Shown here: in pieces, positions 1-64,000 of the stretch
Layout of the letters: every line of letters begins with the position of its first letter
How positions within the stretch are numbered: position 1 is the first letter of the stretch
Origin: Micromonospora tarapacensis
Lineage (GTDB): Bacteria; Actinomycetota; Actinomycetes; Mycobacteriales; Micromonosporaceae
Reading direction: 5' to 3'
Assembly (NCBI RefSeq): GCF_019697375.1
Contig: NZ_JAHCDI010000003.1
Location: 930,001-994,000 of the forward strand
Length of the DNA: 64,000 nt
Translations under genes and position numbers: made by a program
Notes under the pieces: model-generated
The model's input: only the letters and a program-made list of their open reading frames with translations
Database searches by the model: none
What the model was told of the DNA's origin: nothing

Positions 1-272
1 TCGGGCACCGGTTCGCCGGTGAGCTCCAACTTCTCGGCCCGCGCCAGGTACTCCCGGCACCCCTGGGCGAACATCGCGTCGTAGATGGCGTGCTTGGAGT
101 CGAAGTACGAGTACAGCGACGGAGCCTGCATGCCGACGGTCCAGGCGACATCACGCAAAGTGATGTTGGAGAGTCCCTCGGCGCTGGCCACCTGCCATGC
201 CGCCTCGATGATCTCCGTGATCATCACCGAACGGCGTTCGAGCTTCCTATCGATGTTCGCTTTCCCTAACAT
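1..272 (-). CDS. TetR-family transcriptional regulator (partial)
   Basis: The reading frame starts at the ATG at 272 and runs off the left edge of the window, leaving about 90 residues. The N-terminus has the TetR helix-turn-helix pattern: an ITEIIEAAWQVASAEGL helix, then ITLRDVA, then a recognition helix ending in SLYSYFDSK. Proteins of this family dimerise and repress promoters until a ligand binds the C-terminal domain, which lies outside the window. No ribosome-binding site precedes the ATG, and the start codon sits inside an inverted repeat that may be its own operator. The ligand and target genes cannot be inferred from this fragment. Confidence 0.85.
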   Translation of the reverse strand, partial: MLGKANIDRKLERRSVMITEIIEAAWQVASAEGLSNITLRDVAWTVGMQAPSLYSYFDSKHAIYDAMFAQGCREYLARAEKLELTGEPVP

Positions 273-279
273 GGTTAGG
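265..279. promoter_or_regulatory. Inverted repeat over the tetR start, possible auto-operator
   Basis: CCTAAC-ATG-GTTAGG is a perfect 6-bp inverted repeat with a 3-base spacer, and it covers the start codon of the TetR-type gene. A palindrome at a tetR start is typical of an autoregulatory operator. That role is inferred. Confidence 0.45.
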
Positions 280-346
280 ATCGTCGGGCATGGTGAGACG
301 GGATGTCAAGAGCTCATCGACTCGTGACACCCAGCGCCGGTCGCTC

Positions 347-2095
347 CTACCCCTGGACCCAGACCGTCACGTCGGTGGGGACCCGGCCGGACTCGTCGAG
401 CGGAGCGCTGCTGAGCAGCAGCTCACCGGCGGGCACGTCGACGGCGGCGGCGCCGAAGTTGGTCAGGACGACCAGCTCGCCGTTGCGGAAGGCCAGCACC
501 TCGTCGCCGGAGGAGAGCCACTCCAGCGTCCCCCGGCCCAGCCCGTACGTGCGGCGCAGCCGCAGCGCGACCCGGTACATCTCGTACGTCGAGCCGGGCA
601 CCCCGCGCTGGCGGTCGAGCGCGTACTCGGCCCAGACCGGCGGCTGCGGCAGCCAACTCGCGTCGGTCGGCCCGAAGCCGTACGACGGCGCGTCGGCCTC
701 CCACGGGATCGGCACCCGGCAGCCGTCCCGGCCACGCTGGGTGTGCCCGCTGCGTTCCCAGGTCGGATCCTGGCGGGCCTCGTCGGGCATGGTGGTGTGC
801 TCCGGCAGCCCGAGTTCCTCGCCCTGGTAGAGGTACGCCGAGCCGGGCAGGGCGAGCATCAGCAGGGTGGCCGCCCGGGCCCGCCGCAGGCCGGTCGCCG
901 CGTCCGGCTGCTCGTCACCGAGGCCGATGCCGTTGGGCCGGGGAGTGCCGACCGGCAGACCGAGCCGGGAGGCGTGCCGCACCACGTCGTGGTTGGAGAG
1001 CACCCAGGTGGTGGGTGCGCCGACCGTGTCGGTGGCCGCCAGCGAGCGCGTGATCACCGCGTACTGGGCGGGGGCCGTCCAGGAGGCGAGCAGGTACTCG
1101 AAGTTGAACGCCTGGTGCATCTCGTCGGGGCGGACGTACCGGACCAGCCGTTCGGCCGGCTCCACCCACGCCTCGGCGACCAGGATCCGCTCACCGGGGT
1201 AACCGTCCAGCAGCCGCCGCCACTCCCGGTAGATCTCGTGTACGCCGTCCTGGTCCCACATGGGCGGGCGGGGCTTGTCCGCCTCCTGCCCGGACAGGAT
1301 CTCCTGCGGTTCCTGCCAGTCGGCCAGGTCGGCCTGCTTGATCAGGCCATGCGCCACGTCGACCCGGAAGCCGTCCACGCCACGGTCCAGCCAGAACCGC
1401 AGCACGTCCAGGAACTCCGCGCGCACCTCGGGGTTGTCCCAGTTCAGGTCGGGCTGGGCGGAGTCGAACAGGTGCAGGTACCACTGGCCGTCGGCGACCC
1501 GGGTCCAGGCCGGGCCGCCGAAGACGCTCCGCCAGTCGTTGGGCGGTTCGGCACCGTCCGGCCCGCGGCCCTCGCGGAAGACGTAGCGCTGCCGCTCGGC
1601 ACCGCCCGGTCCGGCGGACAGGGCGGCCTGGAACCAGGCGTGTGCCGAGGAGGTGTGGTTGGGCACCAGGTCGACGATCACCCGAATCCCGCGGGCGTGG
1701 GCCTGCGCGATGAGGTCGTCGGCGTCGGCGAGCCTGCCGAACAGCGGCTCGACACCCCGGTAGTCGGCCACGTCGTACCCGGCGTCGGCCTGCGGCGACG
1801 GGTAGAAGGGGGAGAGCCAGACGGCGTCGACGCCCAGCTCCGCCAGGTGGCCGAGGCGAGCGGTGATGCCGGGCAGGTCGCCGATGCCGTCACCACCGGA
1901 GTCGGCGAACGAGCGCGGGTAGATCTGGTAGATCACGGCCTCCGTCCACCAGCCGGTGGCCGGGTTGGCGGGCGGGGCCTGGTGGGTCGTGTTGTCGTTC
2001 AGGGCGTACTCCCATGGTCGAACCGTGCGGGCCGGCGGTCCCGGCGACGGTGATGCCTGCCGTTCAGTGTGCCCGCGCGGGTGCGGTCGATTCAC
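347..2095 (-). CDS. GH13 alpha-glucosidase / oligo-1,6-glucosidase
   Basis: This is a cytoplasmic glycoside hydrolase family 13 enzyme expected to release glucose from short alpha-glucosides. The N-terminal barrel begins with WWTEAVIYQIYPRSFADS and VPNHTS. The catalytic elements are visible: DGFRVDVAHG (nucleophile Asp), VAEAWVE (acid/base Glu) and LSNHDVVRH (transition-state Asp). About 550-580 residues is normal for the family. It is the last gene of the sugar-uptake cluster and would hydrolyse the imported sugar. The only in-frame ATG, at 2095, overlaps the end of the upstream lacI-type gene by 32 bases. The conserved part starts about 45 residues later, so the true start is uncertain. No signal peptide is seen. 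Confidence 0.9.
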   Translation of the reverse strand: MNRPHPRGHTERQASPSPGPPARTVRPWEYALNDNTTHQAPPANPATGWWTEAVIYQIYPRSFADSGGDGIGDLPGITARLGHLAELGVDAVWLSPFYPSPQADAGYDVADYRGVEPLFGRLADADDLIAQAHARGIRVIVDLVPNHTSSAHAWFQAALSAGPGGAERQRYVFREGRGPDGAEPPNDWRSVFGGPAWTRVADGQWYLHLFDSAQPDLNWDNPEVRAEFLDVLRFWLDRGVDGFRVDVAHGLIKQADLADWQEPQEILSGQEADKPRPPMWDQDGVHEIYREWRRLLDGYPGERILVAEAWVEPAERLVRYVRPDEMHQAFNFEYLLASWTAPAQYAVITRSLAATDTVGAPTTWVLSNHDVVRHASRLGLPVGTPRPNGIGLGDEQPDAATGLRRARAATLLMLALPGSAYLYQGEELGLPEHTTMPDEARQDPTWERSGHTQRGRDGCRVPIPWEADAPSYGFGPTDASWLPQPPVWAEYALDRQRGVPGSTYEMYRVALRLRRTYGLGRGTLEWLSSGDEVLAFRNGELVVLTNFGAAAVDVPAGELLLSSAPLDESGRVPTDVTVWVQG

Positions 2096-3098
2096 GCACG
2101 ACCAGCCGAGTGGGCAGGATCACCGCCGAATCGGGTGTGATCAGGCCGGCGGCGGCGGTCCGGCTACAGAGCGGGTCGAGCAGCATCTTCGCCGCCAACT
2201 GGCCCTGCTCCGCCGCCGGCTGGGCGATGGTGCTCAGGCCGAGCACGCCGGAAAGGGCGTGGTCGTCGATGCCGATCACGCTGACATCCTGTGGGACTCG
2301 CAGGCCGGCGTCGCGTAGCGCGGTCAGCGCCCCCATCGCCATCTCGTCGCAGGCCGCGAAGATGGCCGTCGGCGGATCGCCCCGGCGCAGCAGCTCCTCG
2401 GTGGCCCGGGTGCCGCCGGCGATGTCGAAGCGGGACTCGGCGTCGAGCTCCGGATCCGGGTGCAGCCCCGCCGCGCGCAGCGCCTCGTGGTAGCCGCGGC
2501 GGCGGTCCAGGTGCGCGGTGAAGGCGAGCTCGTCGTCGGGATCACCGGAGATGTGCGCGATCCGGCGGTGCCCGAGATCCAGGAGGTGCCGGGTCGCGGT
2601 CCGCGCCGCGGCCACGTCGTCGATGCGTACGCAGGGCCAGCCGGGCACGCTCGTGCCGGAGCTGATGGTCACCCCGGGCAGCTCCAGCGCGGCGAGGGCG
2701 GTCAGGTCGGTCCCCCGCAGCGGTGTGGCGACCAGCATGATCGCGTCCACCCGCTTGTGCAGGCTGGCGGCGGTCAGCAGGCGCTGCCGGTTGTGTTCTC
2801 GCCCGCCGAGGTTGTGCAGCAGCAGGTCGTAGCCGGCCTGGTGGAAGAAGTCCTCGACCGCCTCGACGACCACTCCGAAGAACCAGCGGGTGATCCGTGG
2901 AACCACCACCGCCACGGTGCCGGTCCGGCCGCCGGCCAGCCGCGAGGCGCTCGGCGAGACGGCGTACTGCAACTGCTCGGCCGCGGCCAGCACTCGCCGG
3001 CGGGTCGCCGCGGAAACCGTCGGCAGTCCGCGCAGTGCCCGGGAGACGGTGGCCGTGGAGACTCCGGCCAGCCGGGCGACGTCGTCGATCCTCGTCAC
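2064..3098 (-). CDS. LacI-family transcriptional repressor of the sugar cluster
   Basis: The protein opens with a LacI helix-turn-helix (RIDDVARLAGVSTATVSRAL), followed by the hinge (SPSASRLAGGRTGTVAVVVP) and a periplasmic-binding-protein-like sensor domain. I chose the GTG at 3098 because it places the HTH at the extreme N-terminus; a longer frame to 3152 exists. The gene lies between the ABC permease genes and the GH13 gene on the same strand. A hairpin at 3123-3154 separates it from the permeases, so it may have its own transcript. The likely target is the operator at 6677-6690 upstream of the binding-protein gene. Confidence 0.92.
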   Translation of the reverse strand: MTRIDDVARLAGVSTATVSRALRGLPTVSAATRRRVLAAAEQLQYAVSPSASRLAGGRTGTVAVVVPRITRWFFGVVVEAVEDFFHQAGYDLLLHNLGGREHNRQRLLTAASLHKRVDAIMLVATPLRGTDLTALAALELPGVTISSGTSVPGWPCVRIDDVAAARTATRHLLDLGHRRIAHISGDPDDELAFTAHLDRRRGYHEALRAAGLHPDPELDAESRFDIAGGTRATEELLRRGDPPTAIFAACDEMAMGALTALRDAGLRVPQDVSVIGIDDHALSGVLGLSTIAQPAAEQGQLAAKMLLDPLCSRTAAAGLITPDSAVILPTRLVVRESTAPARAH

Positions 3099-3122
3099 GG
3101 TGGAAACCCCGCTCAGGTCCCG

Positions 3123-3154
3123 CCGTGGTGCCGCCGCGGGCGGCGGCACCACGG
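3123..3154 (-). terminator. Hairpin after the MalG-type permease
   Basis: There is a perfect 14-bp stem (CCGTGGTGCCGCCG and its complement) with a 4-base loop, between the stop of the permease gene and the start of lacI. No long T tract follows, so it may only weaken read-through. Confidence 0.6.
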
Positions 3155-3159
3155 GCGGA

Positions 3160-4125
3160 TCAGCCCTTGACGCTGCCGGCGAGCAGCCCTCGGACGAAGT
3201 AGCGCTGCAACGACAGGAACACGATCAGCGGTACGACGATCGAGACGAACGCTCCGGCGGTCAGCCGTTGCCACTCGTTGCCCCGGGTGCCGGCCAGTTC
3301 GGCCAGCCGGACGGTGAGTGGTGCGGTGACATCGCTGCCACCGGCGAAGATGAGTGCGACCAGCAGGTCGTTCCAGACCCAGAGGAACTGGAAGATGCCG
3401 AACGCGGCCAGGGCGGGTGCGATCAGCGGCAGGACGATGGTGCGGAAGATCTTGGGGTGGGTGGCACCGTCGACCCGGGCCGCCTCCATCAGGTCCTTGG
3501 GCAGTTGCGAAACGAAGTTGTGCAGCAGGTACACGGCGAACGGGAGGGCGAAGCAGGTGTGCGCGAACCACACCTGGGCGAAGTTCTGCGCGCCGTCGAG
3601 GTTCCAGGCGGGCATCAGGGTGACGCCGCCCAGGCTGACCCCGCGCGAGAAGAAGCTCAGCAGCGGCACCAGGGCCATCTGCAGCGGCACGATCTGCAGC
3701 GCGAAGATGCCGATGTACACCCAGTCCCGACCGCGGAAGTTGATCCATGCCAGCGCGTACGCGGCCAGGGCCGCGAACGCGAGCGGGAACAGCACCGCCG
3801 GCAGGGTGATCACCAGGGAGTTGACGAAGTAGCCGGCGAGCTGCCCGGATGACGACGACTGCCCGAACAGCACATCCTGATAGTTGTCGAGGGTGAACTG
3901 GGGATCCCGGAAGAACGTCCACCAGCCGGAGGTCTTGATCTGGTTCTCCGGCCGGAAGGAGCTGACGAGCAGACCGAAGGTCGGGATGGTCCAGACGACC
4001 GCGATGATGATGGCGATGAGGCTCGCGGCACGGGTGTTGAGCCGCTTGCGTACCCGGGACGCCCGGGTCGACTGCTCGCTGGTGGCCTGGCTGCCGGCGG
4101 CGACCGGGGGAGTGGTCGTGGTCAT
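3160..4125 (-). CDS. Carbohydrate ABC transporter permease, MalG type
   Basis: This is an inner-membrane permease of a binding-protein-dependent sugar importer, 321 residues. It has a long N-terminal tail, a first membrane segment (ASLIAIIIAVVWTIPTFGLLV), five more hydrophobic segments, and the permease EAA-type loop (DLMEAARVDGATHPKIFRTIVLP) where the ATPase docks. It starts one base after the stop of the upstream MalF-type gene, so the two are co-translated and should form a heterodimer. No ATPase is encoded nearby. In many actinobacteria a shared MsiK-type ATPase from elsewhere energises such importers. Confidence 0.93.
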   Translation of the reverse strand: MTTTTPPVAAGSQATSEQSTRASRVRKRLNTRAASLIAIIIAVVWTIPTFGLLVSSFRPENQIKTSGWWTFFRDPQFTLDNYQDVLFGQSSSSGQLAGYFVNSLVITLPAVLFPLAFAALAAYALAWINFRGRDWVYIGIFALQIVPLQMALVPLLSFFSRGVSLGGVTLMPAWNLDGAQNFAQVWFAHTCFALPFAVYLLHNFVSQLPKDLMEAARVDGATHPKIFRTIVLPLIAPALAAFGIFQFLWVWNDLLVALIFAGGSDVTAPLTVRLAELAGTRGNEWQRLTAGAFVSIVVPLIVFLSLQRYFVRGLLAGSVKG

Positions 4126-4126
4126 C

Positions 4127-5179
4127 TCAGGCCTCCCGTCGCTGCTGGCGGATGTTGCGGATCTGGAAGATCACGATCGGTACCACCAGGACGAAGAGGA
4201 AGACCGCCAGGGCGGAGCCCTGACCGTTCTGGCCGTACCGGAACGCCTGGTTGTACATCTCGTTGGCGATCACGCTGGTGTCGTAGTTGCCGTTCGTCGT
4301 GGTGCGGACGATGTCGAAGACCTTCAGCGTGGCGATCGAGATGGTGACCACCACCACGATCAGCGCGGGCCGGATGCTCGGCAGGGTGATCTGCCGGAAC
4401 ATCTGCCAGGGGCTGACCCCGTCGAGGCGGGCGGCCTCGATGATGTCGGCCGGGATGGCCTTGATCGCCGCGGAGAGCACCACCATGGCGAAGCCGGCCT
4501 GGATCCACACCATGATCACGAGCAGCAGCAGCGTGTTCAGCGGTGAGTCGAGCAGCCACTGCCGAGGCTCGCCGCCGAGGCTGACCATGATCTGGTTCAG
4601 CAGGCCGATCTGTTCCTGCTCCTGGCTGCGGAAGGCGTACACGAACTTCCAGATGATGCTGGCGCCGACGAACGAGATCGCCATCGGCATGAAGATCAGC
4701 GACTTGGCCACCGCCTCCAGCCGCACCTTGTCGACCAGCACGGCGTAGAGCAGACCCATGCAGCTCGCCGCCAGCGGCACCAGGGTGACCCAGACCAGGG
4801 TGTTGAGCAGCACCCGCACGATCGCGTCGTCGGCGAACATCCAGCGGTAGTTGTCCAGGCCCACGAAGTTCTGGCTGCTGCCGTCCATGAAGGACAGCAG
4901 GGTGGTCCGGAGCGCCGGGACGACCAGACCGATCATCAGCAACAGCACGGTCGGCAGCAGGAAGAACAGCGCGAACAGCCCTTCCCGGGGCTTGGCCCGC
5001 CGACGCGGCGGCGCCCCGCTGGCGGACGCGGCGACGAATCGCGCCTCGCGGCGCCGGGCGAAGAAGGCCGGTACCGCGTCGAGCAGCATGAGCAGACCGC
5101 CGACCACCACCGCGAAGGCGATCAGCCCCCACAGCAGCATCATGAGTTTCGGCGTCTGGTCGGCGAAGTCGAAGTTCAT
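4127..5179 (-). CDS. Carbohydrate ABC transporter permease, MalF type
   Basis: This is an inner-membrane permease of 350 residues. Two hydrophobic segments near the N-terminus flank a basic linker (RRREARF, PPRRRAKP), then come further membrane helices and the EAA loop (IIEAARLDGVSPWQMFRQITLP). The ATG at 5179 has a good ribosome-binding site (GGGAGGG five bases upstream), so I prefer it to a TTG one codon earlier. It lies between the binding-protein gene and the MalG-type gene. A 34-base perfect palindrome upstream at 5209-5242 probably lowers its expression relative to the binding protein. Confidence 0.93.
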   Translation of the reverse strand: MNFDFADQTPKLMMLLWGLIAFAVVVGGLLMLLDAVPAFFARRREARFVAASASGAPPRRRAKPREGLFALFFLLPTVLLLMIGLVVPALRTTLLSFMDGSSQNFVGLDNYRWMFADDAIVRVLLNTLVWVTLVPLAASCMGLLYAVLVDKVRLEAVAKSLIFMPMAISFVGASIIWKFVYAFRSQEQEQIGLLNQIMVSLGGEPRQWLLDSPLNTLLLLVIMVWIQAGFAMVVLSAAIKAIPADIIEAARLDGVSPWQMFRQITLPSIRPALIVVVVTISIATLKVFDIVRTTTNGNYDTSVIANEMYNQAFRYGQNGQGSALAVFLFVLVVPIVIFQIRNIRQQRREA

Positions 5180-5208
5180 CAACCCTCCCAGGGGTTCTCG
5201 GCAGAGCC

Positions 5209-5242
5209 GGTGGGCCGGTCCGCGATCGCGGACCGGCCCACC
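5209..5242. promoter_or_regulatory. Perfect 34-base palindrome between binding-protein and permease genes
   Basis: A perfect self-complementary palindrome (GGTGGGCC...GGCCCACC) fills the gap between the solute-binding-protein stop and the MalF start. Intercistronic hairpins at this position are known to stabilise the binding-protein mRNA and thin out transcription into the permease genes. No T run follows, so it is probably not a complete terminator. Confidence 0.6.
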
Positions 5243-5249
5243 GCTGGGC

Positions 5250-6599
5250 TCACTTCCAGCTGCTCTCGATGCCCTGGAGTACGGAGGCGGTGTCGCCGCC
5301 GTTGATCCACTCGACCATGCCCTTCCAGAAGGTCCCGGCGCCGACGGCGGCGGGCATCAGGTCGGAACCGTCGAACCGGAAGACCGAGCTGTCGTCCTGG
5401 AGGATCTCCACCGACAGCTTGTCGATCGGGTTGGCGACGTTGGCCAGGTCGACCTTGTTGTTCGCCGACACCCAGTCGCCGATCTTCGCCCGGCTGTTGG
5501 CGTGCTCGCCCGATGCGAGGTAGGTCTGCACCGCCTGCACCTCGGGACGGTCGTTGAAGGCCGCCACGAACTCGCCGCCGCCCAGCACCGGCTTGCCCTT
5601 GGCCGGGTCGATGGCCGGGAAGTAGAACGCGAAGACGTCGCCGTCCTCGGCCACCCGGGTGCCCTCCGGCCACTGGTTGGCGTAGAACGAGGCCTGGCGG
5701 TGCAGCGCGCAATTGCCGGCCGTGATCGGCACGCCGGCCTCCTGGAAGGAGGTGGTGGCGATGCTGCGCACGCCGCCGAAGCCGCCGTTGACGTACTTGT
5801 CGTTCTTCAGGATGGTGCCGGCGCGGTTCAGCGCCTCGGCGACCCGCGGGTCGTTGAACGGGATCTCGTGCGTGGTCCACTGGTCGTAGACCTCGGGGGT
5901 CTGCGTCCGCAGCATCACGTCCTCGATCCAGTCCGTGGCCGGCCAGCCGGTGGCCTCACCGGACTCGATGCCGGCGCACCACGGCTTGACGCCGCTGTCG
6001 GCGATCGTGTCGCTGAGCTTGATCATGTCGTCCCAGGTGGTCGGGACGGTCCAGCCCTTCTCCTGGAACATCTTCGGCGAGTACCAGACGAACGACTTCA
6101 CGTTCGACCCGAGCGGCGCGCCGTAGAAGGTGCCGTTGACGGTGCTGTACTTCAGCCAGTCGGCCGGGTAGTTCGCCTCGGCCATCGCCTTGGTCTCGGC
6201 GCTGGCCGCCTTCACCTGGTCGCGCTCGGCGAACCGTTGCAGCAGGCCGGGCTGAGGGATGAAAGCCAGGTCGGGGGCGTTGCCACCGTCGACCCGTACG
6301 GGGAGCTGGGCCTCGAACTCGCCACTTCCCTCGTGGTTGACCGTGATGCCGGTGCAATCCTCGAACTGCTTCCAGGACTGGGCCAGGCGGTCGGCCTCGA
6401 TGTCCCGGATCGACGAGTAGATGGTTACCGTCTTGCCGTCGTGGCCCTGGTACGTCTCGTACGGGGCGCACTCGGCGGAATCGGCGTCGCTGGTGCCGCC
6501 GTTGCTGCTGCTTCCGGTGCCGCAGGCGGTGGCGCTGAGCGCCAGTCCGATCGCGCCAGCGATCGCGAGGGCCTGGCGTGGCCTGGCAAAGATCGCCAT
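5250..6599 (-). CDS. Extracellular sugar-binding lipoprotein of the ABC importer
   Basis: This is the secreted, membrane-anchored solute-binding component that should deliver a sugar to the MalF/MalG pair. Residues 1-26 form a lipoprotein signal peptide ending in the lipobox LSATAC, so the mature protein begins at that Cys. The rest is a bacterial extracellular solute-binding protein of type 1 (TVTIYSSIRDIEADRLAQSW, W..F..CTGITVNHEGSGEFE), 449 residues, which is normal for alpha-glucoside or oligosaccharide binders. It is the first gene of the cluster and has a LacI-type operator about 80 bases upstream. The GH13 partner suggests an alpha-glucoside, but the substrate is not proven. Confidence 0.92.
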   Translation of the reverse strand: MAIFARPRQALAIAGAIGLALSATACGTGSSSNGGTSDADSAECAPYETYQGHDGKTVTIYSSIRDIEADRLAQSWKQFEDCTGITVNHEGSGEFEAQLPVRVDGGNAPDLAFIPQPGLLQRFAERDQVKAASAETKAMAEANYPADWLKYSTVNGTFYGAPLGSNVKSFVWYSPKMFQEKGWTVPTTWDDMIKLSDTIADSGVKPWCAGIESGEATGWPATDWIEDVMLRTQTPEVYDQWTTHEIPFNDPRVAEALNRAGTILKNDKYVNGGFGGVRSIATTSFQEAGVPITAGNCALHRQASFYANQWPEGTRVAEDGDVFAFYFPAIDPAKGKPVLGGGEFVAAFNDRPEVQAVQTYLASGEHANSRAKIGDWVSANNKVDLANVANPIDKLSVEILQDDSSVFRFDGSDLMPAAVGAGTFWKGMVEWINGGDTASVLQGIESSWK

Positions 6600-6676
6600 G
6601 CCGTCCTCCTTCCTAGCCGGCGCCGGCCGGGATCGCGTCCGGTTGACCTGGCGCCGGTCCGATGGGCGTTGTCACA

Positions 6677-6690
6677 TGTAAGCGCTTGCA
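6677..6690. promoter_or_regulatory. LacI-type operator upstream of the sugar-uptake cluster
   Basis: TGTAAGCGCTTGCA is a near-perfect palindrome with the centre AAGCGCTT, typical of LacI/GalR-family operators with a central CG. It lies about 80 bases before the binding-protein start and is the obvious target of the LacI-type repressor in the same cluster. Confidence 0.7.
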
Positions 6691-6893
6691 TCGGGGTGCG
6701 GTCCACCCTTGGACGGACACGACCGAGTAACAATCCGGAAACCTGGCGACGCGGATTGGGCGCGCTCCCAGCGGCCCTATCCACCCTCACCGATAAGTGA
6801 AGAATCTTTTTCGTTCGAACCGGGCCGACAGAAGATTTCCGGCATCGGAGCGGTTCGATGGGCAAACTTGGCCGGATCGATCGGTGATGCGGC

Positions 6894-7145
6894 TCAGCCG
6901 TTCAGCCGCCAGACCGAGTAGTCGAGCGACGCGGCGAAGGTGACCCAGGCCCAGTAGGGCAGCAGCAGCGCCGCCGCCGCACGGCTGGCGCAGACCGGGC
7001 CGAGCAGCCAGGACGGCGGCGACCAGGCGGGCCGGTCGAGGCTCGCGTACTCGTCGGCGGCGAGGACCGCCGCCGCGAACACGGCCCCCACCCGCCACTG
7101 ACGTGCGCCGTCCCGGCGCCCGGTCGCTGCCGTCGTCGTCCGCAT
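6894..7145 (-). pseudogene. tspO/MBR-family gene with internal deletion
   Basis: The 83-codon frame joins two separated parts of a TspO/MBR membrane protein. The first is the segment around YASLDRPAWSPPSWLLGPV, near residues 30-50 of a normal protein. The second is the C-terminal helix AAALLLPYWAWVTFAASLDY followed by SVWRLNG. Normal TspO has about 150-160 residues and five membrane helices, so roughly 70-80 residues from the middle are missing and only parts of two helices remain. The junction is in frame, which points to a deletion rather than a frameshift. A functional tryptophan-rich sensory protein is unlikely. Confidence 0.7.
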
Positions 7146-7323
7146 GGCGGGAGGTTCTCCGGCCGGCGGGGGCGGCAAACCTGTCATCGCGAACCCTCGG
7201 GAGTCCCGACCCGCCGCAGACGGCACGCCGGGATCGCCGCGTCCGGTGGCTCCTGTCGGGAGGACGGAGTTCCGGTCACGACGACCCCGGCGGGTCCGTC
7301 ACGCGACGCCCTGCGCCGCGATG

Positions 7324-7467
7324 TCAATTGAAGATGCTGACACCACCCGGGCCGACGAGCAGCCCGACGACGATGAGGACGATGCCCCAGAGGATCTGCC
7401 GGCGGAACAGCGCGAGGATGCCGGCAACCACCAGTACGACTGCGAGAATCCAGAGAATCAGCTCCAT
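7324..7467 (-). CDS. GPGG-motif small membrane protein
   Basis: This 47-residue gene has two hydrophobic stretches (LILWILAVVLVVAGILAL and ILWGIVLIVVGLLVG) separated by FRRQ, and it ends in GPGGVSIFN. That ending is the hallmark of a small actinobacterial membrane protein family of unknown function. It begins inside the last codons of the upstream metallophosphoesterase gene (10-base overlap), so it may be translationally coupled to it. Confidence 0.85.
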   Translation of the reverse strand: MELILWILAVVLVVAGILALFRRQILWGIVLIVVGLLVGPGGVSIFN

Positions 7468-8234
7468 GTTTGCTGAATACCCCCGACGCCGACCCCGGAA
7501 ACCTCCCCCTGATCAAGGTGGTCACCCAGGTGGAAGACGCTGTACGCCTGCTTGATCACCGGGTGGGCGACGTTGCGGACGCGTACCCCGCCCGGCGTGG
7601 TGCCCCGCTCTGAGCCGTGGTGTGCGTGCCCGTGCAGGGCCAGCGCGGTCGGCGCCGAGTCGATCGCCTGTCCCAACTGGTAGCAGCCCAGGAACGGGTA
7701 GATCTCCAACGGCTCGCCGGCCAGGGTGTCCGGCACGGGCGAGTAGTGGCTCAGCGCCACCAGCACGTCACACTCCAGCGAGCGCAGCGCCTCGCCCAAC
7801 CGGTCGGCGCTCTCGGTGGTGGTGCGGACGAACGCCTTCATCTCCGGCTCGCCGAAGTCGCTGGCGCACCGGCCGGCGAAGCCGCCGCCGAAGCCCTTCA
7901 CGCCGGCGACACCGAGCCGGCCGCCGGGGCAGTCCAGCACCACACCGTCGCCTTCCAGCACGGTGATGCCCGCCTCCGCCAACGTGCCTACCACCTGTGG
8001 CACCTGGTCGCACTGGTGGTCGTGGTTGCCCAGCACGGCGATCACGGGGACCCCCAGCCCGCCGAACTCCCGGGCCACGCAGCGGGCCTCGGCCTCGGTG
8101 CCGTGCCGGGTCAGGTCACCGGCGAGCAGCAGCACGTCGGCGCTGGCGGGCAACTCCTCCAGGGCCGGCCGGAAGCGGCCGACCACGTCCTCGTCCAGAT
8201 GCACGTCGCCCACGGCGGCGATCCGGATAGCCAT
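7458..8234 (-). CDS. Metallophosphoesterase (calcineurin-like)
   Basis: This 258-residue phosphoesterase has the full set of metal-binding blocks in order: GDVHLD near the N-terminus, LAGDLTRHG, GNHDH, then LSHYSP and a C-terminal GHAHHG. These residues build a di-metal centre that hydrolyses phosphomono- or diesters. No signal peptide is seen, so it should act in the cytoplasm. It stands directly downstream of a BON-domain gene on the same strand and overlaps the GPGG peptide gene. The substrate cannot be told from sequence. Confidence 0.9.
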   Translation of the reverse strand: MAIRIAAVGDVHLDEDVVGRFRPALEELPASADVLLLAGDLTRHGTEAEARCVAREFGGLGVPVIAVLGNHDHQCDQVPQVVGTLAEAGITVLEGDGVVLDCPGGRLGVAGVKGFGGGFAGRCASDFGEPEMKAFVRTTTESADRLGEALRSLECDVLVALSHYSPVPDTLAGEPLEIYPFLGCYQLGQAIDSAPTALALHGHAHHGSERGTTPGGVRVRNVAHPVIKQAYSVFHLGDHLDQGEVSGVGVGGIQQTWS

Positions 8235-8243
8235 CGAACCTCC

Positions 8244-8519
8244 TCAGGGCAGTTGCTCGATCTCCGTGGGCGCCTGCGCGCGGATCACCCCGATGTCGCT
8301 GGTGATCGGCACGTCCGGGAAGCGCTCGGCCACCCGGCGCAGGATCTCGTCCCGCCGGTGCGCGCTCTCCACCTCGCCGTACAGCACGAGGGCACGTTCG
8401 GTGCGGACCACGGTGATCCCCTGTTCGGCGACGGTCGGATCCTCGGCGAGCAGCCGGTGGATCTCCGCCTCGACGTACTCGTCAGGTGGCCCGGCGCCGG
8501 AGCCGCGGTGCACGGTCAC
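8244..8519 (-). CDS. BON-domain protein
   Basis: This 91-residue protein is essentially one BON domain. It has an N-terminal helix (YVEAEIHRLLAED), then VVRTERALVLYGEVESAHRRDEILRRVAERFP, with the conserved Gly after the strand. BON domains bind lipids or stabilise envelope complexes in some proteins; here there is no signal peptide or membrane segment. The start overlaps the stop of the upstream nucleotidyltransferase gene by four bases, so the two are translationally coupled. Confidence 0.85.
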   Translation of the reverse strand: MTVHRGSGAGPPDEYVEAEIHRLLAEDPTVAEQGITVVRTERALVLYGEVESAHRRDEILRRVAERFPDVPITSDIGVIRAQAPTEIEQLP

Positions 8520-9100
8520 GGTCTCTCCCTCCCGTCGGCCGTGCCGGGGTCCGGCACGACGTCCAGCCTGTCCAACAGCACCAGGAACGACTCGGCGTAC
8601 GGCGAGTGCTGCGTCTCCTTGCGTACCCGTTCCCAGTCGATCTGCTCGCGCAGCGACCGGGCCAGCGGCAGCCCGCGCGCGAAGTCGCAGTAGTGCTGGG
8701 AGAAGCTCAGCAGCTTGTGCACCATCAGCTGGGTGGCCGACAGCACCGGCATGTTAATGGCGTCCACCGGACGCATCACCGTGTCGGCGAAGGTCTCCTC
8801 GGTCACCGGAGTCTCGATCGGGCGGTGGATCAGGTCCACCATCCGGCCGCCGTCGTAGACCTTGACCAGCCAGTCCTCCGGTGGCCGCTCGGCGGTGAAG
8901 CCGGTCTGGACCAGCGCCTCCAGCGCTGCCTCGACGTCCGGCTCCCGGATGAGGAAGTCGACGTCGTGCTCGCTGGAGTGCCCGCCGTGCGCATACACGG
9001 CGAAGCTGCCGCCGAGGGCGAACGGGATCTCCGACTGTTTGAGCACGGCGGCGACCTTCTTGAGGGTGTGCAGGAGAGTCTCGTCGTCGCGCTCGGCCAT
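8516..9100 (-). CDS. Nucleotidyltransferase-fold protein
   Basis: This 194-residue protein has the minimal nucleotidyltransferase signature: FALGGSFAVYAHG, a helix, then SEHDVDFLIRE with the two metal-binding acidic residues (DVD), and a third acidic candidate at MVDLIHR. This resembles the antibiotic-adenylyltransferase-like and AbiEii-like groups, without a recognised partner antitoxin. It heads a three-gene run (nucleotidyltransferase, BON, metallophosphoesterase) with short overlaps or gaps. The function is unknown; a housekeeping role is more likely than a toxin because the neighbours are conserved backbone genes. Confidence 0.8.
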   Translation of the reverse strand: MAERDDETLLHTLKKVAAVLKQSEIPFALGGSFAVYAHGGHSSEHDVDFLIREPDVEAALEALVQTGFTAERPPEDWLVKVYDGGRMVDLIHRPIETPVTEETFADTVMRPVDAINMPVLSATQLMVHKLLSFSQHYCDFARGLPLARSLREQIDWERVRKETQHSPYAESFLVLLDRLDVVPDPGTADGRERP

Positions 9101-9262
9101 CTCGCCTCTCCCGTCGACTGGTCGGATGACACCGGTGGGATCCCCGGTCGGTACCCGGCAATCCGGTCGTCCACACCTGCGGCGCTCGTGGAAGGGTGCG
9201 AACAGGGATCAAAGGCATGGATGACGCAGAAGCTCGGGCGTGGGTCGGATAACCTGTGGAGG

Positions 9263-9991
9263 GTGGCCAGATCGACGGGAGTCCCCGGATCAACGGGAGG
9301 CAGGTGCGGCAGCGCCCGGCTACGCACCGTGGCCCTGATCGGCATCGACGGCTCGGGCAAGACCACTCAGGCGTACCGGCTCGCCGAGGCACTCGGCGCG
9401 GCCGGATATCCCGCCACCTATCACCGCAACGCGGGCGGCCGGCGATGGCTCGGTCGAGCCGCGCTCCGCCTCGGCCGGCCGGACGCCCAGCGGCTCCTCG
9501 GTCGCGACGGAATGCTCCTGGTGGAATCCGCCCTGCGCTGGCTGGCCATCGCGATGGCGCTGCTCGGCAGCCTGTTCACCGGCCGGGTGGCCGTGATGGA
9601 CAGGTACGCCGCCTGCCAGTACGCCAGCCTCCGGGCGCACGGCGGGCACCGCTGGGAGCGCCTCGTCCGGGCCGCCTACCGGCTGTTCCCCCGACCGCAG
9701 GTGACGTTCCTGCTCAGCGTGGAGCCGGGCGAGGCATACCGGCGGATCGAGCGGCGCGGCACCGACCACGAGAGCCTGGACTATCTGACCGCCGCCGATC
9801 TCGCGTACCGCACGTTGCCGGAGCGCCCGACGTTCGTGCCGGTGGACGCCGGTGGGCGGCCCGAGGACGTCGCTCGCGAGATCCAGCGGCACCTGGCCGC
9901 CTGGCTGGCGGCCGGCGGTGAGCCGGCGCGGGCCGAGGCGCGGACGCCGGGACGGCCGTCCGGCCTGATCCCCCTTCAGGCCCGGCCGTAG
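9263..9991 (+). CDS. Thymidylate-kinase-like P-loop nucleotide kinase
   Basis: The protein has a Walker A motif GIDGSGKTT near the N-terminus, a DRYAACQYAS segment in the position of the dTMP kinase DRY motif, and RRIERRGTDHESLD resembling the lid. It is about 240 residues, slightly longer than typical Tmk, with an extra C-terminal tail. I chose the GTG at 9263 because a -10-like TAACCT (9250-9255) lies seven bases upstream, as expected for a leaderless mRNA. An ATG at 9222 and a GTG at 9329 are alternatives. It may not be the main housekeeping tmk. The 3' end overlaps the convergent dehydrogenase gene by 16 bases. Confidence 0.75.
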   Translation: MARSTGVPGSTGGRCGSARLRTVALIGIDGSGKTTQAYRLAEALGAAGYPATYHRNAGGRRWLGRAALRLGRPDAQRLLGRDGMLLVESALRWLAIAMALLGSLFTGRVAVMDRYAACQYASLRAHGGHRWERLVRAAYRLFPRPQVTFLLSVEPGEAYRRIERRGTDHESLDYLTAADLAYRTLPERPTFVPVDAGGRPEDVAREIQRHLAAWLAAGGEPARAEARTPGRPSGLIPLQARP

Positions 9992-10670
9992 ACCGGTACG
10001 GCCGCGCCGCTGGTCGGCGCCGACTCGTCCGACGCGAGGAAGCGGATCACCGAGGCGATCTCCGCGGGGTCGACCCAGCGCGTCTGGTCCGCGCCGGGCA
10101 TCGCGTCCCGGTTGGTCGGCGTGTCGATGACGCTGGGCAGGACCGTGTTGCAGCGGACCCCGGCCGTCCGGTACTCCACCGCGACGGCGGAGGCGAAGCC
10201 GAGCACGGCGGCCTTCGCGGTCACGTAGCCGGCGACACCCGGGAACGGCGCGACGGCCGCCCGGGCCGCGACGCAGACCACCGCGCCGCCGCCGGCGCCG
10301 ACCAGGTGGGGCAGTGCGGCGCGGGTGACCAGATGGGTGGGGCGGAGGTTGACGGTAAGCATCCGCTCGAATTCCTCGATCGGGGTCTCGTGCACCAGCC
10401 CGGTGCTGGCGTAGCCGCCGACGAGGTTGACCACGGCGCGCAGTGGCGCCTCGGGATCGCCGGCCGCCACCTCGGCCGCCCGGGCGGCGTCCTGTGCGTC
10501 GGTCAGGTCCGCGACGAGCCGGACCGGCTCGTTGGCGTCCGGCCGGGGGTCGGGGCCGGCGGTCGGCGTTGTGGGGCGACCACCCGCCAGCCCGCCTCGA
10601 CGAACGCGGCGGTGACCGCCGCGCCGAGCCCGCCCGTGCCTCCGGTGACCAGCACACTCCGATCCGCCAT
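9976..10670 (-). pseudogene. Short-chain dehydrogenase/reductase, frameshifted
   Basis: The ATG at 10670 begins a Rossmann fold with the TGGTGGLG cofactor loop, but that frame stops after about 56 codons. The rest of the enzyme continues in another frame, with VNLVGGYAS, the AGYVTAKAAV active-site Tyr/Lys segment and SDESAPTSGAAVPVYG. Restoring one C in the C4 run near 10574-10577 (G4 on the plus strand) joins the two parts through a plausible linker. The gene is therefore either a one-base sequencing error or a fresh pseudogene. If intact it would be a roughly 230-residue NAD(P)-dependent SDR of unknown substrate. Confidence 0.75.
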
Positions 10671-10843
10671 GGACTGAGGCTAGTGCGGTGTCCCGGAACG
10701 TGGCCAGTGCCGCCGTCCGGTCGGTCGGGCGGCCGGCCCCGCCCGACCGGTCGGACCCGGCCCGGCGGGGAGGCGGGCGCCTGGGGCGGGGTGGCAGGCT
10801 GGACCCACGGGTAGGCGCGGTCTGGTTGACGCCCCCGAACTGG

Positions 10844-10858
10844 TGAAAGTAAGTTTCA
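10844..10858. promoter_or_regulatory. Inverted repeat at the RpiR-type gene start, possible operator
   Basis: TGAAA-GTAAG-TTTCA is a perfect 5-bp inverted repeat with a 5-base spacer, ending three bases before the GTG start of the RpiR-type gene. Its shape fits operators of RpiR/MurR regulators, and its position suggests autoregulation. This is inferred. Confidence 0.5.
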
Positions 10859-10861
10859 GCT

Positions 10862-11776
10862 GTGGCGAATAGGCCGAAGATTTCCGCAGGTCACGAGCGG
10901 AGTGGGCTGATCGTCCACATCAGCGGCCTGCTCCCGGCGCTGTCCCCGGCCGAGCAGCGGGTCGCCCGGCTGGTGGTCGCCGACCCCGCCGACGCCGCCC
11001 GGCGGACCATCACCGACCTCGCCACCGCCGCCGAGACGTCCGAGGCGACCGTGATCCGGTTCTGCCGGTCGGTCGGCCTGGACGGCTACCCGCAGCTGCG
11101 GATCCGGCTCGCGGCCGAGGCGGCCCGGCGGGTCGAACCCCCGGACGCACGAATGGTCGGCGGGGACATCCCGCCCGGCGCCGACCTGGCACAGATCATC
11201 GCGACCATCGCCTTCAACGACGCGCGGGCGGTGGAGGAGACGGCGGAACAGCTCGACCCGGCGATCTGCGAGCGGGTGGTGGACGCGATCGTCGGTGCCG
11301 GTCGGATCGACATCTACGGTGCCGGCGCGAGCGGCGTGGTGGCCGCCGACTTCCAGCACAAGCTGCACCGGATCGGCCGCACCGCCTTCTACTCCGCCGA
11401 CCTGCACACCGCGCTGACCTCGGCGGCCCTGCTCGGCCGGGGCGACATCGCCATCGGCATCTCGCACACCGGCACCACCTCGGACGTGGTCGAGGTGCTG
11501 GCACAGGCCCGGGCCCGGGGAGCCACCACGGTGGTGCTGACCAACTTCCCGCGCTCGCCGGTCACCGACGTCGCCGACCACGTGCTTACCACCGCCGCGC
11601 GGGAGACCACCTACCGATCCGGTGCGACGGCCAGTCGGCTCGCCCAGCTGACCGTGGTCGACTGCCTGTTCGTCGGGGTGGCCGTGCGCAACCGCCCCCG
11701 GGCCCGCAAGGCGCTGCGGGCGACGGCCGAGGCGGTCCGCTCCCACCGGCTCGGCTCCGGCCGGAGGCGCGCCTGA
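10862..11776 (+). CDS. MurR/RpiR-family regulator with SIS domain
   Basis: This 304-residue DNA-binding regulator has an N-terminal HTH_6 domain (LSPAEQRVARLVVADP, TITDLATAAETSEATVIRFCR). A sugar-phosphate-isomerase (SIS) domain follows (IDIYGAGASGVVAADFQHKLHRIG, IGISHTGTTSDVVEVL) and normally senses a phosphosugar. It stands alone with no sugar gene beside it, so the effector is unknown. The GTG start follows directly on the inverted repeat at 10844-10858, which it may itself bind. Confidence 0.92.
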   Translation: MANRPKISAGHERSGLIVHISGLLPALSPAEQRVARLVVADPADAARRTITDLATAAETSEATVIRFCRSVGLDGYPQLRIRLAAEAARRVEPPDARMVGGDIPPGADLAQIIATIAFNDARAVEETAEQLDPAICERVVDAIVGAGRIDIYGAGASGVVAADFQHKLHRIGRTAFYSADLHTALTSAALLGRGDIAIGISHTGTTSDVVEVLAQARARGATTVVLTNFPRSPVTDVADHVLTTAARETTYRSGATASRLAQLTVVDCLFVGVAVRNRPRARKALRATAEAVRSHRLGSGRRRA

Positions 11777-12298
11777 CCAGCCGGTGCCGTGCTGCCCCGC
11801 GGTGGATGCCTCGTCCGGGTGGAACCGTTCCGGAGGCGGTGCCGGTCGACGGGGATGAAGGCGGGCACGGCGTGAAGCTCGTGCCGAACGGTTCTCGGCG
11901 GCGGTCACGGCGCGCCTGGTGCGGGGGGCGGGCATAGGACCGGGGCACGGATTGTTCATCTGGGCGTGGGGTAATACCACCGGCGTGGATGAACCAATCC
12001 GTCCGTGCGCGCGTATCCGGCAGTGACCGGGATCGCAGCACGGTGGTGACCCGGGTCGCTGTGCCTGTCGGCCGAGCAGTGTTGCCTTGGACCGGTACGG
12101 TCGGCGATCCGTCCGTCTCGTCGGTCGCCTGTCGGGACGGTCAGGGCAGAGTCCTGACAGCAAACATGGACCGTGCTCTCAGCTGATTATCAGGCATTCG
12201 TGACACTTTCGACCCACGACATGGAATCCCCGACACGTCTCATCTGTTGTGTAGATGTCAGCACCGGTGGGCACAGCGGAGGTTACGGGGGAGGGCTG
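11777..12298. other. 522-base gap before the sigma-factor gene
   Basis: I find no convincing gene here. The stretch holds a small palindrome (GGAACCGTTCC near 11821) and a less GC-rich part from about 12170 to 12270, which presumably carries the promoter of the sigma-factor gene. An in-frame extension of that gene back to 12173 exists but lacks a ribosome-binding site. Confidence 0.5.
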
Positions 12299-13300
12299 AT
12301 GGGCGTGGGGATGGCAAGGAACCGGGGAACCGGCGCGAGCGAGGGGACCGTGGGCAACGTGGACAAGAACATTGGTATGCGAACCGACGAGGTCGCCGAG
12401 GAGCGCGACCTGGTCGGAGTCTACCTGCACGAGATCTCCCGGACGCCGCTGCTGGACGCCGCCACGGAGGTCGATCTCTCCAAGGCCATTGAGGCTGGCC
12501 TCTACGCCGAGCACCTGCTCGACGAGGACCAGGTGCCCGACGGCGTCACCCGGGAGGAACTGGCCCGAGTGGTCGCCGACGGCGAGCGGGCCAAGGATCT
12601 GTTCATCCGGGCCAACCTCCGACTGGTCGTGTCGATCGCCCGACGTTACGTCCGCTCCGGGATGCCCATGCTGGACCTGATCCAGGAGGGCAACACGGGC
12701 CTGGTCCGGGCGGTCGAGAAGTTCGACTACGAGCGGGGCTTCAAGTTCTCGACCTACGCGACCTGGTGGATCCGCCAGGCGATCAGCCGGGCGATCGCCC
12801 AGCAGGAGCGCACCGTGCGACTGCCGGTGCACCTCGTCGAGGACGTCAACCGGATGCGAAACGTGGCCCGGCAGTTGACCCGTGAGCTGGGCGGTGATCC
12901 GGAGCCGGAGCAGATCGCCAGGGCCCTGGGCGTGACCGTCGAGCGGGTCAACGAGCTGGTTCGCTGGTCGCAGGACACCGTCTCGCTGGACACGCCGGTC
13001 GGCGACGACGGCGACACCAACCTCGGCGACCTGGTCGCGGACAGCGACGCCCCGTCGCCGGAGGAGATCGTCCTCACCGGGCTGGAACGGCAGCGGATCG
13101 AGGGGCTGCTCAATCACCTGGACGACCGTTCGGCCGGGATCATGCGGGCCCGCTACGGGCTGGAGGACGGTCGGGAGCACTCGCTGACCGAGGTGGCTTC
13201 GCGGTTCTCGCTGTCCCGTGAGCGGATCCGGCAGCTGGAGATCCAGGCGCTCGGCCGGCTGCGCGAGCTGGCCCGTGCGGAGGGCCTGCAGGCTGCCTGA
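12299..13300 (+). CDS. RNA polymerase sigma-70 factor, HrdB/SigB-like group 2
   Basis: This sigma factor has 333 residues and carries regions 1.2, 2, 3 and 4 but lacks the long acidic N-terminal region of a primary HrdB. Region 1.2 includes DLVGVYLHEISRTPLL. Region 2 carries DLIQEGNTGLVRAVEKFD and FSTYATWWIRQAI, which bind the core enzyme and the -10 element. Region 4 carries SLTEVASRFSLSRERIRQLE for -35 recognition. The ATG at 12299 is preceded by GGGGGAGGG, which decides the start. A strong terminator follows at 13319-13355. It is probably a group 2 (HrdD/SigB-type) sigma factor, with the primary one elsewhere. Confidence 0.93.
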   Translation: MGVGMARNRGTGASEGTVGNVDKNIGMRTDEVAEERDLVGVYLHEISRTPLLDAATEVDLSKAIEAGLYAEHLLDEDQVPDGVTREELARVVADGERAKDLFIRANLRLVVSIARRYVRSGMPMLDLIQEGNTGLVRAVEKFDYERGFKFSTYATWWIRQAISRAIAQQERTVRLPVHLVEDVNRMRNVARQLTRELGGDPEPEQIARALGVTVERVNELVRWSQDTVSLDTPVGDDGDTNLGDLVADSDAPSPEEIVLTGLERQRIEGLLNHLDDRSAGIMRARYGLEDGREHSLTEVASRFSLSRERIRQLEIQALGRLRELARAEGLQAA

Positions 13301-13318
13301 TCTGGTAACAGTGACGGC

Positions 13319-13355
13319 GAACGGCCGGCGTCCGATAGGGGGACGCCGGCCGTTC
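13319..13355 (+). terminator. Terminator after the sigma-factor gene
   Basis: A perfect 15-bp stem (GAACGGCCGGCGTCC and its complement) with a 7-base loop lies just downstream of the sigma-factor stop and between convergent genes. Confidence 0.75.
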
Positions 13356-13396
13356 GCCGTTCCCGCGCGGTAACGGCGGGGACTTGCGGGGTCGTC

Positions 13397-14368
13397 TCAG
13401 CGCACCCTGCCGTAGCCGTACGGCGGCATCAGATCCACGTCGCGCTTTTCCACGTTGCGGCCGAAAGTCGGTGAGTGGATGACCTGCCCACCGCCCACGT
13501 AGATCGCCACGTGCCCGAGGCTGCGGTAGAAGACGAGGTCTCCGGGGCGCAGCTCACTCCGGCTGATGTGCGCCACCACGCCCCACTGCATCCGGGTGTT
13601 GTGCGGCAGCGACCTGCCCGCCGACCGCCACGCGGCCGAGGTCAGCCCGGAGCAGTCGTAGCCACCCGGCCCGTCCTGACCCCAGGCGTACGGCTTGCCC
13701 AGCGCCCCATAGGCGTACCTGACGGCGGCGCCCGCCTGACCGGCGACCGCGGGCGCTTCGGCAGCGCTGTCCGCCCGGTCGGTCGGGCGCTCGGCGGCCC
13801 GGCCGTACGCCTGCCGGCGCAACTCGTAGAGCCGGGCCAGGTCACGCTCGATCCGTCGCTTCGCCGCGGTCAGTTCCCGGGACTGCGCCGCCTGTTGACT
13901 GAGCGTGACGTCCAGCCGGGTCTTCTGGTCGAGCAGTCGCCGCTGGTCGGCGGCGTAGCTGGCGATGGTGGCCTGCTGCTGCCGGGTCAGGTGGTCCAGC
14001 GTGCCGAGCCGGTCGAGCACGGAGGCGGAGTCGCCGCCGTGCAGCAGCGCGTCGACGGTGCCGAGGTTGCCGGTCTTGTACGCGGTCACCGCCAACTCGC
14101 CGACGTCCGCCCGGCTCTGCTCGGCCTGCTGCTCCAAGGGCCCGAGCCGTTCCTGTAGCCGCTTGACGGCGGTCCGGTTCTCCTTGATCTTCTCTCGCAG
14201 CTCGTTGTGGGCCTCCACCACGCGTTCCAGCTCGGTGGAGGACTTCTCGATCCGCCGGGTCAGCTCGGCGGGGGAGGGTTCGGCCCGGGCCACCGTTGCC
14301 GGCATGACCAGCACCAACGAGAAGGCGGTGACCGTCAGGGCGCGCAGCGTGTGCGTCAGGGACGACAA
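13397..14368 (-). CDS. Secreted NlpC/P60 peptidoglycan hydrolase
   Basis: This is an exported cell-wall endopeptidase of 323 residues. A TTG at 14368 with GAGAGGAG upstream is the best start; it gives a signal peptide (LTVTAFSLVLVMPATVARA). A long coiled-coil follows (about residues 35-205, heptad-rich), and then a C-terminal NlpC/P60 domain. The catalytic residues are visible: Cys in YDCSGL, His in GHVAIYVGGG, and a third His in VIHSP. The coiled-coil plus NlpC/P60 layout matches RipA/RipC-type enzymes that split septal peptidoglycan and are controlled through the coiled coil. Confidence 0.92.
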   Translation of the reverse strand: MSSLTHTLRALTVTAFSLVLVMPATVARAEPSPAELTRRIEKSSTELERVVEAHNELREKIKENRTAVKRLQERLGPLEQQAEQSRADVGELAVTAYKTGNLGTVDALLHGGDSASVLDRLGTLDHLTRQQQATIASYAADQRRLLDQKTRLDVTLSQQAAQSRELTAAKRRIERDLARLYELRRQAYGRAAERPTDRADSAAEAPAVAGQAGAAVRYAYGALGKPYAWGQDGPGGYDCSGLTSAAWRSAGRSLPHNTRMQWGVVAHISRSELRPGDLVFYRSLGHVAIYVGGGQVIHSPTFGRNVEKRDVDLMPPYGYGRVR

Positions 14369-14827
14369 GAGCTCGAATGCTCCTCTCCCGGGGCCGGCGC
14401 GGGCTGCTGATGCTCCGCGACGGCATCGGCCCAGTGCCGTCCGGGTGGACGGCGGCCGACCGGGCCGACCTGCCCAACCTAGTACGGGACGGGAGTCGTC
14501 CGCAGAGAAAGTCGGGACCAATGGTGGTGGTGGGGCCGGCCGTTCGACGTGCAAGTCGCAGTTGACTACCTATGTAGGCAGATGCCGGACTGGTCGCTCC
14601 CGGCATATGACGTCGGATGCCACACCGCTATAACCGATAAGACGGACTTGGAATGCTCTTTCCGGCGGGAGGTACCCCGGTCGGGCGCCCGTGACCACGG
14701 GAAACGGTCGGCTCGGCTGGCGGGCGCAGCACACAATGAAGCGCGCAGCCGGGATTCCCGTCGACCGGCATCGATGCAGAGGCCGACGGAACCCGACCCG
14801 GCGCTGGCAGCCGTGGGAGGAGGGGCC
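14369..14827. other. 459-base gap between divergent genes
   Basis: The stretch separates the NlpC/P60 gene and the DUF6232 gene and must hold both promoters. I see no conserved gene. The near-palindrome CCTATGTAGG lies near 14571-14580 beside a TTGACT hexamer, but I could not pair it with a good -10 box. Confidence 0.4.
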
Positions 14828-15355
14828 GTGAACGGTGATGGCGCGACGACGCGACCGCCGCGGACGCCACGCGGCGCCGGCAGGGAGCCGAGGCTGCTCT
14901 ACGCCCGACCCGGAATCATCGTCACGGTCGACCGGTTCACGGTCGGCCGCGCCAGCTGGCGGGTCGCCGAGCTGACCCACCTGCACAGCACGCGGGGACC
15001 GCACGACCGGGTGGCGACCCGGGCGGTGCTGGTCTCCGCTGTGATGATCGGCGGTGTCGGCCTGCTGCTCGGCTTCAGCGGAGGATTGCAACGGCTCACC
15101 GCCGGGGCGTACCTCCTGCTCGGCGCCGTGTTCCTGGTGCCGGTGCTGCTCGCGGCGGCCGGCGACCGGTGGCGCCCGCCGGCATACGAACTGTGGGGCC
15201 GTTGTGCGGGAGTGGACGAGCTGCTGTTCAGCAGCGACGACGAGCAGCAGTTCGGCCAGGTGAGCCGGGCGCTGCGCCGGGCGCGGGAGTCGAACGGCTA
15301 CGGTGGCTGGGAGGACCCGATGGCCACCGCGGATCCGTGGCGACCTCGACGCTGA
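14828..15355 (+). CDS. DUF6232-family membrane protein
   Basis: This 175-residue protein has the DUF6232 layout. A beta-rich N-terminal part (LYARPGIIVTVDRFTVG, WRVAELTHLH) precedes two membrane helices (VLVSAVMIGGVGLLLGF and GAYLLLGAVFLVPVLLAAA), and a short cytoplasmic tail carries VSRALRRARE. The GTG at 14828 is chosen because GGAGGAGG lies directly upstream. The family is common in Micromonosporaceae and has no known function. Confidence 0.75.
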   Translation: MNGDGATTRPPRTPRGAGREPRLLYARPGIIVTVDRFTVGRASWRVAELTHLHSTRGPHDRVATRAVLVSAVMIGGVGLLLGFSGGLQRLTAGAYLLLGAVFLVPVLLAAAGDRWRPPAYELWGRCAGVDELLFSSDDEQQFGQVSRALRRARESNGYGGWEDPMATADPWRPRR

Positions 15356-15365
15356 ACCAGGCCGG

Positions 15366-15701
15366 CTAGCCGGCAACCGGCTCCGGTGCCTGCTCCCGCT
15401 CCCGCTGCTCGGCCGTGACCATCGCACTCACCCGGCGCTCGGCCCAGAAGGAGACGAACGGCACGGTGCCGGCCAGCATCACCAGGATCATCCGCTTGAG
15501 CGGCCAGTCGGCCCGGCGGGACAGGTCGAACGCGGCGACCAGGAAGACCATGTAGAGGAAGCCGTGTGCCTGGCCCACGGTCTCCACCACGACCGGGTTG
15601 TCGAAGCCGTACTTGAGCGGCATGCCGATCACGACCAGCAGGATCAGCACCACGCCGACGACCCAGGCGATCACTCGGTAGCGGGTGAGGGCAGCGCGCA
15701 C
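15366..15701 (-). CDS. DUF3817-family integral membrane protein
   Basis: This 111-residue protein has three membrane helices: YRVIAWVVGVVLILLVVIGMP, AHGFLYMVFLVAAFDL and MILVMLAGTVPFVSFWAE. The HGFLYMVF signature is that of DUF3817, a family of unknown function often next to transport or cell-division genes. The GTG at 15701 follows GGAAGGA, and a longer frame to 15776 has no support. It is probably co-transcribed with the membrane-protein gene immediately upstream. Confidence 0.8.
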   Translation of the reverse strand: MRAALTRYRVIAWVVGVVLILLVVIGMPLKYGFDNPVVVETVGQAHGFLYMVFLVAAFDLSRRADWPLKRMILVMLAGTVPFVSFWAERRVSAMVTAEQREREQAPEPVAG

Positions 15702-15727
15702 TTCTCGTCCGTCCTTCCGGAGCCGGC

Positions 15728-16201
15728 TCAGCCGGGATAGTCGCCGGGCTTCGCGCCCGGGTTGGCGTTCAACCATGACAGGTAGCGGTTGTAGGCGGCC
15801 AGATCGGCATCGTCGGCGTCACCGGCGCTGGATCGGATGGCCCGCACCGGGCGGCGGATCCCGGTTCGCGGCCGCCCCACCCCGGCGGCATCGGCCGGCT
15901 CGGCCGCCGCGGCGGCTCCCGCCGCGACGGGATCCGTGCCGTCGGCGGCCGGCGTCCCGGTGCCGCCCCGGCCCGCGGCCCGGGCCGGCGATCCACCGCC
16001 CAGGGCATGACGCACCTCGCGCCACCAGACGAAGACCACGAACCCCGCGAAGATCGGCCACTCGACGGCGTAGCCCCAGCTGATGGCGTTACCCGCGGTG
16101 GCGCGGCTGACCTGCCACCAGCCCAACCCGAGGAACGTGGTCACCAGCACGACCATGGCCACGTGGCGGGCGATCCACGCCGGGGTCCAGAGCCGCTTCA
16201 T
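15728..16201 (-). CDS. Conserved membrane protein with proline/alanine-rich tail
   Basis: This 157-residue protein has two membrane helices near the N-terminus (HVAMVVLVTTFLGLGWWQV and WGYAVEWPIFAGFVVFVWW). A low-complexity A/G/P-rich linker follows, and then a conserved end (DDADLAAYNRYLSWLNANPG). The N-terminal GLGWWQVSRA resembles the start of SURF1-type proteins, but the SURF1 domain itself is absent. I do not recognise a function. Confidence 0.7.
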   Translation of the reverse strand: MKRLWTPAWIARHVAMVVLVTTFLGLGWWQVSRATAGNAISWGYAVEWPIFAGFVVFVWWREVRHALGGGSPARAAGRGGTGTPAADGTDPVAAGAAAAAEPADAAGVGRPRTGIRRPVRAIRSSAGDADDADLAAYNRYLSWLNANPGAKPGDYPG

Positions 16202-16322
16202 GGCAAAAGGGTACCGGGGACCGGTGGCGATCTCCGACGCGACGTCGTAGTGGCCGGTGGTTTGGCCGTACCCGCGGTGGGCAACCGTACAGACGCCAGC
16301 CCACGACGGACGAGGGGGCGAG

Positions 16323-16646
16323 ATGACGGCATCGGGACGACAGGACGGATTTCCCGCCGGCGGCACGGAGGTGAGCCCCGAACAGCGGATTCCCGAGTGG
16401 GGCGACGACCGGGTGGCGGCACCGGCGTTCGACGCCGACCTGCCCGGCATCGACCCGGCCGAGCTGGCCGAGGAGGACCTCATCCGCGAGATGCAGAGCC
16501 TGCACCGCACCCGGCTGGACACGCTCCGCCACGCGACGGACTCGGCGCTCGCCAACCATCTGCGGCGAACCGCCGAACTGGAGACCGAGTACCTGGCCCG
16601 GCACCCGGGGCGAGAGGTGGACCCGAGCCGGCTGCGGGACCTGTGA
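16323..16646 (+). CDS. DUF6158-family protein
   Basis: This 107-residue soluble acidic protein carries the motif LAEEDLIREMQSLHRTRLDT followed by LRHATDSALANHLRRTAELETEYLARHPGR, characteristic of the actinobacterial DUF6158 family of unknown function. The ATG at 16323 is preceded by a weak GGGCGAG. Its stop overlaps the start of the SRPBCC-like gene, indicating coupling. Confidence 0.75.
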   Translation: MTASGRQDGFPAGGTEVSPEQRIPEWGDDRVAAPAFDADLPGIDPAELAEEDLIREMQSLHRTRLDTLRHATDSALANHLRRTAELETEYLARHPGREVDPSRLRDL

Positions 16647-16969
16647 TGGCATCCGCGGAGCGCGGCGTGTCCGCACCTCCCGAGGTCGCCTTCAACACCG
16701 CGACCGACCCCGACCGGATCTCCGCCTGGCTGCCCGAGCCGCTGCTGTCGGCTGATCCGTCCCGCGACGGTGACGCCGAGCGGCTGCGGGCTCGCTGGGA
16801 CGCGCGGCGCACCGACTGGTCCGCCGAGCTGTGCGTGGAGCCGGCAGATGCCGGTGGCTCCTGGCTTCGGCTGGAACTCGGCGGCGGTGGCGCGGAGGCT
16901 GACCGGTTGGCCGGTGAGGCGCTGACCAACCTCGTCCGCGAGGTGGCCGACAACCTGCAGGCCGGCTGA
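16643..16969 (+). CDS. SRPBCC/START-like small protein
   Basis: This protein of about 108 residues reads like a short polyketide-cyclase/START-type domain: SAPPEVAFNTATDPDRISAW at the N-terminus and a final helix AGEALTNLVREVADNL. The strands in between (ARRTDWSAELCVEP, GSWLRLELGGG) fit the helix-grip fold. The GTG at 16643 overlaps the stop of the DUF6158 gene, and an ATG follows at 16646. A terminator follows at 16981-17006. The ligand is unknown. Confidence 0.7.
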   Translation: MMASAERGVSAPPEVAFNTATDPDRISAWLPEPLLSADPSRDGDAERLRARWDARRTDWSAELCVEPADAGGSWLRLELGGGGAEADRLAGEALTNLVREVADNLQAG

Positions 16970-16980
16970 CCCGGCCGAGA

Positions 16981-17006
16981 CCGCCGCCCCCTCGCGGGGG
17001 CGGCGG
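16981..17006 (+). terminator. Terminator after the SRPBCC-like gene
   Basis: A perfect 11-bp GC stem (CCGCCGCCCCC and its complement) with a TCGC loop lies 11 bases after the stop codon. Confidence 0.7.
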
Positions 17007-17033
17007 ATCGTTACTTGACCCGAAGGAGGCCGG

Positions 17034-17564
17034 GTGAGCGATCTGAAGCAGAAGGTGGCGCGGCTGCGGCAGGCGTACGCGCCCCACGAACATCGTCCGC
17101 TCGGTGGCTACCTGGCGGCCATGGGCACCTATGCCGGGGTCGCCGGCGCGATCGCGGGTCTGGTCAAGGTGACCGGACGCACCGTGCCGGATCGACCCGC
17201 CACCTCGGATGTGGTGCTGCTGGCCATCGCCACCCACAAGCTCAGCCGGCTGCTGTCCAAGGACGCGGTGACCAGTCCGCTGCGCGCCCCCTTCACCCGC
17301 TACGACCGGCCGATCGGCAGCGGCGAGGTGATGGAGCAGGTACGCGACTCGGGCAGCTCCACCCGGCACGCCATCGGCGAGTTGCTCAGCTGCCCGTTCT
17401 GCCTGGCGGTCTGGGTGGCGACCGGGCTCACCGGCGGCCTGGTGCTCGCGCCCCGGCTGACCCGCCTGGTGGCCACCGCGCTGACCGCGGTGGCCGCCTC
17501 CGACTTCCTCCAGATGGGTTACGCGGTCGCCCAGCAGGCCGCCGAGGGCGACGAGGAGGACTGA
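17034..17564 (+). CDS. DUF1360-family membrane protein
   Basis: This 176-residue protein has the DUF1360 signatures: ATHKLSRLLSKDAVTSPLRAPFTRYD and ELLSCPFCLAVWVA with the conserved CPFC pair. There are about three hydrophobic segments. Members are small integral membrane proteins of unknown function in spore-forming and actinobacterial genomes. A ribosome-binding site (GAAGGAGG) lies upstream of the GTG start. Confidence 0.85.
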   Translation: MSDLKQKVARLRQAYAPHEHRPLGGYLAAMGTYAGVAGAIAGLVKVTGRTVPDRPATSDVVLLAIATHKLSRLLSKDAVTSPLRAPFTRYDRPIGSGEVMEQVRDSGSSTRHAIGELLSCPFCLAVWVATGLTGGLVLAPRLTRLVATALTAVAASDFLQMGYAVAQQAAEGDEED

Positions 17565-17574
17565 CGCGATGCAG

Positions 17575-17610
17575 CGCCGGCCGGGCCCTGGTGCACGGGT
17601 CCGGCCGGCG
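17575..17610. terminator. Bidirectional hairpin between convergent genes
   Basis: CGCCGGCCGG at 17575-17584 pairs perfectly with 17601-17610, between the DUF1360 gene (plus) and a small minus-strand gene. Confidence 0.55.
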
Positions 17611-17629
17611 TCGGGTGGGTGGCCGCCGA

Positions 17630-17827
17630 TCAGCGTTGCATGCCGGACCAGCCGCGTGGGGACTCGGGCTCCCGCTCGTCCTCGTCCGCGCCGGTGACGA
17701 TGTCCCGGTCGACGGCGGTGCGGTCGTGCTCGTTGGCGAAGTCGGGTTCGGGCAGGGTGTCCGTGCCCTCGGGCGGCTGGCCGAGGGCGGACGTCCGTTC
17801 GCGCTGGTGCTTCTCGGGCTGGGACAT
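17630..17827 (-). CDS. Small hydrophilic conserved protein
   Basis: This 65-residue, highly charged protein (EKHQRERTSALGQPPEG, DFANEHDRTAVDRDIVTG) has no cysteine and no membrane segment and is probably disordered. The ATG at 17827 has GGGGAG upstream. I do not recognise the family beyond its general likeness to short stress-type proteins of Micromonosporaceae. Confidence 0.6.
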   Translation of the reverse strand: MSQPEKHQRERTSALGQPPEGTDTLPEPDFANEHDRTAVDRDIVTGADEDEREPESPRGWSGMQR

Positions 17828-17885
17828 GCGCTCCCCTTCTCGTCGCCGGTGCGGCCGGCGCACCGGCCGTGGTCGGCGGGCCGGC

Positions 17886-18254
17886 TCAACCGACCGATCC
17901 ACCCAGCAGGTCGGTCACCTCGTCGACCGCGTACTCGCCCTGCGGCAACGCGTTCAGCCGGGCGAGCAACTGCGCCGGCAGTTCCGCGGCGACCGCGCGG
18001 CGGTAGATGTCCACCTGGCTGATCCGCTCCTGACCGTGGTAGAGGTCGTCGAGCAGCTCGTCGAGTGGCCGGGTGTCCACCTCCTCGGTCTCCACCTCGT
18101 CGGGTACGGCGGCGGCCGTGCCGGGCAGGTCGGTGACGGGCGGATCGAGCGCGGCGGTGTCGACCACGGGAACGTCGGCCAGGATGGCCTCGGGCAGCCG
18201 CGCCTCAGTCGTGGGTGCCGTGGGCGCCTCGGTCACGGGTACGTCGTCGGTCAC
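17886..18254 (-). CDS. Hypothetical acidic protein with C-terminal helical domain
   Basis: In this 122-residue protein the first 65 residues are acidic and low in complexity. The last 45 (ISQVDIYRRAVAAELPAQLL, then NALPQGEYAVDEVTDLLGG) look like a compact helical domain. I do not recognise a function. It lies upstream of the small 65-residue gene on the same strand. Confidence 0.6.
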   Translation of the reverse strand: MTDDVPVTEAPTAPTTEARLPEAILADVPVVDTAALDPPVTDLPGTAAAVPDEVETEEVDTRPLDELLDDLYHGQERISQVDIYRRAVAAELPAQLLARLNALPQGEYAVDEVTDLLGGSVG

Positions 18255-18402
18255 CCGCGACGGCTACCCGCGCCCGTACCGGTGAAACACCGGTCCACCC
18301 CGACCCACCCGCTGATCACGAAATTGACGGCCGCTCCGAGGCACTCGCCAACTTCATGATCAACAGGGGGTGGGCGTGGGCGGTGAAGCGTGCGGAGGGT
18401 GG

Positions 18403-19506
18403 TCAGGCCGGCGTCGGCAGGGAGCGCGGCCGGGGGTGGGTGGCGCGGCGGGTGCGGACGGCGGCGGCCAACTCGGCGAGAACCTCGTCGGTGGTGTCCC
18501 AGCCGATGCAGGCGTCGGTGACCGACTGGCCGTAGGTCAGCTCGCGGGTCGGGTCGAGGTCCTGCCGGCCGGGCACGAGGAAGCTCTCCAACATGATCCC
18601 GACGATGCCCCGCTGGCCGGCGGCGATCTGCCCGGCCACGTCGGCGGCCACCGTGGGCTGGTTGCGGTGGTCCTTGCCGCTGTTGGCGTGGCTGGCGTCC
18701 ACCACCAGTCGCTCCGGCAGGGCGGCGGCCCGCAGCAGCTCCAGCGCGCCCGCCACCGACTCCGCGTCGTAGTTCGGCCGGCCGCCGCCGCCACGCAGCA
18801 CCAGGTGCCCGTCCGCGTTGCCCCGGGTGTGCATGATCGCCGGAATGCCGGAGACGTCGATGCCGGGGAAGACGTGCGGCACGCCGGCCGCCCGGATGGC
18901 GTCGACCGCCGTGGCGATGCTGCCGTCGGGTCGGTTCTTCATGCCGATCGGCATGGACAGGCCGGAGGCGAGCTGGCGGTGCACCTGGCTCTCCACGGTG
19001 CGTGCCCCGATCGCCCCCCAGGCGACCGTGTCCGCGATGTACTGCGGGGTGATGGGGTCGAGGAACTCGCAGCCCACCGGCAGGCCCAGGCGCAGTACGT
19101 CGAGCAGCAGCGCCCGGGCCCGGCGCAGGCCGGTGTTGACGTCGCCGGAGCCGTCCAACCCGGGGTCGTTGATCAGGCCCTTCCAACCCACCGTGGAGCG
19201 CGGCTTCTCGAAGTACACCCGCATCACCACCAGCAGGTCCTCGGCCACCCGCTCGGCCGCCTCGCGGAGCCGGTGTGCGTAGTCCAGGGCAGCGGCCGGG
19301 TCGTGGACCGAGCACGGCCCCACCACGACCAGCAGCCGGTCGTCGGCCCGGTCGAGCACCCGGCCGACCGCCCGCCGGCCGGCCAGCACGGCCGAGGTGA
19401 GGCCGTCGTCCAGGGGCAGCTCGTGGTGCAGCAGGGCCGGGGTGGTCAGCGGCACGACACGGTCGATCCGCTGGTCGATGACCCGGTGGTTCTCCGGGGT
19501 GGTCAC
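18403..19506 (-). CDS. aroG: 3-deoxy-7-phosphoheptulonate (DAHP) synthase, class I
   Basis: This enzyme condenses phosphoenolpyruvate with erythrose 4-phosphate, the first step of the shikimate pathway to Phe, Tyr and Trp. The 367-residue protein has the class I (AroFGH-type) blocks in order: VVGPCSVHDPAAALDYA, RVYFEKPRSTVGWKGLINDP, GARTVESQVHRQLASG, and DASHANSGKDHRNQ with the metal-binding residues. The ATG-free start at 19506 is a GTG that places the usual N-terminus. A leader peptide containing Tyr-Arg-Trp-Phe and a terminator-like hairpin lie upstream, suggesting control by aromatic amino-acid supply. Confidence 0.95.
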   Translation of the reverse strand: MTTPENHRVIDQRIDRVVPLTTPALLHHELPLDDGLTSAVLAGRRAVGRVLDRADDRLLVVVGPCSVHDPAAALDYAHRLREAAERVAEDLLVVMRVYFEKPRSTVGWKGLINDPGLDGSGDVNTGLRRARALLLDVLRLGLPVGCEFLDPITPQYIADTVAWGAIGARTVESQVHRQLASGLSMPIGMKNRPDGSIATAVDAIRAAGVPHVFPGIDVSGIPAIMHTRGNADGHLVLRGGGGRPNYDAESVAGALELLRAAALPERLVVDASHANSGKDHRNQPTVAADVAGQIAAGQRGIVGIMLESFLVPGRQDLDPTRELTYGQSVTDACIGWDTTDEVLAELAAAVRTRRATHPRPRSLPTPA

Positions 19507-19575
19507 GGTGGGCGTCCTTCCGCCGACCGCACCCGGGGCCGGTGCCCGGGTCGAGCCGGCTGCTCGTACGCGAAA

Positions 19576-19599
19576 GGGCAGGAACGAAAGCTCCTGCCC
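19576..19599 (-). terminator. Attenuator-type hairpin upstream of DAHP synthase
   Basis: Read on the minus strand, GGGCAGGA pairs with TCCTGCCC across an 8-base loop and is followed directly by TTTC. It lies 70 bases before the aroG start and 28 bases after the stop of a short aromatic leader peptide, where a conditional terminator would be expected. An adjacent 9-base segment (19601-19609) is complementary to 19649-19657 inside the leader frame, offering an alternative fold. Confidence 0.55.
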
Positions 19600-19626
19600 G
19601 GCCGGCTCGAAAACGGTGACGTCAGA

Positions 19627-19686
19627 TCAGGGTGAGGTCACCGGCCTGCGAGCCGGCTGCCTAAACCATCGATACGAGCGCGTCAC
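19627..19686 (-). CDS. Putative aromatic leader peptide of the DAHP synthase attenuator
   Basis: This 19-residue frame starts with GTG and reads MTRSYRWFRQPARRPVTSP. It places Tyr, Trp and Phe within four residues, just ahead of the DAHP synthase gene on the same strand. Leader peptides rich in the regulated amino acid drive ribosome-stalling attenuation in actinobacterial trp, leu and ilv genes. A -10-like TACGCT immediately upstream suggests that the mRNA begins at the GTG. The mechanism is inferred from the arrangement. Confidence 0.5.
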   Translation of the reverse strand: MTRSYRWFRQPARRPVTSP

Positions 19687-19940
19687 GGCGGTAAGCGTAC
19701 CCGACGTGCGAAGGTGCTCACCCCCTCGTCGGCAAAGGCTCGCTTCGTGTTCACCCTCATCGATGATTCCGTCAGTAGGCGGCATCACCTACGAGGTGCG
19801 CGGCCCGTTCCGCTGAGGTGCGCCGAGGTGAGAGGAAGGGCCCGTGCGCAGGCCGCGACTCGGCGCGAGGAAGGACCCCTCCTCTCCCGCGTACCGAAGA
19901 TCCTGCGTGCCGAGGACGGGGGCGGGGTATGAGGAGCGGC

Positions 19941-20156
19941 ATGAGTGACGAGCGGAGCGACCAAAAGCGGGTCCAGTCCCGCGCCCACCTGCTGCCGGAG
20001 GAGGCGGCCGCCGGCAGCGACGACGCGCCGGCACAGGCGGACGCGATCCTCGCCGAGTCAGACGCCCGGGAAGCCGACCGGAACGCCGCCCCGGACACCG
20101 TGCTGGAGCGGCGTACCTCGGACCAGACCGTGAACCCCATCGAACCGCCGGACTGA
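19941..20156 (+). CDS. Small hydrophilic protein
   Basis: This 71-residue acidic protein (SDERSDQKRVQSRAHLLPEE, then LERRTSDQTVNPIEPPD) has no membrane segment and is probably largely disordered. The ATG at 19941 is chosen because GAGGAG lies six bases upstream. The function is unknown. Confidence 0.6.
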   Translation: MSDERSDQKRVQSRAHLLPEEAAAGSDDAPAQADAILAESDAREADRNAAPDTVLERRTSDQTVNPIEPPD

Positions 20157-20320
20157 GCGCCGGCCCGGCGCCCTCGGCGGACCGTCGATGCCGACCGCCC
20201 GGAGGGTGCCGCGTCGGGTGGCGGGCGACGCGTCGGCGCCGGCTCGCCGGTGGGGCGTCCCGAGAGCCGGTGGGGCGTCCCGAGACCTGCCGAGGCGGGA
20301 GATCGGATAGCGTCGGTGCC

Positions 20321-21613
20321 ATGCCCGACAGTGGTTACCCCTGGCCCATCTCGACGACCCGACTGGACAACGGCCTGCGCGTGGTGATCAGCGAGGACCG
20401 CACCGCTCCGGCGGTCGCGGTCAACCTCTGGTACGACGTCGGCTCCCGGCACGAGCCGGCCGGTCAGACCGGGTTCGCGCACCTCTTCGAGCACCTGATG
20501 TTCGAGGGCTCGGTGCACGTGGCGAAGACCGAGCACATGAAGCTGGTGCAGGGGGCGGGCGGCTCGCTCAACGCCACCACCAACCCGGACCGCACGAACT
20601 ACTTCGAGACGGTCCCGGCCGAGCATCTGGAGTTGGCGCTCTGGCTGGAGGCCGACCGGATGGGTGGGCTGGTGCCGGCGCTCACCCAGGAGACGCTGGA
20701 CAACCAGCGGGACGTGGTCAAGAACGAGCGGCGGCAGCGCTACGAGAACGTGCCGTACGGCGACGCCTGGCTGCGGCTGCTGCCCCTGCTCTATCCGCCG
20801 GGCCACCCCTACCATCACGCCACCATCGGCTCGATGGCCGACCTGAACGCCGCCGACCTGGCCACCTTCCAGGCGTTCCACCGGACCTACTACGCGCCGA
20901 ACAACGCGGTCCTCACCGTGGTCGGCGACACCAGCGCCGACGAGGTCGTCGCCCTGGCCGGGAAGTACTTCGGCGCGATCCCGCCCCGGCCGGAGATCCC
21001 TCCGGCGCCGGACGGTCGGGTCGTGCCGGCCGCGGGTGTGCCCGCCGAGGAGACGGTGGTCACCGACGTGCCGGCCCCCCGGGTGTACGTCGCGCACCGC
21101 ACCCACCCGTTCGGCAGCCCCGAGTACGACGTGGTGACCGTGCTGGCCACGGTGCTGGGTAGCGGCCGGGGCAGCCGGCTCTACCAGCGCCTCGCCGACG
21201 GCGAGCGGATCGCCCAGCCCGACCTGGTCGGGGCGTACGGGGTGGATCTGGCGCACGCCCCGGCGCCACTCATCGCCACCGCCACCGCGCGGCCCGGGGT
21301 CAGCGGTGAGCGGCTGGCCGCCGGGCTCGCCGAGGTGGTCGACGAGTTGGCCACCGTGCCGGTCACCGCCGCCGAGCTGGACCGCGCGAAGGCGCTGCTG
21401 ACCACCGCGTGGTGGCGACAGATGTCCACGGTGGACGGACGGGCGGACGCGCTGGGCCGGTACGCCACGCAGTTCGGCGACCCGGCCAGCGTCGCCGAGC
21501 GGCTGCCGGCCTGGCTCGCGGTGACCGCCGAGCAGATCGCCGAGGTGGCGGCCGAGGTGCTCGCCGCCGACGACCGGGTGACCCTGACCTACCGTCCCGA
21601 GGAGAAGCCGTGA
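20321..21613 (+). CDS. M16-family zinc metallopeptidase (active subunit)
   Basis: This is a cytoplasmic pitrilysin/processing-peptidase-like protein of 430 residues. The inverted zinc motif HLFEH (His54, Glu57, His58) is intact, with the downstream acidic region (ETVPAEHLELALWLEADRM) supplying the third ligand. A -10-like TAGCGT ends seven bases before the ATG at 20321, so the mRNA is probably leaderless and the start is well placed. The next gene encodes a second M16 protein without the zinc motif. In such pairs the two form a clamshell heterodimer. Confidence 0.92.
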   Translation: MPDSGYPWPISTTRLDNGLRVVISEDRTAPAVAVNLWYDVGSRHEPAGQTGFAHLFEHLMFEGSVHVAKTEHMKLVQGAGGSLNATTNPDRTNYFETVPAEHLELALWLEADRMGGLVPALTQETLDNQRDVVKNERRQRYENVPYGDAWLRLLPLLYPPGHPYHHATIGSMADLNAADLATFQAFHRTYYAPNNAVLTVVGDTSADEVVALAGKYFGAIPPRPEIPPAPDGRVVPAAGVPAEETVVTDVPAPRVYVAHRTHPFGSPEYDVVTVLATVLGSGRGSRLYQRLADGERIAQPDLVGAYGVDLAHAPAPLIATATARPGVSGERLAAGLAEVVDELATVPVTAAELDRAKALLTTAWWRQMSTVDGRADALGRYATQFGDPASVAERLPAWLAVTAEQIAEVAAEVLAADDRVTLTYRPEEKP

Positions 21614-21698
21614 GCGCGAGGAGTGAGCGGCGCGGCCCGGCGGGGCGCTGGGCCCTGGCACCCGTGAGCCCCGCAGTCGCGAACGAAAGGATTGCTCA

Positions 21699-23051
21699 GT
21701 GACGTTGATCGCCGACCGTCCCGGGCCGGGCGAGGCCCGCCCGTACCGCTTCCCGCAGGTGGTCCGCCGCTCGGTGGCCGGCGGTCAGGTCGTCGCCGCG
21801 CACCTGCCCGGCCAGAATCTCGCCGTCGCGCTGCTGCTGCTGGACGCGGGGGCGGGCCGGGAACCCGTGGGCCGGGAGGGGCTCGGCGGGGTGCTGGCAA
21901 AGGCTCTCGAGGAGGGCACCACGCAGCGCGACGCCACCGCGTACGCGCTGGCCATCGAGGCACTCGGCACCGAGTTGGTGACCGGGCTGGACTGGGACAC
22001 CTTCCAGGTGAGCGTGCAGGTGCCGGTGGAGCGGCTGGGCGCGGCGGTGGAACTGCTCGCCGAGGCGGTGCGTACGCCGAGGTTGGACCCGGACGACGTC
22101 CGGCGGGTCCGCGACGACGAGGCGACCGCGTTGCGGATGGACTGGGCCAATCCCGGCCCGCGCGCCGACGCGGCGTTGCGTGCCGACCTGTTCGGTGCCG
22201 CCAACCGGTGGGGCCGACCGATGTACGGCGACCCCGACTCGGTGGCCGGCCTGGACGTGGAGGACGTCAACGTCTTCCACTCGGAGTGGTTCCTCCGCCC
22301 GGGAACCCTCGTGGTCGCCGGTGACCTGGACCGGCTCGACCTGGACGCGCTCGCCGCGACGGCATTCACCGGCACCGGCGGCGGCCCGGTGGACCGGGGC
22401 GCGCCGATCGAGGTGCCGGCGCGAGCCGGGCGCCGGATCATCCTGGTCGACCGGCCCGGCTCGGTGCAGTCCACGCTGCGGCTCGGGCATCCCGCGCCGC
22501 ATCGGGCGCACCCGGACCACGTACCGATCGCCCTGGCCGGCACGCTGCTCGGGGGGGCGTTCACCTCCCGGCTGAACCACCTCATCCGCGAGGTGCGCGG
22601 CTACACGTACGGCATCCGGGGCGATTTCGGGTCGTCCCGCCGGCTCGGCCGGTTCGCGGTCAGTTCCGGCGTGCAGACCGCCGTCACCGCACCGGCGCTG
22701 GTGGAGGTGGTCGGGGAGATCGCGCGTACCCAGGCCGGTGGGGTGACCGAGGACGAGTTGGCCGTGGCCCGGTCCTGGCGGGCGGGGCAGCTCTCGGTCG
22801 AGTTGCAGAGCCCCCGGGCGATCGCCGGCGCGTTGAGCACGCTGGTGGTGCACGACCTGCCGGACGACTATCACGCCCGGCTGCGCGAGGCACTGCTCGC
22901 CGCCGACGTGGCCCAGGTCTCGGCGGCCGCCGCCGCCCACCTGCGGCCGGAGTCGCTGACCCTGGTGGTGGAGGGTGACGCCGCACTGATCAGGGACGAG
23001 CTGGTCGCCACCGGCCTCGGTGAGCTGGTCGACCACCCCGCGGCGGGCTGA
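21699..23051 (+). CDS. M16-family peptidase-like protein (inactive partner subunit)
   Basis: This 450-residue M16-like protein has, at the position of the zinc motif, GLGGVLAKALEEGT in place of HxxEH, so it cannot bind the catalytic zinc. The C-terminal half keeps the M16 R/Y segment (FTSRLNHLIREVRGYTYGIR). It directly follows the active M16 gene and most likely forms the non-catalytic half of a heterodimer, as in bacterial M16 pairs related to mitochondrial processing peptidase. The start is a GTG with AAAGGA upstream. A hairpin follows the gene. Confidence 0.9.
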   Translation: MTLIADRPGPGEARPYRFPQVVRRSVAGGQVVAAHLPGQNLAVALLLLDAGAGREPVGREGLGGVLAKALEEGTTQRDATAYALAIEALGTELVTGLDWDTFQVSVQVPVERLGAAVELLAEAVRTPRLDPDDVRRVRDDEATALRMDWANPGPRADAALRADLFGAANRWGRPMYGDPDSVAGLDVEDVNVFHSEWFLRPGTLVVAGDLDRLDLDALAATAFTGTGGGPVDRGAPIEVPARAGRRIILVDRPGSVQSTLRLGHPAPHRAHPDHVPIALAGTLLGGAFTSRLNHLIREVRGYTYGIRGDFGSSRRLGRFAVSSGVQTAVTAPALVEVVGEIARTQAGGVTEDELAVARSWRAGQLSVELQSPRAIAGALSTLVVHDLPDDYHARLREALLAADVAQVSAAAAAHLRPESLTLVVEGDAALIRDELVATGLGELVDHPAAG

Positions 23052-24378
<1,327 letters not shown>

Positions 24379-24410
24379 GGCGTGTCCCTGTCGACGACGT
24401 GGAGGATGCC

Positions 24411-24851
24411 GTGACCGACGACCAGAACCGGCAGGCGCTGGACGACCTGATCGCGAGCCGTTCGTTGGGGGTGCTGGCGACCATGAAGCGGGACGGGCGG
24501 CCGCAGCTGTCCAACGTGGTCTACGCGTTCGACCGGGAGGCGGGGGTGATCCGGGTGTCGGTGACCGACGGCCGGGCGAAGACCGCGAACCTGCGCCGCG
24601 ACCCGCGCGCCAGCTTCCACGTCAGCAGCGACGACGGCTGGGCGTACGCGGTGGCCGAGGTGCGGGCCGAGCTGAGCCCGGTCGCGGTGGAGCCGGGGGA
24701 CGACACCGTCGCCGAACTCGTCGGGCTCTACCGGGCGGTGCAGGGCGAGCACCCGGACTGGGACGACTACCGGCGGGCCATGGTCGGCGAGCGGCGGCTG
24801 GTGCTGCGGCTGCACGTGGAACGCCGCTACGGCGTCGCACCGCGCGGCTGA
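24411..24851 (+). CDS. PPOX-class flavin/F420-dependent oxidoreductase
   Basis: This 146-residue split-barrel protein of the pyridoxamine-phosphate-oxidase-like superfamily has LGVLATMKRDGRPQLSNVVYAFD at the N-terminus, IRVSVTDGRAKTANLRRDPRASF, and the final WDDYRRAMVGERRLVLRLHVERRYG. Members of this size in actinobacteria (Rv1155-like) usually use F420 or FMN. The GTG at 24411 lies 33 bases after the asd stop, so the two may be co-transcribed. The substrate is unknown. Confidence 0.85.
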   Translation: MTDDQNRQALDDLIASRSLGVLATMKRDGRPQLSNVVYAFDREAGVIRVSVTDGRAKTANLRRDPRASFHVSSDDGWAYAVAEVRAELSPVAVEPGDDTVAELVGLYRAVQGEHPDWDDYRRAMVGERRLVLRLHVERRYGVAPRG

Positions 24852-24919
24852 CCGCCCCACGTTACTGGTCGGTGCGGCCGGGTAGACCCATGGTTGCCCC
24901 ACACCCAGAGGGAGGCACC

Positions 24920-25336
24920 ATGACAACGGTCGGAGAGTTCATGACCACCCGATTGGTGACCATGGACGGCAACGCCACACTGGTCGCGGCGGCCCAGGAG
25001 ATGCGTGACTCCGCGATCGGCGATGTGGTGGTGACCGACGGCGACAGCGTGGTCGGTATCGTCACGGACCGGGACATCACGGTTCGCGGCGTCGCGGAGC
25101 AGATGGACCCGGACACCACCCGGCTGAACCAGATCACCAGCAAGGACGTGGTGACGGTGAGTCAGTACGATGACGCCGTCGCCGCCGCCGACCTGATGCG
25201 GACGTACGCCGTGCGGCGGCTGCCCGTGATCGAGGACGGCCGGCTGATCGGCCTGGTGTCGATGGGCGACCTGGCCGTCGAGCGGGAGCCCCAGTCGGTG
25301 CTCGCCGACATCAGCGCCGACGACCCCAACAACTGA
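24920..25336 (+). CDS. Tandem CBS-domain protein
   Basis: This 138-residue stand-alone CBS pair has a first domain running over VGEFMTTRLVTMDGNATLV and VVTDGDSVVGIVTDRDI. The second runs over SKDVVTVSQYDDAVAAADLM and LPVIEDGRLIGLVSMGDLA. Paired CBS domains bind adenosine nucleotides; small free forms act as energy sensors or stress proteins. The ATG is preceded by GGAGGCACC. A strong terminator follows. Confidence 0.92.
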   Translation: MTTVGEFMTTRLVTMDGNATLVAAAQEMRDSAIGDVVVTDGDSVVGIVTDRDITVRGVAEQMDPDTTRLNQITSKDVVTVSQYDDAVAAADLMRTYAVRRLPVIEDGRLIGLVSMGDLAVEREPQSVLADISADDPNN

Positions 25337-25350
25337 TCCACCCGCCGATC

Positions 25351-25383
25351 GAAGCCGGCTCCCCGGTGCGGGGAGCCGGCTTC
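25351..25383 (+). terminator. Terminator after the CBS-domain gene
   Basis: A perfect 14-bp stem (GAAGCCGGCTCCCC and its complement) with a 5-base loop lies 15 bases after the stop. Confidence 0.75.
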
Positions 25384-25487
25384 GCGTCGCCGGCGTCGCC
25401 CGGCGACTCACCCCATCCGGGCGAGGTTGACGTCCCGGCCGGCGGGGACCCGAACCCGGGACACGAGTGACCGGGAGGAGGGTGGCG

Positions 25488-25856
25488 ATGGCGGACACGA
25501 CCACACGTTTCTTCGAGGACCTCGACCACCGGGGGTACGAGCCCCTGCTGGCGAAGACCTCCGGAGCCCTGCGCTTCGATCTGCACGAGGGGCCGCAGAC
25601 CACGCACTGGCTGGTGCGGATCGACCGCGGGGAGGTCAGGGTCAGCCAGGAGGACATGGAGGCGGACACGGTGGTCGGCACCAGCCCGGAACTGTTCGAG
25701 GACCTGGTCACCGGCCGGGAGAACGGGCTGGCGGCGCTGCTGCGGGGGGACATGACGGTGACCGGCGACCCCCGCCTGGTGGTGCAGGTGGAACGGATCT
25801 TCCCCGGGCCGCCGTACGCCCAGGGGCCGCACCGCTACCGGAAGGGGGTGCAGTGA
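25488..25856 (+). CDS. SCP2-type sterol-carrier-domain protein
   Basis: This 122-residue protein has the SCP2 fold signatures: GALRFDLHEGPQTTHWLVRID, then ADTVVGTSPELFEDLVTG and the final GDMTVTGDPRLVVQVERIFPG. The domain holds hydrophobic ligands in other proteins; no partner domain is attached here. The ATG at 25488 has GGGAGGAGGG upstream. Its stop overlaps the start of the glycogen-debranching-like gene (TGATG), so the two are translationally coupled. Confidence 0.85.
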   Translation: MADTTTRFFEDLDHRGYEPLLAKTSGALRFDLHEGPQTTHWLVRIDRGEVRVSQEDMEADTVVGTSPELFEDLVTGRENGLAALLRGDMTVTGDPRLVVQVERIFPGPPYAQGPHRYRKGVQ

Positions 25857-27916
25857 TGGCGCCGAGCCACACCGTGCGGATCCTCGACGGCAACACCTTC
25901 GTCGTCTGCGAGCCCACCGGGGACATCGAGGCGACGCCGACGGAGCCGACCGGATTGTTCTCCATCGACACCCGCTTCCTGTCCAAGTGGGTGCTCACGG
26001 TCGACGGCGAGCGGCTGAACGCCCTCTCCTACGACGACCTCCAGTACTACGAGTCGCGCTTCTTCCTGGTGCCCGGCCTGGCCACGCACTACGTCGACGC
26101 GAAACTCTCGATCATCCGGGAGCGGGCGGTCGGTGAGAGTTTCCGGGAGAGCGTCACCATCCTCAACCACGACGAGAAGGCGGTCGAGCTGGAGATCCGG
26201 ATGGACGCCGCCTGCGACTTCGCCGACCTGTTCGAGGTGAAGGACGAGATCCTGAACAAGAAGGGCGAGATCTATTCCGAGGTCGAGCCGGAGCGGCTGC
26301 GCCTCGGCTACCGGCGCGGCAACTTCAAGCGGGAGACGATCATCTCATCGTCCGCGCCGGCCCGGTTCGACCGCAGCGGCTTCGCGTACACCGTCCACCT
26401 GGAGCCGAACGAGCAGTGGGACACCGTCATCGACGTGCAGACCCTGGCGCTCGGTCCGGGCGGGCGGGACCTGCGGATGGGGGTGCAGGTGCACGCCACC
26501 GAGCGGCTCGCGCTCCAGCACGACCTGGAGGAGTGGATCCGCAAGGCACCGAAGGTGAACAGCGAGCACGGTGAGGTCGGCGCGACGTACCGAAAGTGCA
26601 TCGTCGACCTGGCCGCGTTGCGCTTCTCGCCGCTGTCGCTCGGCGGCCAGATCCTCCCGGCCGCCGGCCTGCCCTGGTTCATGACCATGTTCGGCCGGGA
26701 CAGCATCCTGACCTGCCTGCAGACGTTGCCGTTCACGCCCGAACTGAGCGCGACCACCCTGCGAATCCTGGCCGCCCTGCAGGGCACCCGGTTCGACGAC
26801 TTCCGGGAGGAGGATCCGGGCCGGATTCTGCACGAGATGCGCTACGGCGAGAGCGCCGCGTTCGAGGAGCAGCCGCACTCGCCCTACTACGGCGCGGTGG
26901 ACTCCACGCCGCTGTTCGTGGTGCTGCTCGACGAGTACGAGCAGTGGAGCGGTGACGGCGCGCTGGTCAGGGAGTTGGAGCAGGAGTGCCGCCGGGCGTT
27001 CGACTGGATCGACGACCACGCCGATCTGGTCGGCAACGGCTACATCTGGTACGAGCGGCGCAACACCGACACCGGCCTGGAGAACCAGTGCTGGAAGGAC
27101 TCCTGGGACTCCATCTCCTACCGCGACGGCACGCTGCCGCCGTTTCCGCGGGCCACCTGCGAGGTGCAGGGGTACGCGTACGACGCGAAGATGCGCGGGG
27201 CGCGGTTGGCCCGCGAGTTCTGGGGCGACCCGGCGTTCGCCGATCAGTTGGAGCGGGAGGCCGCGGCGCTCAAGGAACGGTTCAACCGGGACTGGTGGGT
27301 CGCCGACGGCGGCTACTACGCGCTCGCGCTGGACCCGGACGGGCGGCAGTGCGACGTGCTCAGCTCCAACATCGGCCACCTGCTGTGGAGCGGGATCGTC
27401 GACGACGACCGGGCCGCGCAGATCGCGGAGCACCTGGTCGGGCCGCGGCTGTTCACCGGCTGGGGGGTTCGCACGCTGGCCGAGGGCGAGATCCGTTACA
27501 ACCCCATCGGGTACCACAACGGCACCGTCTGGCCCTTCGACACCTCCTTCTGCGCCTGGGGACTGCGCCGGTACGGCTTCGCCGAGGAGGCGGCCACCAT
27601 CGCCAGCGGGATCCTGGACGCTGCCCGGTACTTCGACGGGCGGCTGCCGGAGGCATTCGGCGGCTATCCGCGCGAGCAGACGAAGTTCCCGGTGGAGTAC
27701 CCGACGGCGTGCAGCCCGCAGGCGTGGTCGACGGGTGCGCCGCTGCTGCTGCTGCGCACCATGCTCGGTCTCGAACCGCACGACGGGCACCTGGCGGTCG
27801 AGCCACGGCTGCCGGTGGGCATGGGGCGGATCGAGGTGCTGGACATCCCGGGCCGCTGGGGTCGGGTGGACGCCTTCGCCCGTGGCCGCCTCGACCTGCA
27901 CGACCTGGCCGACTGA
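25856..27916 (+). CDS. Glycogen-debranching-enzyme-like amylo-alpha-1,6-glucosidase
   Basis: This 686-residue protein has two domains. Residues 1-230 form the beta-rich glycogen-debranching N-terminal domain (DGNTFVVCEPTGDIE, GLFSIDTRFLSKWVL). Residues 260-680 form an (alpha/alpha)6 barrel with FMTMFGRDSILT, WKDSWDSISYRDG and YNPIGYHNGTVWPFDTS. The acidic residues in FGRDS and WKDSWDS are the likely catalytic or substrate-binding ones. Such proteins act on alpha-linked oligosaccharides or trehalose-like compounds in actinobacteria, and the exact substrate is uncertain. It is coupled to the SCP2-domain gene upstream. Confidence 0.85.
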   Translation: MAPSHTVRILDGNTFVVCEPTGDIEATPTEPTGLFSIDTRFLSKWVLTVDGERLNALSYDDLQYYESRFFLVPGLATHYVDAKLSIIRERAVGESFRESVTILNHDEKAVELEIRMDAACDFADLFEVKDEILNKKGEIYSEVEPERLRLGYRRGNFKRETIISSSAPARFDRSGFAYTVHLEPNEQWDTVIDVQTLALGPGGRDLRMGVQVHATERLALQHDLEEWIRKAPKVNSEHGEVGATYRKCIVDLAALRFSPLSLGGQILPAAGLPWFMTMFGRDSILTCLQTLPFTPELSATTLRILAALQGTRFDDFREEDPGRILHEMRYGESAAFEEQPHSPYYGAVDSTPLFVVLLDEYEQWSGDGALVRELEQECRRAFDWIDDHADLVGNGYIWYERRNTDTGLENQCWKDSWDSISYRDGTLPPFPRATCEVQGYAYDAKMRGARLAREFWGDPAFADQLEREAAALKERFNRDWWVADGGYYALALDPDGRQCDVLSSNIGHLLWSGIVDDDRAAQIAEHLVGPRLFTGWGVRTLAEGEIRYNPIGYHNGTVWPFDTSFCAWGLRRYGFAEEAATIASGILDAARYFDGRLPEAFGGYPREQTKFPVEYPTACSPQAWSTGAPLLLLRTMLGLEPHDGHLAVEPRLPVGMGRIEVLDIPGRWGRVDAFARGRLDLHDLAD

Positions 27917-27970
27917 TCGGGGCGGCGGCGACCCTACCGATGCGTAACCTACTCAGGGTAAAGTTGTCGG

Positions 27971-28720
27971 ATGCCGGAACTCGTGTACCCACCCGTGATC
28001 GCCGCCGCCAAGACGATGTTCCGGGTCCTCGACCTCAAGCTGACCGTCGACGGCGACCACCACGTGCCCCGCACCGGTGGGGCGGTGCTGGCCAGCAACC
28101 ATGTCAGTTACCTCGACTTCATCTTCTGCGGGCTGGGCGCGCTCGAGTCCAGGCGACTCGTCCGGTTCATGGCGAAGGATTCGGTGTTCCGGCACCGGGT
28201 GTCGGGTCCACTCATGCGCGGGATGCGGCACATTCCGGTGGACCGGCGCGCGGGCGCCGACTCGTACGCCGCCGCGGTGGGTGCGCTGCGGGCCGGCGAG
28301 GTGGTCGGAGTCTTCCCCGAGGCCACCATCAGCCGCTCCTTCACGGTCAAGGAACTCAAGAGCGGCGCCATCCGGATGGCTCGCGAGGCGGCGGTGCCGG
28401 TGCTGCCCGTCGCGCTCTGGGGAACCCAGCGCCTGTGGACGAAGGGCCGGCCGCGTACGCTCACCCGCCGGCACACCCCGATCACCATTCTGATCGGCGA
28501 GCCGATGGATTCGGTCGCCTATCCGGACACCCACGCGATGAGTGCCGACCTGCGCACCCGGTTGCACGCGCTGGTCGAGCGGGCCCAGCGGGAGTACCCG
28601 GACCAGCCCGCGACACCGGAGGACCGCTGGTGGCTGCCGGCTCACCTCGGCGGCAGTGCGCCGACCCCGGAGCAGGCTGCGCTGCTCGACGCCGGTGACC
28701 GCCGCGCCCCGACGAGCTGA
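27971..28720 (+). CDS. plsC: 1-acyl-sn-glycerol-3-phosphate acyltransferase family
   Basis: This acyltransferase transfers a fatty acyl chain to lysophosphatidate or a related acceptor at the membrane. The 249-residue protein has the catalytic NHVSYLD (HX4D) block, then FMAKDSVFRH, then the FPEATISRSF block that binds the glycerol phosphate, and VVPVLPVALWGTQ-like residues near 150. A -10-like TAAAGT six bases before the ATG fits a leaderless mRNA. It may be a paralogue rather than the sole PlsC, so the symbol is tentative. Confidence 0.85.
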   Translation: MPELVYPPVIAAAKTMFRVLDLKLTVDGDHHVPRTGGAVLASNHVSYLDFIFCGLGALESRRLVRFMAKDSVFRHRVSGPLMRGMRHIPVDRRAGADSYAAAVGALRAGEVVGVFPEATISRSFTVKELKSGAIRMAREAAVPVLPVALWGTQRLWTKGRPRTLTRRHTPITILIGEPMDSVAYPDTHAMSADLRTRLHALVERAQREYPDQPATPEDRWWLPAHLGGSAPTPEQAALLDAGDRRAPTS

Positions 28721-28821
28721 TCCGCGCCCGCACCGGACCCGGACGGGCAGCCCTGCCGGTGTGCCGCCGCCGGATTCCGGCCCGCCCGCCCGGATCCGGC
28801 GGTGCGGGTACGACCGCCGGC

Positions 28822-29523
28822 CTAACGCTGCCCGGACGCCGCGCCGTACGGCTGCGGATCGGCCTGTCGCGGCCGGTAGTAGTCGTCCCGGGAATGGAAC
28901 TCGACGGGCAGGGAGCCGGGTAGCAGCACCCGCGTCGTACCGGCCAGCGGAGCTGTCCGGGTCAGCCGGGCCAGCGCGTCCCGCTCGGGCGGGGACAGGT
29001 CCACCAGCTCGGGCCGGAGCAGCCGGAACGTGGCCACGGCGTGGCGGACCAGCCGGGCGAGCTCGCCGACCAGAGGGCCCGCACCGACCAGGGCGAGCGC
29101 CGGCTGCTGGATGGTGCGCAGCGCGTCACAGACCACCAGCAGCCGGGCCGGGCCGTCCTCGCCGGCCGGCAGCAGCTCCAGCCGGGACGGCCACTGCCAG
29201 CGGATCTGTCCGCTGACGAGCCCCGGCATCGGGGTCACCTGGCGATGCCCGGCCCGGACGAGGGCGAGCCGCCCGGCGCCGCCGACGTGCACCAGCCGGC
29301 GATCGGTGACGGTGAGCGTGACCTGGGACGGCAGCGCCCAGCTGCGCCGGGCCTCGGTCGGGCCGAGCAGGTAACCCGCCACGTCCACCCGGTGGCGGCC
29401 GAGCACCCGCTCGTCACCGTCCGGCACCAGTTCGTGCCGGCGGTCCAGCACCGGGCCCGGGTCGTCGCCGGCCGCGTCGAAGCGATGCGGGGAGATGAAG
29501 AACGGGGACGCATCATCGTGCAT
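28822..29523 (-). CDS. Conserved protein of unknown function
   Basis: This 233-residue soluble protein is mostly beta in its middle part (LPSQVTLTVTDRRLVHVGG, GQIRWQWPSRLELLPAGED). A helical segment follows (ELARLVRHAVATFRLL), and the tail is Arg/Tyr-rich. The central part resembles PH-like or GRAM-like folds, but I cannot name a family. The ATG at 29523 is the first start downstream of a long non-coding extension. It lies downstream of the two-component genes on the same strand. Confidence 0.65.
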   Translation of the reverse strand: MHDDASPFFISPHRFDAAGDDPGPVLDRRHELVPDGDERVLGRHRVDVAGYLLGPTEARRSWALPSQVTLTVTDRRLVHVGGAGRLALVRAGHRQVTPMPGLVSGQIRWQWPSRLELLPAGEDGPARLLVVCDALRTIQQPALALVGAGPLVGELARLVRHAVATFRLLRPELVDLSPPERDALARLTRTAPLAGTTRVLLPGSLPVEFHSRDDYYRPRQADPQPYGAASGQR

Positions 29524-29597
29524 CGTCAGGGACCTCCGGTGCAGACGGCATCTGCGGACGAGCCTCGCCGAGCCCGACGCGCCTGTCATGACGCCCG

Positions 29598-30311
29598 TTA
29601 GGGGGTCGGCCAATCGGCGGACGCCTGTGACCGGTAGATGCCAATTTCCTCCGGGCGGACGAGCCCGTCCTCGATCGCGCGGGCGAGCAACGCCGCCTTC
29701 GTGGCGGCCGGCCTGCCCGCCCGGGTGTACTTGATCCTCGCCCGGTCGACGTACTGCTTGACCGTGTGCTCGCTGATCCGCATCCGTCGGGCCACCGACG
29801 CCTTCGACATCGACTGGAACCACAGCAGCAGGGCCTCGCGTTCCTTGTCGGACAGCACCGGCCGATCCGGCCGCGGATCACCGACCATGGCCCCCGCCAG
29901 CGCCGGTGCGACGTACGGCCGGTCGCTCGCCGCGTCCAGCACGGTCGCCACGCAGTGCTCCCGACCCTCGTTCTTGGCGAGGAAGGCCACCGCACCGGCG
30001 TCCAACGCGGACAGCATCGTCTGCGGGTCGGAATGCTCCGAGTAGACCACCACGCGACGACCGGCGGCACTCAGCTCGGCCAGCTTGTCGAGCACCAGCC
30101 GGCCGTGCAGCCGCAGGTCGAGCAGGACGACGTCGGCGTCCGGCGCGGCCCGCAACACCTCGTCGGGATCGTCACCGGTGGCCAGCACGATCAGCCGCGG
30201 CTCGGTGGCCAGCCAGGCGCGCACCCCGTCGATGACCACGGGGTGGTCGTCCACGATCGCCACGCCGACGGGCCGCCCCGGCGTCACCGGCGCCAGCGCG
30301 TCTGCGTCCAT
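29598..30311 (-). CDS. NarL/FixJ-type two-component response regulator
   Basis: This 237-residue protein has an N-terminal receiver domain with VAIVDDHPVVIDG (acidic pocket), VVLLDLRLHG (phosphorylated Asp), VVYSEHS and the FLAKNEG Lys. The C-terminal LuxR-type HTH reads LSDKEREALLLWFQSMSKAS, ARRMRISEHTVKQYVDRARIK. Phosphorylation should come from the histidine kinase genes directly upstream, with which it overlaps by 28 bases. The target genes are unknown. Confidence 0.92.
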   Translation of the reverse strand: MDADALAPVTPGRPVGVAIVDDHPVVIDGVRAWLATEPRLIVLATGDDPDEVLRAAPDADVVLLDLRLHGRLVLDKLAELSAAGRRVVVYSEHSDPQTMLSALDAGAVAFLAKNEGREHCVATVLDAASDRPYVAPALAGAMVGDPRPDRPVLSDKEREALLLWFQSMSKASVARRMRISEHTVKQYVDRARIKYTRAGRPAATKAALLARAIEDGLVRPEEIGIYRSQASADWPTP

Positions 30312-31492
30312 CTGATCTTCCCGTCCCGTTCGTAGAGATGCTCGACCTGCCCGTCGCTGACCTCGGGCGGCTGCCCGGCCGGGTCGGGGCCCGCCCGATC
30401 GGGTGTGACGAGGCTGACCACCACCTCGTCCGGGCTGGAGACCACGGTCAGCCGGGCCCAGTCGTGCGTGTCGGCGAGGGTGGCGCTGAGTGGATCGGCC
30501 AGGCTCCGGCGGATCCGCACCGGCAGCGGTGGCGGTGTCCCGATGGTGACCAGGTCGATGGGGAAGCCGTTGCGTTCGGCCAGGTCGGCCGCGGCCCGCA
30601 GCTCGTGCAGCAGGGGATGCGGCACGTCGTCGGACTCGGCGATCAGCCTGCGTAACCGCGCGGCGGCGCGGACACAGCGGCGCTGCACCTCCGGGTCGGC
30701 CGGATCCGCCCGCCCCTGGGCCAGCTCGGTGAGCACGTCGCTGGCGGCGCGGCTGACGAATGCCAGCCGCTCCCGCCGGTCGTGCCGGGCACGCTCGGCG
30801 GCCTCCCGTTCGGCCACCACGGCGTTCGTGGCCGCCGCGGTGGCCGCCCGGTCACGGGACAGCGTGGCGAGCGCCGTGGCACCGGCGAAGACCGCCACCG
30901 GCAGGGACGACGTGCCGTACAGGGCCATCGCGGAGCGGGCCAGGTCGGCGGCACCGGTCGCGCCGTACAGCGCGACGGCGGTCAGCGCGGTGGCCGCGTG
31001 GGCAGCCAGCAGGGCGAGCAGCCACCGCACCGGTCGGCCCCAGAGCACCACCAGGAAGAACCAGGCGAGCGTGCCCCACACCCAGTTCGCGGGGCTGAAC
31101 AGCTGGGCCCGACCCACCGCGGCGAACACGGCGACGTCGACCAGCAGCAGGAGTGCGGCCAGCGGCGGTGCCGGCAGCGCGCTGTCGCGCAGCAGCCGGA
31201 TCCCGGCGACCACCCCGAGCGCCGCGACCAGCAGCCAGCCGCCGAGCACCACCTGGGGCACGGCCAGCGTCGATCGGGCGGCGAGCACCGCGGGCAGCCC
31301 GATCGCCAGATGCCAGACCAGCGCGATGGTGACGGCCACGACCCGGGCACCCCGATCGGAGGTGCGGGCCACCGCCGCAGCCGCCCCGCCCGCGTCGGCC
31401 GGTGCGTCCACCGCGGTGTTGTTCCGGGGAGCCGGTAACCGGCCCGGCCGCGTCCGGTGCGGCAGGAACGTCGTACCCGGCTCAGCCGACAT
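30284..31492 (-). CDS. Membrane sensor with degenerate histidine-kinase core
   Basis: This 402-residue protein has about six membrane helices between residues 45 and 215 (ALVWHLAIGLPAVLAA, LVAALGVVAGIRLL and others), then a helical DHp-like segment (RRERLAFVSRAASDVLTELA). The C-terminal part resembles a kinase ATPase domain (LADPLSATLADTHDWARLTVVS) but lacks recognisable N and G boxes, and no phospho-acceptor His lies in a DLHD-like motif. It sits between a NarL-type kinase gene and the response regulator, overlapping both. It may sense a signal and modulate the kinase instead of acting as one. That role is inferred. Confidence 0.7.
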   Translation of the reverse strand: MSAEPGTTFLPHRTRPGRLPAPRNNTAVDAPADAGGAAAAVARTSDRGARVVAVTIALVWHLAIGLPAVLAARSTLAVPQVVLGGWLLVAALGVVAGIRLLRDSALPAPPLAALLLLVDVAVFAAVGRAQLFSPANWVWGTLAWFFLVVLWGRPVRWLLALLAAHAATALTAVALYGATGAADLARSAMALYGTSSLPVAVFAGATALATLSRDRAATAAATNAVVAEREAAERARHDRRERLAFVSRAASDVLTELAQGRADPADPEVQRRCVRAAARLRRLIAESDDVPHPLLHELRAAADLAERNGFPIDLVTIGTPPPLPVRIRRSLADPLSATLADTHDWARLTVVSSPDEVVVSLVTPDRAGPDPAGQPPEVSDGQVEHLYERDGKIRWTQTRWRR

Positions 31493-32659
31493 CCGACCAC
31501 TCCAGCCGGATCCGGGTCCCCTGGCCGGGCGCGGAGTCGATGTCGGCCCGGCCGCCGACCGTCGTCATCCGGCCACGTACCGACTCGCGCAGGCCGTACC
31601 GGTGGGCCGGGATCGTGGCCGGGTCGAAGCCGGGACCGTCGTCGGCCACCTCGACCGTGACGGTGCCGGCGAACTGCCGCAGCCGAAGGGTGGCCCGGCG
31701 CCGGCGGCGTGCCGGGCGACGTTTGACAGCGCGGCGTGCGCACTCTCGGCGACCGCCTCCGCGACCGGCGCCGGCACCGTGCACGGCGGCAGGTCCGCGG
31801 TGAGGGCCAGGCCGGGCAGCCGGGTGCGCACCTCCCGCAACCGTTCGTCCAGCCGGGCCGTCGCGTCGTGCGGCACCGACCGGGCCTCGGCCAGGGTGGC
31901 GAGGGTACGCAGGTCGGCGGCGCACCGCTCGCGTAGCGCACCGGTCGGGCCGACCATCGCGCCCTGCCCGACCATGGTGAGCGTGGCCAGGACGGTGTCG
32001 TGCAGGTCACGGTTCTGCTGCCGCTCCGCCTCCCGCGCGGTACGGGCGACCAGGGCGTGCCGCGCGGCCCGCTGGCCGGCGACGAAGGCGGTGTCGGCGC
32101 GGGTGATGCGTCGACGCATCACCCCGGTCATCATCGCCGTGCAGGCGGTCTGTGCCAGCAGGGTCGCCGCGTGGGCGCTCGCCTCGGCGGGGTTGCCGGC
32201 CGTGTGCGCGCCCGTGGCGTAGGCGGCGGTGACCAGCAGCCCCGCCGGAATCGACCAGCGGGCCGATGCCGTCGCCTGGGCGTTGATCACGGTGGTGCTG
32301 GCCAGCACGGCGATCCAGCTCGCCTCGCCGGGCAGCACCTCCGGCGCGACGAGGACCGGGATCGCCAGACAGGCGGCGATGGTCAGTGCTACGTCCCCGG
32401 CGACGAGCGGCGCGTCGATGCCGCGGCGCCAGGCGCGTAGCGCGTACCAGACCGACCAGGCGGTCAGCGCCGCCACGGCCGGCACCAGCAATCCCGGGCG
32501 CACCGGCGGGGTTCGCACGGCGAGCGCCACCACGCCACCGGCGATGCCGCAGGAGAGCCGAAGCAATGCCGGCAGCCGGGTGAAGATGAACGCGAGCGCG
32601 CCGGCGGCCGGACGTTCCACCGGGGCGGGTGACGTGGAGGGGCTGGGCAGGGCCGGCAT
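31482..32659 (-). pseudogene. NarL-type sensor histidine kinase, frameshifted
   Basis: The first frame (ATG at 32659) gives membrane helices (residues 25-185) and a HisKA_3 domain with the phospho-acceptor His in NRDLHDTVLATLTMVG. The ATPase N-box region ALSNVARHA comes next, after which the frame turns into low-complexity sequence and stops at 31565. The remaining ATPase domain (VTVEVADDGPGFDPATIPAH, YGLRESVRGRMTTVGGRAD) continues in another frame to 31482. Adding one base near 31695-31712 restores a full NarL-type kinase. It is either a sequencing error or a recent mutation. The cognate regulator at 29598-30311 is intact. Confidence 0.8.
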
Positions 32660-32793
32660 TCGGGAAGGCGTCCTTTACGACAAACGACCCGATCCGGGTC
32701 CGCGCTGCGGAGATCGACGCCGGAGAATAACACGGGATCACCGCCATGATTACTGCCGGTGTCGGGCGCGCTGGCGTCGTGTCAGGCTTCGGC

Positions 32794-32846
32794 CCCTCGC
32801 GCTCTGGTCCCTCGCGCTCTGGTCCTTCGCGCTCTGGTCCCTCGCG
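32794..32846. repeat. 15-bp tandem repeat, about 3.5 copies
   Basis: The unit CCCTCGCGCTCTGGT occurs at 32794, 32809 and 32824 (one T-for-C change in the third copy), followed by a partial fourth copy. It lies in the divergent gap between the sensor-kinase gene and the reductase gene's 3' end and shows no coding sense. Confidence 0.85.
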
Positions 32847-32862
32847 ACGCCGCCGCGTCCGG

Positions 32863-33297
32863 CTACTCGGCCGGATCGAGGCGGAAGGTCGGGTGGTCGG
32901 CTGGATCGGGCAGTTCGTCGAGAAGCCGGCGTACCGGCCCGGCGCCCCAGCGGTGCCGGTAGGCGGCGAGGGTCCTCTCGCGCGGGTCGCCGGAGATCTC
33001 CACCGCCCGGTACCGGGCGTGCCGGCCGCGGTGTCGCACGGTGCAGTGACCGGCGGCCCGCAGGTTACGCACCCACTCGGTCCGGCCGCGTACCGAGACG
33101 AGGTACCGCTGCCCGTCCAGTTCGAGGATGTTCACCGGCACGCGCTGCCGGGTGCCGGTGATCCGGCGTGGCACGTCGAGCGTGCTGGCCGCGCCCAGCC
33201 ATCGCATCAGGGGGTTGGCCACCCGGACGACGAACCATCCTGGCCGCCGATAGGCCGGAACCCGCTGTCCCCGCCCGGCGTCCGCGTTCTCTGTCAT
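32863..33297 (-). CDS. Deazaflavin (F420)-dependent nitroreductase/quinone reductase family
   Basis: This 144-residue split-barrel protein of the DDN-type family reads [55 protein letters not shown] in overlapping blocks, and ends in [17 protein letters not shown]. Members use F420H2 to reduce quinones or nitro compounds, or bind lipids at the membrane. It is a single gene transcribed toward the tandem repeat. The natural substrate is unknown. Confidence 0.85.
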
Positions 33298-33389
33298 GCC
33301 TCGATTCCAGCAGTCAGCGGCAACCCCGTGCCCCGCCGGGAACGGGCCTGGCGTATTATATTGATAAATATCGATCTTGTGGAGGGATC

Positions 33390-34925
33390 ATGAAGATCCG
33401 AACTGCGGTCGGCACCGTACTCGCCGCCGGGCTGGTCGCCGGGAGCATCGGCGTCGGCGGTCTCGCCGGCGCGGTCCCGAAGGCCGAACGTCCGCCGGGT
33501 TCGCCCGGTGGCGGGCAACCCGGGCTGCTCGCCGTCGGCGACTTCGACTTCTCCCGGCCCGACACGGTCGCCACCGGGCTCCAGGTGCCGTGGGGGATGG
33601 ACTTCCTGCCCGACGGCAGCGCCCTGGTCGCCCAGCGGCCAACCGGGCAGGTGGTGCGGGTCCGCCCAGGTCAGCAGCCCGAGCCCGTCGTCACCATCTC
33701 CGGCGTGACCCCGGTCAGCGAGGGCGGCCTGCTCGGCCTGGCCGTCTCGCCGAGCTATGCCCAGGACGGCTGGGTCTACGTCTACTTCACCACCGCGACC
33801 GACAACCGCATCGCCCGCTTCCGGCTCGCCGCGCCGCAGACCCAGCAGCCGATCCTCACCGGGCTGAGCCGAGCGGCGATCCACAACGGAGGGCGGATCG
33901 CCTTCGGGCCGGACGGCATGCTCTACGTCGGAGTGGGCGACGCCGGACAGACCGCCACGGCACAGAACCCGCAGAGCCGCAACGGCAAGATCCTGCGCAT
34001 CCGGCCGGACGGCACCGTCCCGCCGGACAACCCGACCGCCGGGTCACCTGTCTACAGCCTCGGCCACCGCCACGTGCAGGGACTGGCCTGGGACGCCCAG
34101 GGTCGACTCTATGCCACCGAGTTCGGTCAGAACACCTGGGACGAGATCAACCTGATCGTCGCCGGTGGCAACTACGGCTGGCCGACGGTGGAGGGGCGAG
34201 CCGGCGACCCCCGTTTCCGTGACCCTCTGATCACCTGGACCCCGGCGGAGGCCTCACCAAGTGGCGCGACCATCGCCGGCAATCGGCTCTTCGTGGCCAA
34301 CCTGCGCGGCAACCGACTGTGGAACGTGCCGCTGAACGGGTCCGGGGGAGTGGGCACCCCCACCGCGGAACTCGTCGGCAGCTACGGGCGGCTACGCACC
34401 GTCGAGTACGGCCCGGACGGCTGGCTCTGGGTCACCACCAGCAACCGCGACGGCCGGGGCACCCCGGCGGCCAACGACGACCGCATCCTGCGCTTCCCGC
34501 CCCGCGACGGCGCCACGCCCACGCCCACGCCGACGCCCACGCCGACGCCCACGCCCACGCCGACACCCACGCCGACCACCCCGCCACCGACCCCGACACC
34601 GACGGGTCCGGCGGCCTGTTCGGTCGCCTGGACGCCCAACCAGTGGAACACCGGGTTCACCGCCGACGTCCGCGTCACCAACCGCGGAGCTGCCCTGACC
34701 AGTTGGACACTGACCTGGTCGTTCAGCGGTAACCAGCAGGTCACCAACGCATGGAACACGCAGCTCACCCAGTCCGGCAGGAATGTCACCGCGCGCAACG
34801 CCCCCTGGAACGGCGGCCTGCCGAGCAACGGCACGGTGAGCCTCGGCTTCCAGGCCACGTACTCCGGCACCAACGACCGCCCGACCGACTTCCAGCTCAA
34901 CGGCGCCTCCTGTCAGTCGGGCTGA
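33390..34925 (+). CDS. Secreted PQQ-type sugar dehydrogenase with CBM2 domain
   Basis: This 511-residue exported enzyme has a signal peptide ([20 protein letters not shown]), then a GSDH/soluble aldose dehydrogenase beta-propeller (residues 50-370). The propeller carries [40 protein letters not shown] and [17 protein letters not shown] Pro-Thr linker (residues 376-405, encoded by a C/A/G repeat at 34512-34608) leads to a C-terminal family 2 carbohydrate-binding module ([20 protein letters not shown], with paired Cys). The CBM should tether the dehydrogenase to cellulose or chitin. GGAGGGATC precedes the ATG. The propeller would need PQQ; no PQQ genes are in the window. Confidence 0.88.
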
Positions 34926-34934
34926 CCCCGCCCA

Positions 34935-34989
34935 GATCTTGAACAGTTCCCGTCATCGGGTCATCGGGTGACGGGAACTATCCAAGATC
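34935..34989 (+). terminator. Terminator after the sugar dehydrogenase gene
   Basis: AGTTCCCGTCA (34945-34955) pairs perfectly with 34969-34979, and outer arms GATCTTG/CAAGATC (34935-34941 and 34983-34989) extend the hairpin. Confidence 0.65.
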
Positions 34990-35106
34990 GACGGTGGTGA
35001 CGAGTGATTGGCGGTGACGATGCGAGACTGGGGCGAGGCGGTGCGGGACAGCGACTTCCTGTGGGGCCACCACCGCCGGCCCGGCGGACCGGCGCCCGCC
35101 GGGCCG

Positions 35107-35551
35107 CTACTCGGAGAAGACGACCTGCATGCTGCTGCCGACGCCCTCAGCACCGCTGACAATGAAGGTGAGGGTGAGGCGATCGCCGCGCAGCGGCGGG
35201 GACGGGCGGAAGTGCCACTCGCAGAGCAGTTCGCGCCCGGTACCGCCGGAACTACCCGAGTCATAGCGAAACTCGGTGCCGTACTCGTCGGCCAGGCGCA
35301 CCTCCAGCGCCCGATGCAGCGCGTCGGCCGGCGACACCGGTAGTAGATCCCTGCCGAGTTCTGGCGCCCAACTCTCCATCGCCTCGTGGTAGCTGGCCAG
35401 GGCCGACCGCATCCGGTCGTCCAGGTCGCCGACCAGCCGGACCGACACCTGCTCCGCGTTCCACAGCTCCACCGTCAGCAGGTGAATGCCCGTCCCGTCG
35501 ACCGTGGCGACCCGCGTAGCGGACGCGAAGACACGAGGGTGACTGCCCATG
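35107..35551 (-). CDS. Conserved protein of unknown function at the element border
   Basis: This protein has about 147 residues if the internal ATG at 35551 is used; a longer frame to 35649 runs through an inverted repeat and is unlikely. It reads as an alpha/beta domain (THLLTVELWNAEQVSVRLVG, LALEVRLADEYGTEFRYD, HFRPSPPLRGDRLTLTFIVS) with no motif I can name. Codon use is host-like, so it belongs to the backbone just left of the integrated element. Confidence 0.6.
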
Positions 35552-35618
35552 CCGCGACAGTACCGGCTGGTCGGACCGGGCCCGCGTGTGCCCGAGCCGA
35601 GGCCGGGTGATCCGGGGG

Positions 35619-35659
35619 CCGCAGGGGTATCCAGCCTGGACGGCTGCATACCCCTGCGG
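35619..35659. repeat. Perfect 12-bp inverted repeat near the left element border
   Basis: CCGCAGGGGTAT (35619-35630) pairs perfectly with ATACCCCTGCGG (35648-35659) across 17 bases. It lies upstream of the 35107-35551 gene and just left of the composition break. It could be an operator, a terminator or part of an attachment region. Confidence 0.6.
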
Positions 35660-35820
35660 ATTCGCGCTCATGACGCTTGGCGGTGCCGGGCTCGTTGCTC
35701 GCCGGATCACCGATCCTGGCCGGCTCTCCATCAAACCCGGGGCTTGACACGATTCGGACCGTCGCTGGTTCTCCACAGGCGGGCGGGGTGGGTAGGGTGC
35801 GCATGGGTCGCCTCCATGGG

Positions 35821-35873
35821 GCGATCAAGGCCCCGGTCAAGCGCTCGCAACGCTGGCCGGGGCCGTTGATCGC
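35821..35873. repeat. Long near-perfect inverted repeat at the left element end
   Basis: Positions 35821-35836 (GCGATCAAGGCCCCGG) pair with 35857-35873 with a single bulged base, and the 20-base loop contains a smaller AGCG/CGCT pair. It marks the point where composition becomes element-like. Possible roles are part of the attachment site, a terminator insulating the element, or a transfer or replication signal. None is proven. Confidence 0.6.
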
Positions 35874-35989
35874 TGGACAAATCAGCAAACTGCAGTTGGC
35901 CTACGTAAGCAAGAGATTGCGCACGGCTACTAGGCCAAATATGCATCGCGAATCGGACGCCTCGTTTGGCGAGTGAGATCGTCTGCCAT

Positions 35990-36232
35990 GTGGCCAACCG
36001 ACTAGCGGACGTTGTGCGCGCGTTTCACATGGCGCAGGCCACCGCTGCTGCCTCTGCCCAGCGCGCAGCCGAGGATCGGGAGAAGGTCACCGAGGCCCGG
36101 GACAAGCTCGCCGACGCCATTGTGGAGGCGTCCCGAGACGGCATGCGCCAGATCGACATCGTGCGGGTAACCGGTTACACCCGCGAGCGGGTCCGCCAAG
36201 TCCTCCGCGCCCACGGCGTCACCCCGGATTAG
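35990..36232 (+). CDS. Small helix-turn-helix protein (sigma region 4-like)
   Basis: This protein has about 80 residues from the GTG at 35990; a TTG at 35966 is also possible. The first half is a charged helix or coiled coil (AQRAAEDREKVTEARDKLAD). The second half is a sigma-region-4-like HTH (ASRDGMRQIDIVRVTGYTRERVRQVLRAHG). Such small HTH proteins are frequent in actinomycete integrative elements and often regulate excision or transfer. It is the first gene inside the left end, and its target is unknown. Confidence 0.6.
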   Translation: MANRLADVVRAFHMAQATAAASAQRAAEDREKVTEARDKLADAIVEASRDGMRQIDIVRVTGYTRERVRQVLRAHGVTPD

Positions 36233-36411
36233 CCCCGCGCACGGCTGACCACGCCTGACGCGGTTGTACCCGGGTTGTACCTGGCCATATCGAAGATCAG
36301 CCCTGGTCAGCGTTTCCGCTGGTCATACGTGGTGCACCTGATCGGAGGTCTTTCGAACCCGGACTATGAAGCGCGGCGGCTACTGGACGCCGCACCATCG
36401 TGGGCCGCCAA

Positions 36412-38127
36412 CTAGGCTCCGGACTCCTCGGACTCATCGCCCGCAAGAGCGTCCATGGCGTCAAGGAGTGCATCGGCAGGCTCGGCCGGAAGGAAGCGGT
36501 CGCTGAGTGCATCCAGCAGGTCAATCGCGGAACGCAGCATTGAATCGAACGCGGCTTGGTGACCGTCCTCCTCGACCCGGAAGTGCCGGGCAGCCTTCTC
36601 GTATGTCGCGCCCTTGACATGGGCGGGCCCGCTGCGAAGCGCTTGCAGATTGCGCAGGAATTCCAGCCGCATGCCTGCGGGGTGAAAGCCCTCGGTCGCG
36701 AGGAACTTCTCAAACTTGGCGATCCCTTTGTCGCCATCGGCTACCTCAGTACGTTGCGCTAGCTCGGCTTCGTTGAGTCTCTCGATCAGAACCTTGGCAA
36801 GCGCCATAGTCTGGTTGTCAAAGTCGGCCTGATTCCCGTCGCTCGGTATGTGCAACGTCCCCAAATAATGTGCGTCGGCAGCCTTGAGAGGCTTATACAG
36901 ATTCCAATCGAAAGCTTCTGACCATCGCGTTCGGAACCGCTCATAGCGCAGCTTAAATAGCAGATCGGACGCCTCGGGGTTCAGCCATTGCCCTAGAATG
37001 CTGCGGCCGAAGTAGGTGTCGCTCATCTGGCCATCCGGCGGAATGTTGAAGCTGCGCCAGTACATCTGCTCCTTGTGCGGCATGTGCCCGAGGTCGCCGA
37101 GGAATACCGTTACATACTGCGCATGGTTGTTGTCGATCCGGACACTCCAGAGTCCGCCGCAAGTGATATGACTGTCTTCCACGGAGTAGCGGCGAGCATC
37201 GCCGTAGTACTTACCAAGAACATCTCGCTTGAAGAAGACAGGCGTCAAGAATTGAGGCGCGGAAGGGTTCTTGCCAAAGAAGTTAGCAAGCTTGTCTTCA
37301 TTGCAAGTAAAGAGGACTTCGTCGCCGTCCTCGTCGAGCCCGATAATGAAGTCTTCGTACTTCCGATTCGTCGTCCAGGGTGTAGCCCTGCGCCGTTTGG
37401 GCGTCCCACGGATGACCTTCTTGCCACGGAGACGACCGAAGCTCTTGTACGAGTTGGACATCCAATCTTCGCAAGAATCCACAAAGTAGCGATAGATGCA
37501 GTCGTCGGCTCGAGCGCTCTGCTCAATCCGTTCGATGCCGATTTCGGCCAGGCTCCTTGGCGAGTAGCGATCGAATTCGAAGAAGAGCAGCATGCACATG
37601 TCTCGCGCGGTCAGGTACTCCTTAACGTAACTGAGCCGCGCCTGCACGCGCTTGCCATCAATGCGCACGACCGGAATATCGTCGCCAGCCTCGTCTATGG
37701 CGATCAAGTTTCCCGCCTTCTTGTCCTCGTAGAGGTTGTGGAAGTGGCGAAACTCCTCGGATATCTCAAAGTATGAGTTGTGCATCCCGGCAAACTCGCG
37801 ACAGTAGACGAACGGCTCAACTGGCTCGTCACCTAGGCGGAGGTACCGATAGGTGTCATCGCCGTATTCTACAAAGGTGACGCCAGTTGAACCTATCCTG
37901 AGATCCCAGTCGAGCTCGGCCAAGGAAACCGAGAGGTGGTCAGGAGAGACGAGTGCACAGAACCGCGCGTTCTTCACGCCGGGGCTGTCGTCGATCTCGT
38001 ATAGAGTAATCCAGGTCTCCGTACCCATGCGCTCTTCGACGTACTCGCGAAGATCTACAAAGGTCAGATATGCCTCGTTGCTGAGCTTGATTTGCACGCT
38101 GTCACTCGCCTCATAAAATTGGAGCAT
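36412..38127 (-). CDS. Large cargo protein with C-terminal HEPN-type motif
   Basis: This 571-residue soluble protein has no close family that I recognise. Residues 1-400 form an alpha/beta region with scattered conserved-looking aromatic patches (FVYCREFAGMHNSYFEIS, MYWRSFNIPPDGQ). Residues 405-571 are helical and include FLRNLQALRSGPAHVKGATY, where Arg498 and His503 form the R-x4-H motif of HEPN ribonuclease domains, with the usual LRSGxAHxKG surroundings. A unique N-terminal region before a HEPN domain is the layout of ApeA-like and other abortive-infection proteins. I infer an RNase effector for phage defence. Codon use is AT-rich compared with the host. Confidence 0.6.
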   Translation of the reverse strand: MLQFYEASDSVQIKLSNEAYLTFVDLREYVEERMGTETWITLYEIDDSPGVKNARFCALVSPDHLSVSLAELDWDLRIGSTGVTFVEYGDDTYRYLRLGDEPVEPFVYCREFAGMHNSYFEISEEFRHFHNLYEDKKAGNLIAIDEAGDDIPVVRIDGKRVQARLSYVKEYLTARDMCMLLFFEFDRYSPRSLAEIGIERIEQSARADDCIYRYFVDSCEDWMSNSYKSFGRLRGKKVIRGTPKRRRATPWTTNRKYEDFIIGLDEDGDEVLFTCNEDKLANFFGKNPSAPQFLTPVFFKRDVLGKYYGDARRYSVEDSHITCGGLWSVRIDNNHAQYVTVFLGDLGHMPHKEQMYWRSFNIPPDGQMSDTYFGRSILGQWLNPEASDLLFKLRYERFRTRWSEAFDWNLYKPLKAADAHYLGTLHIPSDGNQADFDNQTMALAKVLIERLNEAELAQRTEVADGDKGIAKFEKFLATEGFHPAGMRLEFLRNLQALRSGPAHVKGATYEKAARHFRVEEDGHQAAFDSMLRSAIDLLDALSDRFLPAEPADALLDAMDALAGDESEESGA

Positions 38128-38136
38128 CCAAACTCA

Positions 38137-38352
38137 TTATCTCACGGGCAATGCCGCCCGCATAGTGATTAACCAGCCGATGCGCCCTGCCCAGTTCTGG
38201 ATTGGCTTTGAAGGGGACTTCTTCTGGGTAACGGGTCTTTGGCTAATAGATGTTCCGTCGTCACCCCACGCCAAGCCGACGGCTGCTACGAGCCCAATTG
38301 CGATGGCCGCAAGTGGTGAGATTCTAGGTCTTGTGTCGACCGGGAGTTTCAA
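38137..38352 (-). pseudogene. Truncated copy of the neighbouring membrane-anchored gene
   Basis: This 71-codon frame begins with KLPVDTRPRISPLAAIAIGL and VAAVGLAWG. That matches the membrane segment of the next gene upstream (KRKLPPLAAVAIGLIAVVGL, then VWG) almost position for position. After the helix the sequence turns into an unrelated basic tail and stops. It looks like a duplicated copy that lost its ectodomain, although expression of a short membrane peptide cannot be excluded. Confidence 0.55.
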
Positions 38353-38357
38353 GACGA

Positions 38358-38942
38358 CTATCTCTTAAATGCTGGCAAGTTTATCGTAATATCAACTGTT
38401 GTTCTGTCACTCGGTGGATTGTCGCGCTTGGTTACCGTGCAGAATTGGTCTCCCGCGCCGGTATAGGTCCTACTACCGTATTCGGTGACCAGAAGTACAA
38501 CACTTCCTTCAGCTAGGTCGGCATACGGGCTTCGCTGTCCGGTTCGGTCTGCGAGCAGCCGGTTGTCTTCGGCGTTGGCTCGGGACGAATCGTCGACAAG
38601 CGAGAATCCAACTTCCTTGGCGGCCGTCGAGACCAGATCGGACGCTGTTGCTCTATTGCCCGGCACTTCGTAGATCGCATGATAGTTCGGCGCGTCATTG
38701 TCTGACCCTCTGCCCGCGTCGCCCCGACTGCACATCTTCACGCCCCCCGCCTTCACCAGCGCCTCTTCCAACGGCTTCGCCACTTCCTCAGCGTAATTGG
38801 CTGTGGATTTAGTGTTGAGTGCGCCGTATAACGCAACAACACCCCATACCAGACCGACGACGGCTATAAGACCGATTGCGACAGCCGCCAGTGGTGGGAG
38901 CTTACGTTTCGGGGCAGATGATTTTGTGTTTGAGGTTTTCAA
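38358..38942 (-). CDS. Single-pass membrane protein with extracellular domain
   Basis: This protein has 194 residues from a TTG at 38942, preceded by AGGAA at good distance; a longer frame to 39224 has no support. A basic N-terminus is followed by one membrane helix (LPPLAAVAIGLIAVVGLVWG). An ectodomain of about 150 residues with two cysteines follows (GGVKMCSRGD, QFCTVTKRD). The topology suggests that the domain lies outside the cell. I do not recognise the family. A truncated duplicate lies directly downstream. Confidence 0.65.
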   Translation of the reverse strand: MKTSNTKSSAPKRKLPPLAAVAIGLIAVVGLVWGVVALYGALNTKSTANYAEEVAKPLEEALVKAGGVKMCSRGDAGRGSDNDAPNYHAIYEVPGNRATASDLVSTAAKEVGFSLVDDSSRANAEDNRLLADRTGQRSPYADLAEGSVVLLVTEYGSRTYTGAGDQFCTVTKRDNPPSDRTTVDITINLPAFKR

Positions 38943-39047
38943 GTGTGTATTCCTATTAAGTTGCCTTCCATTATATGGATAGCTCGCCACTATTGCAATG
39001 TGGCCAGAACTGACCCCTGCCGCCAGAGGCCGCGCATCGCGGCGCTC

Positions 39048-39076
39048 TTGCAATTGCAGGGAACTAATGTTATTCC
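39048..39076 (+). promoter_or_regulatory. Possible promoter of the cutinase-like gene
   Basis: TTGCAA (39048-39053) and TATTCC (39071-39076) are separated by 17 bases in an AT-richer gap, 84 bases upstream of the cutinase-like start. The match is modest. Confidence 0.3.
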
Positions 39077-39159
39077 TCAGTTCATGCCCTTCGATAAAGC
39101 GACCTGCGCTTGAGGGTAGAACATTCCCATCTCTCCAGTAAGAAAGCTGGTGATGCGCC

Positions 39160-40857
39160 GTGCGCGTAAACCGAAGATCCAGGTGGCAAGCAGCCGCGCT
39201 CAGCGCCGCAACGCTTGTCAGCACAAGCCTGCTGGCCGTCGTACCGGCAAGCCCGGCCTACGCTGACCCTGGCTGCCAGCAGGGCGGGGTGTATGTGCTC
39301 TGGGCGAGAGGCTCGGGCCAGACGCTTGGTGATGTCGAAGCGGCGCGGTTCAAGGAGCATGTCTACTACGCTCTTGGAACTGGCGGGGTTGGTCCGTATG
39401 ACTGGGCCGAACTCGGCAATCTGGACAACAACAGGGGTCAGGGCGAGCAGCCTGACGACCCGAACGAATTCCCCGCCGTCCCCGTCCCCTGGTCGCTCGT
39501 AACCGGCCAGTATTACGCCAGCGTCACCACTGGTACGAACGAGCTGATCGCTCACCTGAACGACCGGTACGCGGGCGACGGCCCCACTGGTGGTGGTAGC
39601 TGTTCCAACGAGACCCTCGTTATGGGCGGCTACTCGCAAGGTGCGCATGCAATTGGCGATGCCCTGGAACGAACTGGCTACGGCTCACTCAGCCAAGCCG
39701 CGAGGGACCACATCGGTTACGTCGCTCTTTACGGTGACCCCACGTCAAATCGGCTGTCGAGTCCGTGCCCGCTTTCAATGAGAGCGAACGCGCCCTGCGG
39801 CCAGGGAAACAATGCTGGCGCCCTGTACGGGCGGGGTGTTGTCTTTCCGGTTGCCTGGGCGGGGAGCTGGTGCGACCAATTCGACGGTGTTTGCAACCGG
39901 GCAAGCCAGTTCGGGTACAACGGGACTCTCGAAGGCAACCACACGTCAGCCTACCGCGACTGGTGGATCTGGCAGTCTGCGGCCGAAATCGCCCATGCCG
40001 CGCGTATCAAACGGTGCAGCTTCAACCCCTGCACTTCCAACCAGGTGTACATCACCAGCACCGCCGCCATCAACGGCAAAACAACTATCGGCTTCGGCAA
40101 CTGGACGGAGCAGGTCGGGCCGGGGAACGCAAACAAGATCGCGGCGGGCGGCTCCAACCAGCTCTTCATCCGGGGCGACGCAGCGGTGTTCGGCCGCAGC
40201 GGCATCGGCACTACCTGGATTCAGCAGGTGGGGCCGGGAAACGCAAACGCCATCGCCGTGAGTTCAACAGGCGTCGTGATGTTCATACGGGGCGACGCGG
40301 CGATCTTCGCCAAGCAAGGCGTTGGCAGCACCGTCTGGACGGAAGAAGTTGGCCCCGGTAACGCAGCCGCCATCGCAGTCGGCGGTAACACCCAGATGTT
40401 CATTCGGGGTGATGGGGCGATCTTTGCCAAGGACACCATCGGCGCAAACGGCTGGACTCAAGAAGTGGGTCCGGGGAACGCCACAAAGATCGCTGTCAGC
40501 TCGACCGGCGTACAAATGTTCATTCGTGGCGACGGCGCCGTCTTCGCCAAGCGCGGTATCGGCAATGGCGGTTGGGTTCAGGAAGTTGGACCCGGCAACG
40601 CCACAGCGATTGCTGTGGGCGGCGAGACCCAGATGTTCATCCGGGGTGATGGCGCTGTGTTCGCCAAAAACTGGATCGGTGACGGCGGCTGGGTGCAACA
40701 GACCAGTCCGGGCAACGCCCAGGCTATCGCCGTCTGCGACGACGGGACGCAGATGTTCCTACGCGGCGACGGAATGGTGTTCGCCAAGCGGGGGATTGCG
40801 GCCAACTGGACCGAGGAGACGAGCGCCGGTTCGGCCAACGCCATCGCTTGCGGGTAG
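39160..40857 (+). CDS. Secreted cutinase-family hydrolase fused to seven propeller-like repeats
   Basis: This is an exported protein of 565 residues. Residues 1-35 are a signal peptide (AALSAATLVSTSLLAVVPAS ending AYA). Residues 36-285 form a cutinase-type alpha/beta hydrolase: VYVLWARGSGQTLGDVEA, nucleophile Ser159 in GGYSQGAH, Asp in the Cys-bracketed CDQFDGVC, and His261 in GNHTSAY. Residues 293-565 are seven repeats of about 39 residues with the consensus QMFIRGDGAVFAKxxIG, then WxQEVGPGNAxxIAV, which suggests a seven-bladed propeller, possibly sugar-binding. Cutinases split cutin, polyester or triacylglycerol esters. The fusion would let the esterase dock on a surface. The GTG start has only a weak ribosome-binding site. 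Confidence 0.85.
   Translation: MRVNRRSRWQAAALSAATLVSTSLLAVVPASPAYADPGCQQGGVYVLWARGSGQTLGDVEAARFKEHVYYALGTGGVGPYDWAELGNLDNNRGQGEQPDDPNEFPAVPVPWSLVTGQYYASVTTGTNELIAHLNDRYAGDGPTGGGSCSNETLVMGGYSQGAHAIGDALERTGYGSLSQAARDHIGYVALYGDPTSNRLSSPCPLSMRANAPCGQGNNAGALYGRGVVFPVAWAGSWCDQFDGVCNRASQFGYNGTLEGNHTSAYRDWWIWQSAAEIAHAARIKRCSFNPCTSNQVYITSTAAINGKTTIGFGNWTEQVGPGNANKIAAGGSNQLFIRGDAAVFGRSGIGTTWIQQVGPGNANAIAVSSTGVVMFIRGDAAIFAKQGVGSTVWTEEVGPGNAAAIAVGGNTQMFIRGDGAIFAKDTIGANGWTQEVGPGNATKIAVSSTGVQMFIRGDGAVFAKRGIGNGGWVQEVGPGNATAIAVGGETQMFIRGDGAVFAKNWIGDGGWVQQTSPGNAQAIAVCDDGTQMFLRGDGMVFAKRGIAANWTEETSAGSANAIACG
40057..40857 (+). repeat. Seven approximately 117-bp tandem repeats within the cutinase-like gene
   Basis: The DNA encoding the seven propeller repeats is itself repetitive, with recurring blocks such as TGGGTTCAGGAAGTTGGACC-like and ATGTTCATTCGGGG-like stretches in register. 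Divergence between copies is moderate, so the array is not brand new. Confidence 0.7.
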
Positions 40858-41052
40858 ACCGCACGCACTCCACAGCGGTAACGCAGTAGTGAGCTAGGCC
40901 TGTCACTTCGGATGGGGAGGAATTCTGCTGAATGTAAGCAGCGCCCGCCGAGAGCGACATCTCGGCACCTACCTTGGGGCTTCATATATGTATGGAGGTT
41001 CGGGGCAGGTGCTAGGTTGGGTCGACTTCAGTTTCAGGCGATTGTCAGACCC

Positions 41053-41086
41053 GAAGGCGTCGACGTTAGGGTTAACGTCGCCTTCG
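41053..41086. terminator. Bidirectional hairpin between cutinase-like and XRE genes
   Basis: GAAGGCG...ACGTTA on the left pairs with TAACGT...CGCCTTC on the right with a small bulge. GCGTTTTGT follows on the plus strand, giving a terminator for convergent genes. Confidence 0.55.
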
Positions 41087-41127
41087 CGTTTTGTAGGGTG
41101 ACGTCGGCCCGCCACAGATTACCGCGT

Positions 41128-41970
41128 TCACCGCTCCTGCAGCTCGGCAATCGCCCGGCTGATTATCTCCCGCGCTGGCTTGCCCACGACGGCCGACGCC
41201 TGCAGGAGCGCGAACGCCCGTGAGTACACCGCGATCTCACGGGGCTGCGTGACCTCCAACCCGGCTGACATGGTCTCGATCTGCACCATCCGCTCGTCGA
41301 AGATCCAGAAGCTGCCCTGCGCCAGGCATTTCCGCTCGCCAGCGGCGGGGATGATCCCCAGGCTCACTCGCGGCAGCGACATCACGGCCAGTACACGGTC
41401 AAGCTGCCCGAGCATGACGTCTGTGCCGCCGACGCGGGTTCGTAGCGTCTGCTCCTCCAGGACGAACACAAACCGCCGGTCGCCGGTGTACAGCACCTTC
41501 TGGCGCTCCATGCGGGCGGCAACGGCTGCTTCGGTGTCGTTGGGCAGGTCGAGGAAGTCCGCCCAGAACTCGAAGATGGCAGCGGCATACTCGGCCGTGT
41601 GGAACAGGCCGGGTATGACGGTGTTCTCGTAGCCACGGAAGAGCTTGGTGCGCTCGTACATCGGGACGGACGAGACGTGCGTTTGCTTCAAACCCGCCCG
41701 AAGTTGGCGCTGCCACTCGATGTACATCGACTCGATGGCGCGCACCGTCGCCACGAGGTCGGGTATCTGGTCCTCCGCGCCGCAGGCTTGGCACCAGGCG
41801 CGCATGTCCGCCTCGCTCGGCGTCTGGGTGCCGTGTTCGAGCTTGCTGATCTTTGTGTAGTGCCAGCGGCAGTGGTCAGCGAGAGCCCGCCCCGTGAGAC
41901 CGGCATCTTTCCTGATCTCACGGAGGCGGACGCCCAGAGCTTCGCGCGCTTGCTTGACGGGGGCGGTCAA
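41128..41970 (-). CDS. XRE-family regulator with DUF5753 domain
   Basis: This 280-residue protein has an N-terminal XRE helix-turn-helix (LGVRLREIRKDAGLTGRALA, KISKLEHGTQTPSEADMR). The C-terminal DUF5753 domain reads MYERTKLFRGYENTVIPGL, TAEYAAAIFEFW, QLDRVLAVMSLPRVSLGIIP. These regulators are abundant in streptomycetes and relatives and are usually followed by a small partner protein; here the partner genes lie upstream. The start is a TTG one base after the stop of the DUF6879 gene, so the three minus-strand genes from 42880 to 41128 form an operon. Confidence 0.88.
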   Translation of the reverse strand: MTAPVKQAREALGVRLREIRKDAGLTGRALADHCRWHYTKISKLEHGTQTPSEADMRAWCQACGAEDQIPDLVATVRAIESMYIEWQRQLRAGLKQTHVSSVPMYERTKLFRGYENTVIPGLFHTAEYAAAIFEFWADFLDLPNDTEAAVAARMERQKVLYTGDRRFVFVLEEQTLRTRVGGTDVMLGQLDRVLAVMSLPRVSLGIIPAAGERKCLAQGSFWIFDERMVQIETMSAGLEVTQPREIAVYSRAFALLQASAVVGKPAREIISRAIAELQER

Positions 41971-41971
41971 C

Positions 41972-42502
41972 TTACGCGGGCTTGTACTCGTGATGCGGGG
42001 TGGCCAGTACCCAGGCGGCCTCGAACGCCGCCCAGCACGAGCGCACCACGTCGGGGTCGGTGGTCATCTCGTGGTCGAGCACCAGGCCGTCACCCGAGAA
42101 GTGCGTGAACGCCACCGTTTCCTGATCGAACATCCAGCAGTCATTGCCAGGCAGCAGGAGCGTTGACGCCTTGCGGCGCGGCAACCACCGCACGTCCTCA
42201 CCTGCCTTCACGAGGTTGAAGGCGTCCAGCCACTCGAACCGGATGTAGTCGGTGACCGGCTCCGACACGATCCGCAGACGCCGGAAGCTCTTACCTGCCG
42301 CCACGTTGGCCGCCATCAGGTCAAACCACGGCTGCCACCACACCGCCTCTTCCTCGGGGTCGAGCGGTTCGCCGCGTAGCCAGGTCTGGAACCGGCTCCG
42401 TTCGATGTCGGTCGAGTAGATGTCTCGCATTTCGAGGTGCAGCGCTTCCCGCTGGTATGACGTGAAGTAGCCGTCGCGCTGCTCTTCGGAAATCGGTTCC
42501 AC
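41972..42502 (-). CDS. DUF6879-family protein
   Basis: This 176-residue protein has the DUF6879 features: FTSYQREALHLEMRDIY near the start, FRRLRIVSEPVTDYIRFEWL, GEDVRWLPRRKAS and LLPGNDCWMFDQETVAFTHF. The family regularly occurs beside XRE-DUF5753 regulators and is thought to be their partner. Its GTG start directly abuts the stop of the upstream gene. The biochemical role is unknown. Confidence 0.82.
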   Translation of the reverse strand: MEPISEEQRDGYFTSYQREALHLEMRDIYSTDIERSRFQTWLRGEPLDPEEEAVWWQPWFDLMAANVAAGKSFRRLRIVSEPVTDYIRFEWLDAFNLVKAGEDVRWLPRRKASTLLLPGNDCWMFDQETVAFTHFSGDGLVLDHEMTTDPDVVRSCWAAFEAAWVLATPHHEYKPA

Positions 42503-42880
42503 CTACGCTCCAATGAGTAGTGCCTGCATGGCGGCCTTGGGTACCTCCACGCACGTCTCATAATCCGGGATGGTCATCTGGCCGAGCGCTTCGGTGTCGC
42601 CGACGCGCTCGCCCTGGATGATGTAGTTGCCGCTGTCGAGCACATGCACGATGGGCGGCACACGGTTGGTGACGTCGCCCTCCATGCCGTCGAGTGCCAA
42701 GAAGCCAAGCAGCCTGGCGGGTACTTCCACCACCGTCTCACTGTCGCTGACATCCAGCCGCGCCAGCACATCGGGGTCGGTGACGATCCACCCCTGCACG
42801 ATGTAACTGTCCTTGTCACTGGCGTACAGGGTCGGTGAGTTGCTGGGGGTGCTCTCCTTGCCGAGGAACCGTAGCCGCAC
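42503..42880 (-). CDS. Small protein with internal duplication, in the XRE/DUF6879 operon
   Basis: This 125-residue protein consists of two copies of one unit. The first runs YASDKDSYIVQGWIVTDPDV to SETVVEVPARLLG; the second runs VLDSGNYIIQGERVGDTEAL to YETCVEVPKAAM. Each unit looks like a small beta hairpin pair plus helix. It is the first gene of the operon with DUF6879 and XRE-DUF5753, with GGGAG before its GTG. I know no function; its place suggests a third component of the same regulatory module. Confidence 0.65.
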   Translation of the reverse strand: MRLRFLGKESTPSNSPTLYASDKDSYIVQGWIVTDPDVLARLDVSDSETVVEVPARLLGFLALDGMEGDVTNRVPPIVHVLDSGNYIIQGERVGDTEALGQMTIPDYETCVEVPKAAMQALLIGA

Positions 42881-43162
42881 GATCTTCTCCCTGTCGTCGG
42901 GCTTGCGAGAGGTTGCGCCGGACGTACCTACCCTTGATGCCGCCGAGCAACAATGTCAAGAGATGCGAGGCGGATTCATCGAGAGGGGACGTCGCCGGAT
43001 CTGCCTGGTGCGCGCGGAGTGTTGATCAAGAGCGCGGTGTGCCAAGCCCAAGCAACATGCGGCAACTTCGTTCCGGCCGCGTCAACTGTCGCTCTAGCGT
43101 CAGCCAACGTCTTGGCAACGCACACAGGTGTGGTGCGGCGAGTTCCAAGGATGGTGGCACAA

Positions 43163-43315
43163 ATGATCATCGTTTCGGTGGTGGCCGCCTTGGCGGTGGG
43201 CTTCTTGGCCGGGCTCCTCGCGTTCAAGGTGCGCACCAGGTGGTGCCCATCCTGCGGGGCGACCACCATCACGCTCGATGAGCGCCGACGACAGATCGAG
43301 CACACGGCGCGATGA
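43163..43315 (+). CDS. Small membrane protein with CPSC motif
   Basis: This protein has about 50 residues. One membrane helix (IIVSVVAALAVGFLAGLLAF) is followed by a short tail with WCPSCGATTITLDERRRQIE, in which a single CPSC pair could bind metal or form a disulphide. The ATG at 43163 has AAGGATGG about ten bases upstream. A longer frame back to 42953 reads as non-coding. It may head the tiny-gene operon that follows. Confidence 0.5.
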   Translation: MIIVSVVAALAVGFLAGLLAFKVRTRWCPSCGATTITLDERRRQIEHTAR

Positions 43316-43349
43316 GCCGGACGCTTAACCGTGACGCTCTGGACGCCTC

Positions 43350-43580
43350 ATGATCCCGCCGGTCAGGGTGCGCGAACTCATCCACCTGCGCCCGCAGGAC
43401 TACGAAGACGGCACCGCCGGGCTGACGCTGCGTGTCACGGCGGTTCCGGCCGAGCTGGTTGACCCCGAGTGGGTCGAGATCAAGGGCATAAAGATCCTGT
43501 TCAACGGCGACCGCGCCGAGGAGATGACTGTGCGCGTGCGCGTGGCAGCCCTGCTCGCCAAGGAGTGGGGTGGCCCGTGA
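43350..43580 (+). CDS. Small element protein, first of a coupled tiny-gene run
   Basis: This 76-residue, mostly beta protein (LTLRVTAVPAELVDPEWVEI, KILFNGDRAEEMTVRVRVA) has no membrane segment. Its stop overlaps the GTG of the next gene (GTGA). The function is unknown. The opening RVRELIHLRPQDYEDG resembles starts of uncharacterised proteins carried on actinomycete plasmids and elements. Confidence 0.6.
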   Translation: MIPPVRVRELIHLRPQDYEDGTAGLTLRVTAVPAELVDPEWVEIKGIKILFNGDRAEEMTVRVRVAALLAKEWGGP

Positions 43581-43750
43581 GCCTCGACCACCTGACGGAC
43601 GAGACGAGCTTCTACCGCGCCGTTCACCATCTGGCCGAGATCGCCTGGGACAAAAACCTCACAGTCGAAGCGTTGCTCTCCTTGGCTGAGGTCGTCGACC
43701 CCATCGAGCCGCCGGACACCCCGGCGATGGCCACGGAACCAGGTTCGTGA
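43577..43750 (+). CDS. Small element protein, second of the coupled run
   Basis: This 57-residue protein has an N-terminal helix (TDETSFYRAVHHLAEIAWDK) and a Pro-rich acidic tail. It starts at a GTG inside the stop of the previous gene and ends in TGATG, overlapping the next start. The function is unknown. Confidence 0.55.
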   Translation: MSLDHLTDETSFYRAVHHLAEIAWDKNLTVEALLSLAEVVDPIEPPDTPAMATEPGS

Positions 43751-43938
43751 TGGCCGTCTACTTGAGCGCCGCCATCCTCGATGAGCTGGCCGCCGCGCAG
43801 ACGACCATCAACCAGCACGTCACTGGCTGCGCACGCTGCGGCACCAACAATCTCTGTTACGACCGCATCGAGGCCGAGCGGGTCTTCTTGCGCTACGACC
43901 GGTTGCCGCACCGGACACCTGGCCTCACGCGCTCCTGA
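43750..43938 (+). CDS. Small cysteine-containing element protein, third of the coupled run
   Basis: This 62-residue protein has a helix (SAAILDELAAAQTTINQHV) followed by TGCARCGTNNLCYDRIEAE. Its three Cys (CxxC plus C) may bind zinc. The TGATG overlaps on both sides show translational coupling. The function is unknown. Confidence 0.55.
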   Translation: MAVYLSAAILDELAAAQTTINQHVTGCARCGTNNLCYDRIEAERVFLRYDRLPHRTPGLTRS

Positions 43939-44156
43939 TGGACGGCGAACTAACCAGGGTCACGGTCAACCTCGTCCCGGCTGCCGTCGTCGCCCTCAAC
44001 TCTGCTTGCGACCGGGCGCGGGAGAGCAAGACCGACGCTATCAACCGCGCCGTGAGCCTCCTCCCGGTCATCTACGAGCTGCTTGAGCGCAGCGACGACA
44101 GGTCTCTCGTCGTCATCCAGCCGGACGGCCGGGTTGAGCGGGTCTATCTTCTGTGA
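43938..44156 (+). CDS. Ribbon-helix-helix-like small protein, fourth of the coupled run
   Basis: This 72-residue protein begins RVTVNLVPAAVVALNSACDR, then ESKTDAINRAVSLLPVIYEL, which is the strand-helix-helix pattern of ribbon-helix-helix DNA-binding proteins. It ends with a beta hairpin (SLVVIQPDGRVERVYLL). Related small proteins in actinobacterial elements are annotated only as hypothetical. It may regulate this operon. Confidence 0.6.
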   Translation: MDGELTRVTVNLVPAAVVALNSACDRARESKTDAINRAVSLLPVIYELLERSDDRSLVVIQPDGRVERVYLL

Positions 44157-44167
44157 GAGGAGCGGGC

Positions 44168-44392
44168 GTGTACCGACTGTCGTGGCACCCGGAGGACCCT
44201 CCGGCTGAACCGCCGCCGGGCTGCCTGGACGCTCAGCGTTGGCGTGCCGCGTGTTGTCTGTACGGCGAAGACCAGCTTGAGGACGCTGCGACAAGAGCGG
44301 CCCGGACTGCCGCCGCACAACAGGTCGTCAACGCGCACGTTGTCGACTGCGCCGGTTCCGCGGCGCCATATGGATACTCCTCCGCGACCTAG
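44168..44392 (+). CDS. Small element protein, last of the coupled run
   Basis: This protein has 74 residues from the GTG at 44168, chosen because GAGAGGAG lies five bases upstream. It begins with YRLSWHPEDPPAEPPPGCLD and carries three further cysteines, two of them adjacent (ACCLYG). The function is unknown. After it the sequence becomes AT-richer. Confidence 0.5.
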   Translation: MYRLSWHPEDPPAEPPPGCLDAQRWRAACCLYGEDQLEDAATRAARTAAAQQVVNAHVVDCAGSAAPYGYSSAT

Positions 44393-44497
44393 AGCTACGA
44401 ACAGACGATCATGATCGGCGGTTCCGCGATCTGCTGATTCGGGAAGGCGATATGGACCAAGCGACCGGAGTAAGAAGACTAGTCATCCGTAAAGGTT

Positions 44498-46324
44498 TCA
44501 ATCAGAGGCCCGTACTTTCAGAGAATCAAATACACACTCGGCAGCACCTCCGTGCTTATCACTTCCCGTAACGGCCGCTAAGCCAAGCGTTACCGGAAAC
44601 TGATCGACTTCAGCGCGCAACGCTTGGATGTCATCCACAAAAAACCTAATTTGGTTACCCTCACCGTAGACTGCCAATTTCGTTGAAGATGAGTAGTGCC
44701 AGTTTGACCAGTTCAAGAGCTTCGGTGAAAAGTTGATGAATGGCATGTGGGCGAGGCGATCGGCCGACGGCGCTTCGCTCACAGAGACAGACTCCGACTC
44801 ATCCCGCTCGACCCGAAGAAACTCCGGGCGGTAAACCGGCTTGCGAGTAAGCTCATAAGGCCTAACGTAATATTGATTTTGTTCTTTCCTCACGCGCAGC
44901 AGGAATTCCCCGCTTTCGGTTATAACTTGCAAACCACAGAGGGTAGGCGCATCGGCAGTACCACTGCGAAAGGTAGTCTCAACGTAGTACTCGCCCGCCG
45001 CTATCTCCCCAGCCTGGTAGCTGATCACCCCCCGACGTGTCGTGAAGGCTTTGAGATGCAACGATTCCTCCAAGACGCTACAAGAAACAGACATGGAGGG
45101 GTGATCGGAAACAGGATCACTGACCTCAGGACAATTAGTTTCAATGAAACCATTGAAAACTGGATTCCACGTCGAGGCACGTAACGTGATGTTGTTCGGA
45201 ATTTGAGTCCCGAGAGACGACACTAGAGGATCATCAATGATGTAATCGACCCTAGCCTGATCAGATAAGTGGTTCACATATGCAGAGAAGTTCGTAAGCA
45301 GAAGAATCGCTGTTGCTACTCCGGTCCAACCGGCAAAATGGAGCCCTTCCTTCGCAGATTGCAGACTTCTAATGACGGCTATGGCCCAAAACCCAAGAGC
45401 AAGAAGAGACATAACCACAAGTGACATGATGAACTTGGAAGTAACTTCCTGTATCCCGAATACACGTAGCGAAGCGGCTGGCGGAAAGGAAGCCGTCCAA
45501 ATGAGTAGGACTGGATCGAGGAAGGCAGCTAGCAGGAAGATTATAAAGCGCACTCTTTTGGCCCAGAAGACCAATCCTGATGAGCGCAGAAGGTATCGAA
45601 GGCCGTTCAGGCTTACGCCGAACGTTGTCGGTTTGGGCTGCTCCTCGAAGTCAAGGCTAACCTCAACGATCCCTTCGTTTTCGGACTCGATAGCCCATCC
45701 GTCGATGTCCGAACCATTATCCGCTACGACCAACGCTTGATTTAGCGCCGCAGGCGAAAAACTCTCTCCTGCCGGCTTGCTCCCTGCGTCTATAGGCCGT
45801 ACCAGAATAGAGGACTCACCACTTGGCTCCGTGAGCGACAGAGGAATGGACTCTACAGAAAATTCCTCTATGCTCCGAAATAGAGCGTGCAGACAGGGGC
45901 CAATATTCTTATCTTTCCCGGCATTTCGTGCCGTTTTGATCGGCTTTCCCCGGGAACGCTGAAACTGGCCAGCGCGCCGCAATCGCTGCTGCATTGGGTC
46001 ATCTGGATCCTCATATCTCGGACATGGCGGGTCCGCCATTTTTGGATCACGCATGCCGATGGCTTCGGCTCCGCCCAGGACTGCACTCCCTGGCCGATCC
46101 TTCCTTCGTTCCAACTCGATCGCGGCAGTAAGAAGTCGTTCCAAATAGTCTGTTGAAGGCGACCCTTCAAGGTCAACGCCCTGCCGTCGGAGCCGACGGG
46201 CTACATAGGCTGAGAATCCATGGCAGGAAAACAGGGAATCCCGGCTGACGCCCTTAAGCACAAGATCTCTGAAATCGCCAACGACCGCCGTTTGGTCTGA
46301 GTTGATACGGACGGGTTGGTTCAC
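44498..46324 (-). CDS. Large membrane protein with N-terminal cytoplasmic domain and jelly-roll-like ectodomain
   Basis: This 608-residue protein has a cytoplasmic part (residues 1-250) that begins with a compact helical domain (DFRDLVLKGVSRDSLFSCHG, YLERLLTAAIELERR). The domain resembles the small effector-associated adaptor domains of bacterial conflict proteins. Three membrane helices lie at about 258-280, 297-322 and 327-350. Residues 355-608 look like a concanavalin/LamG-type beta sandwich (ISYQAGEIAAGEYYVETTFR, IRFFVDDIQALRAEVDQFPV, CVFDSLKVRA). Third-position GC is far lower than in the host. I do not recognise the whole protein. The layout suggests surface sensing coupled to an inner signalling domain. 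Confidence 0.65.
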   Translation of the reverse strand: MNQPVRINSDQTAVVGDFRDLVLKGVSRDSLFSCHGFSAYVARRLRRQGVDLEGSPSTDYLERLLTAAIELERRKDRPGSAVLGGAEAIGMRDPKMADPPCPRYEDPDDPMQQRLRRAGQFQRSRGKPIKTARNAGKDKNIGPCLHALFRSIEEFSVESIPLSLTEPSGESSILVRPIDAGSKPAGESFSPAALNQALVVADNGSDIDGWAIESENEGIVEVSLDFEEQPKPTTFGVSLNGLRYLLRSSGLVFWAKRVRFIIFLLAAFLDPVLLIWTASFPPAASLRVFGIQEVTSKFIMSLVVMSLLALGFWAIAVIRSLQSAKEGLHFAGWTGVATAILLLTNFSAYVNHLSDQARVDYIIDDPLVSSLGTQIPNNITLRASTWNPVFNGFIETNCPEVSDPVSDHPSMSVSCSVLEESLHLKAFTTRRGVISYQAGEIAAGEYYVETTFRSGTADAPTLCGLQVITESGEFLLRVRKEQNQYYVRPYELTRKPVYRPEFLRVERDESESVSVSEAPSADRLAHMPFINFSPKLLNWSNWHYSSSTKLAVYGEGNQIRFFVDDIQALRAEVDQFPVTLGLAAVTGSDKHGGAAECVFDSLKVRASD

Positions 46325-46385
46325 AACCTGACCCCTCTACCTAGTTGACCCTAAAACTACAGCAAGTACGGTGCGGTTAAGATCA

Positions 46386-46414
46386 TTTACAAAATGTCCA
46401 GATTGTGTTATTTA
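46386..46414 (+). promoter_or_regulatory. Likely promoter of the 46453 gene
   Basis: TTTACA (46386-46391) and TATTTA (46409-46414) are separated by 17 bases in an AT-rich divergent gap. A strong ribosome-binding site (AAAGGAGG) and the GTG start at 46453 follow. Confidence 0.55.
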
Positions 46415-46452
46415 AGTAGAAAGGGTAAGATCACAAAGGAGGCGACAGAGAC

Positions 46453-46815
46453 GTGTCTAGTGTTGCAGAAAAAGCGGCACAAGAGTTCATCAGCTACATG
46501 AGGTCAACGCAAAGCGGCAACGACTCCCCCCGGTCGCTCGTTAGCCACATTGAAGAGTGGCTGACTGACGGCAATAAGGGATTGTTCCATACTGGCGGCC
46601 AGGTAACCGTTTGTCTGCGGACGATAATCCACGTCCTTCATCGAGTGATGGCGGACCCGAACATTCTGGACTATATCGGACCAGATGGAACAAGGGTTCC
46701 CCTCCAACTCAGCGGCGTATTTTTCGAATCTGAGGGGCAAGTGGACGAAGGCTGCACCGACCCCGAGGAGTTTGGGGTAACCCTCTTCGAGCTTGGTCTT
46801 CAACAGCATTCCTGA
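46453..46815 (+). CDS. Element protein of unknown function (120 residues)
   Basis: This soluble, mostly helical protein has a first half (AAQEFISYMRSTQSGNDSPR, SLVSHIEEWLTDGNKG) and a central TVCLRTIIHVLHRVMADPNI. No motif is recognised. AAAGGAGG before the GTG and a good upstream promoter make it a confident gene. It is divergent from the large membrane-protein gene. Confidence 0.65.
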   Translation: MSSVAEKAAQEFISYMRSTQSGNDSPRSLVSHIEEWLTDGNKGLFHTGGQVTVCLRTIIHVLHRVMADPNILDYIGPDGTRVPLQLSGVFFESEGQVDEGCTDPEEFGVTLFELGLQQHS

Positions 46816-47116
46816 TCTCCTTGCATCTTGGCCGCCCTGTTCTCCCAGTTCGAGAGCGGGGCGGCCGATCATCCCCTGGGCGTCCTGGCAGCATCTTTGC
46901 TGCATCCGGGCGTCCTTTTTCTATCCTTTCATTATCCACGACGCTGACATTCTCATGTCAACCGGCTACGTTTCTCATTGGCTCCCTCAGGCATCGCCTT
47001 CTAACGAGGAAATTCCGACGAGAGCGATTTCGTGGTCCACTAGCGAGAGGAATGGCTAATGTCATCATCCATTGCCCGCAGCGATATGAATGCGGCCCAC
47101 GTAGGAAGGAGTACAT
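46816..47116. other. 301-base gap inside the element
   Basis: The gap holds a hairpin (GGCCGCCC near 46842 pairing with GGGCGGCC near 46870), a second small one (GCAGCA-TCTT-TGCTGC near 46890), and an AT-rich stretch ending in CTTTTTCT that could terminate the 46453 gene. A 39-codon Cys-rich frame at 47052-47171 overlaps the next gene out of frame and is not called. Confidence 0.45.
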
Positions 47117-47407
47117 ATGTCAAGTGAATTGGAGCGCCGCATCCAAGAGCGACTGCCCGGCCTGCCCATGAACTACTCCACCCGCCGCCAACTCCGTCAG
47201 GTCTTTACGGAAACCGGCGTGGCGATCATCAAGAACGACGCTGCCGCCAGCGTCACCCGCAACGCCATGAAGAACGCCACTGACCTTGTGGACGAGGCGC
47301 GGCGGATGTCCGCAGGCGATCCAGTCAAAGAGATGATCGCTATTCGCCTGGTACAGGACTACGTCGAGCGTACCCAGGCCGCCAACCGCAACATTCTCGG
47401 TTGGTAG
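47117..47407 (+). CDS. Small helical element protein (96 residues)
   Basis: The protein is all helical by appearance: SSELERRIQERLPGLPMNYS, TRRQLRQVFTETGVAIIKND, then KNATDLVDEARRMSAGDPVK. AGGAAGGAG precedes the ATG. No family is recognised. It heads the rightward run that continues into the CAP-domain gene and the mobility genes, so it may belong to the transfer module. Confidence 0.6.
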   Translation: MSSELERRIQERLPGLPMNYSTRRQLRQVFTETGVAIIKNDAAASVTRNAMKNATDLVDEARRMSAGDPVKEMIAIRLVQDYVERTQAANRNILGW

Positions 47408-47413
47408 GCCGGG

Positions 47414-47539
47414 ATGGATAACATCCGCATCTTGCAAGTACTCGCCTATTCCTTCGCGTGGAAGTACATCACCCTCTGGCGTATCAAGCTGGTTGGTGTC
47501 TACGTCGACTTGGGAGGGGTGGATAGGCATGACCGCTGA
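47414..47539 (+). CDS. Short peptide gene overlapping the CAP-domain gene
   Basis: This 41-codon frame begins MDNIRILQVLAYSFAWKYIT, with an amphipathic, Trp-rich centre. It starts seven bases after the previous stop and ends eleven bases into the next gene (ATGACCGCTGA overlap). The tight overlaps suggest translation. The product could be a coupling peptide or an artefact. Confidence 0.4.
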   Translation: MDNIRILQVLAYSFAWKYITLWRIKLVGVYVDLGGVDRHDR

Positions 47540-48017
47540 CTTCAAGGGGAGTTTCAGAGAAAGCATCGACACATTGGCCGCCAGTAAGATGTCTCTTAAC
47601 CCGCGGGCACTTCTCTACCAGGCAAACTTCGCCCGTCACCTGGCGAGTATTAGAGGCCGTAAGGGATTTCGCCTACTGCCGCTGCGCTGGGATGACCGGC
47701 TTGAAGTGGCGGCAGCGTTCCATGCCGTCGATATGCACGAGCGCAACTTTTTTGCTCACCAGTCGCCCGAGGGCGATGGTCCCGGTGATCGGGCACGGGC
47801 AGTGGGCTATGTGCAGGGCTGGATAGCCGAGAACAACGCCAGGGGCGCCGACCGGGCAGGCGAAGTACACGACGCCTGGGTCAACAGCCCAGAACACTAT
47901 GCCAACATTATCGACCCGAAGTACAAAGTCTTTGCCGCCGCTAGATCCGGCATCTACTGGGTTGAGATGTTCGGTAGCGAAGTCATGGCTAAAGAAGCAA
48001 CGTGGACGCTGCCATGA
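47529..48017 (+). CDS. CAP/SCP-domain protein without signal peptide
   Basis: This 162-residue protein has the CAP superfamily core. LRWDDRLEVAAAFHAVDMHE precedes the signature FFAHQSPEGDGPGDRARAVGY, which contains His77; the WVNSPEHYANI block and the final YWVEMFGS follow. Bacterial CAP proteins are normally secreted and bind lipids, metals or cell-wall material. Here no signal peptide or membrane segment precedes the domain. GGGAGGGG before the ATG supports the start. Its place in the transfer-side operon suggests a role at the envelope during transfer, but that is inferred. Confidence 0.75.
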   Translation: MTADFKGSFRESIDTLAASKMSLNPRALLYQANFARHLASIRGRKGFRLLPLRWDDRLEVAAAFHAVDMHERNFFAHQSPEGDGPGDRARAVGYVQGWIAENNARGADRAGEVHDAWVNSPEHYANIIDPKYKVFAAARSGIYWVEMFGSEVMAKEATWTLP

Positions 48018-48076
48018 AGCGCGTCCACGCCTGGCTCATAGCTGCCCAAATCTCCGCAGATTGAGGAGTGAACCCT

Positions 48077-48448
48077 ATGGCAAGAAGGAATATCCGCGTA
48101 AGCGACCTCACCGGCGAACCCATCAAGAAGCGACACGACATTGTGACCGTCGTAGTTCACCGTCACCCAAGTCTCCAGGAAGGCGCGGTCATCATGGAAG
48201 CCGCGTTGGATGAGCTGGTGGGCATCGACAGCGAGCAGCTCGCCGTCATCGAGCTGTGGTTTGCGAACGGCCAGGAGGTCATGCTTAACATCAAGGCCGA
48301 CGCCTTCAACAGCCTGGCGACCACGTCGCCGATGGCCGAGCTGCTGGCCAAAGCTCAGAAGCGCAAGCGGTGGTATATCGCGCTTGAGCGGAAAGCTCAT
48401 CGCGCCCTGAGCCGAAAAGACGTAATCGGCCTGCCCCGGTCGACATGA
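48077..48448 (+). CDS. Element protein of unknown function (123 residues)
   Basis: This soluble basic protein begins ARRNIRVSDLTGEPIKKRHD and then has a beta-rich middle (IVTVVVHRHPSLQEGAVIME, LAVIELWFANGQEVMLNIKA). The opening resembles the Lsr2-like dimerisation start in a general way, but no HTH or AT-hook follows. GAGGAG lies nine bases before the ATG at 48077. The function is unknown. Confidence 0.55.
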   Translation: MARRNIRVSDLTGEPIKKRHDIVTVVVHRHPSLQEGAVIMEAALDELVGIDSEQLAVIELWFANGQEVMLNIKADAFNSLATTSPMAELLAKAQKRKRWYIALERKAHRALSRKDVIGLPRST

Positions 48449-48467
48449 TGCTTCGGGGCGGGATCGA

Positions 48468-48647
48468 ATGAAATACGAACGCGTGAGTACTTGGCGTTCC
48501 AAGGTTGTCGGTTCGATTGTAATTCTCCTTGGGGTTGCCGTCGCATCCCGCGCGGCGTGGGAGCTGCTGCGCCCGCTCTTGCCTGTCATTCTCGTGCTGC
48601 TGTGCCTCATCTTCATCTACTGGCTGGTAATCGCTCGGCGTCGGTAG
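48468..48647 (+). CDS. Small two-helix membrane protein
   Basis: This 59-residue protein has two hydrophobic segments (VVGSIVILLGVAVASRAAWE and LLPVILVLLCLIFIYWLVI) and a basic tail RRR. The same size and layout is seen in the small Spd-type or accessory transfer proteins of actinomycete plasmids. It lies among the transfer-side genes. No sequence motif is recognised. Confidence 0.55.
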   Translation: MKYERVSTWRSKVVGSIVILLGVAVASRAAWELLRPLLPVILVLLCLIFIYWLVIARRR

Positions 48648-48717
48648 CTCGCCGAAGACGGCCCGTGCTGTTTCAGTGTCAGTACTCAAATTCAGGAAAG
48701 GAGCTGTCGGTATCTCT

Positions 48718-48894
48718 ATGCCTCGTAAGGGCAGGAAGCGAATCGTCGGAAAGCGGGAGGACATCGCGCGGCGACTGCGGGAAGAGTCGTTGTCGGAGTT
48801 GAAGGATGCACTCCGTGATGGAGGGCATGACGAGTCGGACGACACGCATGCTATCGGAGACTCGACCGACGAAATGGAGGTACGCCAGGCATGA
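48718..48894 (+). CDS. Small charged element protein
   Basis: This 58-residue protein has a basic first half (PRKGRKRIVGKREDIARRLR) and an acidic second half (GGHDESDDTHAIGDSTDEME). A GTG at 48676 would extend it by 14 residues; AAAGGAG lies between the two candidate starts. Its stop overlaps the start of the DUF2637-like gene. The function is unknown. Confidence 0.5.
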   Translation: MPRKGRKRIVGKREDIARRLREESLSELKDALRDGGHDESDDTHAIGDSTDEMEVRQA

Positions 48895-49535
48895 ATAGCG
48901 TCGTGACGGCTGTGCCCGAGCGCCCCCGCGATTGGTGGGTTACTTTGGGCATGGCCGTCTCGGCTACGTCGGCGGCGGCCAGTAGCTTCTCGGGTCTCAT
49001 GTCCTTGGCTGAGGTGGCTGGTTGGACACAGTTCATGGCACCGCTGCTGCCGCTGACGGTGGATGCCTATGCGATGACAGCCACACGGGTGTGGCTGTCA
49101 GGTACCGCAACCTCCGCGAGGGCACAGCAATTCGCCAGAAGCAACGCCATCGGGGCAATTCTGTTATCGCTTGCCGGTAACGCGACATGGCACCTTGTTA
49201 AGGCCGACCTTCTGGACGTGGGCTGGGTCATCGTCCTCGGCGTGGGTTCTGTGCCGCCGGTAGTACTCGGGCTGATCTCGCATCTTGCGGTTCTGCGTCG
49301 CCAGGTGGATACACCGGACCGACCGCAAGGACCGAGTACGGCGGTTCGTACCGAGTACGGTCCCCGGTACGACGACGAGGCCGCCTTGCTGGAGGCGGCG
49401 CGGGCAGCGAACGCGGCGCACCTCGCCGCACACGGCAAGCCCATCACCCGTGACGCGTTGAGAAAAACCCTGAGGGTCAGCGGCCAGCGCGCGACTGACG
49501 TACTCCGGGTGTTGCGGAAGGCCGATCCAGCCTGA
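48891..49535 (+). CDS. DUF2637/Spd-like membrane protein with C-terminal HTH-like tail
   Basis: This 214-residue protein has four membrane helices in the first 145 residues (LGMAVSATSAAASSFSGLMS, WTQFMAPLLPLTVDAYAMTA, AIGAILLSLAGNATWHLV, VIVLGVGSVPPVVLGLISHL). That is the layout of DUF2637 and of the spread (Spd) proteins of actinomycete conjugative elements. The last 50 residues (KPITRDALRKTLRVSGQRAT, DVLRVLRKADP) form a helix-turn-helix-like tail. Spd proteins are thought to help element DNA spread between cells of a mycelium. The start overlaps the previous stop. Confidence 0.7.
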   Translation: MNSVVTAVPERPRDWWVTLGMAVSATSAAASSFSGLMSLAEVAGWTQFMAPLLPLTVDAYAMTATRVWLSGTATSARAQQFARSNAIGAILLSLAGNATWHLVKADLLDVGWVIVLGVGSVPPVVLGLISHLAVLRRQVDTPDRPQGPSTAVRTEYGPRYDDEAALLEAARAANAAHLAAHGKPITRDALRKTLRVSGQRATDVLRVLRKADPA

Positions 49536-49835
49536 CAAACGGCTGTGGCTCCCCTTCGGTCACGGCTTGCCGATCGGTGTTGTAGAAATGACATTTTTCG
49601 TTGACTGGAATAGCAAAAATACCGCATATCTAGATGCGGACGGAAAGTCCTTGGGCTGTCCGGGCAGTGCAAGTCGTCGCAGACATATTGCTGCCCGAAC
49701 AGCTTGGTGAGCCGGTTGAGGGCTCGGGGAAAAGTTAATCACAATTGTCCTACGCATGCAATGTGTAGCTCTATTTGTGATGCCCTGAGCCACAGCTTGG
49801 TCCAATCCGTCCTCTAACGACAGGAGGAGATTTTC
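49536..49835. other. Non-coding region upstream of the mobilization genes, possible oriT
   Basis: This AT-rich stretch holds an 18-bp palindrome-like repeat (CCGCAT-ATCTAG-ATGCGG, 49622-49639). A 13-bp inverted repeat with one mismatch follows (GCTGTCCGGGCAG, 49655-49667, with 49691-49703). Paired repeats directly upstream of coupling and relaxation genes are the usual setting of a transfer origin. A 39-codon frame from 49590 is not supported by a ribosome-binding site. Confidence 0.45.
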
Positions 49836-50033
49836 GTGAATGAAAGCAAAAATGACAACAACGCGCCATTGCGCGTAACCGGAGAGGAGCGGAAACATCC
49901 CGCGATCCGCCAACTGGCGCGGGCTTGCATTGAGTTGGCGCGTCAGCGGATAGCACGCGGGTCGGACGCCAACGCTCCAGCAGCGGGCACGTCTGAAGGC
50001 GGCCCGGCAGAGACGGAGGCGCGGCGTGGCTGA
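49836..50033 (+). CDS. Small protein coupled to the coupling-ATPase gene
   Basis: This 65-residue soluble protein (RVTGEERKHPAIRQLARACI, ELARQRIARGSDANAPAAGT) has a helical first half and a disordered tail. AGGAGGAG lies before the GTG, and the gene overlaps the start of the ATPase gene by eight bases. It may be an accessory mobilization protein. No family is recognised. Confidence 0.55.
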   Translation: MNESKNDNNAPLRVTGEERKHPAIRQLARACIELARQRIARGSDANAPAAGTSEGGPAETEARRG

Positions 50034-52206
50034 CCTTCGCTGGTTCGACCTGAGCCTTCCCCGTGACATGGAGCTGACCAGTGTGGTCGCTGTGCTACGT
50101 CCGTTGGCGACTCGGCCGCGCGTCGGGCTAACGGCCACGACGCCGCTGGTCGTGCTTGAGGCATGGGGAACGGGCGGCCATGTCTGCTGGCGGCTTGGGC
50201 TGGACGGCCGCATCGCGCGCAGCCTGCCGGGTCAGATCATGGCGCATCTTCCCCGCCTCGGCGTTGAGCCGATGACAACGCCACGGCCCACCGTGACGGT
50301 CGCCGCCGACCTGCGCATGTACGGGATGACGAGGCCGCTGCGGACGGACACCGCCGACGCGGTGTCAGCGGGGCTGCTGGCCGCCCTCGGACAGCTCGGC
50401 GTGAACGAGGCCGGTGTCGTGCAGTGGCTCATCGGGCCAAGCCGCCAGCGGCAGTCCCCGCCTGCGAGCTTCGATCTGGGCGAAGCGCTCGGACTCCGCC
50501 AGGAGCGGCAGCCGGACGCCACGGCCACTCGGGAGTGGCGGGACAAGACGGCCGAGGCGCTGTTCGCCTGTCGCGGCCGGATCGGCGGAAGCGGAGCACC
50601 GGCCAGGGCGCTTGCCATCGTCCGCCGTCTGGCTGACGCGCTCAAAATCGCCAACACGCCGCACACCGGGCTGCGGCTCGGTGCCGCGACGAAGGGGCGC
50701 GCTGCGAAGCTCACCGCTCCCACGGTGCCGCTTACCTGGTCCTGCCTGCTGAACACCTCCGAGTTAGCCGCGCTTGTCGGCTGGCCGATCACCAAGGCTG
50801 TGGGCGACGAACTGCCCCTTGTCGGCGGGCACATCAACCCGGCGCCCAAATCGCTGCTGGTGGCCGAGGACGACGCGCCGGACGGAGAGCGGGTAATCGG
50901 CGAGAGCTTGCACGCCGGTCAACGCGGCCAGTTGGTGACCATGCCAGTCAAAACGAGTCTGCATCACGTCCAGGTCGTCGGTCCGACCGGCTCAGGCAAG
51001 TCAACGTTGTTGGCCTCAATGATCCTCGCGGACATCGCCGCTGGCCGCTCCACGCTGGTGGTCGAGCCGCGCGGCGACCTGATCAACGATGTTCTCGCCC
51101 GGCTGCCGAAAGACCGCCGAGACCGCGTGGTGGTCATCGACCCGGCCAGCAGCGAGCGCGTCGTAGGCGTGAACGTCCTGGCTGGTGAGCGCACCCATGC
51201 TGAGCGTCGTGCCGACGAGATAGTGCACCTGCTGAGCGAACTACACGGCGGCAACCTTGGCCCGCGCAGTACCGATGTGCTGATGCACGCGCTGGTCACC
51301 GCCGCGCGTCTGCCGGACGGGACATTGTGCGACGTGCCGGTGCTCCTGACCAGTCCGGCGTTTCGGCGTATGGCGCTCGCTGCGGTCAGTGACCCGATGG
51401 TGCTCGGGCCGTGGTGGGCGGGCTTCGAGGCGTTGTCGGAGCCAGAGCGTGGCAGGTACGTCGCCCCGCTGATGAACAAGCTGCGCCCAATCACCGGCCG
51501 GGATAGCTTGCGCCGGATGCTCGGCCAGGCCGCCCCGCGCTTCGACGTGGACGAACTGTTCACCACGCCGGGGACGGTGGTGTTGGCAAACCTCAACCGC
51601 GGCCTGCTAGGAACACCGACCGCGAACCTGTTGGGTGCCCTCGTGCTCAGCCAAGCATGGGCAGCGATCCAGCGCCGCGCCGCACTACCGCCAAGGAGGC
51701 GCCAAGCAGTATCCATCGTAGTCGATGAATTTCAGGATTTCCTGCGGCTGCCTGGCGGCGTGGACTTCGGCGACGCACTCGCACAGTCGCGCGGGTTGGG
51801 CGTTTCCTGGACGCTTGCGCATCAGCATCTCGACCAACTCAGCTCCAGCCAGCAAGCCGGGGTCGTGGCCAACGCGCGTTCCCGCGTCGTGTTTCGCCCG
51901 TCACCCGGCGACGCCAAACCGCTCGCTGCGGCGTTCGGCGGCGGGCTCGCCGGTAACGATCTGCTGAGGCTGCGCGCGTTCGAAGCGTGTGTGCAACTCC
52001 ACCTTGATAGCCAGCCATCCCGTCCGTTCTCCGTGCGCACCCGGCCCCTGCCGCCGTGGACAGGTGATCCGGCTGCTCTGCGCAAGGCCAGCGTTGATCG
52101 CTACGGCGTAGACGGAACCGAGCTGGACAAGGCCATGACCGAGCGATGGCACAACAACCAGAGTCCCGGCAGACCTGTCGGCGTGAAGAGGAGGGCGACG
52201 AAATGA
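50026..52206 (+). CDS. VirD4/TraG-like coupling ATPase (type IV secretion-type)
   Basis: This 726-residue cytoplasmic ATPase has an N-terminal third of element-specific sequence. A motor domain with Walker A GPTGSGKST (about 318-326), EPRGDLINDVLARLPKD, and Walker B VDEFQDF (about 565-571) follows, with SRGLGVSWTLAHQHLDQL after it. The hexameric ATPases of this type pump relaxosome DNA to a transfer channel. No membrane helices are seen, so it may be a soluble TcpA-like form that docks elsewhere. It overlaps the start of the replication-relaxation gene. It differs from the FtsK/TraB translocases of typical actinomycete elements. Confidence 0.85.
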   Translation: MADLRWFDLSLPRDMELTSVVAVLRPLATRPRVGLTATTPLVVLEAWGTGGHVCWRLGLDGRIARSLPGQIMAHLPRLGVEPMTTPRPTVTVAADLRMYGMTRPLRTDTADAVSAGLLAALGQLGVNEAGVVQWLIGPSRQRQSPPASFDLGEALGLRQERQPDATATREWRDKTAEALFACRGRIGGSGAPARALAIVRRLADALKIANTPHTGLRLGAATKGRAAKLTAPTVPLTWSCLLNTSELAALVGWPITKAVGDELPLVGGHINPAPKSLLVAEDDAPDGERVIGESLHAGQRGQLVTMPVKTSLHHVQVVGPTGSGKSTLLASMILADIAAGRSTLVVEPRGDLINDVLARLPKDRRDRVVVIDPASSERVVGVNVLAGERTHAERRADEIVHLLSELHGGNLGPRSTDVLMHALVTAARLPDGTLCDVPVLLTSPAFRRMALAAVSDPMVLGPWWAGFEALSEPERGRYVAPLMNKLRPITGRDSLRRMLGQAAPRFDVDELFTTPGTVVLANLNRGLLGTPTANLLGALVLSQAWAAIQRRAALPPRRRQAVSIVVDEFQDFLRLPGGVDFGDALAQSRGLGVSWTLAHQHLDQLSSSQQAGVVANARSRVVFRPSPGDAKPLAAAFGGGLAGNDLLRLRAFEACVQLHLDSQPSRPFSVRTRPLPPWTGDPAALRKASVDRYGVDGTELDKAMTERWHNNQSPGRPVGVKRRATK

Positions 52207-53123
52207 ACGCGAACACCCCTGCCGGTCGCCCTACCGATCCCGTCAACTCGTCATCACCCCTGACATGCGCAGATGGCTCGTTGCCCACAACGACTGTCGA
52301 GCCGTTACCGGCTCGACCCAGCGCCGACCGAACCCAGGCGCTACGTGACCGGCTCAGCGACCGTGACGTTGCCGTGCTCCGATCTTTGGCGACGCTGCGA
52401 TTGCTAACCGGCGGCCAGGCGCGACGACTGCACGTCGCCGATGGGTCAGCCGCAACCCAAAGCCGGAGGGCGCGCGCCCTCCTCCAACGTCTCGCGGACC
52501 TCAAGCTCGTCGTCCGTCTCGGCCGCCGCGTCGGTGGCGTGCGAGCCGGGAGTGCGGGCTACGTCTATGGCTTGTCTGGCCACGGGCAAGCGGTCCTGGC
52601 TGTCGAAGGTCCGATGGGTGGCCGACGCCGGCGCGTCTGGGAGACAAGCCCCAGTTTTCAAGATCACGTCCTTGGCGTGGCGGAGGTGTACGTGCGCCTG
52701 GTGGAGGCCGAGCGCACGGGAAGTCTGGAGATGCTCGACTTCCAGGCCGAACCTCCGGCGTGGCGGACGTTCCCCGGCGCGAATGGACCTGCCGTACTCA
52801 AGCCCGACGCCTTCGTGCGTCTCGGCGTGGACGACCTGGAGCACAGCGCGTTCCTGGAGATCGACCGGAGTACGGAGAGCGTACCGACCATCGTCCGCAA
52901 GTGCCGTACATACGTCGCCTACTGGCAAAGCGGCATCGAACAAGCCGAACACGAGGTATTCCCTCGCGTGCTGTGGCTGGCGGCCGACGCCCGTGGTGCT
53001 CAGCGCATCACCCAAGCGCTCACCCAGATGCCACGCGATGCCCAGCACCTGTTCCAGGTGACGTTCCTGGAGAGCGCTGTACCAGTCCTTACCGCCACGG
53101 CCAGGGGAGGCCGTATGGTGTGA
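52203..53123 (+). CDS. Replication-relaxation family protein (MobC/relaxosome-like)
   Basis: This 306-residue protein has an N-terminal winged-helix region (LRDRLSDRDVAVLRSLATLR, LLTGGQARRLHV, RRARALLQRLADLKLVVRLG). A restriction-endonuclease-like part follows (DAFVRLGVDDLEHSAFLEID, TIVRKCRTYVAYWQSG). This is the Replic_Relax (PF13814-type) arrangement found on actinomycete plasmids, linked to DNA relaxation at replication or transfer origins. The ATG at 52203 overlaps the ATPase stop (ATGA), so the two are made together. It is the best candidate for nicking or relaxosome formation in this element. Confidence 0.82.
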   Translation: MNANTPAGRPTDPVNSSSPLTCADGSLPTTTVEPLPARPSADRTQALRDRLSDRDVAVLRSLATLRLLTGGQARRLHVADGSAATQSRRARALLQRLADLKLVVRLGRRVGGVRAGSAGYVYGLSGHGQAVLAVEGPMGGRRRRVWETSPSFQDHVLGVAEVYVRLVEAERTGSLEMLDFQAEPPAWRTFPGANGPAVLKPDAFVRLGVDDLEHSAFLEIDRSTESVPTIVRKCRTYVAYWQSGIEQAEHEVFPRVLWLAADARGAQRITQALTQMPRDAQHLFQVTFLESAVPVLTATARGGRMV

Positions 53124-54145
53124 GCGCGCCCCCGAAGGCCCGGCTTCCCCTCGGGCAAATTCTTATCGGGGACGTGCGCACGCGGCTCGCGGAACTGCCC
53201 AGCGGCAGCATCGACACCGCGATCACCAGCCCGCCGTACTACCGCTTGCGCGACTACGGCCATCCAGGACAACTTGGCCTGGAGCCGGACGTTGACGGCT
53301 GGACGTCCAACCTGGTCGAGGTCTGCCGCCACGTGGCCCGAGTGCTCAAGCCGGGCGGGTCGCTGTGGCTGAACGTCGGCGACTCCTATTCCAGCCACGA
53401 CCGCCAGGGCGCACCGAAGAAGAGCTTGCTACTCGGGCCTCAGCGGTTGGCAGTCGCCCTGATGAAGGACGGCTGGTTGGTCCGTAACCAGGTGATTTGG
53501 GCGAAGACCAACCCAATGCCGTCCAGCGTGGCCGACCGGCTGAGCTGCACCTACGAAGTGATGTTCCTACTCGTCCGATCTCCGCAATACTACTTCGACC
53601 TGGACCTGATACGGCAGCCGCTCGTCACGTCCGCGAAGAAACGCCGCAACACGAACAGCTACCGCTACCTGCCCGACGAGGCCATGCCGCCGGACATCGG
53701 CTTCGACGACGACCGCGGCCTTAACCACCTCAAGGCTGAGGGGCGCGCCGGGCACCCCCTCGGCAAGAATCCCGGCGATGTCTGGCAGTTGCCAACGGCT
53801 GGCTACCGTGGCGCGCACTTCGCCACCTTCCCGCTCCGGCTGGCAGAACAACCCCTACTGGCCACCTGTCCCGAACGGGTCTGCGCCGCTTGTGGCGAGC
53901 CGTGGCGGCGGGAACCAGTCGACCGCGACAGGGAGAAGCCGCACCTCGGCCAACTGCGGCCGGGCTGCGATTGCCGGGCTGGCAGTACACCGGGCGTCGT
54001 GCTCGACCCGTTCATGGGCGCGGGAACGGTCGCCCTCGCCGCTGAGACGCACGGCCGGGAATGGATCGGCACCGAGCTGAACCCGACGTTCGCGGCGCTG
54101 GCACGACGTCGGCTTGCGGACTGGCGGGAGCGACAGCGCCGGTGA
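53120..54145 (+). CDS. Orphan DNA N4/N6 methyltransferase, beta class
   Basis: This 341-residue enzyme methylates an exocyclic amino group of cytosine (N4) or adenine (N6) in DNA. Motif IV TSPPYY (residues 36-41) precedes motif I DPFMGAGT (about 296-303), which is the order of the beta class. A Cys-rich insert (CPERVCAACGEPW with PGCDC) probably binds zinc. The GTG at 53120 overlaps the previous stop. No restriction endonuclease is beside it, so it is an orphan enzyme that may protect incoming element DNA or mark the transfer origin. Target sequence unknown. Confidence 0.9.
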   Translation: MSAPPKARLPLGQILIGDVRTRLAELPSGSIDTAITSPPYYRLRDYGHPGQLGLEPDVDGWTSNLVEVCRHVARVLKPGGSLWLNVGDSYSSHDRQGAPKKSLLLGPQRLAVALMKDGWLVRNQVIWAKTNPMPSSVADRLSCTYEVMFLLVRSPQYYFDLDLIRQPLVTSAKKRRNTNSYRYLPDEAMPPDIGFDDDRGLNHLKAEGRAGHPLGKNPGDVWQLPTAGYRGAHFATFPLRLAEQPLLATCPERVCAACGEPWRREPVDRDREKPHLGQLRPGCDCRAGSTPGVVLDPFMGAGTVALAAETHGREWIGTELNPTFAALARRRLADWRERQRR

Positions 54146-54240
54146 CGGCATCCACGGCACTCGTCGGTGCCATGCGGCTGTTCGTCGTCACCCCTGAGCG
54201 AGGGTGGCCAGCCGCACCACACCGAGGAGGGAAAGCCGTT

Positions 54241-54564
54241 ATGACGGAACCCGGAAATGGCAAGGCGGGCGTGAAGACGCTCGGCATCAAGTTGCCGGAC
54301 GAGCTGCATGCGCAGTTCGCCCTGGTGGCCCAGCTCGACGGACTCAGCCTGACCGATGCGATGCGCCGGGCGGTGGAGCTGTACGTCGAGACGAAGCAGA
54401 ACGAGCCGGACTTCGCGGCGCGGGCACAAGCCGCGCTCGAGGAGATCGAGCGCGAAGCTGCCAACCGACGCGGTGCGATCCAAGCGCTGTTTGGCGGGCA
54501 GACCGGCTCGGCAACAGAGGCGAAGGCTTCGAGCCGACGCCGCAGCGGTGACGCCAGCGCCTGA
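54241..54564 (+). CDS. Ribbon-helix-helix-like accessory protein
   Basis: This 107-residue protein opens with VKTLGIKLPDELHAQFALVA, QLDGLSLTDAMRRAVELYVE, a strand-helix-helix pattern that fits RHH/MobC-like DNA-binding proteins. A charged helical tail follows (AQAALEEIEREAANRRGAIQ). GAGGAGGG lies upstream of the ATG. It sits between the methyltransferase and the integrase and could be a relaxosome accessory factor, a repressor or a recombination directionality factor. None is proven. Confidence 0.7.
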   Translation: MTEPGNGKAGVKTLGIKLPDELHAQFALVAQLDGLSLTDAMRRAVELYVETKQNEPDFAARAQAALEEIEREAANRRGAIQALFGGQTGSATEAKASSRRRSGDASA

Positions 54565-54702
54565 GGCGCCAGGCTCGCCGCAACGGGACGGAGGGTAGGC
54601 ACACCGCCGCCCTCCGTCCCGCCAACCCCAAGCCGAACGCTGCAAATACCACAACCCAAAAGATGATCAATACCTGAGAAAATATAGGAGGATATGAATG
54701 TA

Positions 54703-56787
54703 ATGGAAAGATCAACATGGCTTCCGACGGGAACGCCCGGGACATACCCTGCGTCGTCCCAGGACGCGCGTGGGCGCGACGGGACGACGATTCCGGAGGA
54801 AGACATGCGCGACGCGCCGACGTACACCGATGCCGACCAGGGCACGGATCAAGACCTGGACGGGCGTGCGGCTACGACAGTTGAACGCGCCGCCCGGCAC
54901 GAGCGCAACCGCCCTGACCGCACGGGACTCATCGGCCAACTCAACGACCGCACCAGCGGCGTGGGCGGGATGGTCGACTATCTGCGCGGCAAGACCAGCG
55001 ACCGGAACGAGCAGCCCGCCGGACACATCCCGCGCGTCGTCATCTACCTGCGGGTGAGCACCGAAGAACAGGCCAAGATGGGCGGCGAAGCCGAGGGCTA
55101 CTCCATCCCTTACCAGCGCGAAGCCTGCTTGGGGAAGGTGCGCGTTCTAGGCGGCATCCTGGTGTGCGAGTACCTCGATGCCGGAGAGAGCGCGAAGTCC
55201 GCACACCGGCCGCAACTACAGGCGATGCTGCGGGAGCTGAAGGCCAAGCGCATCGACTACGTGCTCGTACACAAGATCGACAGGTTGGCGCGCAACCGCG
55301 CCGATGACGTCGAGATCAACGCCGCGATTGCCCGCTCGGGCGCCAAGCTCATCTCGGTCGCTGAGCCGGTTGACGAGACCCCTGCGGGCAAGCTGCTCTA
55401 CAACATGATGGCCGACGTCGCCCAATACCACTCCGACAACCTGGCGGCCGAAGTGCTCAAGGGCATGGACACCAAGGCCAAGCGCGGCGGCACACCCTAC
55501 CGGGCACCGCTCGGCTACCTCAACAAAAAGGAATTCATCGGCAACGCCCGCAACAGCTACGTCGTCGTGGACGACGAACGGGCTCCGCTCATCCGCTGGG
55601 CGTTCGAGCAGTACGCCCTTGGCGACTGGGCGATCCGGCAACTGGTCGATGCCCTGAACGCCCAAGGGTTGCGCAGCCGAGCCAGCCGCAAGCTGACAGC
55701 CAAGCCACTGACGATCTCGGGCGTGCATCACATGTTGCGCAACCCCTACTACATGGGTGTGGTGCCCTACCGAGGCGTCTACCACGAAGGGACGCACGAG
55801 CCGCTGGTGTCCGCCGAGCTGTGGCTACGGGTCCAAGACGTACTCACGGCGCATCACCTGGCGGGAGAGAAGGAGCGCAAGCACCCGCACTACCTGAAGG
55901 GCTCCATCTTCTGCGGCGAGTGCGGCGCGCGGCTCATCTACACGCGGAACAAGGGCAACGGTGGCGAGTACGAGTACTACACCTGCCTCTCGCGCCGGAC
56001 AGGGCGGCGGCCGTGTACCCGCAAGCCGATGCGACTGGAAAAGATCGAAGACAGCGTGGCCCGCTTCTACACCGCGTTCCGGCTGGGCCCGGAGCGAGCC
56101 GAACTGATCCGTAATGGCGTCCTGGACGAGCTGACCGCCGACCGCGAGAAGGCTGCCCGCGACACCGACCGCGCCAAGAAGCGCATTGCCCGGCTGCAAG
56201 GCGAGCGGCAGAAGCTGCTGACCGCCCACTACGCCGGAGCCGTGCCGCTGGACATGCTGAAGACCGAGATGGACCGGCTCACAGGCGAGATGGCCGACGC
56301 CGAGAACGCCGCCAAGGCTGCCACCCGAGCGGTTGCAGACCTGGAAGGCACGCTCAACGCGGCGCTCGTCATCGCCAAGGAGTGCGAACGGCAGTACGCC
56401 GATGCGCCGCCGCGCGAGCGAAGGATGATCAACCAAGGGCTGTTCAAAGCGCTGTACCTCTCTCCAGACGGAGAGGTAGAGCGCTTCGAAATGACCGAGC
56501 CGTTTGCCACACTGCTCGACCGCAACCTTCTGGCCGACCTCGCCAAGGAGCGGGCGGGGCGGCGGCCCGCCTTCGTCCTGGCTGACGTGCCGGAAGCCGT
56601 ACACGAAGAAGCCGAGGGCCGCTCACGGCCCTCGGCTGTCTTCATCAATAGTTTCGTATGTCCGTCGAAAACGGACAAGCCGGACGGCGGTGCCGTCCGG
56701 CTTGGTTTGCACATGATCACTCTGGTGCGCCCGGCAGGATTCGAACCTGCGGCCTTGGGATTAGAAGTCCCCTGCTCTATCCGCTGA
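54703..56787 (+). CDS. Large serine integrase whose frame runs into the host tRNA gene
   Basis: This site-specific recombinase inserts and excises the element. After an unusual N-terminal extension of about 110 residues come the resolvase domain (VVIYLRVSTEEQAKM, catalytic Ser122 when numbered from 54694; YVLVHKIDRLARN), the recombinase domain (AKRGGTPYRAPLGYLNKKE) and a zinc ribbon (FCGECGARLI with a later C pair, about 407-442). A coiled coil (DREKAARDTDRAKKRIARLQ) follows. The ATG at 54703 suits the AGGAGG better than one three codons earlier. A perfect hairpin (56611-56636) lies inside the frame. The last 40-50 residues, past about 56640, read through the junction and stop only within antisense tRNA-Arg. 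Confidence 0.88.
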   Translation: MERSTWLPTGTPGTYPASSQDARGRDGTTIPEEDMRDAPTYTDADQGTDQDLDGRAATTVERAARHERNRPDRTGLIGQLNDRTSGVGGMVDYLRGKTSDRNEQPAGHIPRVVIYLRVSTEEQAKMGGEAEGYSIPYQREACLGKVRVLGGILVCEYLDAGESAKSAHRPQLQAMLRELKAKRIDYVLVHKIDRLARNRADDVEINAAIARSGAKLISVAEPVDETPAGKLLYNMMADVAQYHSDNLAAEVLKGMDTKAKRGGTPYRAPLGYLNKKEFIGNARNSYVVVDDERAPLIRWAFEQYALGDWAIRQLVDALNAQGLRSRASRKLTAKPLTISGVHHMLRNPYYMGVVPYRGVYHEGTHEPLVSAELWLRVQDVLTAHHLAGEKERKHPHYLKGSIFCGECGARLIYTRNKGNGGEYEYYTCLSRRTGRRPCTRKPMRLEKIEDSVARFYTAFRLGPERAELIRNGVLDELTADREKAARDTDRAKKRIARLQGERQKLLTAHYAGAVPLDMLKTEMDRLTGEMADAENAAKAATRAVADLEGTLNAALVIAKECERQYADAPPRERRMINQGLFKALYLSPDGEVERFEMTEPFATLLDRNLLADLAKERAGRRPAFVLADVPEAVHEEAEGRSRPSAVFINSFVCPSKTDKPDGGAVRLGLHMITLVRPAGFEPAALGLEVPCSIR
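56611..56636 (+). terminator. Hairpin near the 3' end of the integrase frame
   Basis: A perfect 10-bp stem (GCCGAGGGCC and its complement) with a 6-base loop lies within the open frame of the integrase. It looks like the element's own terminator, which implies that the natural end of the integrase lies close by. Confidence 0.6.
56659..56703 (-). terminator. tRNA-Arg terminator and adjacent hairpin at the right junction
   Basis: AAGCCGGACGGC (56677-56688) pairs perfectly with 56692-56703 across a 3-base loop just downstream of tRNA-Arg on the minus strand, a typical tRNA terminator. Beside it, TGTCCGT/ACGGACA (56659-56677, 5-base loop) forms a second palindrome. The right attachment core probably lies in or beside it. 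Confidence 0.6.
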
Positions 56788-56798
56788 GCTACGGGCGC
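56723..56798 (-). tRNA. tRNA-Arg (anticodon TCT)
   Basis: The 76-base cloverleaf on the minus strand has the acceptor GCGCCCG pairing with CGGGCGC and an encoded CCA end. The D arm is GCTC/GAGC, the anticodon loop CTTCTAA (anticodon TCT, reads AGA), and the T arm GCAGG-TTCGAAT-CCTGC. The gene is complete, so integration left it intact. Arg AGA is a rare codon in such GC-rich genomes. The gene flanks the right end of the integrated element. Confidence 0.95.
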
Positions 56799-56939
56799 AA
56801 CGTGGTATCGCGCGAGAAGGGTACCGCCGTCCGCGCCTGGCCCGCCGAAACGGGTGGTCGGGAGGGTCGGACTCGCGGCCGGATCCACGCACCGGGCTAC
56901 CCGCGACGGCCGGGCCGTTGCCGGGGCCGCCGGGGTTGC

Positions 56940-57989
56940 TCAGGCGTCCGCGTCCGCGTGCGGCGTGGCGTCCGCCGCCGGCCCGGAGCCGTTCTCCGCC
57001 GAGCGTCGGGGACCGGGCGGGGTCGGGTGGGGGGTGGTCGGCCCGGGTTCGAGGAACGCCTCGGCCCATCGGCCGACCTCGTCGAAGACCCTTTCGCGTA
57101 CGGCGGGGCCGGAGAGGGTCAGGTCGTGCAGGCCACCGTCGAAGCGGGCCATGGTGACGTGTTGGCCGAGGCGGGGTGCCCAGCGGACCATGTGTTCCAC
57201 GTCGAGCACGGCGTCGGCGAGGCTCGCCGCGTCCTGCCACTTGGTCCCCCGGAACGAGCGGGTGGAGCAGGCGAGCAGCACCGGCACCGGGATGTCCAGC
57301 CCGGCGCGTAGCCGCCGTTGGCCGGTGCGGACGGCGTCCAGCCAGCCGGCCCGGACCGGGAAGCCGGCGAGCGGTTTCCAGGCCAGGTCGTACGTCCACT
57401 CGCCGCGGTGGTCGGCGTGAAGGCTCTCGCCGTACACGGTGCCGAGCCCGAACGGCAGGATGCGGTGCGGCGCCCTGCGGCCCACGCGCGCGACGGCGGC
57501 CGCGAGGGGTCGGCGCACGAACCAGGGTGCGTTGAGGTCGAAGAAGGGGCTGTTGAGGAACAGGCCGTCGACCAGACCGCTGTCGCGGCGGGCGTGCGCC
57601 CAGAGCGAGATGATCAGGCCGCCGGTCGAGTGGCCCATGGCCAGCAGGGTGTCGTGCCCGTCCTCGGTGCGGACGATCTGGGCGGCGGCGTCCAGTTCGG
57701 GGAAGTAGTCGCCGAGGTCGCGGCAGAAGTTGGCGGTCTGGTGCGGCAGCAGGCTGCGGCCGTACTTGCGCAGGTCCAGCGCGTAGAAGTCCCAGCCGCG
57801 GGTGACGAAGAAGTCGGCGACGTGGGTCTGGAAGAAGTAGTCGACGAAGCCGTGCACGTAGAGCACGGCACGCCCGGTCGGGCGCTCGGCGCGGCGCCGG
57901 ATCAGGGTGGCCACCACCGGCCCCTCGTCGTCGCGGCCCAGGTCGATGGTGTGCCGCTCGTACGGCGGGCCCAGCAGGTCGGGTTCCAC
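56940..57989 (-). CDS. Alpha/beta-hydrolase (lysophospholipase-like)
   Basis: This protein has about 350 residues. The hydrolase core has an oxyanion strand AVLYVHGFVDYFFQTHVADF, the nucleophile elbow MGHSTGG (Ser), LFLNSPFFDLN, and the C-terminal His in FDGGLHDLTLSG. The fold resembles monoacylglycerol lipase and lysophospholipase proteins. A longer start at 58037 would lie inside a strong hairpin, so I prefer the GTG at 57989. A Pro/Gly-rich tail of about 35 residues follows the domain. The substrate is unknown. Confidence 0.85.
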   Translation of the reverse strand: MEPDLLGPPYERHTIDLGRDDEGPVVATLIRRRAERPTGRAVLYVHGFVDYFFQTHVADFFVTRGWDFYALDLRKYGRSLLPHQTANFCRDLGDYFPELDAAAQIVRTEDGHDTLLAMGHSTGGLIISLWAHARRDSGLVDGLFLNSPFFDLNAPWFVRRPLAAAVARVGRRAPHRILPFGLGTVYGESLHADHRGEWTYDLAWKPLAGFPVRAGWLDAVRTGQRRLRAGLDIPVPVLLACSTRSFRGTKWQDAASLADAVLDVEHMVRWAPRLGQHVTMARFDGGLHDLTLSGPAVRERVFDEVGRWAEAFLEPGPTTPHPTPPGPRRSAENGSGPAADATPHADADA

Positions 57990-58020
57990 CTCGTTGACGG
58001 TACGCCGGCAGGCTACCGGG

Positions 58021-58055
58021 CGGTAGCCCGCCCGCACCCGGCGGGCGGGCTACCG
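58021..58055 (-). terminator. Terminator upstream of the hydrolase gene
   Basis: A perfect 15-bp stem (CGGTAGCCCGCCCGC and its complement) with a 5-base loop ends transcription from the small genes at 58060-58745. Confidence 0.75.
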
Positions 58056-58059
58056 GTCG

Positions 58060-58266
58060 TCAGTCGCCCTCGGCCTCGCGGCCGGACGGCTCGTGCGAGG
58101 TCGTGGCCCGGTCCCGACCGGGGCCGTACGGCGAGACCTGATCGGCCGGCACCGAGCGGTGCTCCCGCCGGGCAGCCGAACCGCCGCCCGGGGTCGGGCC
58201 GTCGCTGTCCTGGACCAGCCGGGTTTCGCCGCTGCGGCGCATCTCCGGTTGCTGCACGTTGGGCAT
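58060..58266 (-). CDS. Small hydrophilic protein
   Basis: This 68-residue protein is charged and probably disordered (QQPEMRRSGETRLVQDSDGP, EHRSVPADQVSPYGPGRDRA). GGAGAGGTG before the ATG supports the start. It is on the same strand as the HPF-like gene upstream and is followed by a strong terminator. The function is unknown. Confidence 0.6.
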   Translation of the reverse strand: MPNVQQPEMRRSGETRLVQDSDGPTPGGGSAARREHRSVPADQVSPYGPGRDRATTSHEPSGREAEGD

Positions 58267-58322
58267 GCCGTTCACCTCTCCACGGTCGGCGTCGCCGGCC
58301 AGGCCACCAGCCGGCGGCGCGA

Positions 58323-58745
58323 TCAGCTTTCGTCGGTCGTCCCGGCGCCGGCCAGTTCGTCGGCGGGCTCGTCGCCCGGCGTGGCCTCTCCGGGCGGGGT
58401 GTTCACCCGCAGGTGCTTGTTGTTGCGCGGCTCCTGCCGGGTCTTCGCGTCGTTGAGCCGGCGGCGCAGGTCGTCGCGGGCGTCGTTGAGCGCGGCGTGC
58501 AGGTCCTCCTCGGTCGAGGTGGTGACGATCTTCTGCCGGCCGGCGATCCAGCACTCCAGCGTGACCTTCTGGCCCTTGGCCTCCCGGTCCTTGACCGACA
58601 GCTCCAGTTCGGTGGCGTCCGCGTGGAAGGTGGCCAGGCGGGCGTCGAGGGTGGCGAACTGCGCGACGATCCACTCCCGGTCGGCCTGTGCGAAGCCGGC
58701 GCCGAGCCGGAGGCACTCTGCCACGATGGCCGGATTCGGGCTCAT
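58323..58745 (-). CDS. HPF/RaiA-like ribosome-associated protein
   Basis: This 140-residue protein has the beta-alpha-beta-beta-beta-alpha order of HPF/RaiA proteins. An N-terminal helix and strand (LATFHADATELELSVKDREA) precedes KGQKVTLECWIAGRQKIVTT and the long final helix EEDLHAALNDARDDLRRRLN. Members bind the 30S subunit and silence ribosomes under stress. The ATG at 58745 gives a normal N-terminus. It is shorter than long-form HPF and may be a divergent paralogue. Confidence 0.75.
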   Translation of the reverse strand: MSPNPAIVAECLRLGAGFAQADREWIVAQFATLDARLATFHADATELELSVKDREAKGQKVTLECWIAGRQKIVTTSTEEDLHAALNDARDDLRRRLNDAKTRQEPRNNKHLRVNTPPGEATPGDEPADELAGAGTTDES

Positions 58746-59088
58746 CGCCGCACCTGACCGGGGACGCGGATGGAACGGGTGATGGTCATCTTCATGATCG
58801 CTGACCTTTCGTTCGACGTCGTGCACAGGTGCGGTTGAGGAGATCCCTACCCAGGCCGGCCCCGTCCGGAACGTGACCGATTCCGCCTCTTCTTGATCAT
58901 GGCGGTTCGTCGAGCCGGTGGGTCAGGGTCGACTGTCCTATCACATCGGGACCTTGATCAGGTGTTCGTCCACAGGCCGTCGCGTCGTCCACAGGCGCCG
59001 CCTCCGGGGCTGCCCGAACTCGGCGCCGGGCCGCAGGCTCGGTGCGAGCCGGCTCACGAAGACAACTTCCGACCCCGCTGGAGGATTG

Positions 59089-59937
59089 ATGTTCGACACT
59101 CATGTCACGATCGTCGGAAACGTGCTTACCGCCCCGGAATGGCGTCGAACCACGCAGAGCAACACCCTGGTGGCCAACTTCAAGGTCGCCTCGACCGCTC
59201 GGCGCCTCGACCGCGACAGCGGACGCTGGGTCGACGGCAACAGCCTGCGCGTGCGCGTCAACTGCTGGCGGAAGCTCGCCGAGGGGGTGGCCGCCTCGGT
59301 GATGGTCGGCGACCCGGTGGTGGTCTGCGGTCGCCTCTACACCCGCGACTGGACCGACGACGCCGGCAACCACCGCACGCTGTACGAGTTGGAGGCCGTC
59401 GCGGTCGGCCACGACCTGTCCCGGGGGCGTGGGCGGTTCCTGCGTAACCGGCCCAGCCTGGCCACCAGCGCGGTCTCCGACGCCGAGGCCGACGACCGGG
59501 TGCACGGCGAGCCGACCGAGCCGGTGCCGGTCGACCAGGCGCCCGCCCATCCCGACCACCGCGCGGTCGACGACGACGTCGAGCTGCCCGATCTCGCCCC
59601 GTCGCGGGTCGGGTCGCCCGTCGTCGGCAGCTATCGCCCTGGCCCGGGCGACCTGCCCGCCGGAGCCGACCACGTGCCGGCTCCGGCGGACGACGACCTG
59701 CTCCCGGCCGACCCGTTCGACGAGTTCACCGAGGCCGACGAGCCGGTTTCCGCCGAACTGGCCCCGGCGCACCCGGAGGCCCCGGCGCACCCGGAGGGGC
59801 TCCCGCGCCCGAGGGGCTCCCGCGCCGGAGACGGAGCCCGAGCAGGAGTTGGCGGCACGTCCGGAGGAATCGGGGCGGGCGTCGCGGGGACCGGGCGCGG
59901 GCGACGGGGGCGCGGGCGGCTGCCGCAGCCCGCGTGA
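59089..59937 (+). CDS. ssb: Single-stranded DNA-binding protein (SSB family) with long tail
   Basis: The OB-fold occupies residues 1-110 (THVTIVGNVLTAPEWRRTTQ, NTLVANFKVAS, SLRVRVNCWRKLAEGVAASV, MVGDPVVVCGRLYTRDW, with YELEAVAVGHDLSRG). About 170 residues of acidic, Pro-rich tail follow. GGAGGATTG precedes the ATG. The last 45 residues in this frame turn Gly/Arg-rich. Restoring one G in each of two G4 runs (about 59795-59815) would instead give an acidic tail ending near 59950, so the annotated C-terminus may be wrong. It is probably an accessory SSB. Confidence 0.85.
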   Translation: MFDTHVTIVGNVLTAPEWRRTTQSNTLVANFKVASTARRLDRDSGRWVDGNSLRVRVNCWRKLAEGVAASVMVGDPVVVCGRLYTRDWTDDAGNHRTLYELEAVAVGHDLSRGRGRFLRNRPSLATSAVSDAEADDRVHGEPTEPVPVDQAPAHPDHRAVDDDVELPDLAPSRVGSPVVGSYRPGPGDLPAGADHVPAPADDDLLPADPFDEFTEADEPVSAELAPAHPEAPAHPEGLPRPRGSRAGDGARAGVGGTSGGIGAGVAGTGRGRRGRGRLPQPA

Positions 59938-60213
59938 CGGTCCCGATTAGCGGCGCACGACCGTGGTCGCTCGCGGATGGGTGACCGGGACCTGCCGGTT
60001 CGGTCATCCAACCGCGTGCGCCCGGCGGCGGTCCGACGGGTGGTGGAGGGCCGGATCCGCCGGGCGGTGCGGCTGCCGAAGCGCCGCCTCGACCTCGCCT
60101 CGACCTCGCCGCGACAGTCGCCGGAACCTCGCCGCGGCAGGCGCCCGGACCTCGCCGCGACACTGGCAACGTGCCGGCACATCCCACTAGGCTGGCCGCC
60201 CGGGGGTGGTGGG

Positions 60214-61209
60214 GTGCGGCACGCGCGTGCGGCGGCGAATGCGGCGGGACTCGTCGCCGGATACGCGTTGGACACGCTGTTCGGTGATCCGCGCCGCGGG
60301 CATCCGGTCGCCGGGTTCGGGCTTGCCGCCGCCGCCCTGGAACGTCGCCTCTACCGGCCCGACCGGCTGGCCGGCGGCGTGTTCACCGCCCTCGCCGTCG
60401 GCGGTCCGGTGCTGATCGGGGTGGCCGCCTCCGTCGGGACCCGGCACCGACCGGTTGCCCGGGCGGCGCTGGTCGCCGCCGGCACCTGGGCGGTGCTGGG
60501 CGGGCGCAGCCTGCGCCACGAGGCGAGGACGACGGGTCGGGCGCTGCGCTCCGGTGACCTGCCGGCCGCCCGGCAGCGGCTCGGTCACCTCTGCGGGCGG
60601 GATCCTTCGACGCTCGACGAGCCGGAACTGGCTCGGGCGACGGTCGAGTCGGTCGCGGAGAACACCTCCGACGCCGTGGTGGCCCCGCTGCTCTGGGGTG
60701 CGGTCGCCGGGCTGCCGGGCCTGCTGGGCTACCGCGCGGCGAACACCCTCGACGCGATGGTCGGCCATCGCAACGTCCGCTACGTCCGTTTCGGCACGCC
60801 GGCCGCCCGGCTGGACGACCTGCTCAACCTGGCGCCCGCGCGCCTGACCGGCCTGCTCACCGTCGCGTTGGCACCGACCGGGCGGGGGGACCGGGAACGG
60901 GCGTGGCGGGTGTGGCGGCGGGACCGTGACGACCATCCCAGCCCCAACGCCGGGCAGTGCGAGGCGGCGATGGCCGGGGCGTTGGGCGTGCGGCTGGGTG
61001 GGCGCAACGTCTACTTCGGCCGCACGGAGGTGCGCCCATTCCTCGGGGACGGCCCACGCCCCGAAGCGCGGCACCTGGCGCGGGCCGCCCGGATCTCCCG
61101 CGCGGTCGGCCTGGCTGCGCTCGCGCTCGCGGCGGCCTACCCGCTGACCGCCGGCCGGCTGGCCGGCGCCGTCGCCCGCCGGACGGCCCGGCCGGGGAGA
61201 TGGCGGTGA
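60214..61209 (+). CDS. cobD: Adenosylcobinamide-phosphate synthase CobD/CbiB
   Basis: This membrane enzyme attaches aminopropanol phosphate (or its precursor) to adenosylcobyric acid in cobalamin synthesis. The 331-residue protein has [20 protein letters not shown] at the start, [36 protein letters not shown] and [20 protein letters not shown], all CobD blocks. The GTG at 60214 places the usual N-terminus; upstream codons are Arg-rich filler. It overlaps cobQ by ten bases. I looked for a cobalamin riboswitch upstream and found none. Confidence 0.92.
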
Positions 61210-62744
61210 CGGGCGGCCTGCTGATCGCCGGCACCACCTCCGATGCCGGCAAGAGCGTGCTCACCGCCGGCATCTGCCGGTGGCTGCATCGCCAGGGTGT
61301 GAAGGTGGCGCCCTTCAAGGCGCAGAACATGTCGAACAACTCGGCCGTGGTGGTCGGTGCGGACGGCCGGGCGGGCGAGATCGGCCGGGCGCAGGCGATG
61401 CAGGCGGCGGCCTGCGGGCTCGCCCCGGACCTGAGGTTCAACCCGGTGCTGCTCAAGCCGGGCAGCGACCTGGCCAGCCAGGTGGTGCTGCTCGGCGAGG
61501 CCGTCGACACGATCACCGCCGGTACCTTCCGCACGCTGCGTCCCCGGCTGGCCGAGACCGCCTATGCGGCGCTGGCGGAGCTGCGGTCGGCGTACGACGT
61601 GGTGATCTGTGAGGGTGCCGGCAGCCCCGCCGAGATCAACCTGCGCGACGGCGACTACGTGAACATGGGCCTGGCCCGGCACGCCGAACTGCCGACCATC
61701 GTGGTCGGTGACATCGACCGGGGCGGTGTGTTCGCCGCCATGTTCGGCACCCTCGCCCTGCTCGACCCCGCCGACCAGGCCCTGATCGCCGGTTTCGTGG
61801 TCAACAAGTTCCGGGGTGACCGCGGCCTGCTCGCTCCCGGGCTGGAGATGCTGCGGCACGTCACCGGTCGCCCGACCTACGGGGTGCTGCCCTGGGCGCT
61901 GGACCTGTGGCTCGATGCGGAGGACTCGCTCGCCTACGGCCGGGTGCTCGGCCGTCCGGCCGCCCCGCACGGCACCGAGTGGCTCGACGTGGCGGTGCTC
62001 CGGTTGCCCCGGATCAGCAACGCCACCGACGTCGAGGCGCTCGCCACCGAGCCCGGGGTTCGCGTGCGGCTGACCGTCGAGCCGGCGGAACTCGCCGCCG
62101 CCGATCTGGTCGTGCTGCCCGGTTCCAAGTCGACCGTGGCCGACCTGGCCTGGCTGCGCGAGACCGGCCTCGCCGAGGCGGTCACCGCGCACGCGGCGGC
62201 GGGCCGCCCGGTGCTCGGCATCTGCGGCGGTTTCCAGATGCTGGCCCGGGCCATCCACGACCCGGTGGAGAGCCGGCGGGGCACGGTCGACGGGCTCGGC
62301 CTGCTGCCCGTCGAGATAACCTTCGCCGGGCGCAAGACGGTCCGGCCGGCGGTGGGCACCGCCGGTGGGCTGCCGGTCCACGGCTACGAGATCCACCACG
62401 GGTACGTCTCGGCCGCGGACCCGCAGCTGACCCCGCTGCTGCGCGACGCCGGTGGCGCCGGCGAGGGTGCGGTGTCCGGTGCCGTGCACGGCACCCACTG
62501 GCACGGCACCTTCGAGTCCGACGGTTTCCGCCGGTGGTTCCTCGCCCGGGTGGCCCACCTCGCCGGGCGTAGCGGTTTCCGGGTGGCGCCGGACACGTCC
62601 TTCGCCGCCGCCCGCGAACGCACCCTCGACCTGCTCGGCGACCTGGTCGAGGAGCATCTGGACACGGACGCCCTGTGGCGGCTCATCGAGACCGGCCCGC
62701 GCACCGACCTGCCGTTCGTCCCACCGGGTGCGCCACCGCGCTGA
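61200..62744 (+). CDS. cobQ: Cobyric acid synthase CobQ/CbiP
   Basis: This glutamine-dependent enzyme amidates four side chains of adenosylcobyrinic diamide. The 514-residue protein has an N-terminal synthetase domain ([53 protein letters not shown]). A class I glutaminase-like domain follows, with the nucleophile Cys in [11 protein letters not shown] and the His in [11 protein letters not shown]. The ATG at 61200 lies inside the end of cobD, so the two are translationally coupled. Confidence 0.95.
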
Positions 62745-62762
62745 GCGGTCCGCGGGCGGTGG

Positions 62763-63179
62763 TCAGGGGCGGACATCGGCGGCCCGGTCGGTGAAGGGCA
62801 GCCCCGCCGTCCGCCACGCCTCCACCCCGCCGATCATGTCGGTCGCCCGGTGCAGGCCGAGGGCGCGCAGGCTGGCCGCGGCGAGGCTGGAGCTGTAGCC
62901 CTGCCGGCACACCACGACGATTTCGAGGTCGTACCCGGTCGCCTCGGGGATGCGCCAGTCGCTGGCGGGGTCGAGTCGCCACTCCAGCACCGTCCGGTCG
63001 ATCACGATGACGCCGGGCAGGTCGCCCTGTTCCCGCCGCTGCGGGTCGGACCGCGTGTCGATCACCAGCGCACCCCGGGTCGCGGCCTGCACCGTCTCCT
63101 GCGGGGTCAACCGGGCCATGCCCGCGCGGGCCTGTTCCAGCAACGCCTCGACACCGGGACTCATCACGGAATGGGACAC
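62763..63179 (-). CDS. Rhodanese-like protein
   Basis: This 138-residue single rhodanese domain reads LTPQETVQAATRGALVIDTR, then LEIVVVCRQGYSSSLAAASL, where the Cys of CRQGYSS is the active-site residue that carries persulfide. The final WRTAGLPFT is typical. It is convergent with cobQ and divergent from the kinase gene. The sulfur acceptor is unknown. Confidence 0.9.
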   Translation of the reverse strand: MSHSVMSPGVEALLEQARAGMARLTPQETVQAATRGALVIDTRSDPQRREQGDLPGVIVIDRTVLEWRLDPASDWRIPEATGYDLEIVVVCRQGYSSSLAAASLRALGLHRATDMIGGVEAWRTAGLPFTDRAADVRP

Positions 63180-63256
63180 GCCACGATCATGCCGTTCGGC
63201 TCACGGCGGGCGGTCCGAAGTGGCCGGGGACAACCCGATCGGTAACGTCGGTGCCC

Positions 63257-64000
63257 GTGGTGGCGATCTTCGAGGCGTACGCCGATCTGGCCCGGCGGGT
63301 GCTGGCCGGGCCGGCCCGGTTGGGGCGCACCCGGTTGGTTGCCGTCGACGGTCCCAGCGGCGCGGGCAAGACCGTCTTCGCCGCGCGGCTGGCCGAGGCC
63401 GTCACCGCCGAAGCCGGGGCCGCCGAGGCCGTCACCGCCGACGCCGGGGCCGCCGAGGCCCTCCCGGCCGACGCCGCCGCGGCCGACGTCCCCGCCGGCA
63501 GGGCCGCCGATGCCGGTGGCGGACGGCCACCGGTGGTGCACACCGACGACCTGCTCGACGGGTGGGACGACCAGCTCACCTTCTGGAGCAGGCTGGAGGA
63601 CGGGGTGTTGGCTCCGGTGCGGGCCGGCCGGTCGGGGGCGTACCGGCGCTACAGCTGGATGCGCCGTCGCTTCCTGCCCACGCCGGTGCCGGTACCGGCG
63701 GCACCGGTGCTGATCGTGGAGGGGGTCAGCGCGGCGCGGGCGGCCGCCGGACCCGTCCTGACCCTGGCGGTCTTCGTCACCGCCCCGCGATCGCTGCGGC
63801 TGACCCGGGCGGTGGCCCGCGACGGCCCGGCGATCCTGCCGGAGCTGCGGCGCTGGCACGCCGTCGAGCGGGCCCACTTCGCCGCCGACGGCACCGCGGG
63901 CCGGGCCGACCTGGTGGTCGACGGGGCGCCCGCGTTGCCCCACGACCCCGACCGCTACTACCTACGGATCACGGCTGGCGGTGCCGCCGACGCCGACCGG
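63257..64000 (+). CDS. Uridine-kinase-like P-loop protein (partial)
   Basis: The gene starts at the GTG at 63257 and is open to the right edge, giving about 248 residues. Walker A GPSGAGKTVF lies near residue 35, VVHTDDLLDGWDD resembles the Asp-containing second block of uridine kinases, and YSWMRRRF and VLIVEGVSAA follow. A -10-like TAACGT eight bases upstream fits a leaderless mRNA. Three 10-residue repeats (63392-63481, AEAVTA-type) are inserted after the Walker A helix. Confidence 0.75.
   Translation, partial: MVAIFEAYADLARRVLAGPARLGRTRLVAVDGPSGAGKTVFAARLAEAVTAEAGAAEAVTADAGAAEALPADAAAADVPAGRAADAGGGRPPVVHTDDLLDGWDDQLTFWSRLEDGVLAPVRAGRSGAYRRYSWMRRRFLPTPVPVPAAPVLIVEGVSAARAAAGPVLTLAVFVTAPRSLRLTRAVARDGPAILPELRRWHAVERAHFAADGTAGRADLVVDGAPALPHDPDRYYLRITAGGAADADR
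63392..63481 (+). repeat. Three 30-bp tandem repeats within the kinase gene
   Basis: Units at 63392, 63422 and 63452 encode AEAVTAEAGA, AEAVTADAGA and AEALPADAAA. The first two are nearly identical at the DNA level. The repeat extends a loop right after the P-loop helix. Confidence 0.8.

Follow-up and report, generated by a model that had tools for sequence, protein, structure and literature searches.

Extent and distribution of the element

The window (the whole stretch of analysed DNA, 64,000 nucleotides of Micromonospora tarapacensis) contains an integrated element of approximately 20.4 kb, which extends from the core sequence TGGTGC (attL; 36331-36336, plus strand) to the 3′ end of its integration target, a tRNA-Arg(tct) gene (56723..56798, minus strand). 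An identical core (attR; 56723-56728, plus strand) is located at the tRNA's CCA end. The inferred central dinucleotide of the attL core is GC (36334-36335; the exact centre was counted by hand), and if the crossover falls there, the element comprises 20393 bp (36334..56726). The G+C content is 0.52-0.70 within the block versus mostly 0.70-0.77 outside.

Attachment cores at both ends and the existence of element-free relatives confirm the preliminary description of this region as an integrative element. Its left border, originally placed at 35660, was moved to the core at 36331-36336 on the basis of the core match and the flank spacing in element-free relatives. In three genomes with an empty tRNA site (L057, L058 and L065), a comparison suggested earlier, the left flank gene (window 34901-34928) lies 369-731 bp from the tRNA; the stretch 34927-36330 is outside the element. 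In genome G304 (L069), 36237-36301 of the window is matched over 65 bp (75%, E 3e-6), and this match stops approximately 28 bp short of the tRNA; locus L071, judged by eye, resembles it. A direct-repeat search revealed no pair linking both ends among the 20 largest of 56 repeat families. Within the genus, the integrase was found (E≤1e-100) in 4 of 160 genomes, one of them the window's own, versus matches to the tRNA/right-flank query in all 160; the element is therefore not fixed in the genus.

Cargo and transfer module

ORF scans and comparison with relatives define a region of variable cargo (36412..48894), which encodes a cutinase-like protein (39160-40857), a HTH/DUF5753 protein (41128-41970), a DUF6879 protein (41972-42502), a 608-aa protein (44498-46324) and a YkwD-like protein (47493-48017). 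The remaining genes, all on the plus strand, start with that of a Spd-like DUF2637 protein (48891..49535; 27.8 bits, cut-off 22.8) and a small ORF of 65 aa (49836..50033), present in relatives, upstream of a gene for a VirD4/TraG-like coupling ATPase (50026..52206). The ATPase matches PF10412 (29.8 bits, cut-off 20.5) and PF02534 (23.2 bits, cut-off 20.1), with its Walker A motif at residue 319. These are followed by genes for a Replic_Relax protein (PF13814; 52146..53123; 152 bits, cut-off 25.3), a N6/N4 DNA methyltransferase (53120..54145; the GTG is a candidate start only), for which no restriction partner was recognised, and a RHH/CopG-like protein (54061..54564). Domain profiles thus recovered the proteins listed in the preliminary description, with one qualification: the RHH profile match (17.1 bits) is below the cut-off of 20.5. 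The gene is kept in relatives, and its product is a candidate accessory factor that may aid excision. The gene-order search proposed earlier identified the arrangement ATPase, Replic_Relax, methyltransferase, RHH, integrase in eight relatives (G346, G183, G068, G049, G154, G148, G019 and G042).

The Replic_Relax protein is the candidate relaxase, in line with the preliminary description, and would be of MobC type; Rel_PF13814/MobC is the relaxase of Class_IME_8 (Coluzzi 2017, PMC5357655). Its conserved residues include D202, E219 and K233 (counted from the start at 52203). Its structure model, compared with a PD-(D/E)XK nuclease fold in mind, has a mean pLDDT of 53.5; many of the best PDB matches of this model are restriction-type nucleases (best E 0.008, none at 0.001), and searching PDB sequences with the alignment of PF13814 gave no matches up to E 1. 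The earlier statement that no classical relaxase is visible is doubtful, because PF13814 relaxases have been reported in Class_IME_8 and in IMEs of S. suis (n=71), the latter with VirD4 (2025, PMC12479173).

The PF13814 protein would nick the DNA and the ATPase would couple it to the pore of a helper. It is unlikely that the module is instead self-transmissible, e.g. by transfer of double-stranded DNA. The DUF2637 protein would fit such a mode, as would the ATPase, in which hydropathy revealed no clear N-terminal membrane helix (the sole window >1.6 begins at residue 328, directly behind Walker A). Against it, the ATPase is VirD4-like, its FtsK match (20.0 bits) is below the cut-off of 24, and neither RepAM nor Prim-Pol was matched among the 20 ORFs scanned, which also agrees, for these three AICE components, with the preliminary view that the known AICE set is lacking.

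The integrase reading frame crosses the attachment site

The last gene (54694..56787, plus strand) encodes a large serine integrase with Resolvase (105.7 bits), Recombinase (58.0 bits) and zinc ribbon (42.9 bits) domains, all above their cut-offs. The predicted structure of a relative, L169, matches the Listeria, Bxb1 and PhiC31 integrase entries. The reading frame runs over the crossover into the tRNA antisense: codon V678 contains the att GT, and the later residues are encoded by the antisense strand of the tRNA. This crossing of its own attachment site is the most unusual feature of the locus and is absent from the preliminary description.

We examined 83 related loci (5 duplicate records were dropped; G148 and G345 are outside this count). 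An opposite-strand tRNA was located 1300-2400 bp past the match start in 59 of them, and ARAGORN detected no tRNA in range at the other 24. A GGT core is present in 55 of the 59 and was not found at 4; in L195 its assigned place is 5 bases into the tRNA. The core is in the integrase frame in 52 of 55 cases (the exceptions are L146, L166 and L172), and the frame is open over the core in 51, since in L201 it ends early. These 51 loci cover 18 tRNA kinds and 9 isotypes.

Read-through into a tRNA antisense can by itself be due to chance in GC-rich DNA. Among 30 listed PF07508 loci used as a control, a tRNA was present at the ORF end in nine, one being the window itself. Six of the nine are tRNA-Leu(gag), five overlapping the ORF and one (L248) starting 18 bases beyond, and a further three loci (L239, L244 and L246) show the antisense signature although no tRNA was called there; this control is no clean negative set.

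Attachment arms and core

A TpsiC-like box (GGTTCGAA/TTCGAACC or a near variant) recurs at fixed positions in the two attP arms and in the tRNA. In the window, it is found in the P′ arm (TTCGAACC; 36352..36359, plus strand; +19 to +26 from the GT), in the P arm (GGTTTGCA; 56704..56711, plus strand; 14-21 bases ahead of the GT) and in the TpsiC arm of the tRNA (TTCGAACC; 56740-56747), where it spans +14 to +21 across the loci studied. Strict matches to the motif occur in 27/51 P arms, 20/51 tRNA arms and 8/16 P′ arms, with the positions fixed; all 16 left-end arms have CTT at +17 to +19 and CC at +26 to +27. The 2-bp core matches in all 13 elements with both ends read, although these elements are related to each other and 8 of the 13 cores are GC.

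In tRNAs, the CCA end and the T-loop are a fixed distance apart. The constant box positions and the core match suggest that the integrase reads the CCA-to-TpsiC layout of tRNAs. The P′ motif lies 5 bp more distal than that of the tRNA (+19 versus +14), the same offset as that of attP relative to attB motifs of large serine integrases (Rutherford 2013, PMC3783163).

Stranded tails and unsplit relatives

In frame with the attL core, the left end of the element encodes an integrase tail without a start codon (VHLIGGLSNPDYEARRLLDAAPSWAAN, followed by a stop; 36332..36415, plus strand). Such tails are encoded at 16 left ends. The tail comprises 27 residues in the window and 22-33 in its nearer relatives, and it is kept, with a codon-position bias, in G346, G345, G049, G148 and G019; in relatives from Streptomyces, Rhodococcus, Labedaea and Amycolatopsis it comprises approximately 144-157 residues with HTH domains. 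Differences at the three codon positions number 62, 65 and 150 in the window group and 386, 359 and 738 in Streptomyces, and no phase bias was seen in the DNA beyond the tail stop. In a hold-out test, the tails scored 19.4-46.1 bits versus 13.5 for the best reverse-strand control; the best other forward-strand match (31-35 bits) was taken to be a second tail of G183. Within their elements, this genome and G068 hold an additional tail that appears to be vestigial.

Left ends were located by tail similarity, those of Streptomyces by locus-to-locus comparison, so the agreement in frame between tail and valine follows in part from the method, which does not apply to the core match. Of the 15 named loci that have additional DNA upstream, 8 yielded a left end and L126, L128, L137, L139, L143, L144 and L145 did not; none was obtained for G154 and G042, and the short-tail profile detected no more of them in the remaining loci that it was given.

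In L142 and L169 the tail domain is fused to the integrase. L142 has Ala-Gly at the place of the core valine. This locus was considered as a tandem array and rejected as such; it contains a second serine integrase, then a tRNA-Ala. Among the 120 listed homologs of L169 (of 4409 passing), 96 terminate close to the att valine 528 (at residues 520-549), and 90 of these 96 carry the antisense-tRNA signature; 11 of the 120 extend past residue 600, six of them to at least 675. No plasmid or phage record matched L169 at E 1e-40. A scan of viral contigs gave three loci.

The short tails of the nearer relatives and the vestigial second copies would suit a view of the left-end tails as mere remnants, with the unsplit enzyme working in some lineages and the split lacking regulatory meaning. 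We regard this as improbable, since the frame is kept across hosts and pN/pS is about 0.4 in the two best-sampled tail groups (0.40-0.44 in the window group and Streptomyces; 0.59 in L127/L129/L130). There is little likelihood that the integrase functionally ends before att, the read-through and left-end similarity reflecting DNA-level conservation of the attP arm only: the first 27 or so left-end bases do behave like an attP arm (CTT and CC in 16/16), but the third-position bias persists past codon 10, the longer tails contain HTH domains, and unsplit proteins are known.

Proposed mechanism

Ends, reading frames, motif positions, core matches, stranded tails and unsplit relatives can all be read at the sequence level. 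We consider it very likely that this is a tRNA-integrating mobilizable element, whose large serine integrase carries attP inside its own coding sequence. That it is an ordinary Class_IME_8-type element, its single-site integrase lying beside tRNA-Arg by chance, deserves very little credence: its coupling protein, relaxase and integrase are of the kinds described by Coluzzi 2017 (PMC5357655), but one clade uses 9 tRNA isotypes, with close sisters in different tRNAs (L155 Val/L159 Ala; L190 Lys/L200 Val), and the isotype changes at least 24 times along the tree, against a shuffled mean of 33.0.

In the excised circle of the tRNA-integrating element, the integrase gene is predicted to be continuous, closing with the C-terminal tail, and both circle and full-length protein probably exist. 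The integrase would recombine attP with a tRNA gene at its CCA end, beside a matching 2-bp core. Since the insertion site is inside the integrase gene, insertion apparently removes the enzyme's tail and supplies another: the tRNA would stay intact, the old tail would be stranded at the far end, and the integrated enzyme would gain a new one encoded by the tRNA antisense. This change of tail may alter activity, direction or stability.

A broader reading is offered tentatively, at somewhat less than even probability. The zinc ribbon may recognise the TpsiC box, which stands at an invariant distance from CCA. Any CCA-encoding tRNA gene with a matching 2-bp core would then be an attB. The HTH tail, a detachable C-terminal part that the circle alone possesses and that integration removes, would be a built-in directionality switch. 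The targeting of 9 isotypes by one clade would then follow from tRNA anatomy. If the tail controls direction, these enzymes would be a natural, directly testable model of self-locking integration and possibly a tool with predictable landing sites. Many annotated integrases of the clade would lack their original C-terminus, which would lie kilobases away without a start codon.

Comparison with known systems

Targeting of tRNA genes by serine integrases was said not to be known (Islander 2014, PMC4383910), and serine recombinases at tRNA genes have been called rare (Ghinet 2011, PMC3218068). A tRNA-general, domain-removing, self-splitting serine integrase was not found in searches of the open-licence literature; precedents are rumA ICEs, Mx8 and tRNA-Leu AICEs.

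The module resembles Class_IME_8 (two streptococcal IMEs) in the VirD4 coupling protein, PF13814/MobC relaxase and serine integrase, so the element is not of a wholly undescribed kind, a possibility raised earlier. In Class_IME_8 these three genes stand in a compact order (PMC5357655); in the window their order holds, but the relaxase and integrase genes are separated by those of the methyltransferase and the RHH protein. The host, an actinomycete, and the tRNA target also differ. The same account includes two streptococcal Ser_2-family IMEs without a determined site. An orphan N6-adenine methylase occurs in two distantly related S. suis PF13814 IMEs (PMC12479173).

Judging by its sequence, the element shares an att inside the integrase gene and a C-terminus changed by integration with two systems. 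In rumA-integrated streptococcal ICEs (Ambroset 2016, PMC4701971), attR lies within a serine integrase gene; however, the target is rumA, the swap shifts the frame of both proteins, the functional change is the authors' inference, and the passages on these ICEs do not mention a HTH domain. In Myxococcus phage Mx8, attP lies within int, and a 112-residue C-terminus is swapped for 13 residues, giving a less active enzyme, which is however a tyrosine recombinase (PMC4701971, PMC4383910). Mycobacterium AICEs (tRNA-Leu) and phage phiRSM1 (tRNA-Ser) also use a serine recombinase at a tRNA gene, but a single tRNA each, and tail exchange is not mentioned in the passages concerned (PMC3218068). Finally, the LI/A118 integrase has the same 5-bp offset of its zinc-ribbon motif between attP and attB, although this motif (TTTAGTATC) differs from the tRNA box (PMC3783163).

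Identification of the element and its ends

The gene set proposed for this block in the preliminary description was confirmed: genes for a DUF2637 protein, a VirD4/TraG-like ATPase, a Replic_Relax protein, a methyltransferase, an RHH-like protein and a serine integrase follow one another in tight order. The block, whose G+C content is lower than that of its flanks, is terminated by a tRNA-Arg(tct) gene (56723-56798, minus strand). The host genome (6.9 Mb) is assembled in 4 contigs.

A query comprising the tRNA and the right flank gave matches in 160 of 160 genomes of the genus; at least 24 of the rows listed (hand count) begin at query positions 124-128, the 3′ end of the tRNA. Relatives with an empty tRNA-Arg site were available for comparison: in three genomes (L057, L058, L065) the gene ending near position 34926 of the window lies only 369-731 bp from the tRNA, and they therefore lack the element. 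In genome G304 (L069), a 65-bp match to 36237-36301 stops approximately 28 bp short of the tRNA, which places the left junction of the window near 36331. Both ends of the element, which is approximately 20.4 kb long, carry a core of six identical bases, TGGTGC (36331-36336 and 56723-56728). The possibility that the block is fixed in all relatives was not borne out, as its integrase was found (E ≤ 1e-100) in only 4 of the 160 genomes, including the window's own; the distribution of the element within the genus is sporadic.

The integrase frame crosses the att core

We compared 83 loci, namely the window, 7 further loci and the 80 named ones less 5 duplicate records; the count excludes G148 and G345. 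An opposite-strand tRNA was present at the right distance in 59, and 55 of these had a GGT core, which lies within the integrase frame in 52 cases; the frame is open across the core in 51. The residues past the core are the antisense of the tRNA (GFEP and similar).

Two perfect inverted repeats (56611-56636 and 56677-56703) are located within the final part of the integrase frame of the window. The latter directly precedes the P arm (the element side before the core), and similar stems were recognized by eye ahead of the P arm in several relatives. Another serine-integrase clade of the family (L236, L237, L238, L240, L245) ends inside tRNA-Leu(gag); four of the loci overlap it by 19 nt and the fifth by 57 nt. 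A relationship with the tRNA-Leu AICEs described from Mycobacterium by Ghinet 2011 is possible.

The left end of the element contains a start-codon-less integrase C-terminus (the tail; 36332-36415), which is in frame with the core and reads VHLIGGLSNPDYEARRLLDAAPSWAAN, followed by a stop codon. The same peptide, with nucleotide differences mostly at third codon positions, is found at the left ends in the related genomes G346, G345, G049, G148 and G019. Where their right ends could be read, these elements are situated at different tRNAs (the right end of G345 reaches no recognised tRNA). Longer left-end tails (approx. 144-157 residues) are present in five Streptomyces loci (L134, L135, L138, L150, L156), as well as in Labedaea (L127), Rhodococcus rhodnii (L129) and Amycolatopsis (L130); each of the four long tails scanned contains two HTH stretches. 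With related pairs summed, and with the tails of G183 and G068 outside these sets, the pN/pS ratio of the tails is 0.40-0.44 in the window and Streptomyces groups and 0.59 in the L127/L129/L130 group, and no codon-phase bias was detected past the tail stop in the two groups tested. In a hold-out test, each of 16 tails scored 19.4-46.1 bits against the profile of the rest, the best reverse-strand control reaching 13.5 bits; the best other forward-strand match (31-35 bits) is taken to be the second tail of G183.

Two left-end tails, approximately 1 kb apart, are found in G183 (oriented positions 243 and 1256) and G068 (17218 and 18231). In each case the inner tail matches the integrase type of the window and appears vestigial; these double tails suggest that the integrase and its ends were replaced as a unit.

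Att motifs and choice of tRNA

The P arm contains GGTT(T/C)GAA at a fixed position (-21 to -14 before the core), the commonest base at each site having a frequency of 0.59-0.98 in 51 loci, 27 of which carry the strict motif. On the tRNA side, TTCGAACC or close variants occupy +14 to +21 (strict motif in 20 of 51, plus one elsewhere). A motif of this kind lies at +19 to +26 in the left end (P′ arm), strictly in 8 of 16; CTT at 17-19 and CC at 26-27 are invariant (16 of 16). The shift from +14 at the tRNA to +19 at the left end corresponds to the 5-bp difference between attP and attB motifs known in serine integrases (PMC3783163).

The two bases after GT are identical in attL and attR in all 13 elements for which both ends were read (8 GC, 3 GG, 1 AC, 1 CG), for which random pairing gives a probability of approximately 4e-5 (hand count, ignoring kinship). 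Among the 51 loci these bases follow the tRNA: GC in 13/13 Arg, GG in 10/10 Val and CG in 10/10 Pro. The tree of the 51 integrases requires at least 24 changes of isotype (shuffled mean 33.0) and 17 changes of core (shuffled mean 26.6, minimum 22 in 200 shuffles). Sister integrases residing in different tRNAs often have the same core (L155 in Val and L159 in Ala; L133 and L136; L190 and L200); it is not kept in the sister pairs L162/L167 and L127/L129, nor in the near pair L154/L158.

Unsplit relatives

The tail domain is fused to the integrase in a single frame in L169 (Nesterenkonia ebinurensis) and L142 (Kibdelosporangium aridum), the latter having Ala-Gly where the core valine is expected. 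Of the 7993 candidates scored in a search with L169, 4409 proteins passed E ≤ 1e-30. Among the 120 matches listed, the alignment ends at L169 residues 520-549 in 96, the core valine being residue 528, and 90 of these 96 bear the antisense-tRNA signature; 13 end earlier and 11 extend further than residue 600, with 6 of the 11 reaching at least residue 675. Three integrases 90-95% identical to L169 (P0002, P0007, P0008) have differing tRNA-antisense-like tails, as read from the protein alone.

The structural model of L169 (mean pLDDT 77, pTM 0.34) predicts an ordered serine-integrase body, which in Foldseek matches solved serine integrases including Bxb1 and PhiC31, a low-confidence linker (511-578) containing the core, and, beyond the linker, two putative three-helix sets (584-620 and 632-668); the Pfam HTH matches fall in the second set.

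At L142 (L229; G765:C34, approx. 202700-206400) a second serine integrase, approximately 33% identical to that of L169, directly follows the unsplit one and is itself followed by tRNA-Ala(cgc). In G766:C50 (L226; approx. 109060-109560), a fragment shares 96% identity with the L169 integrase along 73 residues. The fragment ends at the att valine, and the adjoining DNA, in which no tRNA was recognised, has CTCAAACC at a tRNA-like distance; this is a possible secondary integration site.

The transfer module

ATPase matches (E ≤ 0.001) were obtained in 163 of 300 family genomes, with 57-72% identity in six close matches and 32-40% in the remaining matches listed. The gene-order search proposed in the preliminary description showed that the order ATPase, Replic_Relax, methyltransferase, RHH and integrase, the last at a tRNA, is common to seven relatives: G346 at tRNA-Arg(tct), G183 and G068 at tRNA-Val(gac), G049 and G154 at tRNA-Glu(ctc), and G019 and G042 at tRNA-Arg(ccg). 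The same order is present in G148, whose contig breaks off within the integrase. A single scan gave 173 candidates, and the tRNA association was seen again among the 80 named loci retained from them. Relatives differ in the cargo that separates the left end from the module, except for patches.

Within the cargo of the window, the HTH/DUF5753, DUF6879 and 125-aa proteins (41128-42880) co-occur in G346, G183, G057, G103 and the second element of the window's genome, the first two also being found together in L128 and L130; a cutinase-like protein (39160-40857) bears six tandem repeats of approximately 39 residues on its C-terminal side. The second element, of the same kind, is located at G000:C4, approx. 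4032737-4034600 (L048, L231); the C-terminal peptide of its integrase resembles tRNA antisense, and no complete tRNA was found at this locus. The whole genome has six PF13814 matches above the cut-off, including that of the window.

PF13814 proteins of IMEs are termed MobC relaxases in Coluzzi 2017 (PMC5357655) and PMC12479173; the predicted structure of the PF13814 protein gave only weak nuclease-like matches. We infer that the element transfers DNA. A helper pore would be required for this, since no T4SS component besides the ATPase was recognised in the 20 scanned ORFs.

Proposed mechanism and comparison with known systems

Most likely, the full-length integrase is encoded by the circle and its tail is exchanged on integration. 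The integrase gene would be continuous in the excised circle and would yield the full-length protein, which would integrate the element at the end of a tRNA gene, leaving the tRNA intact. In the integrated state, the gene would be without its own tail and would acquire a new one from the tRNA antisense. A less likely possibility is that this exchange of tails is devoid of a regulatory role. Mx8, whose changed integrase is less active, is an experimental precedent, and the rumA ICEs are one of the serine integrase type (both in PMC4701971).

As a mobile kind, the element is close to Class_IME_8. The integrase system belongs with the self-splitting integrases, as a variant that is of the serine type and tRNA-general and that in several lineages has a DNA-binding part which can be removed.
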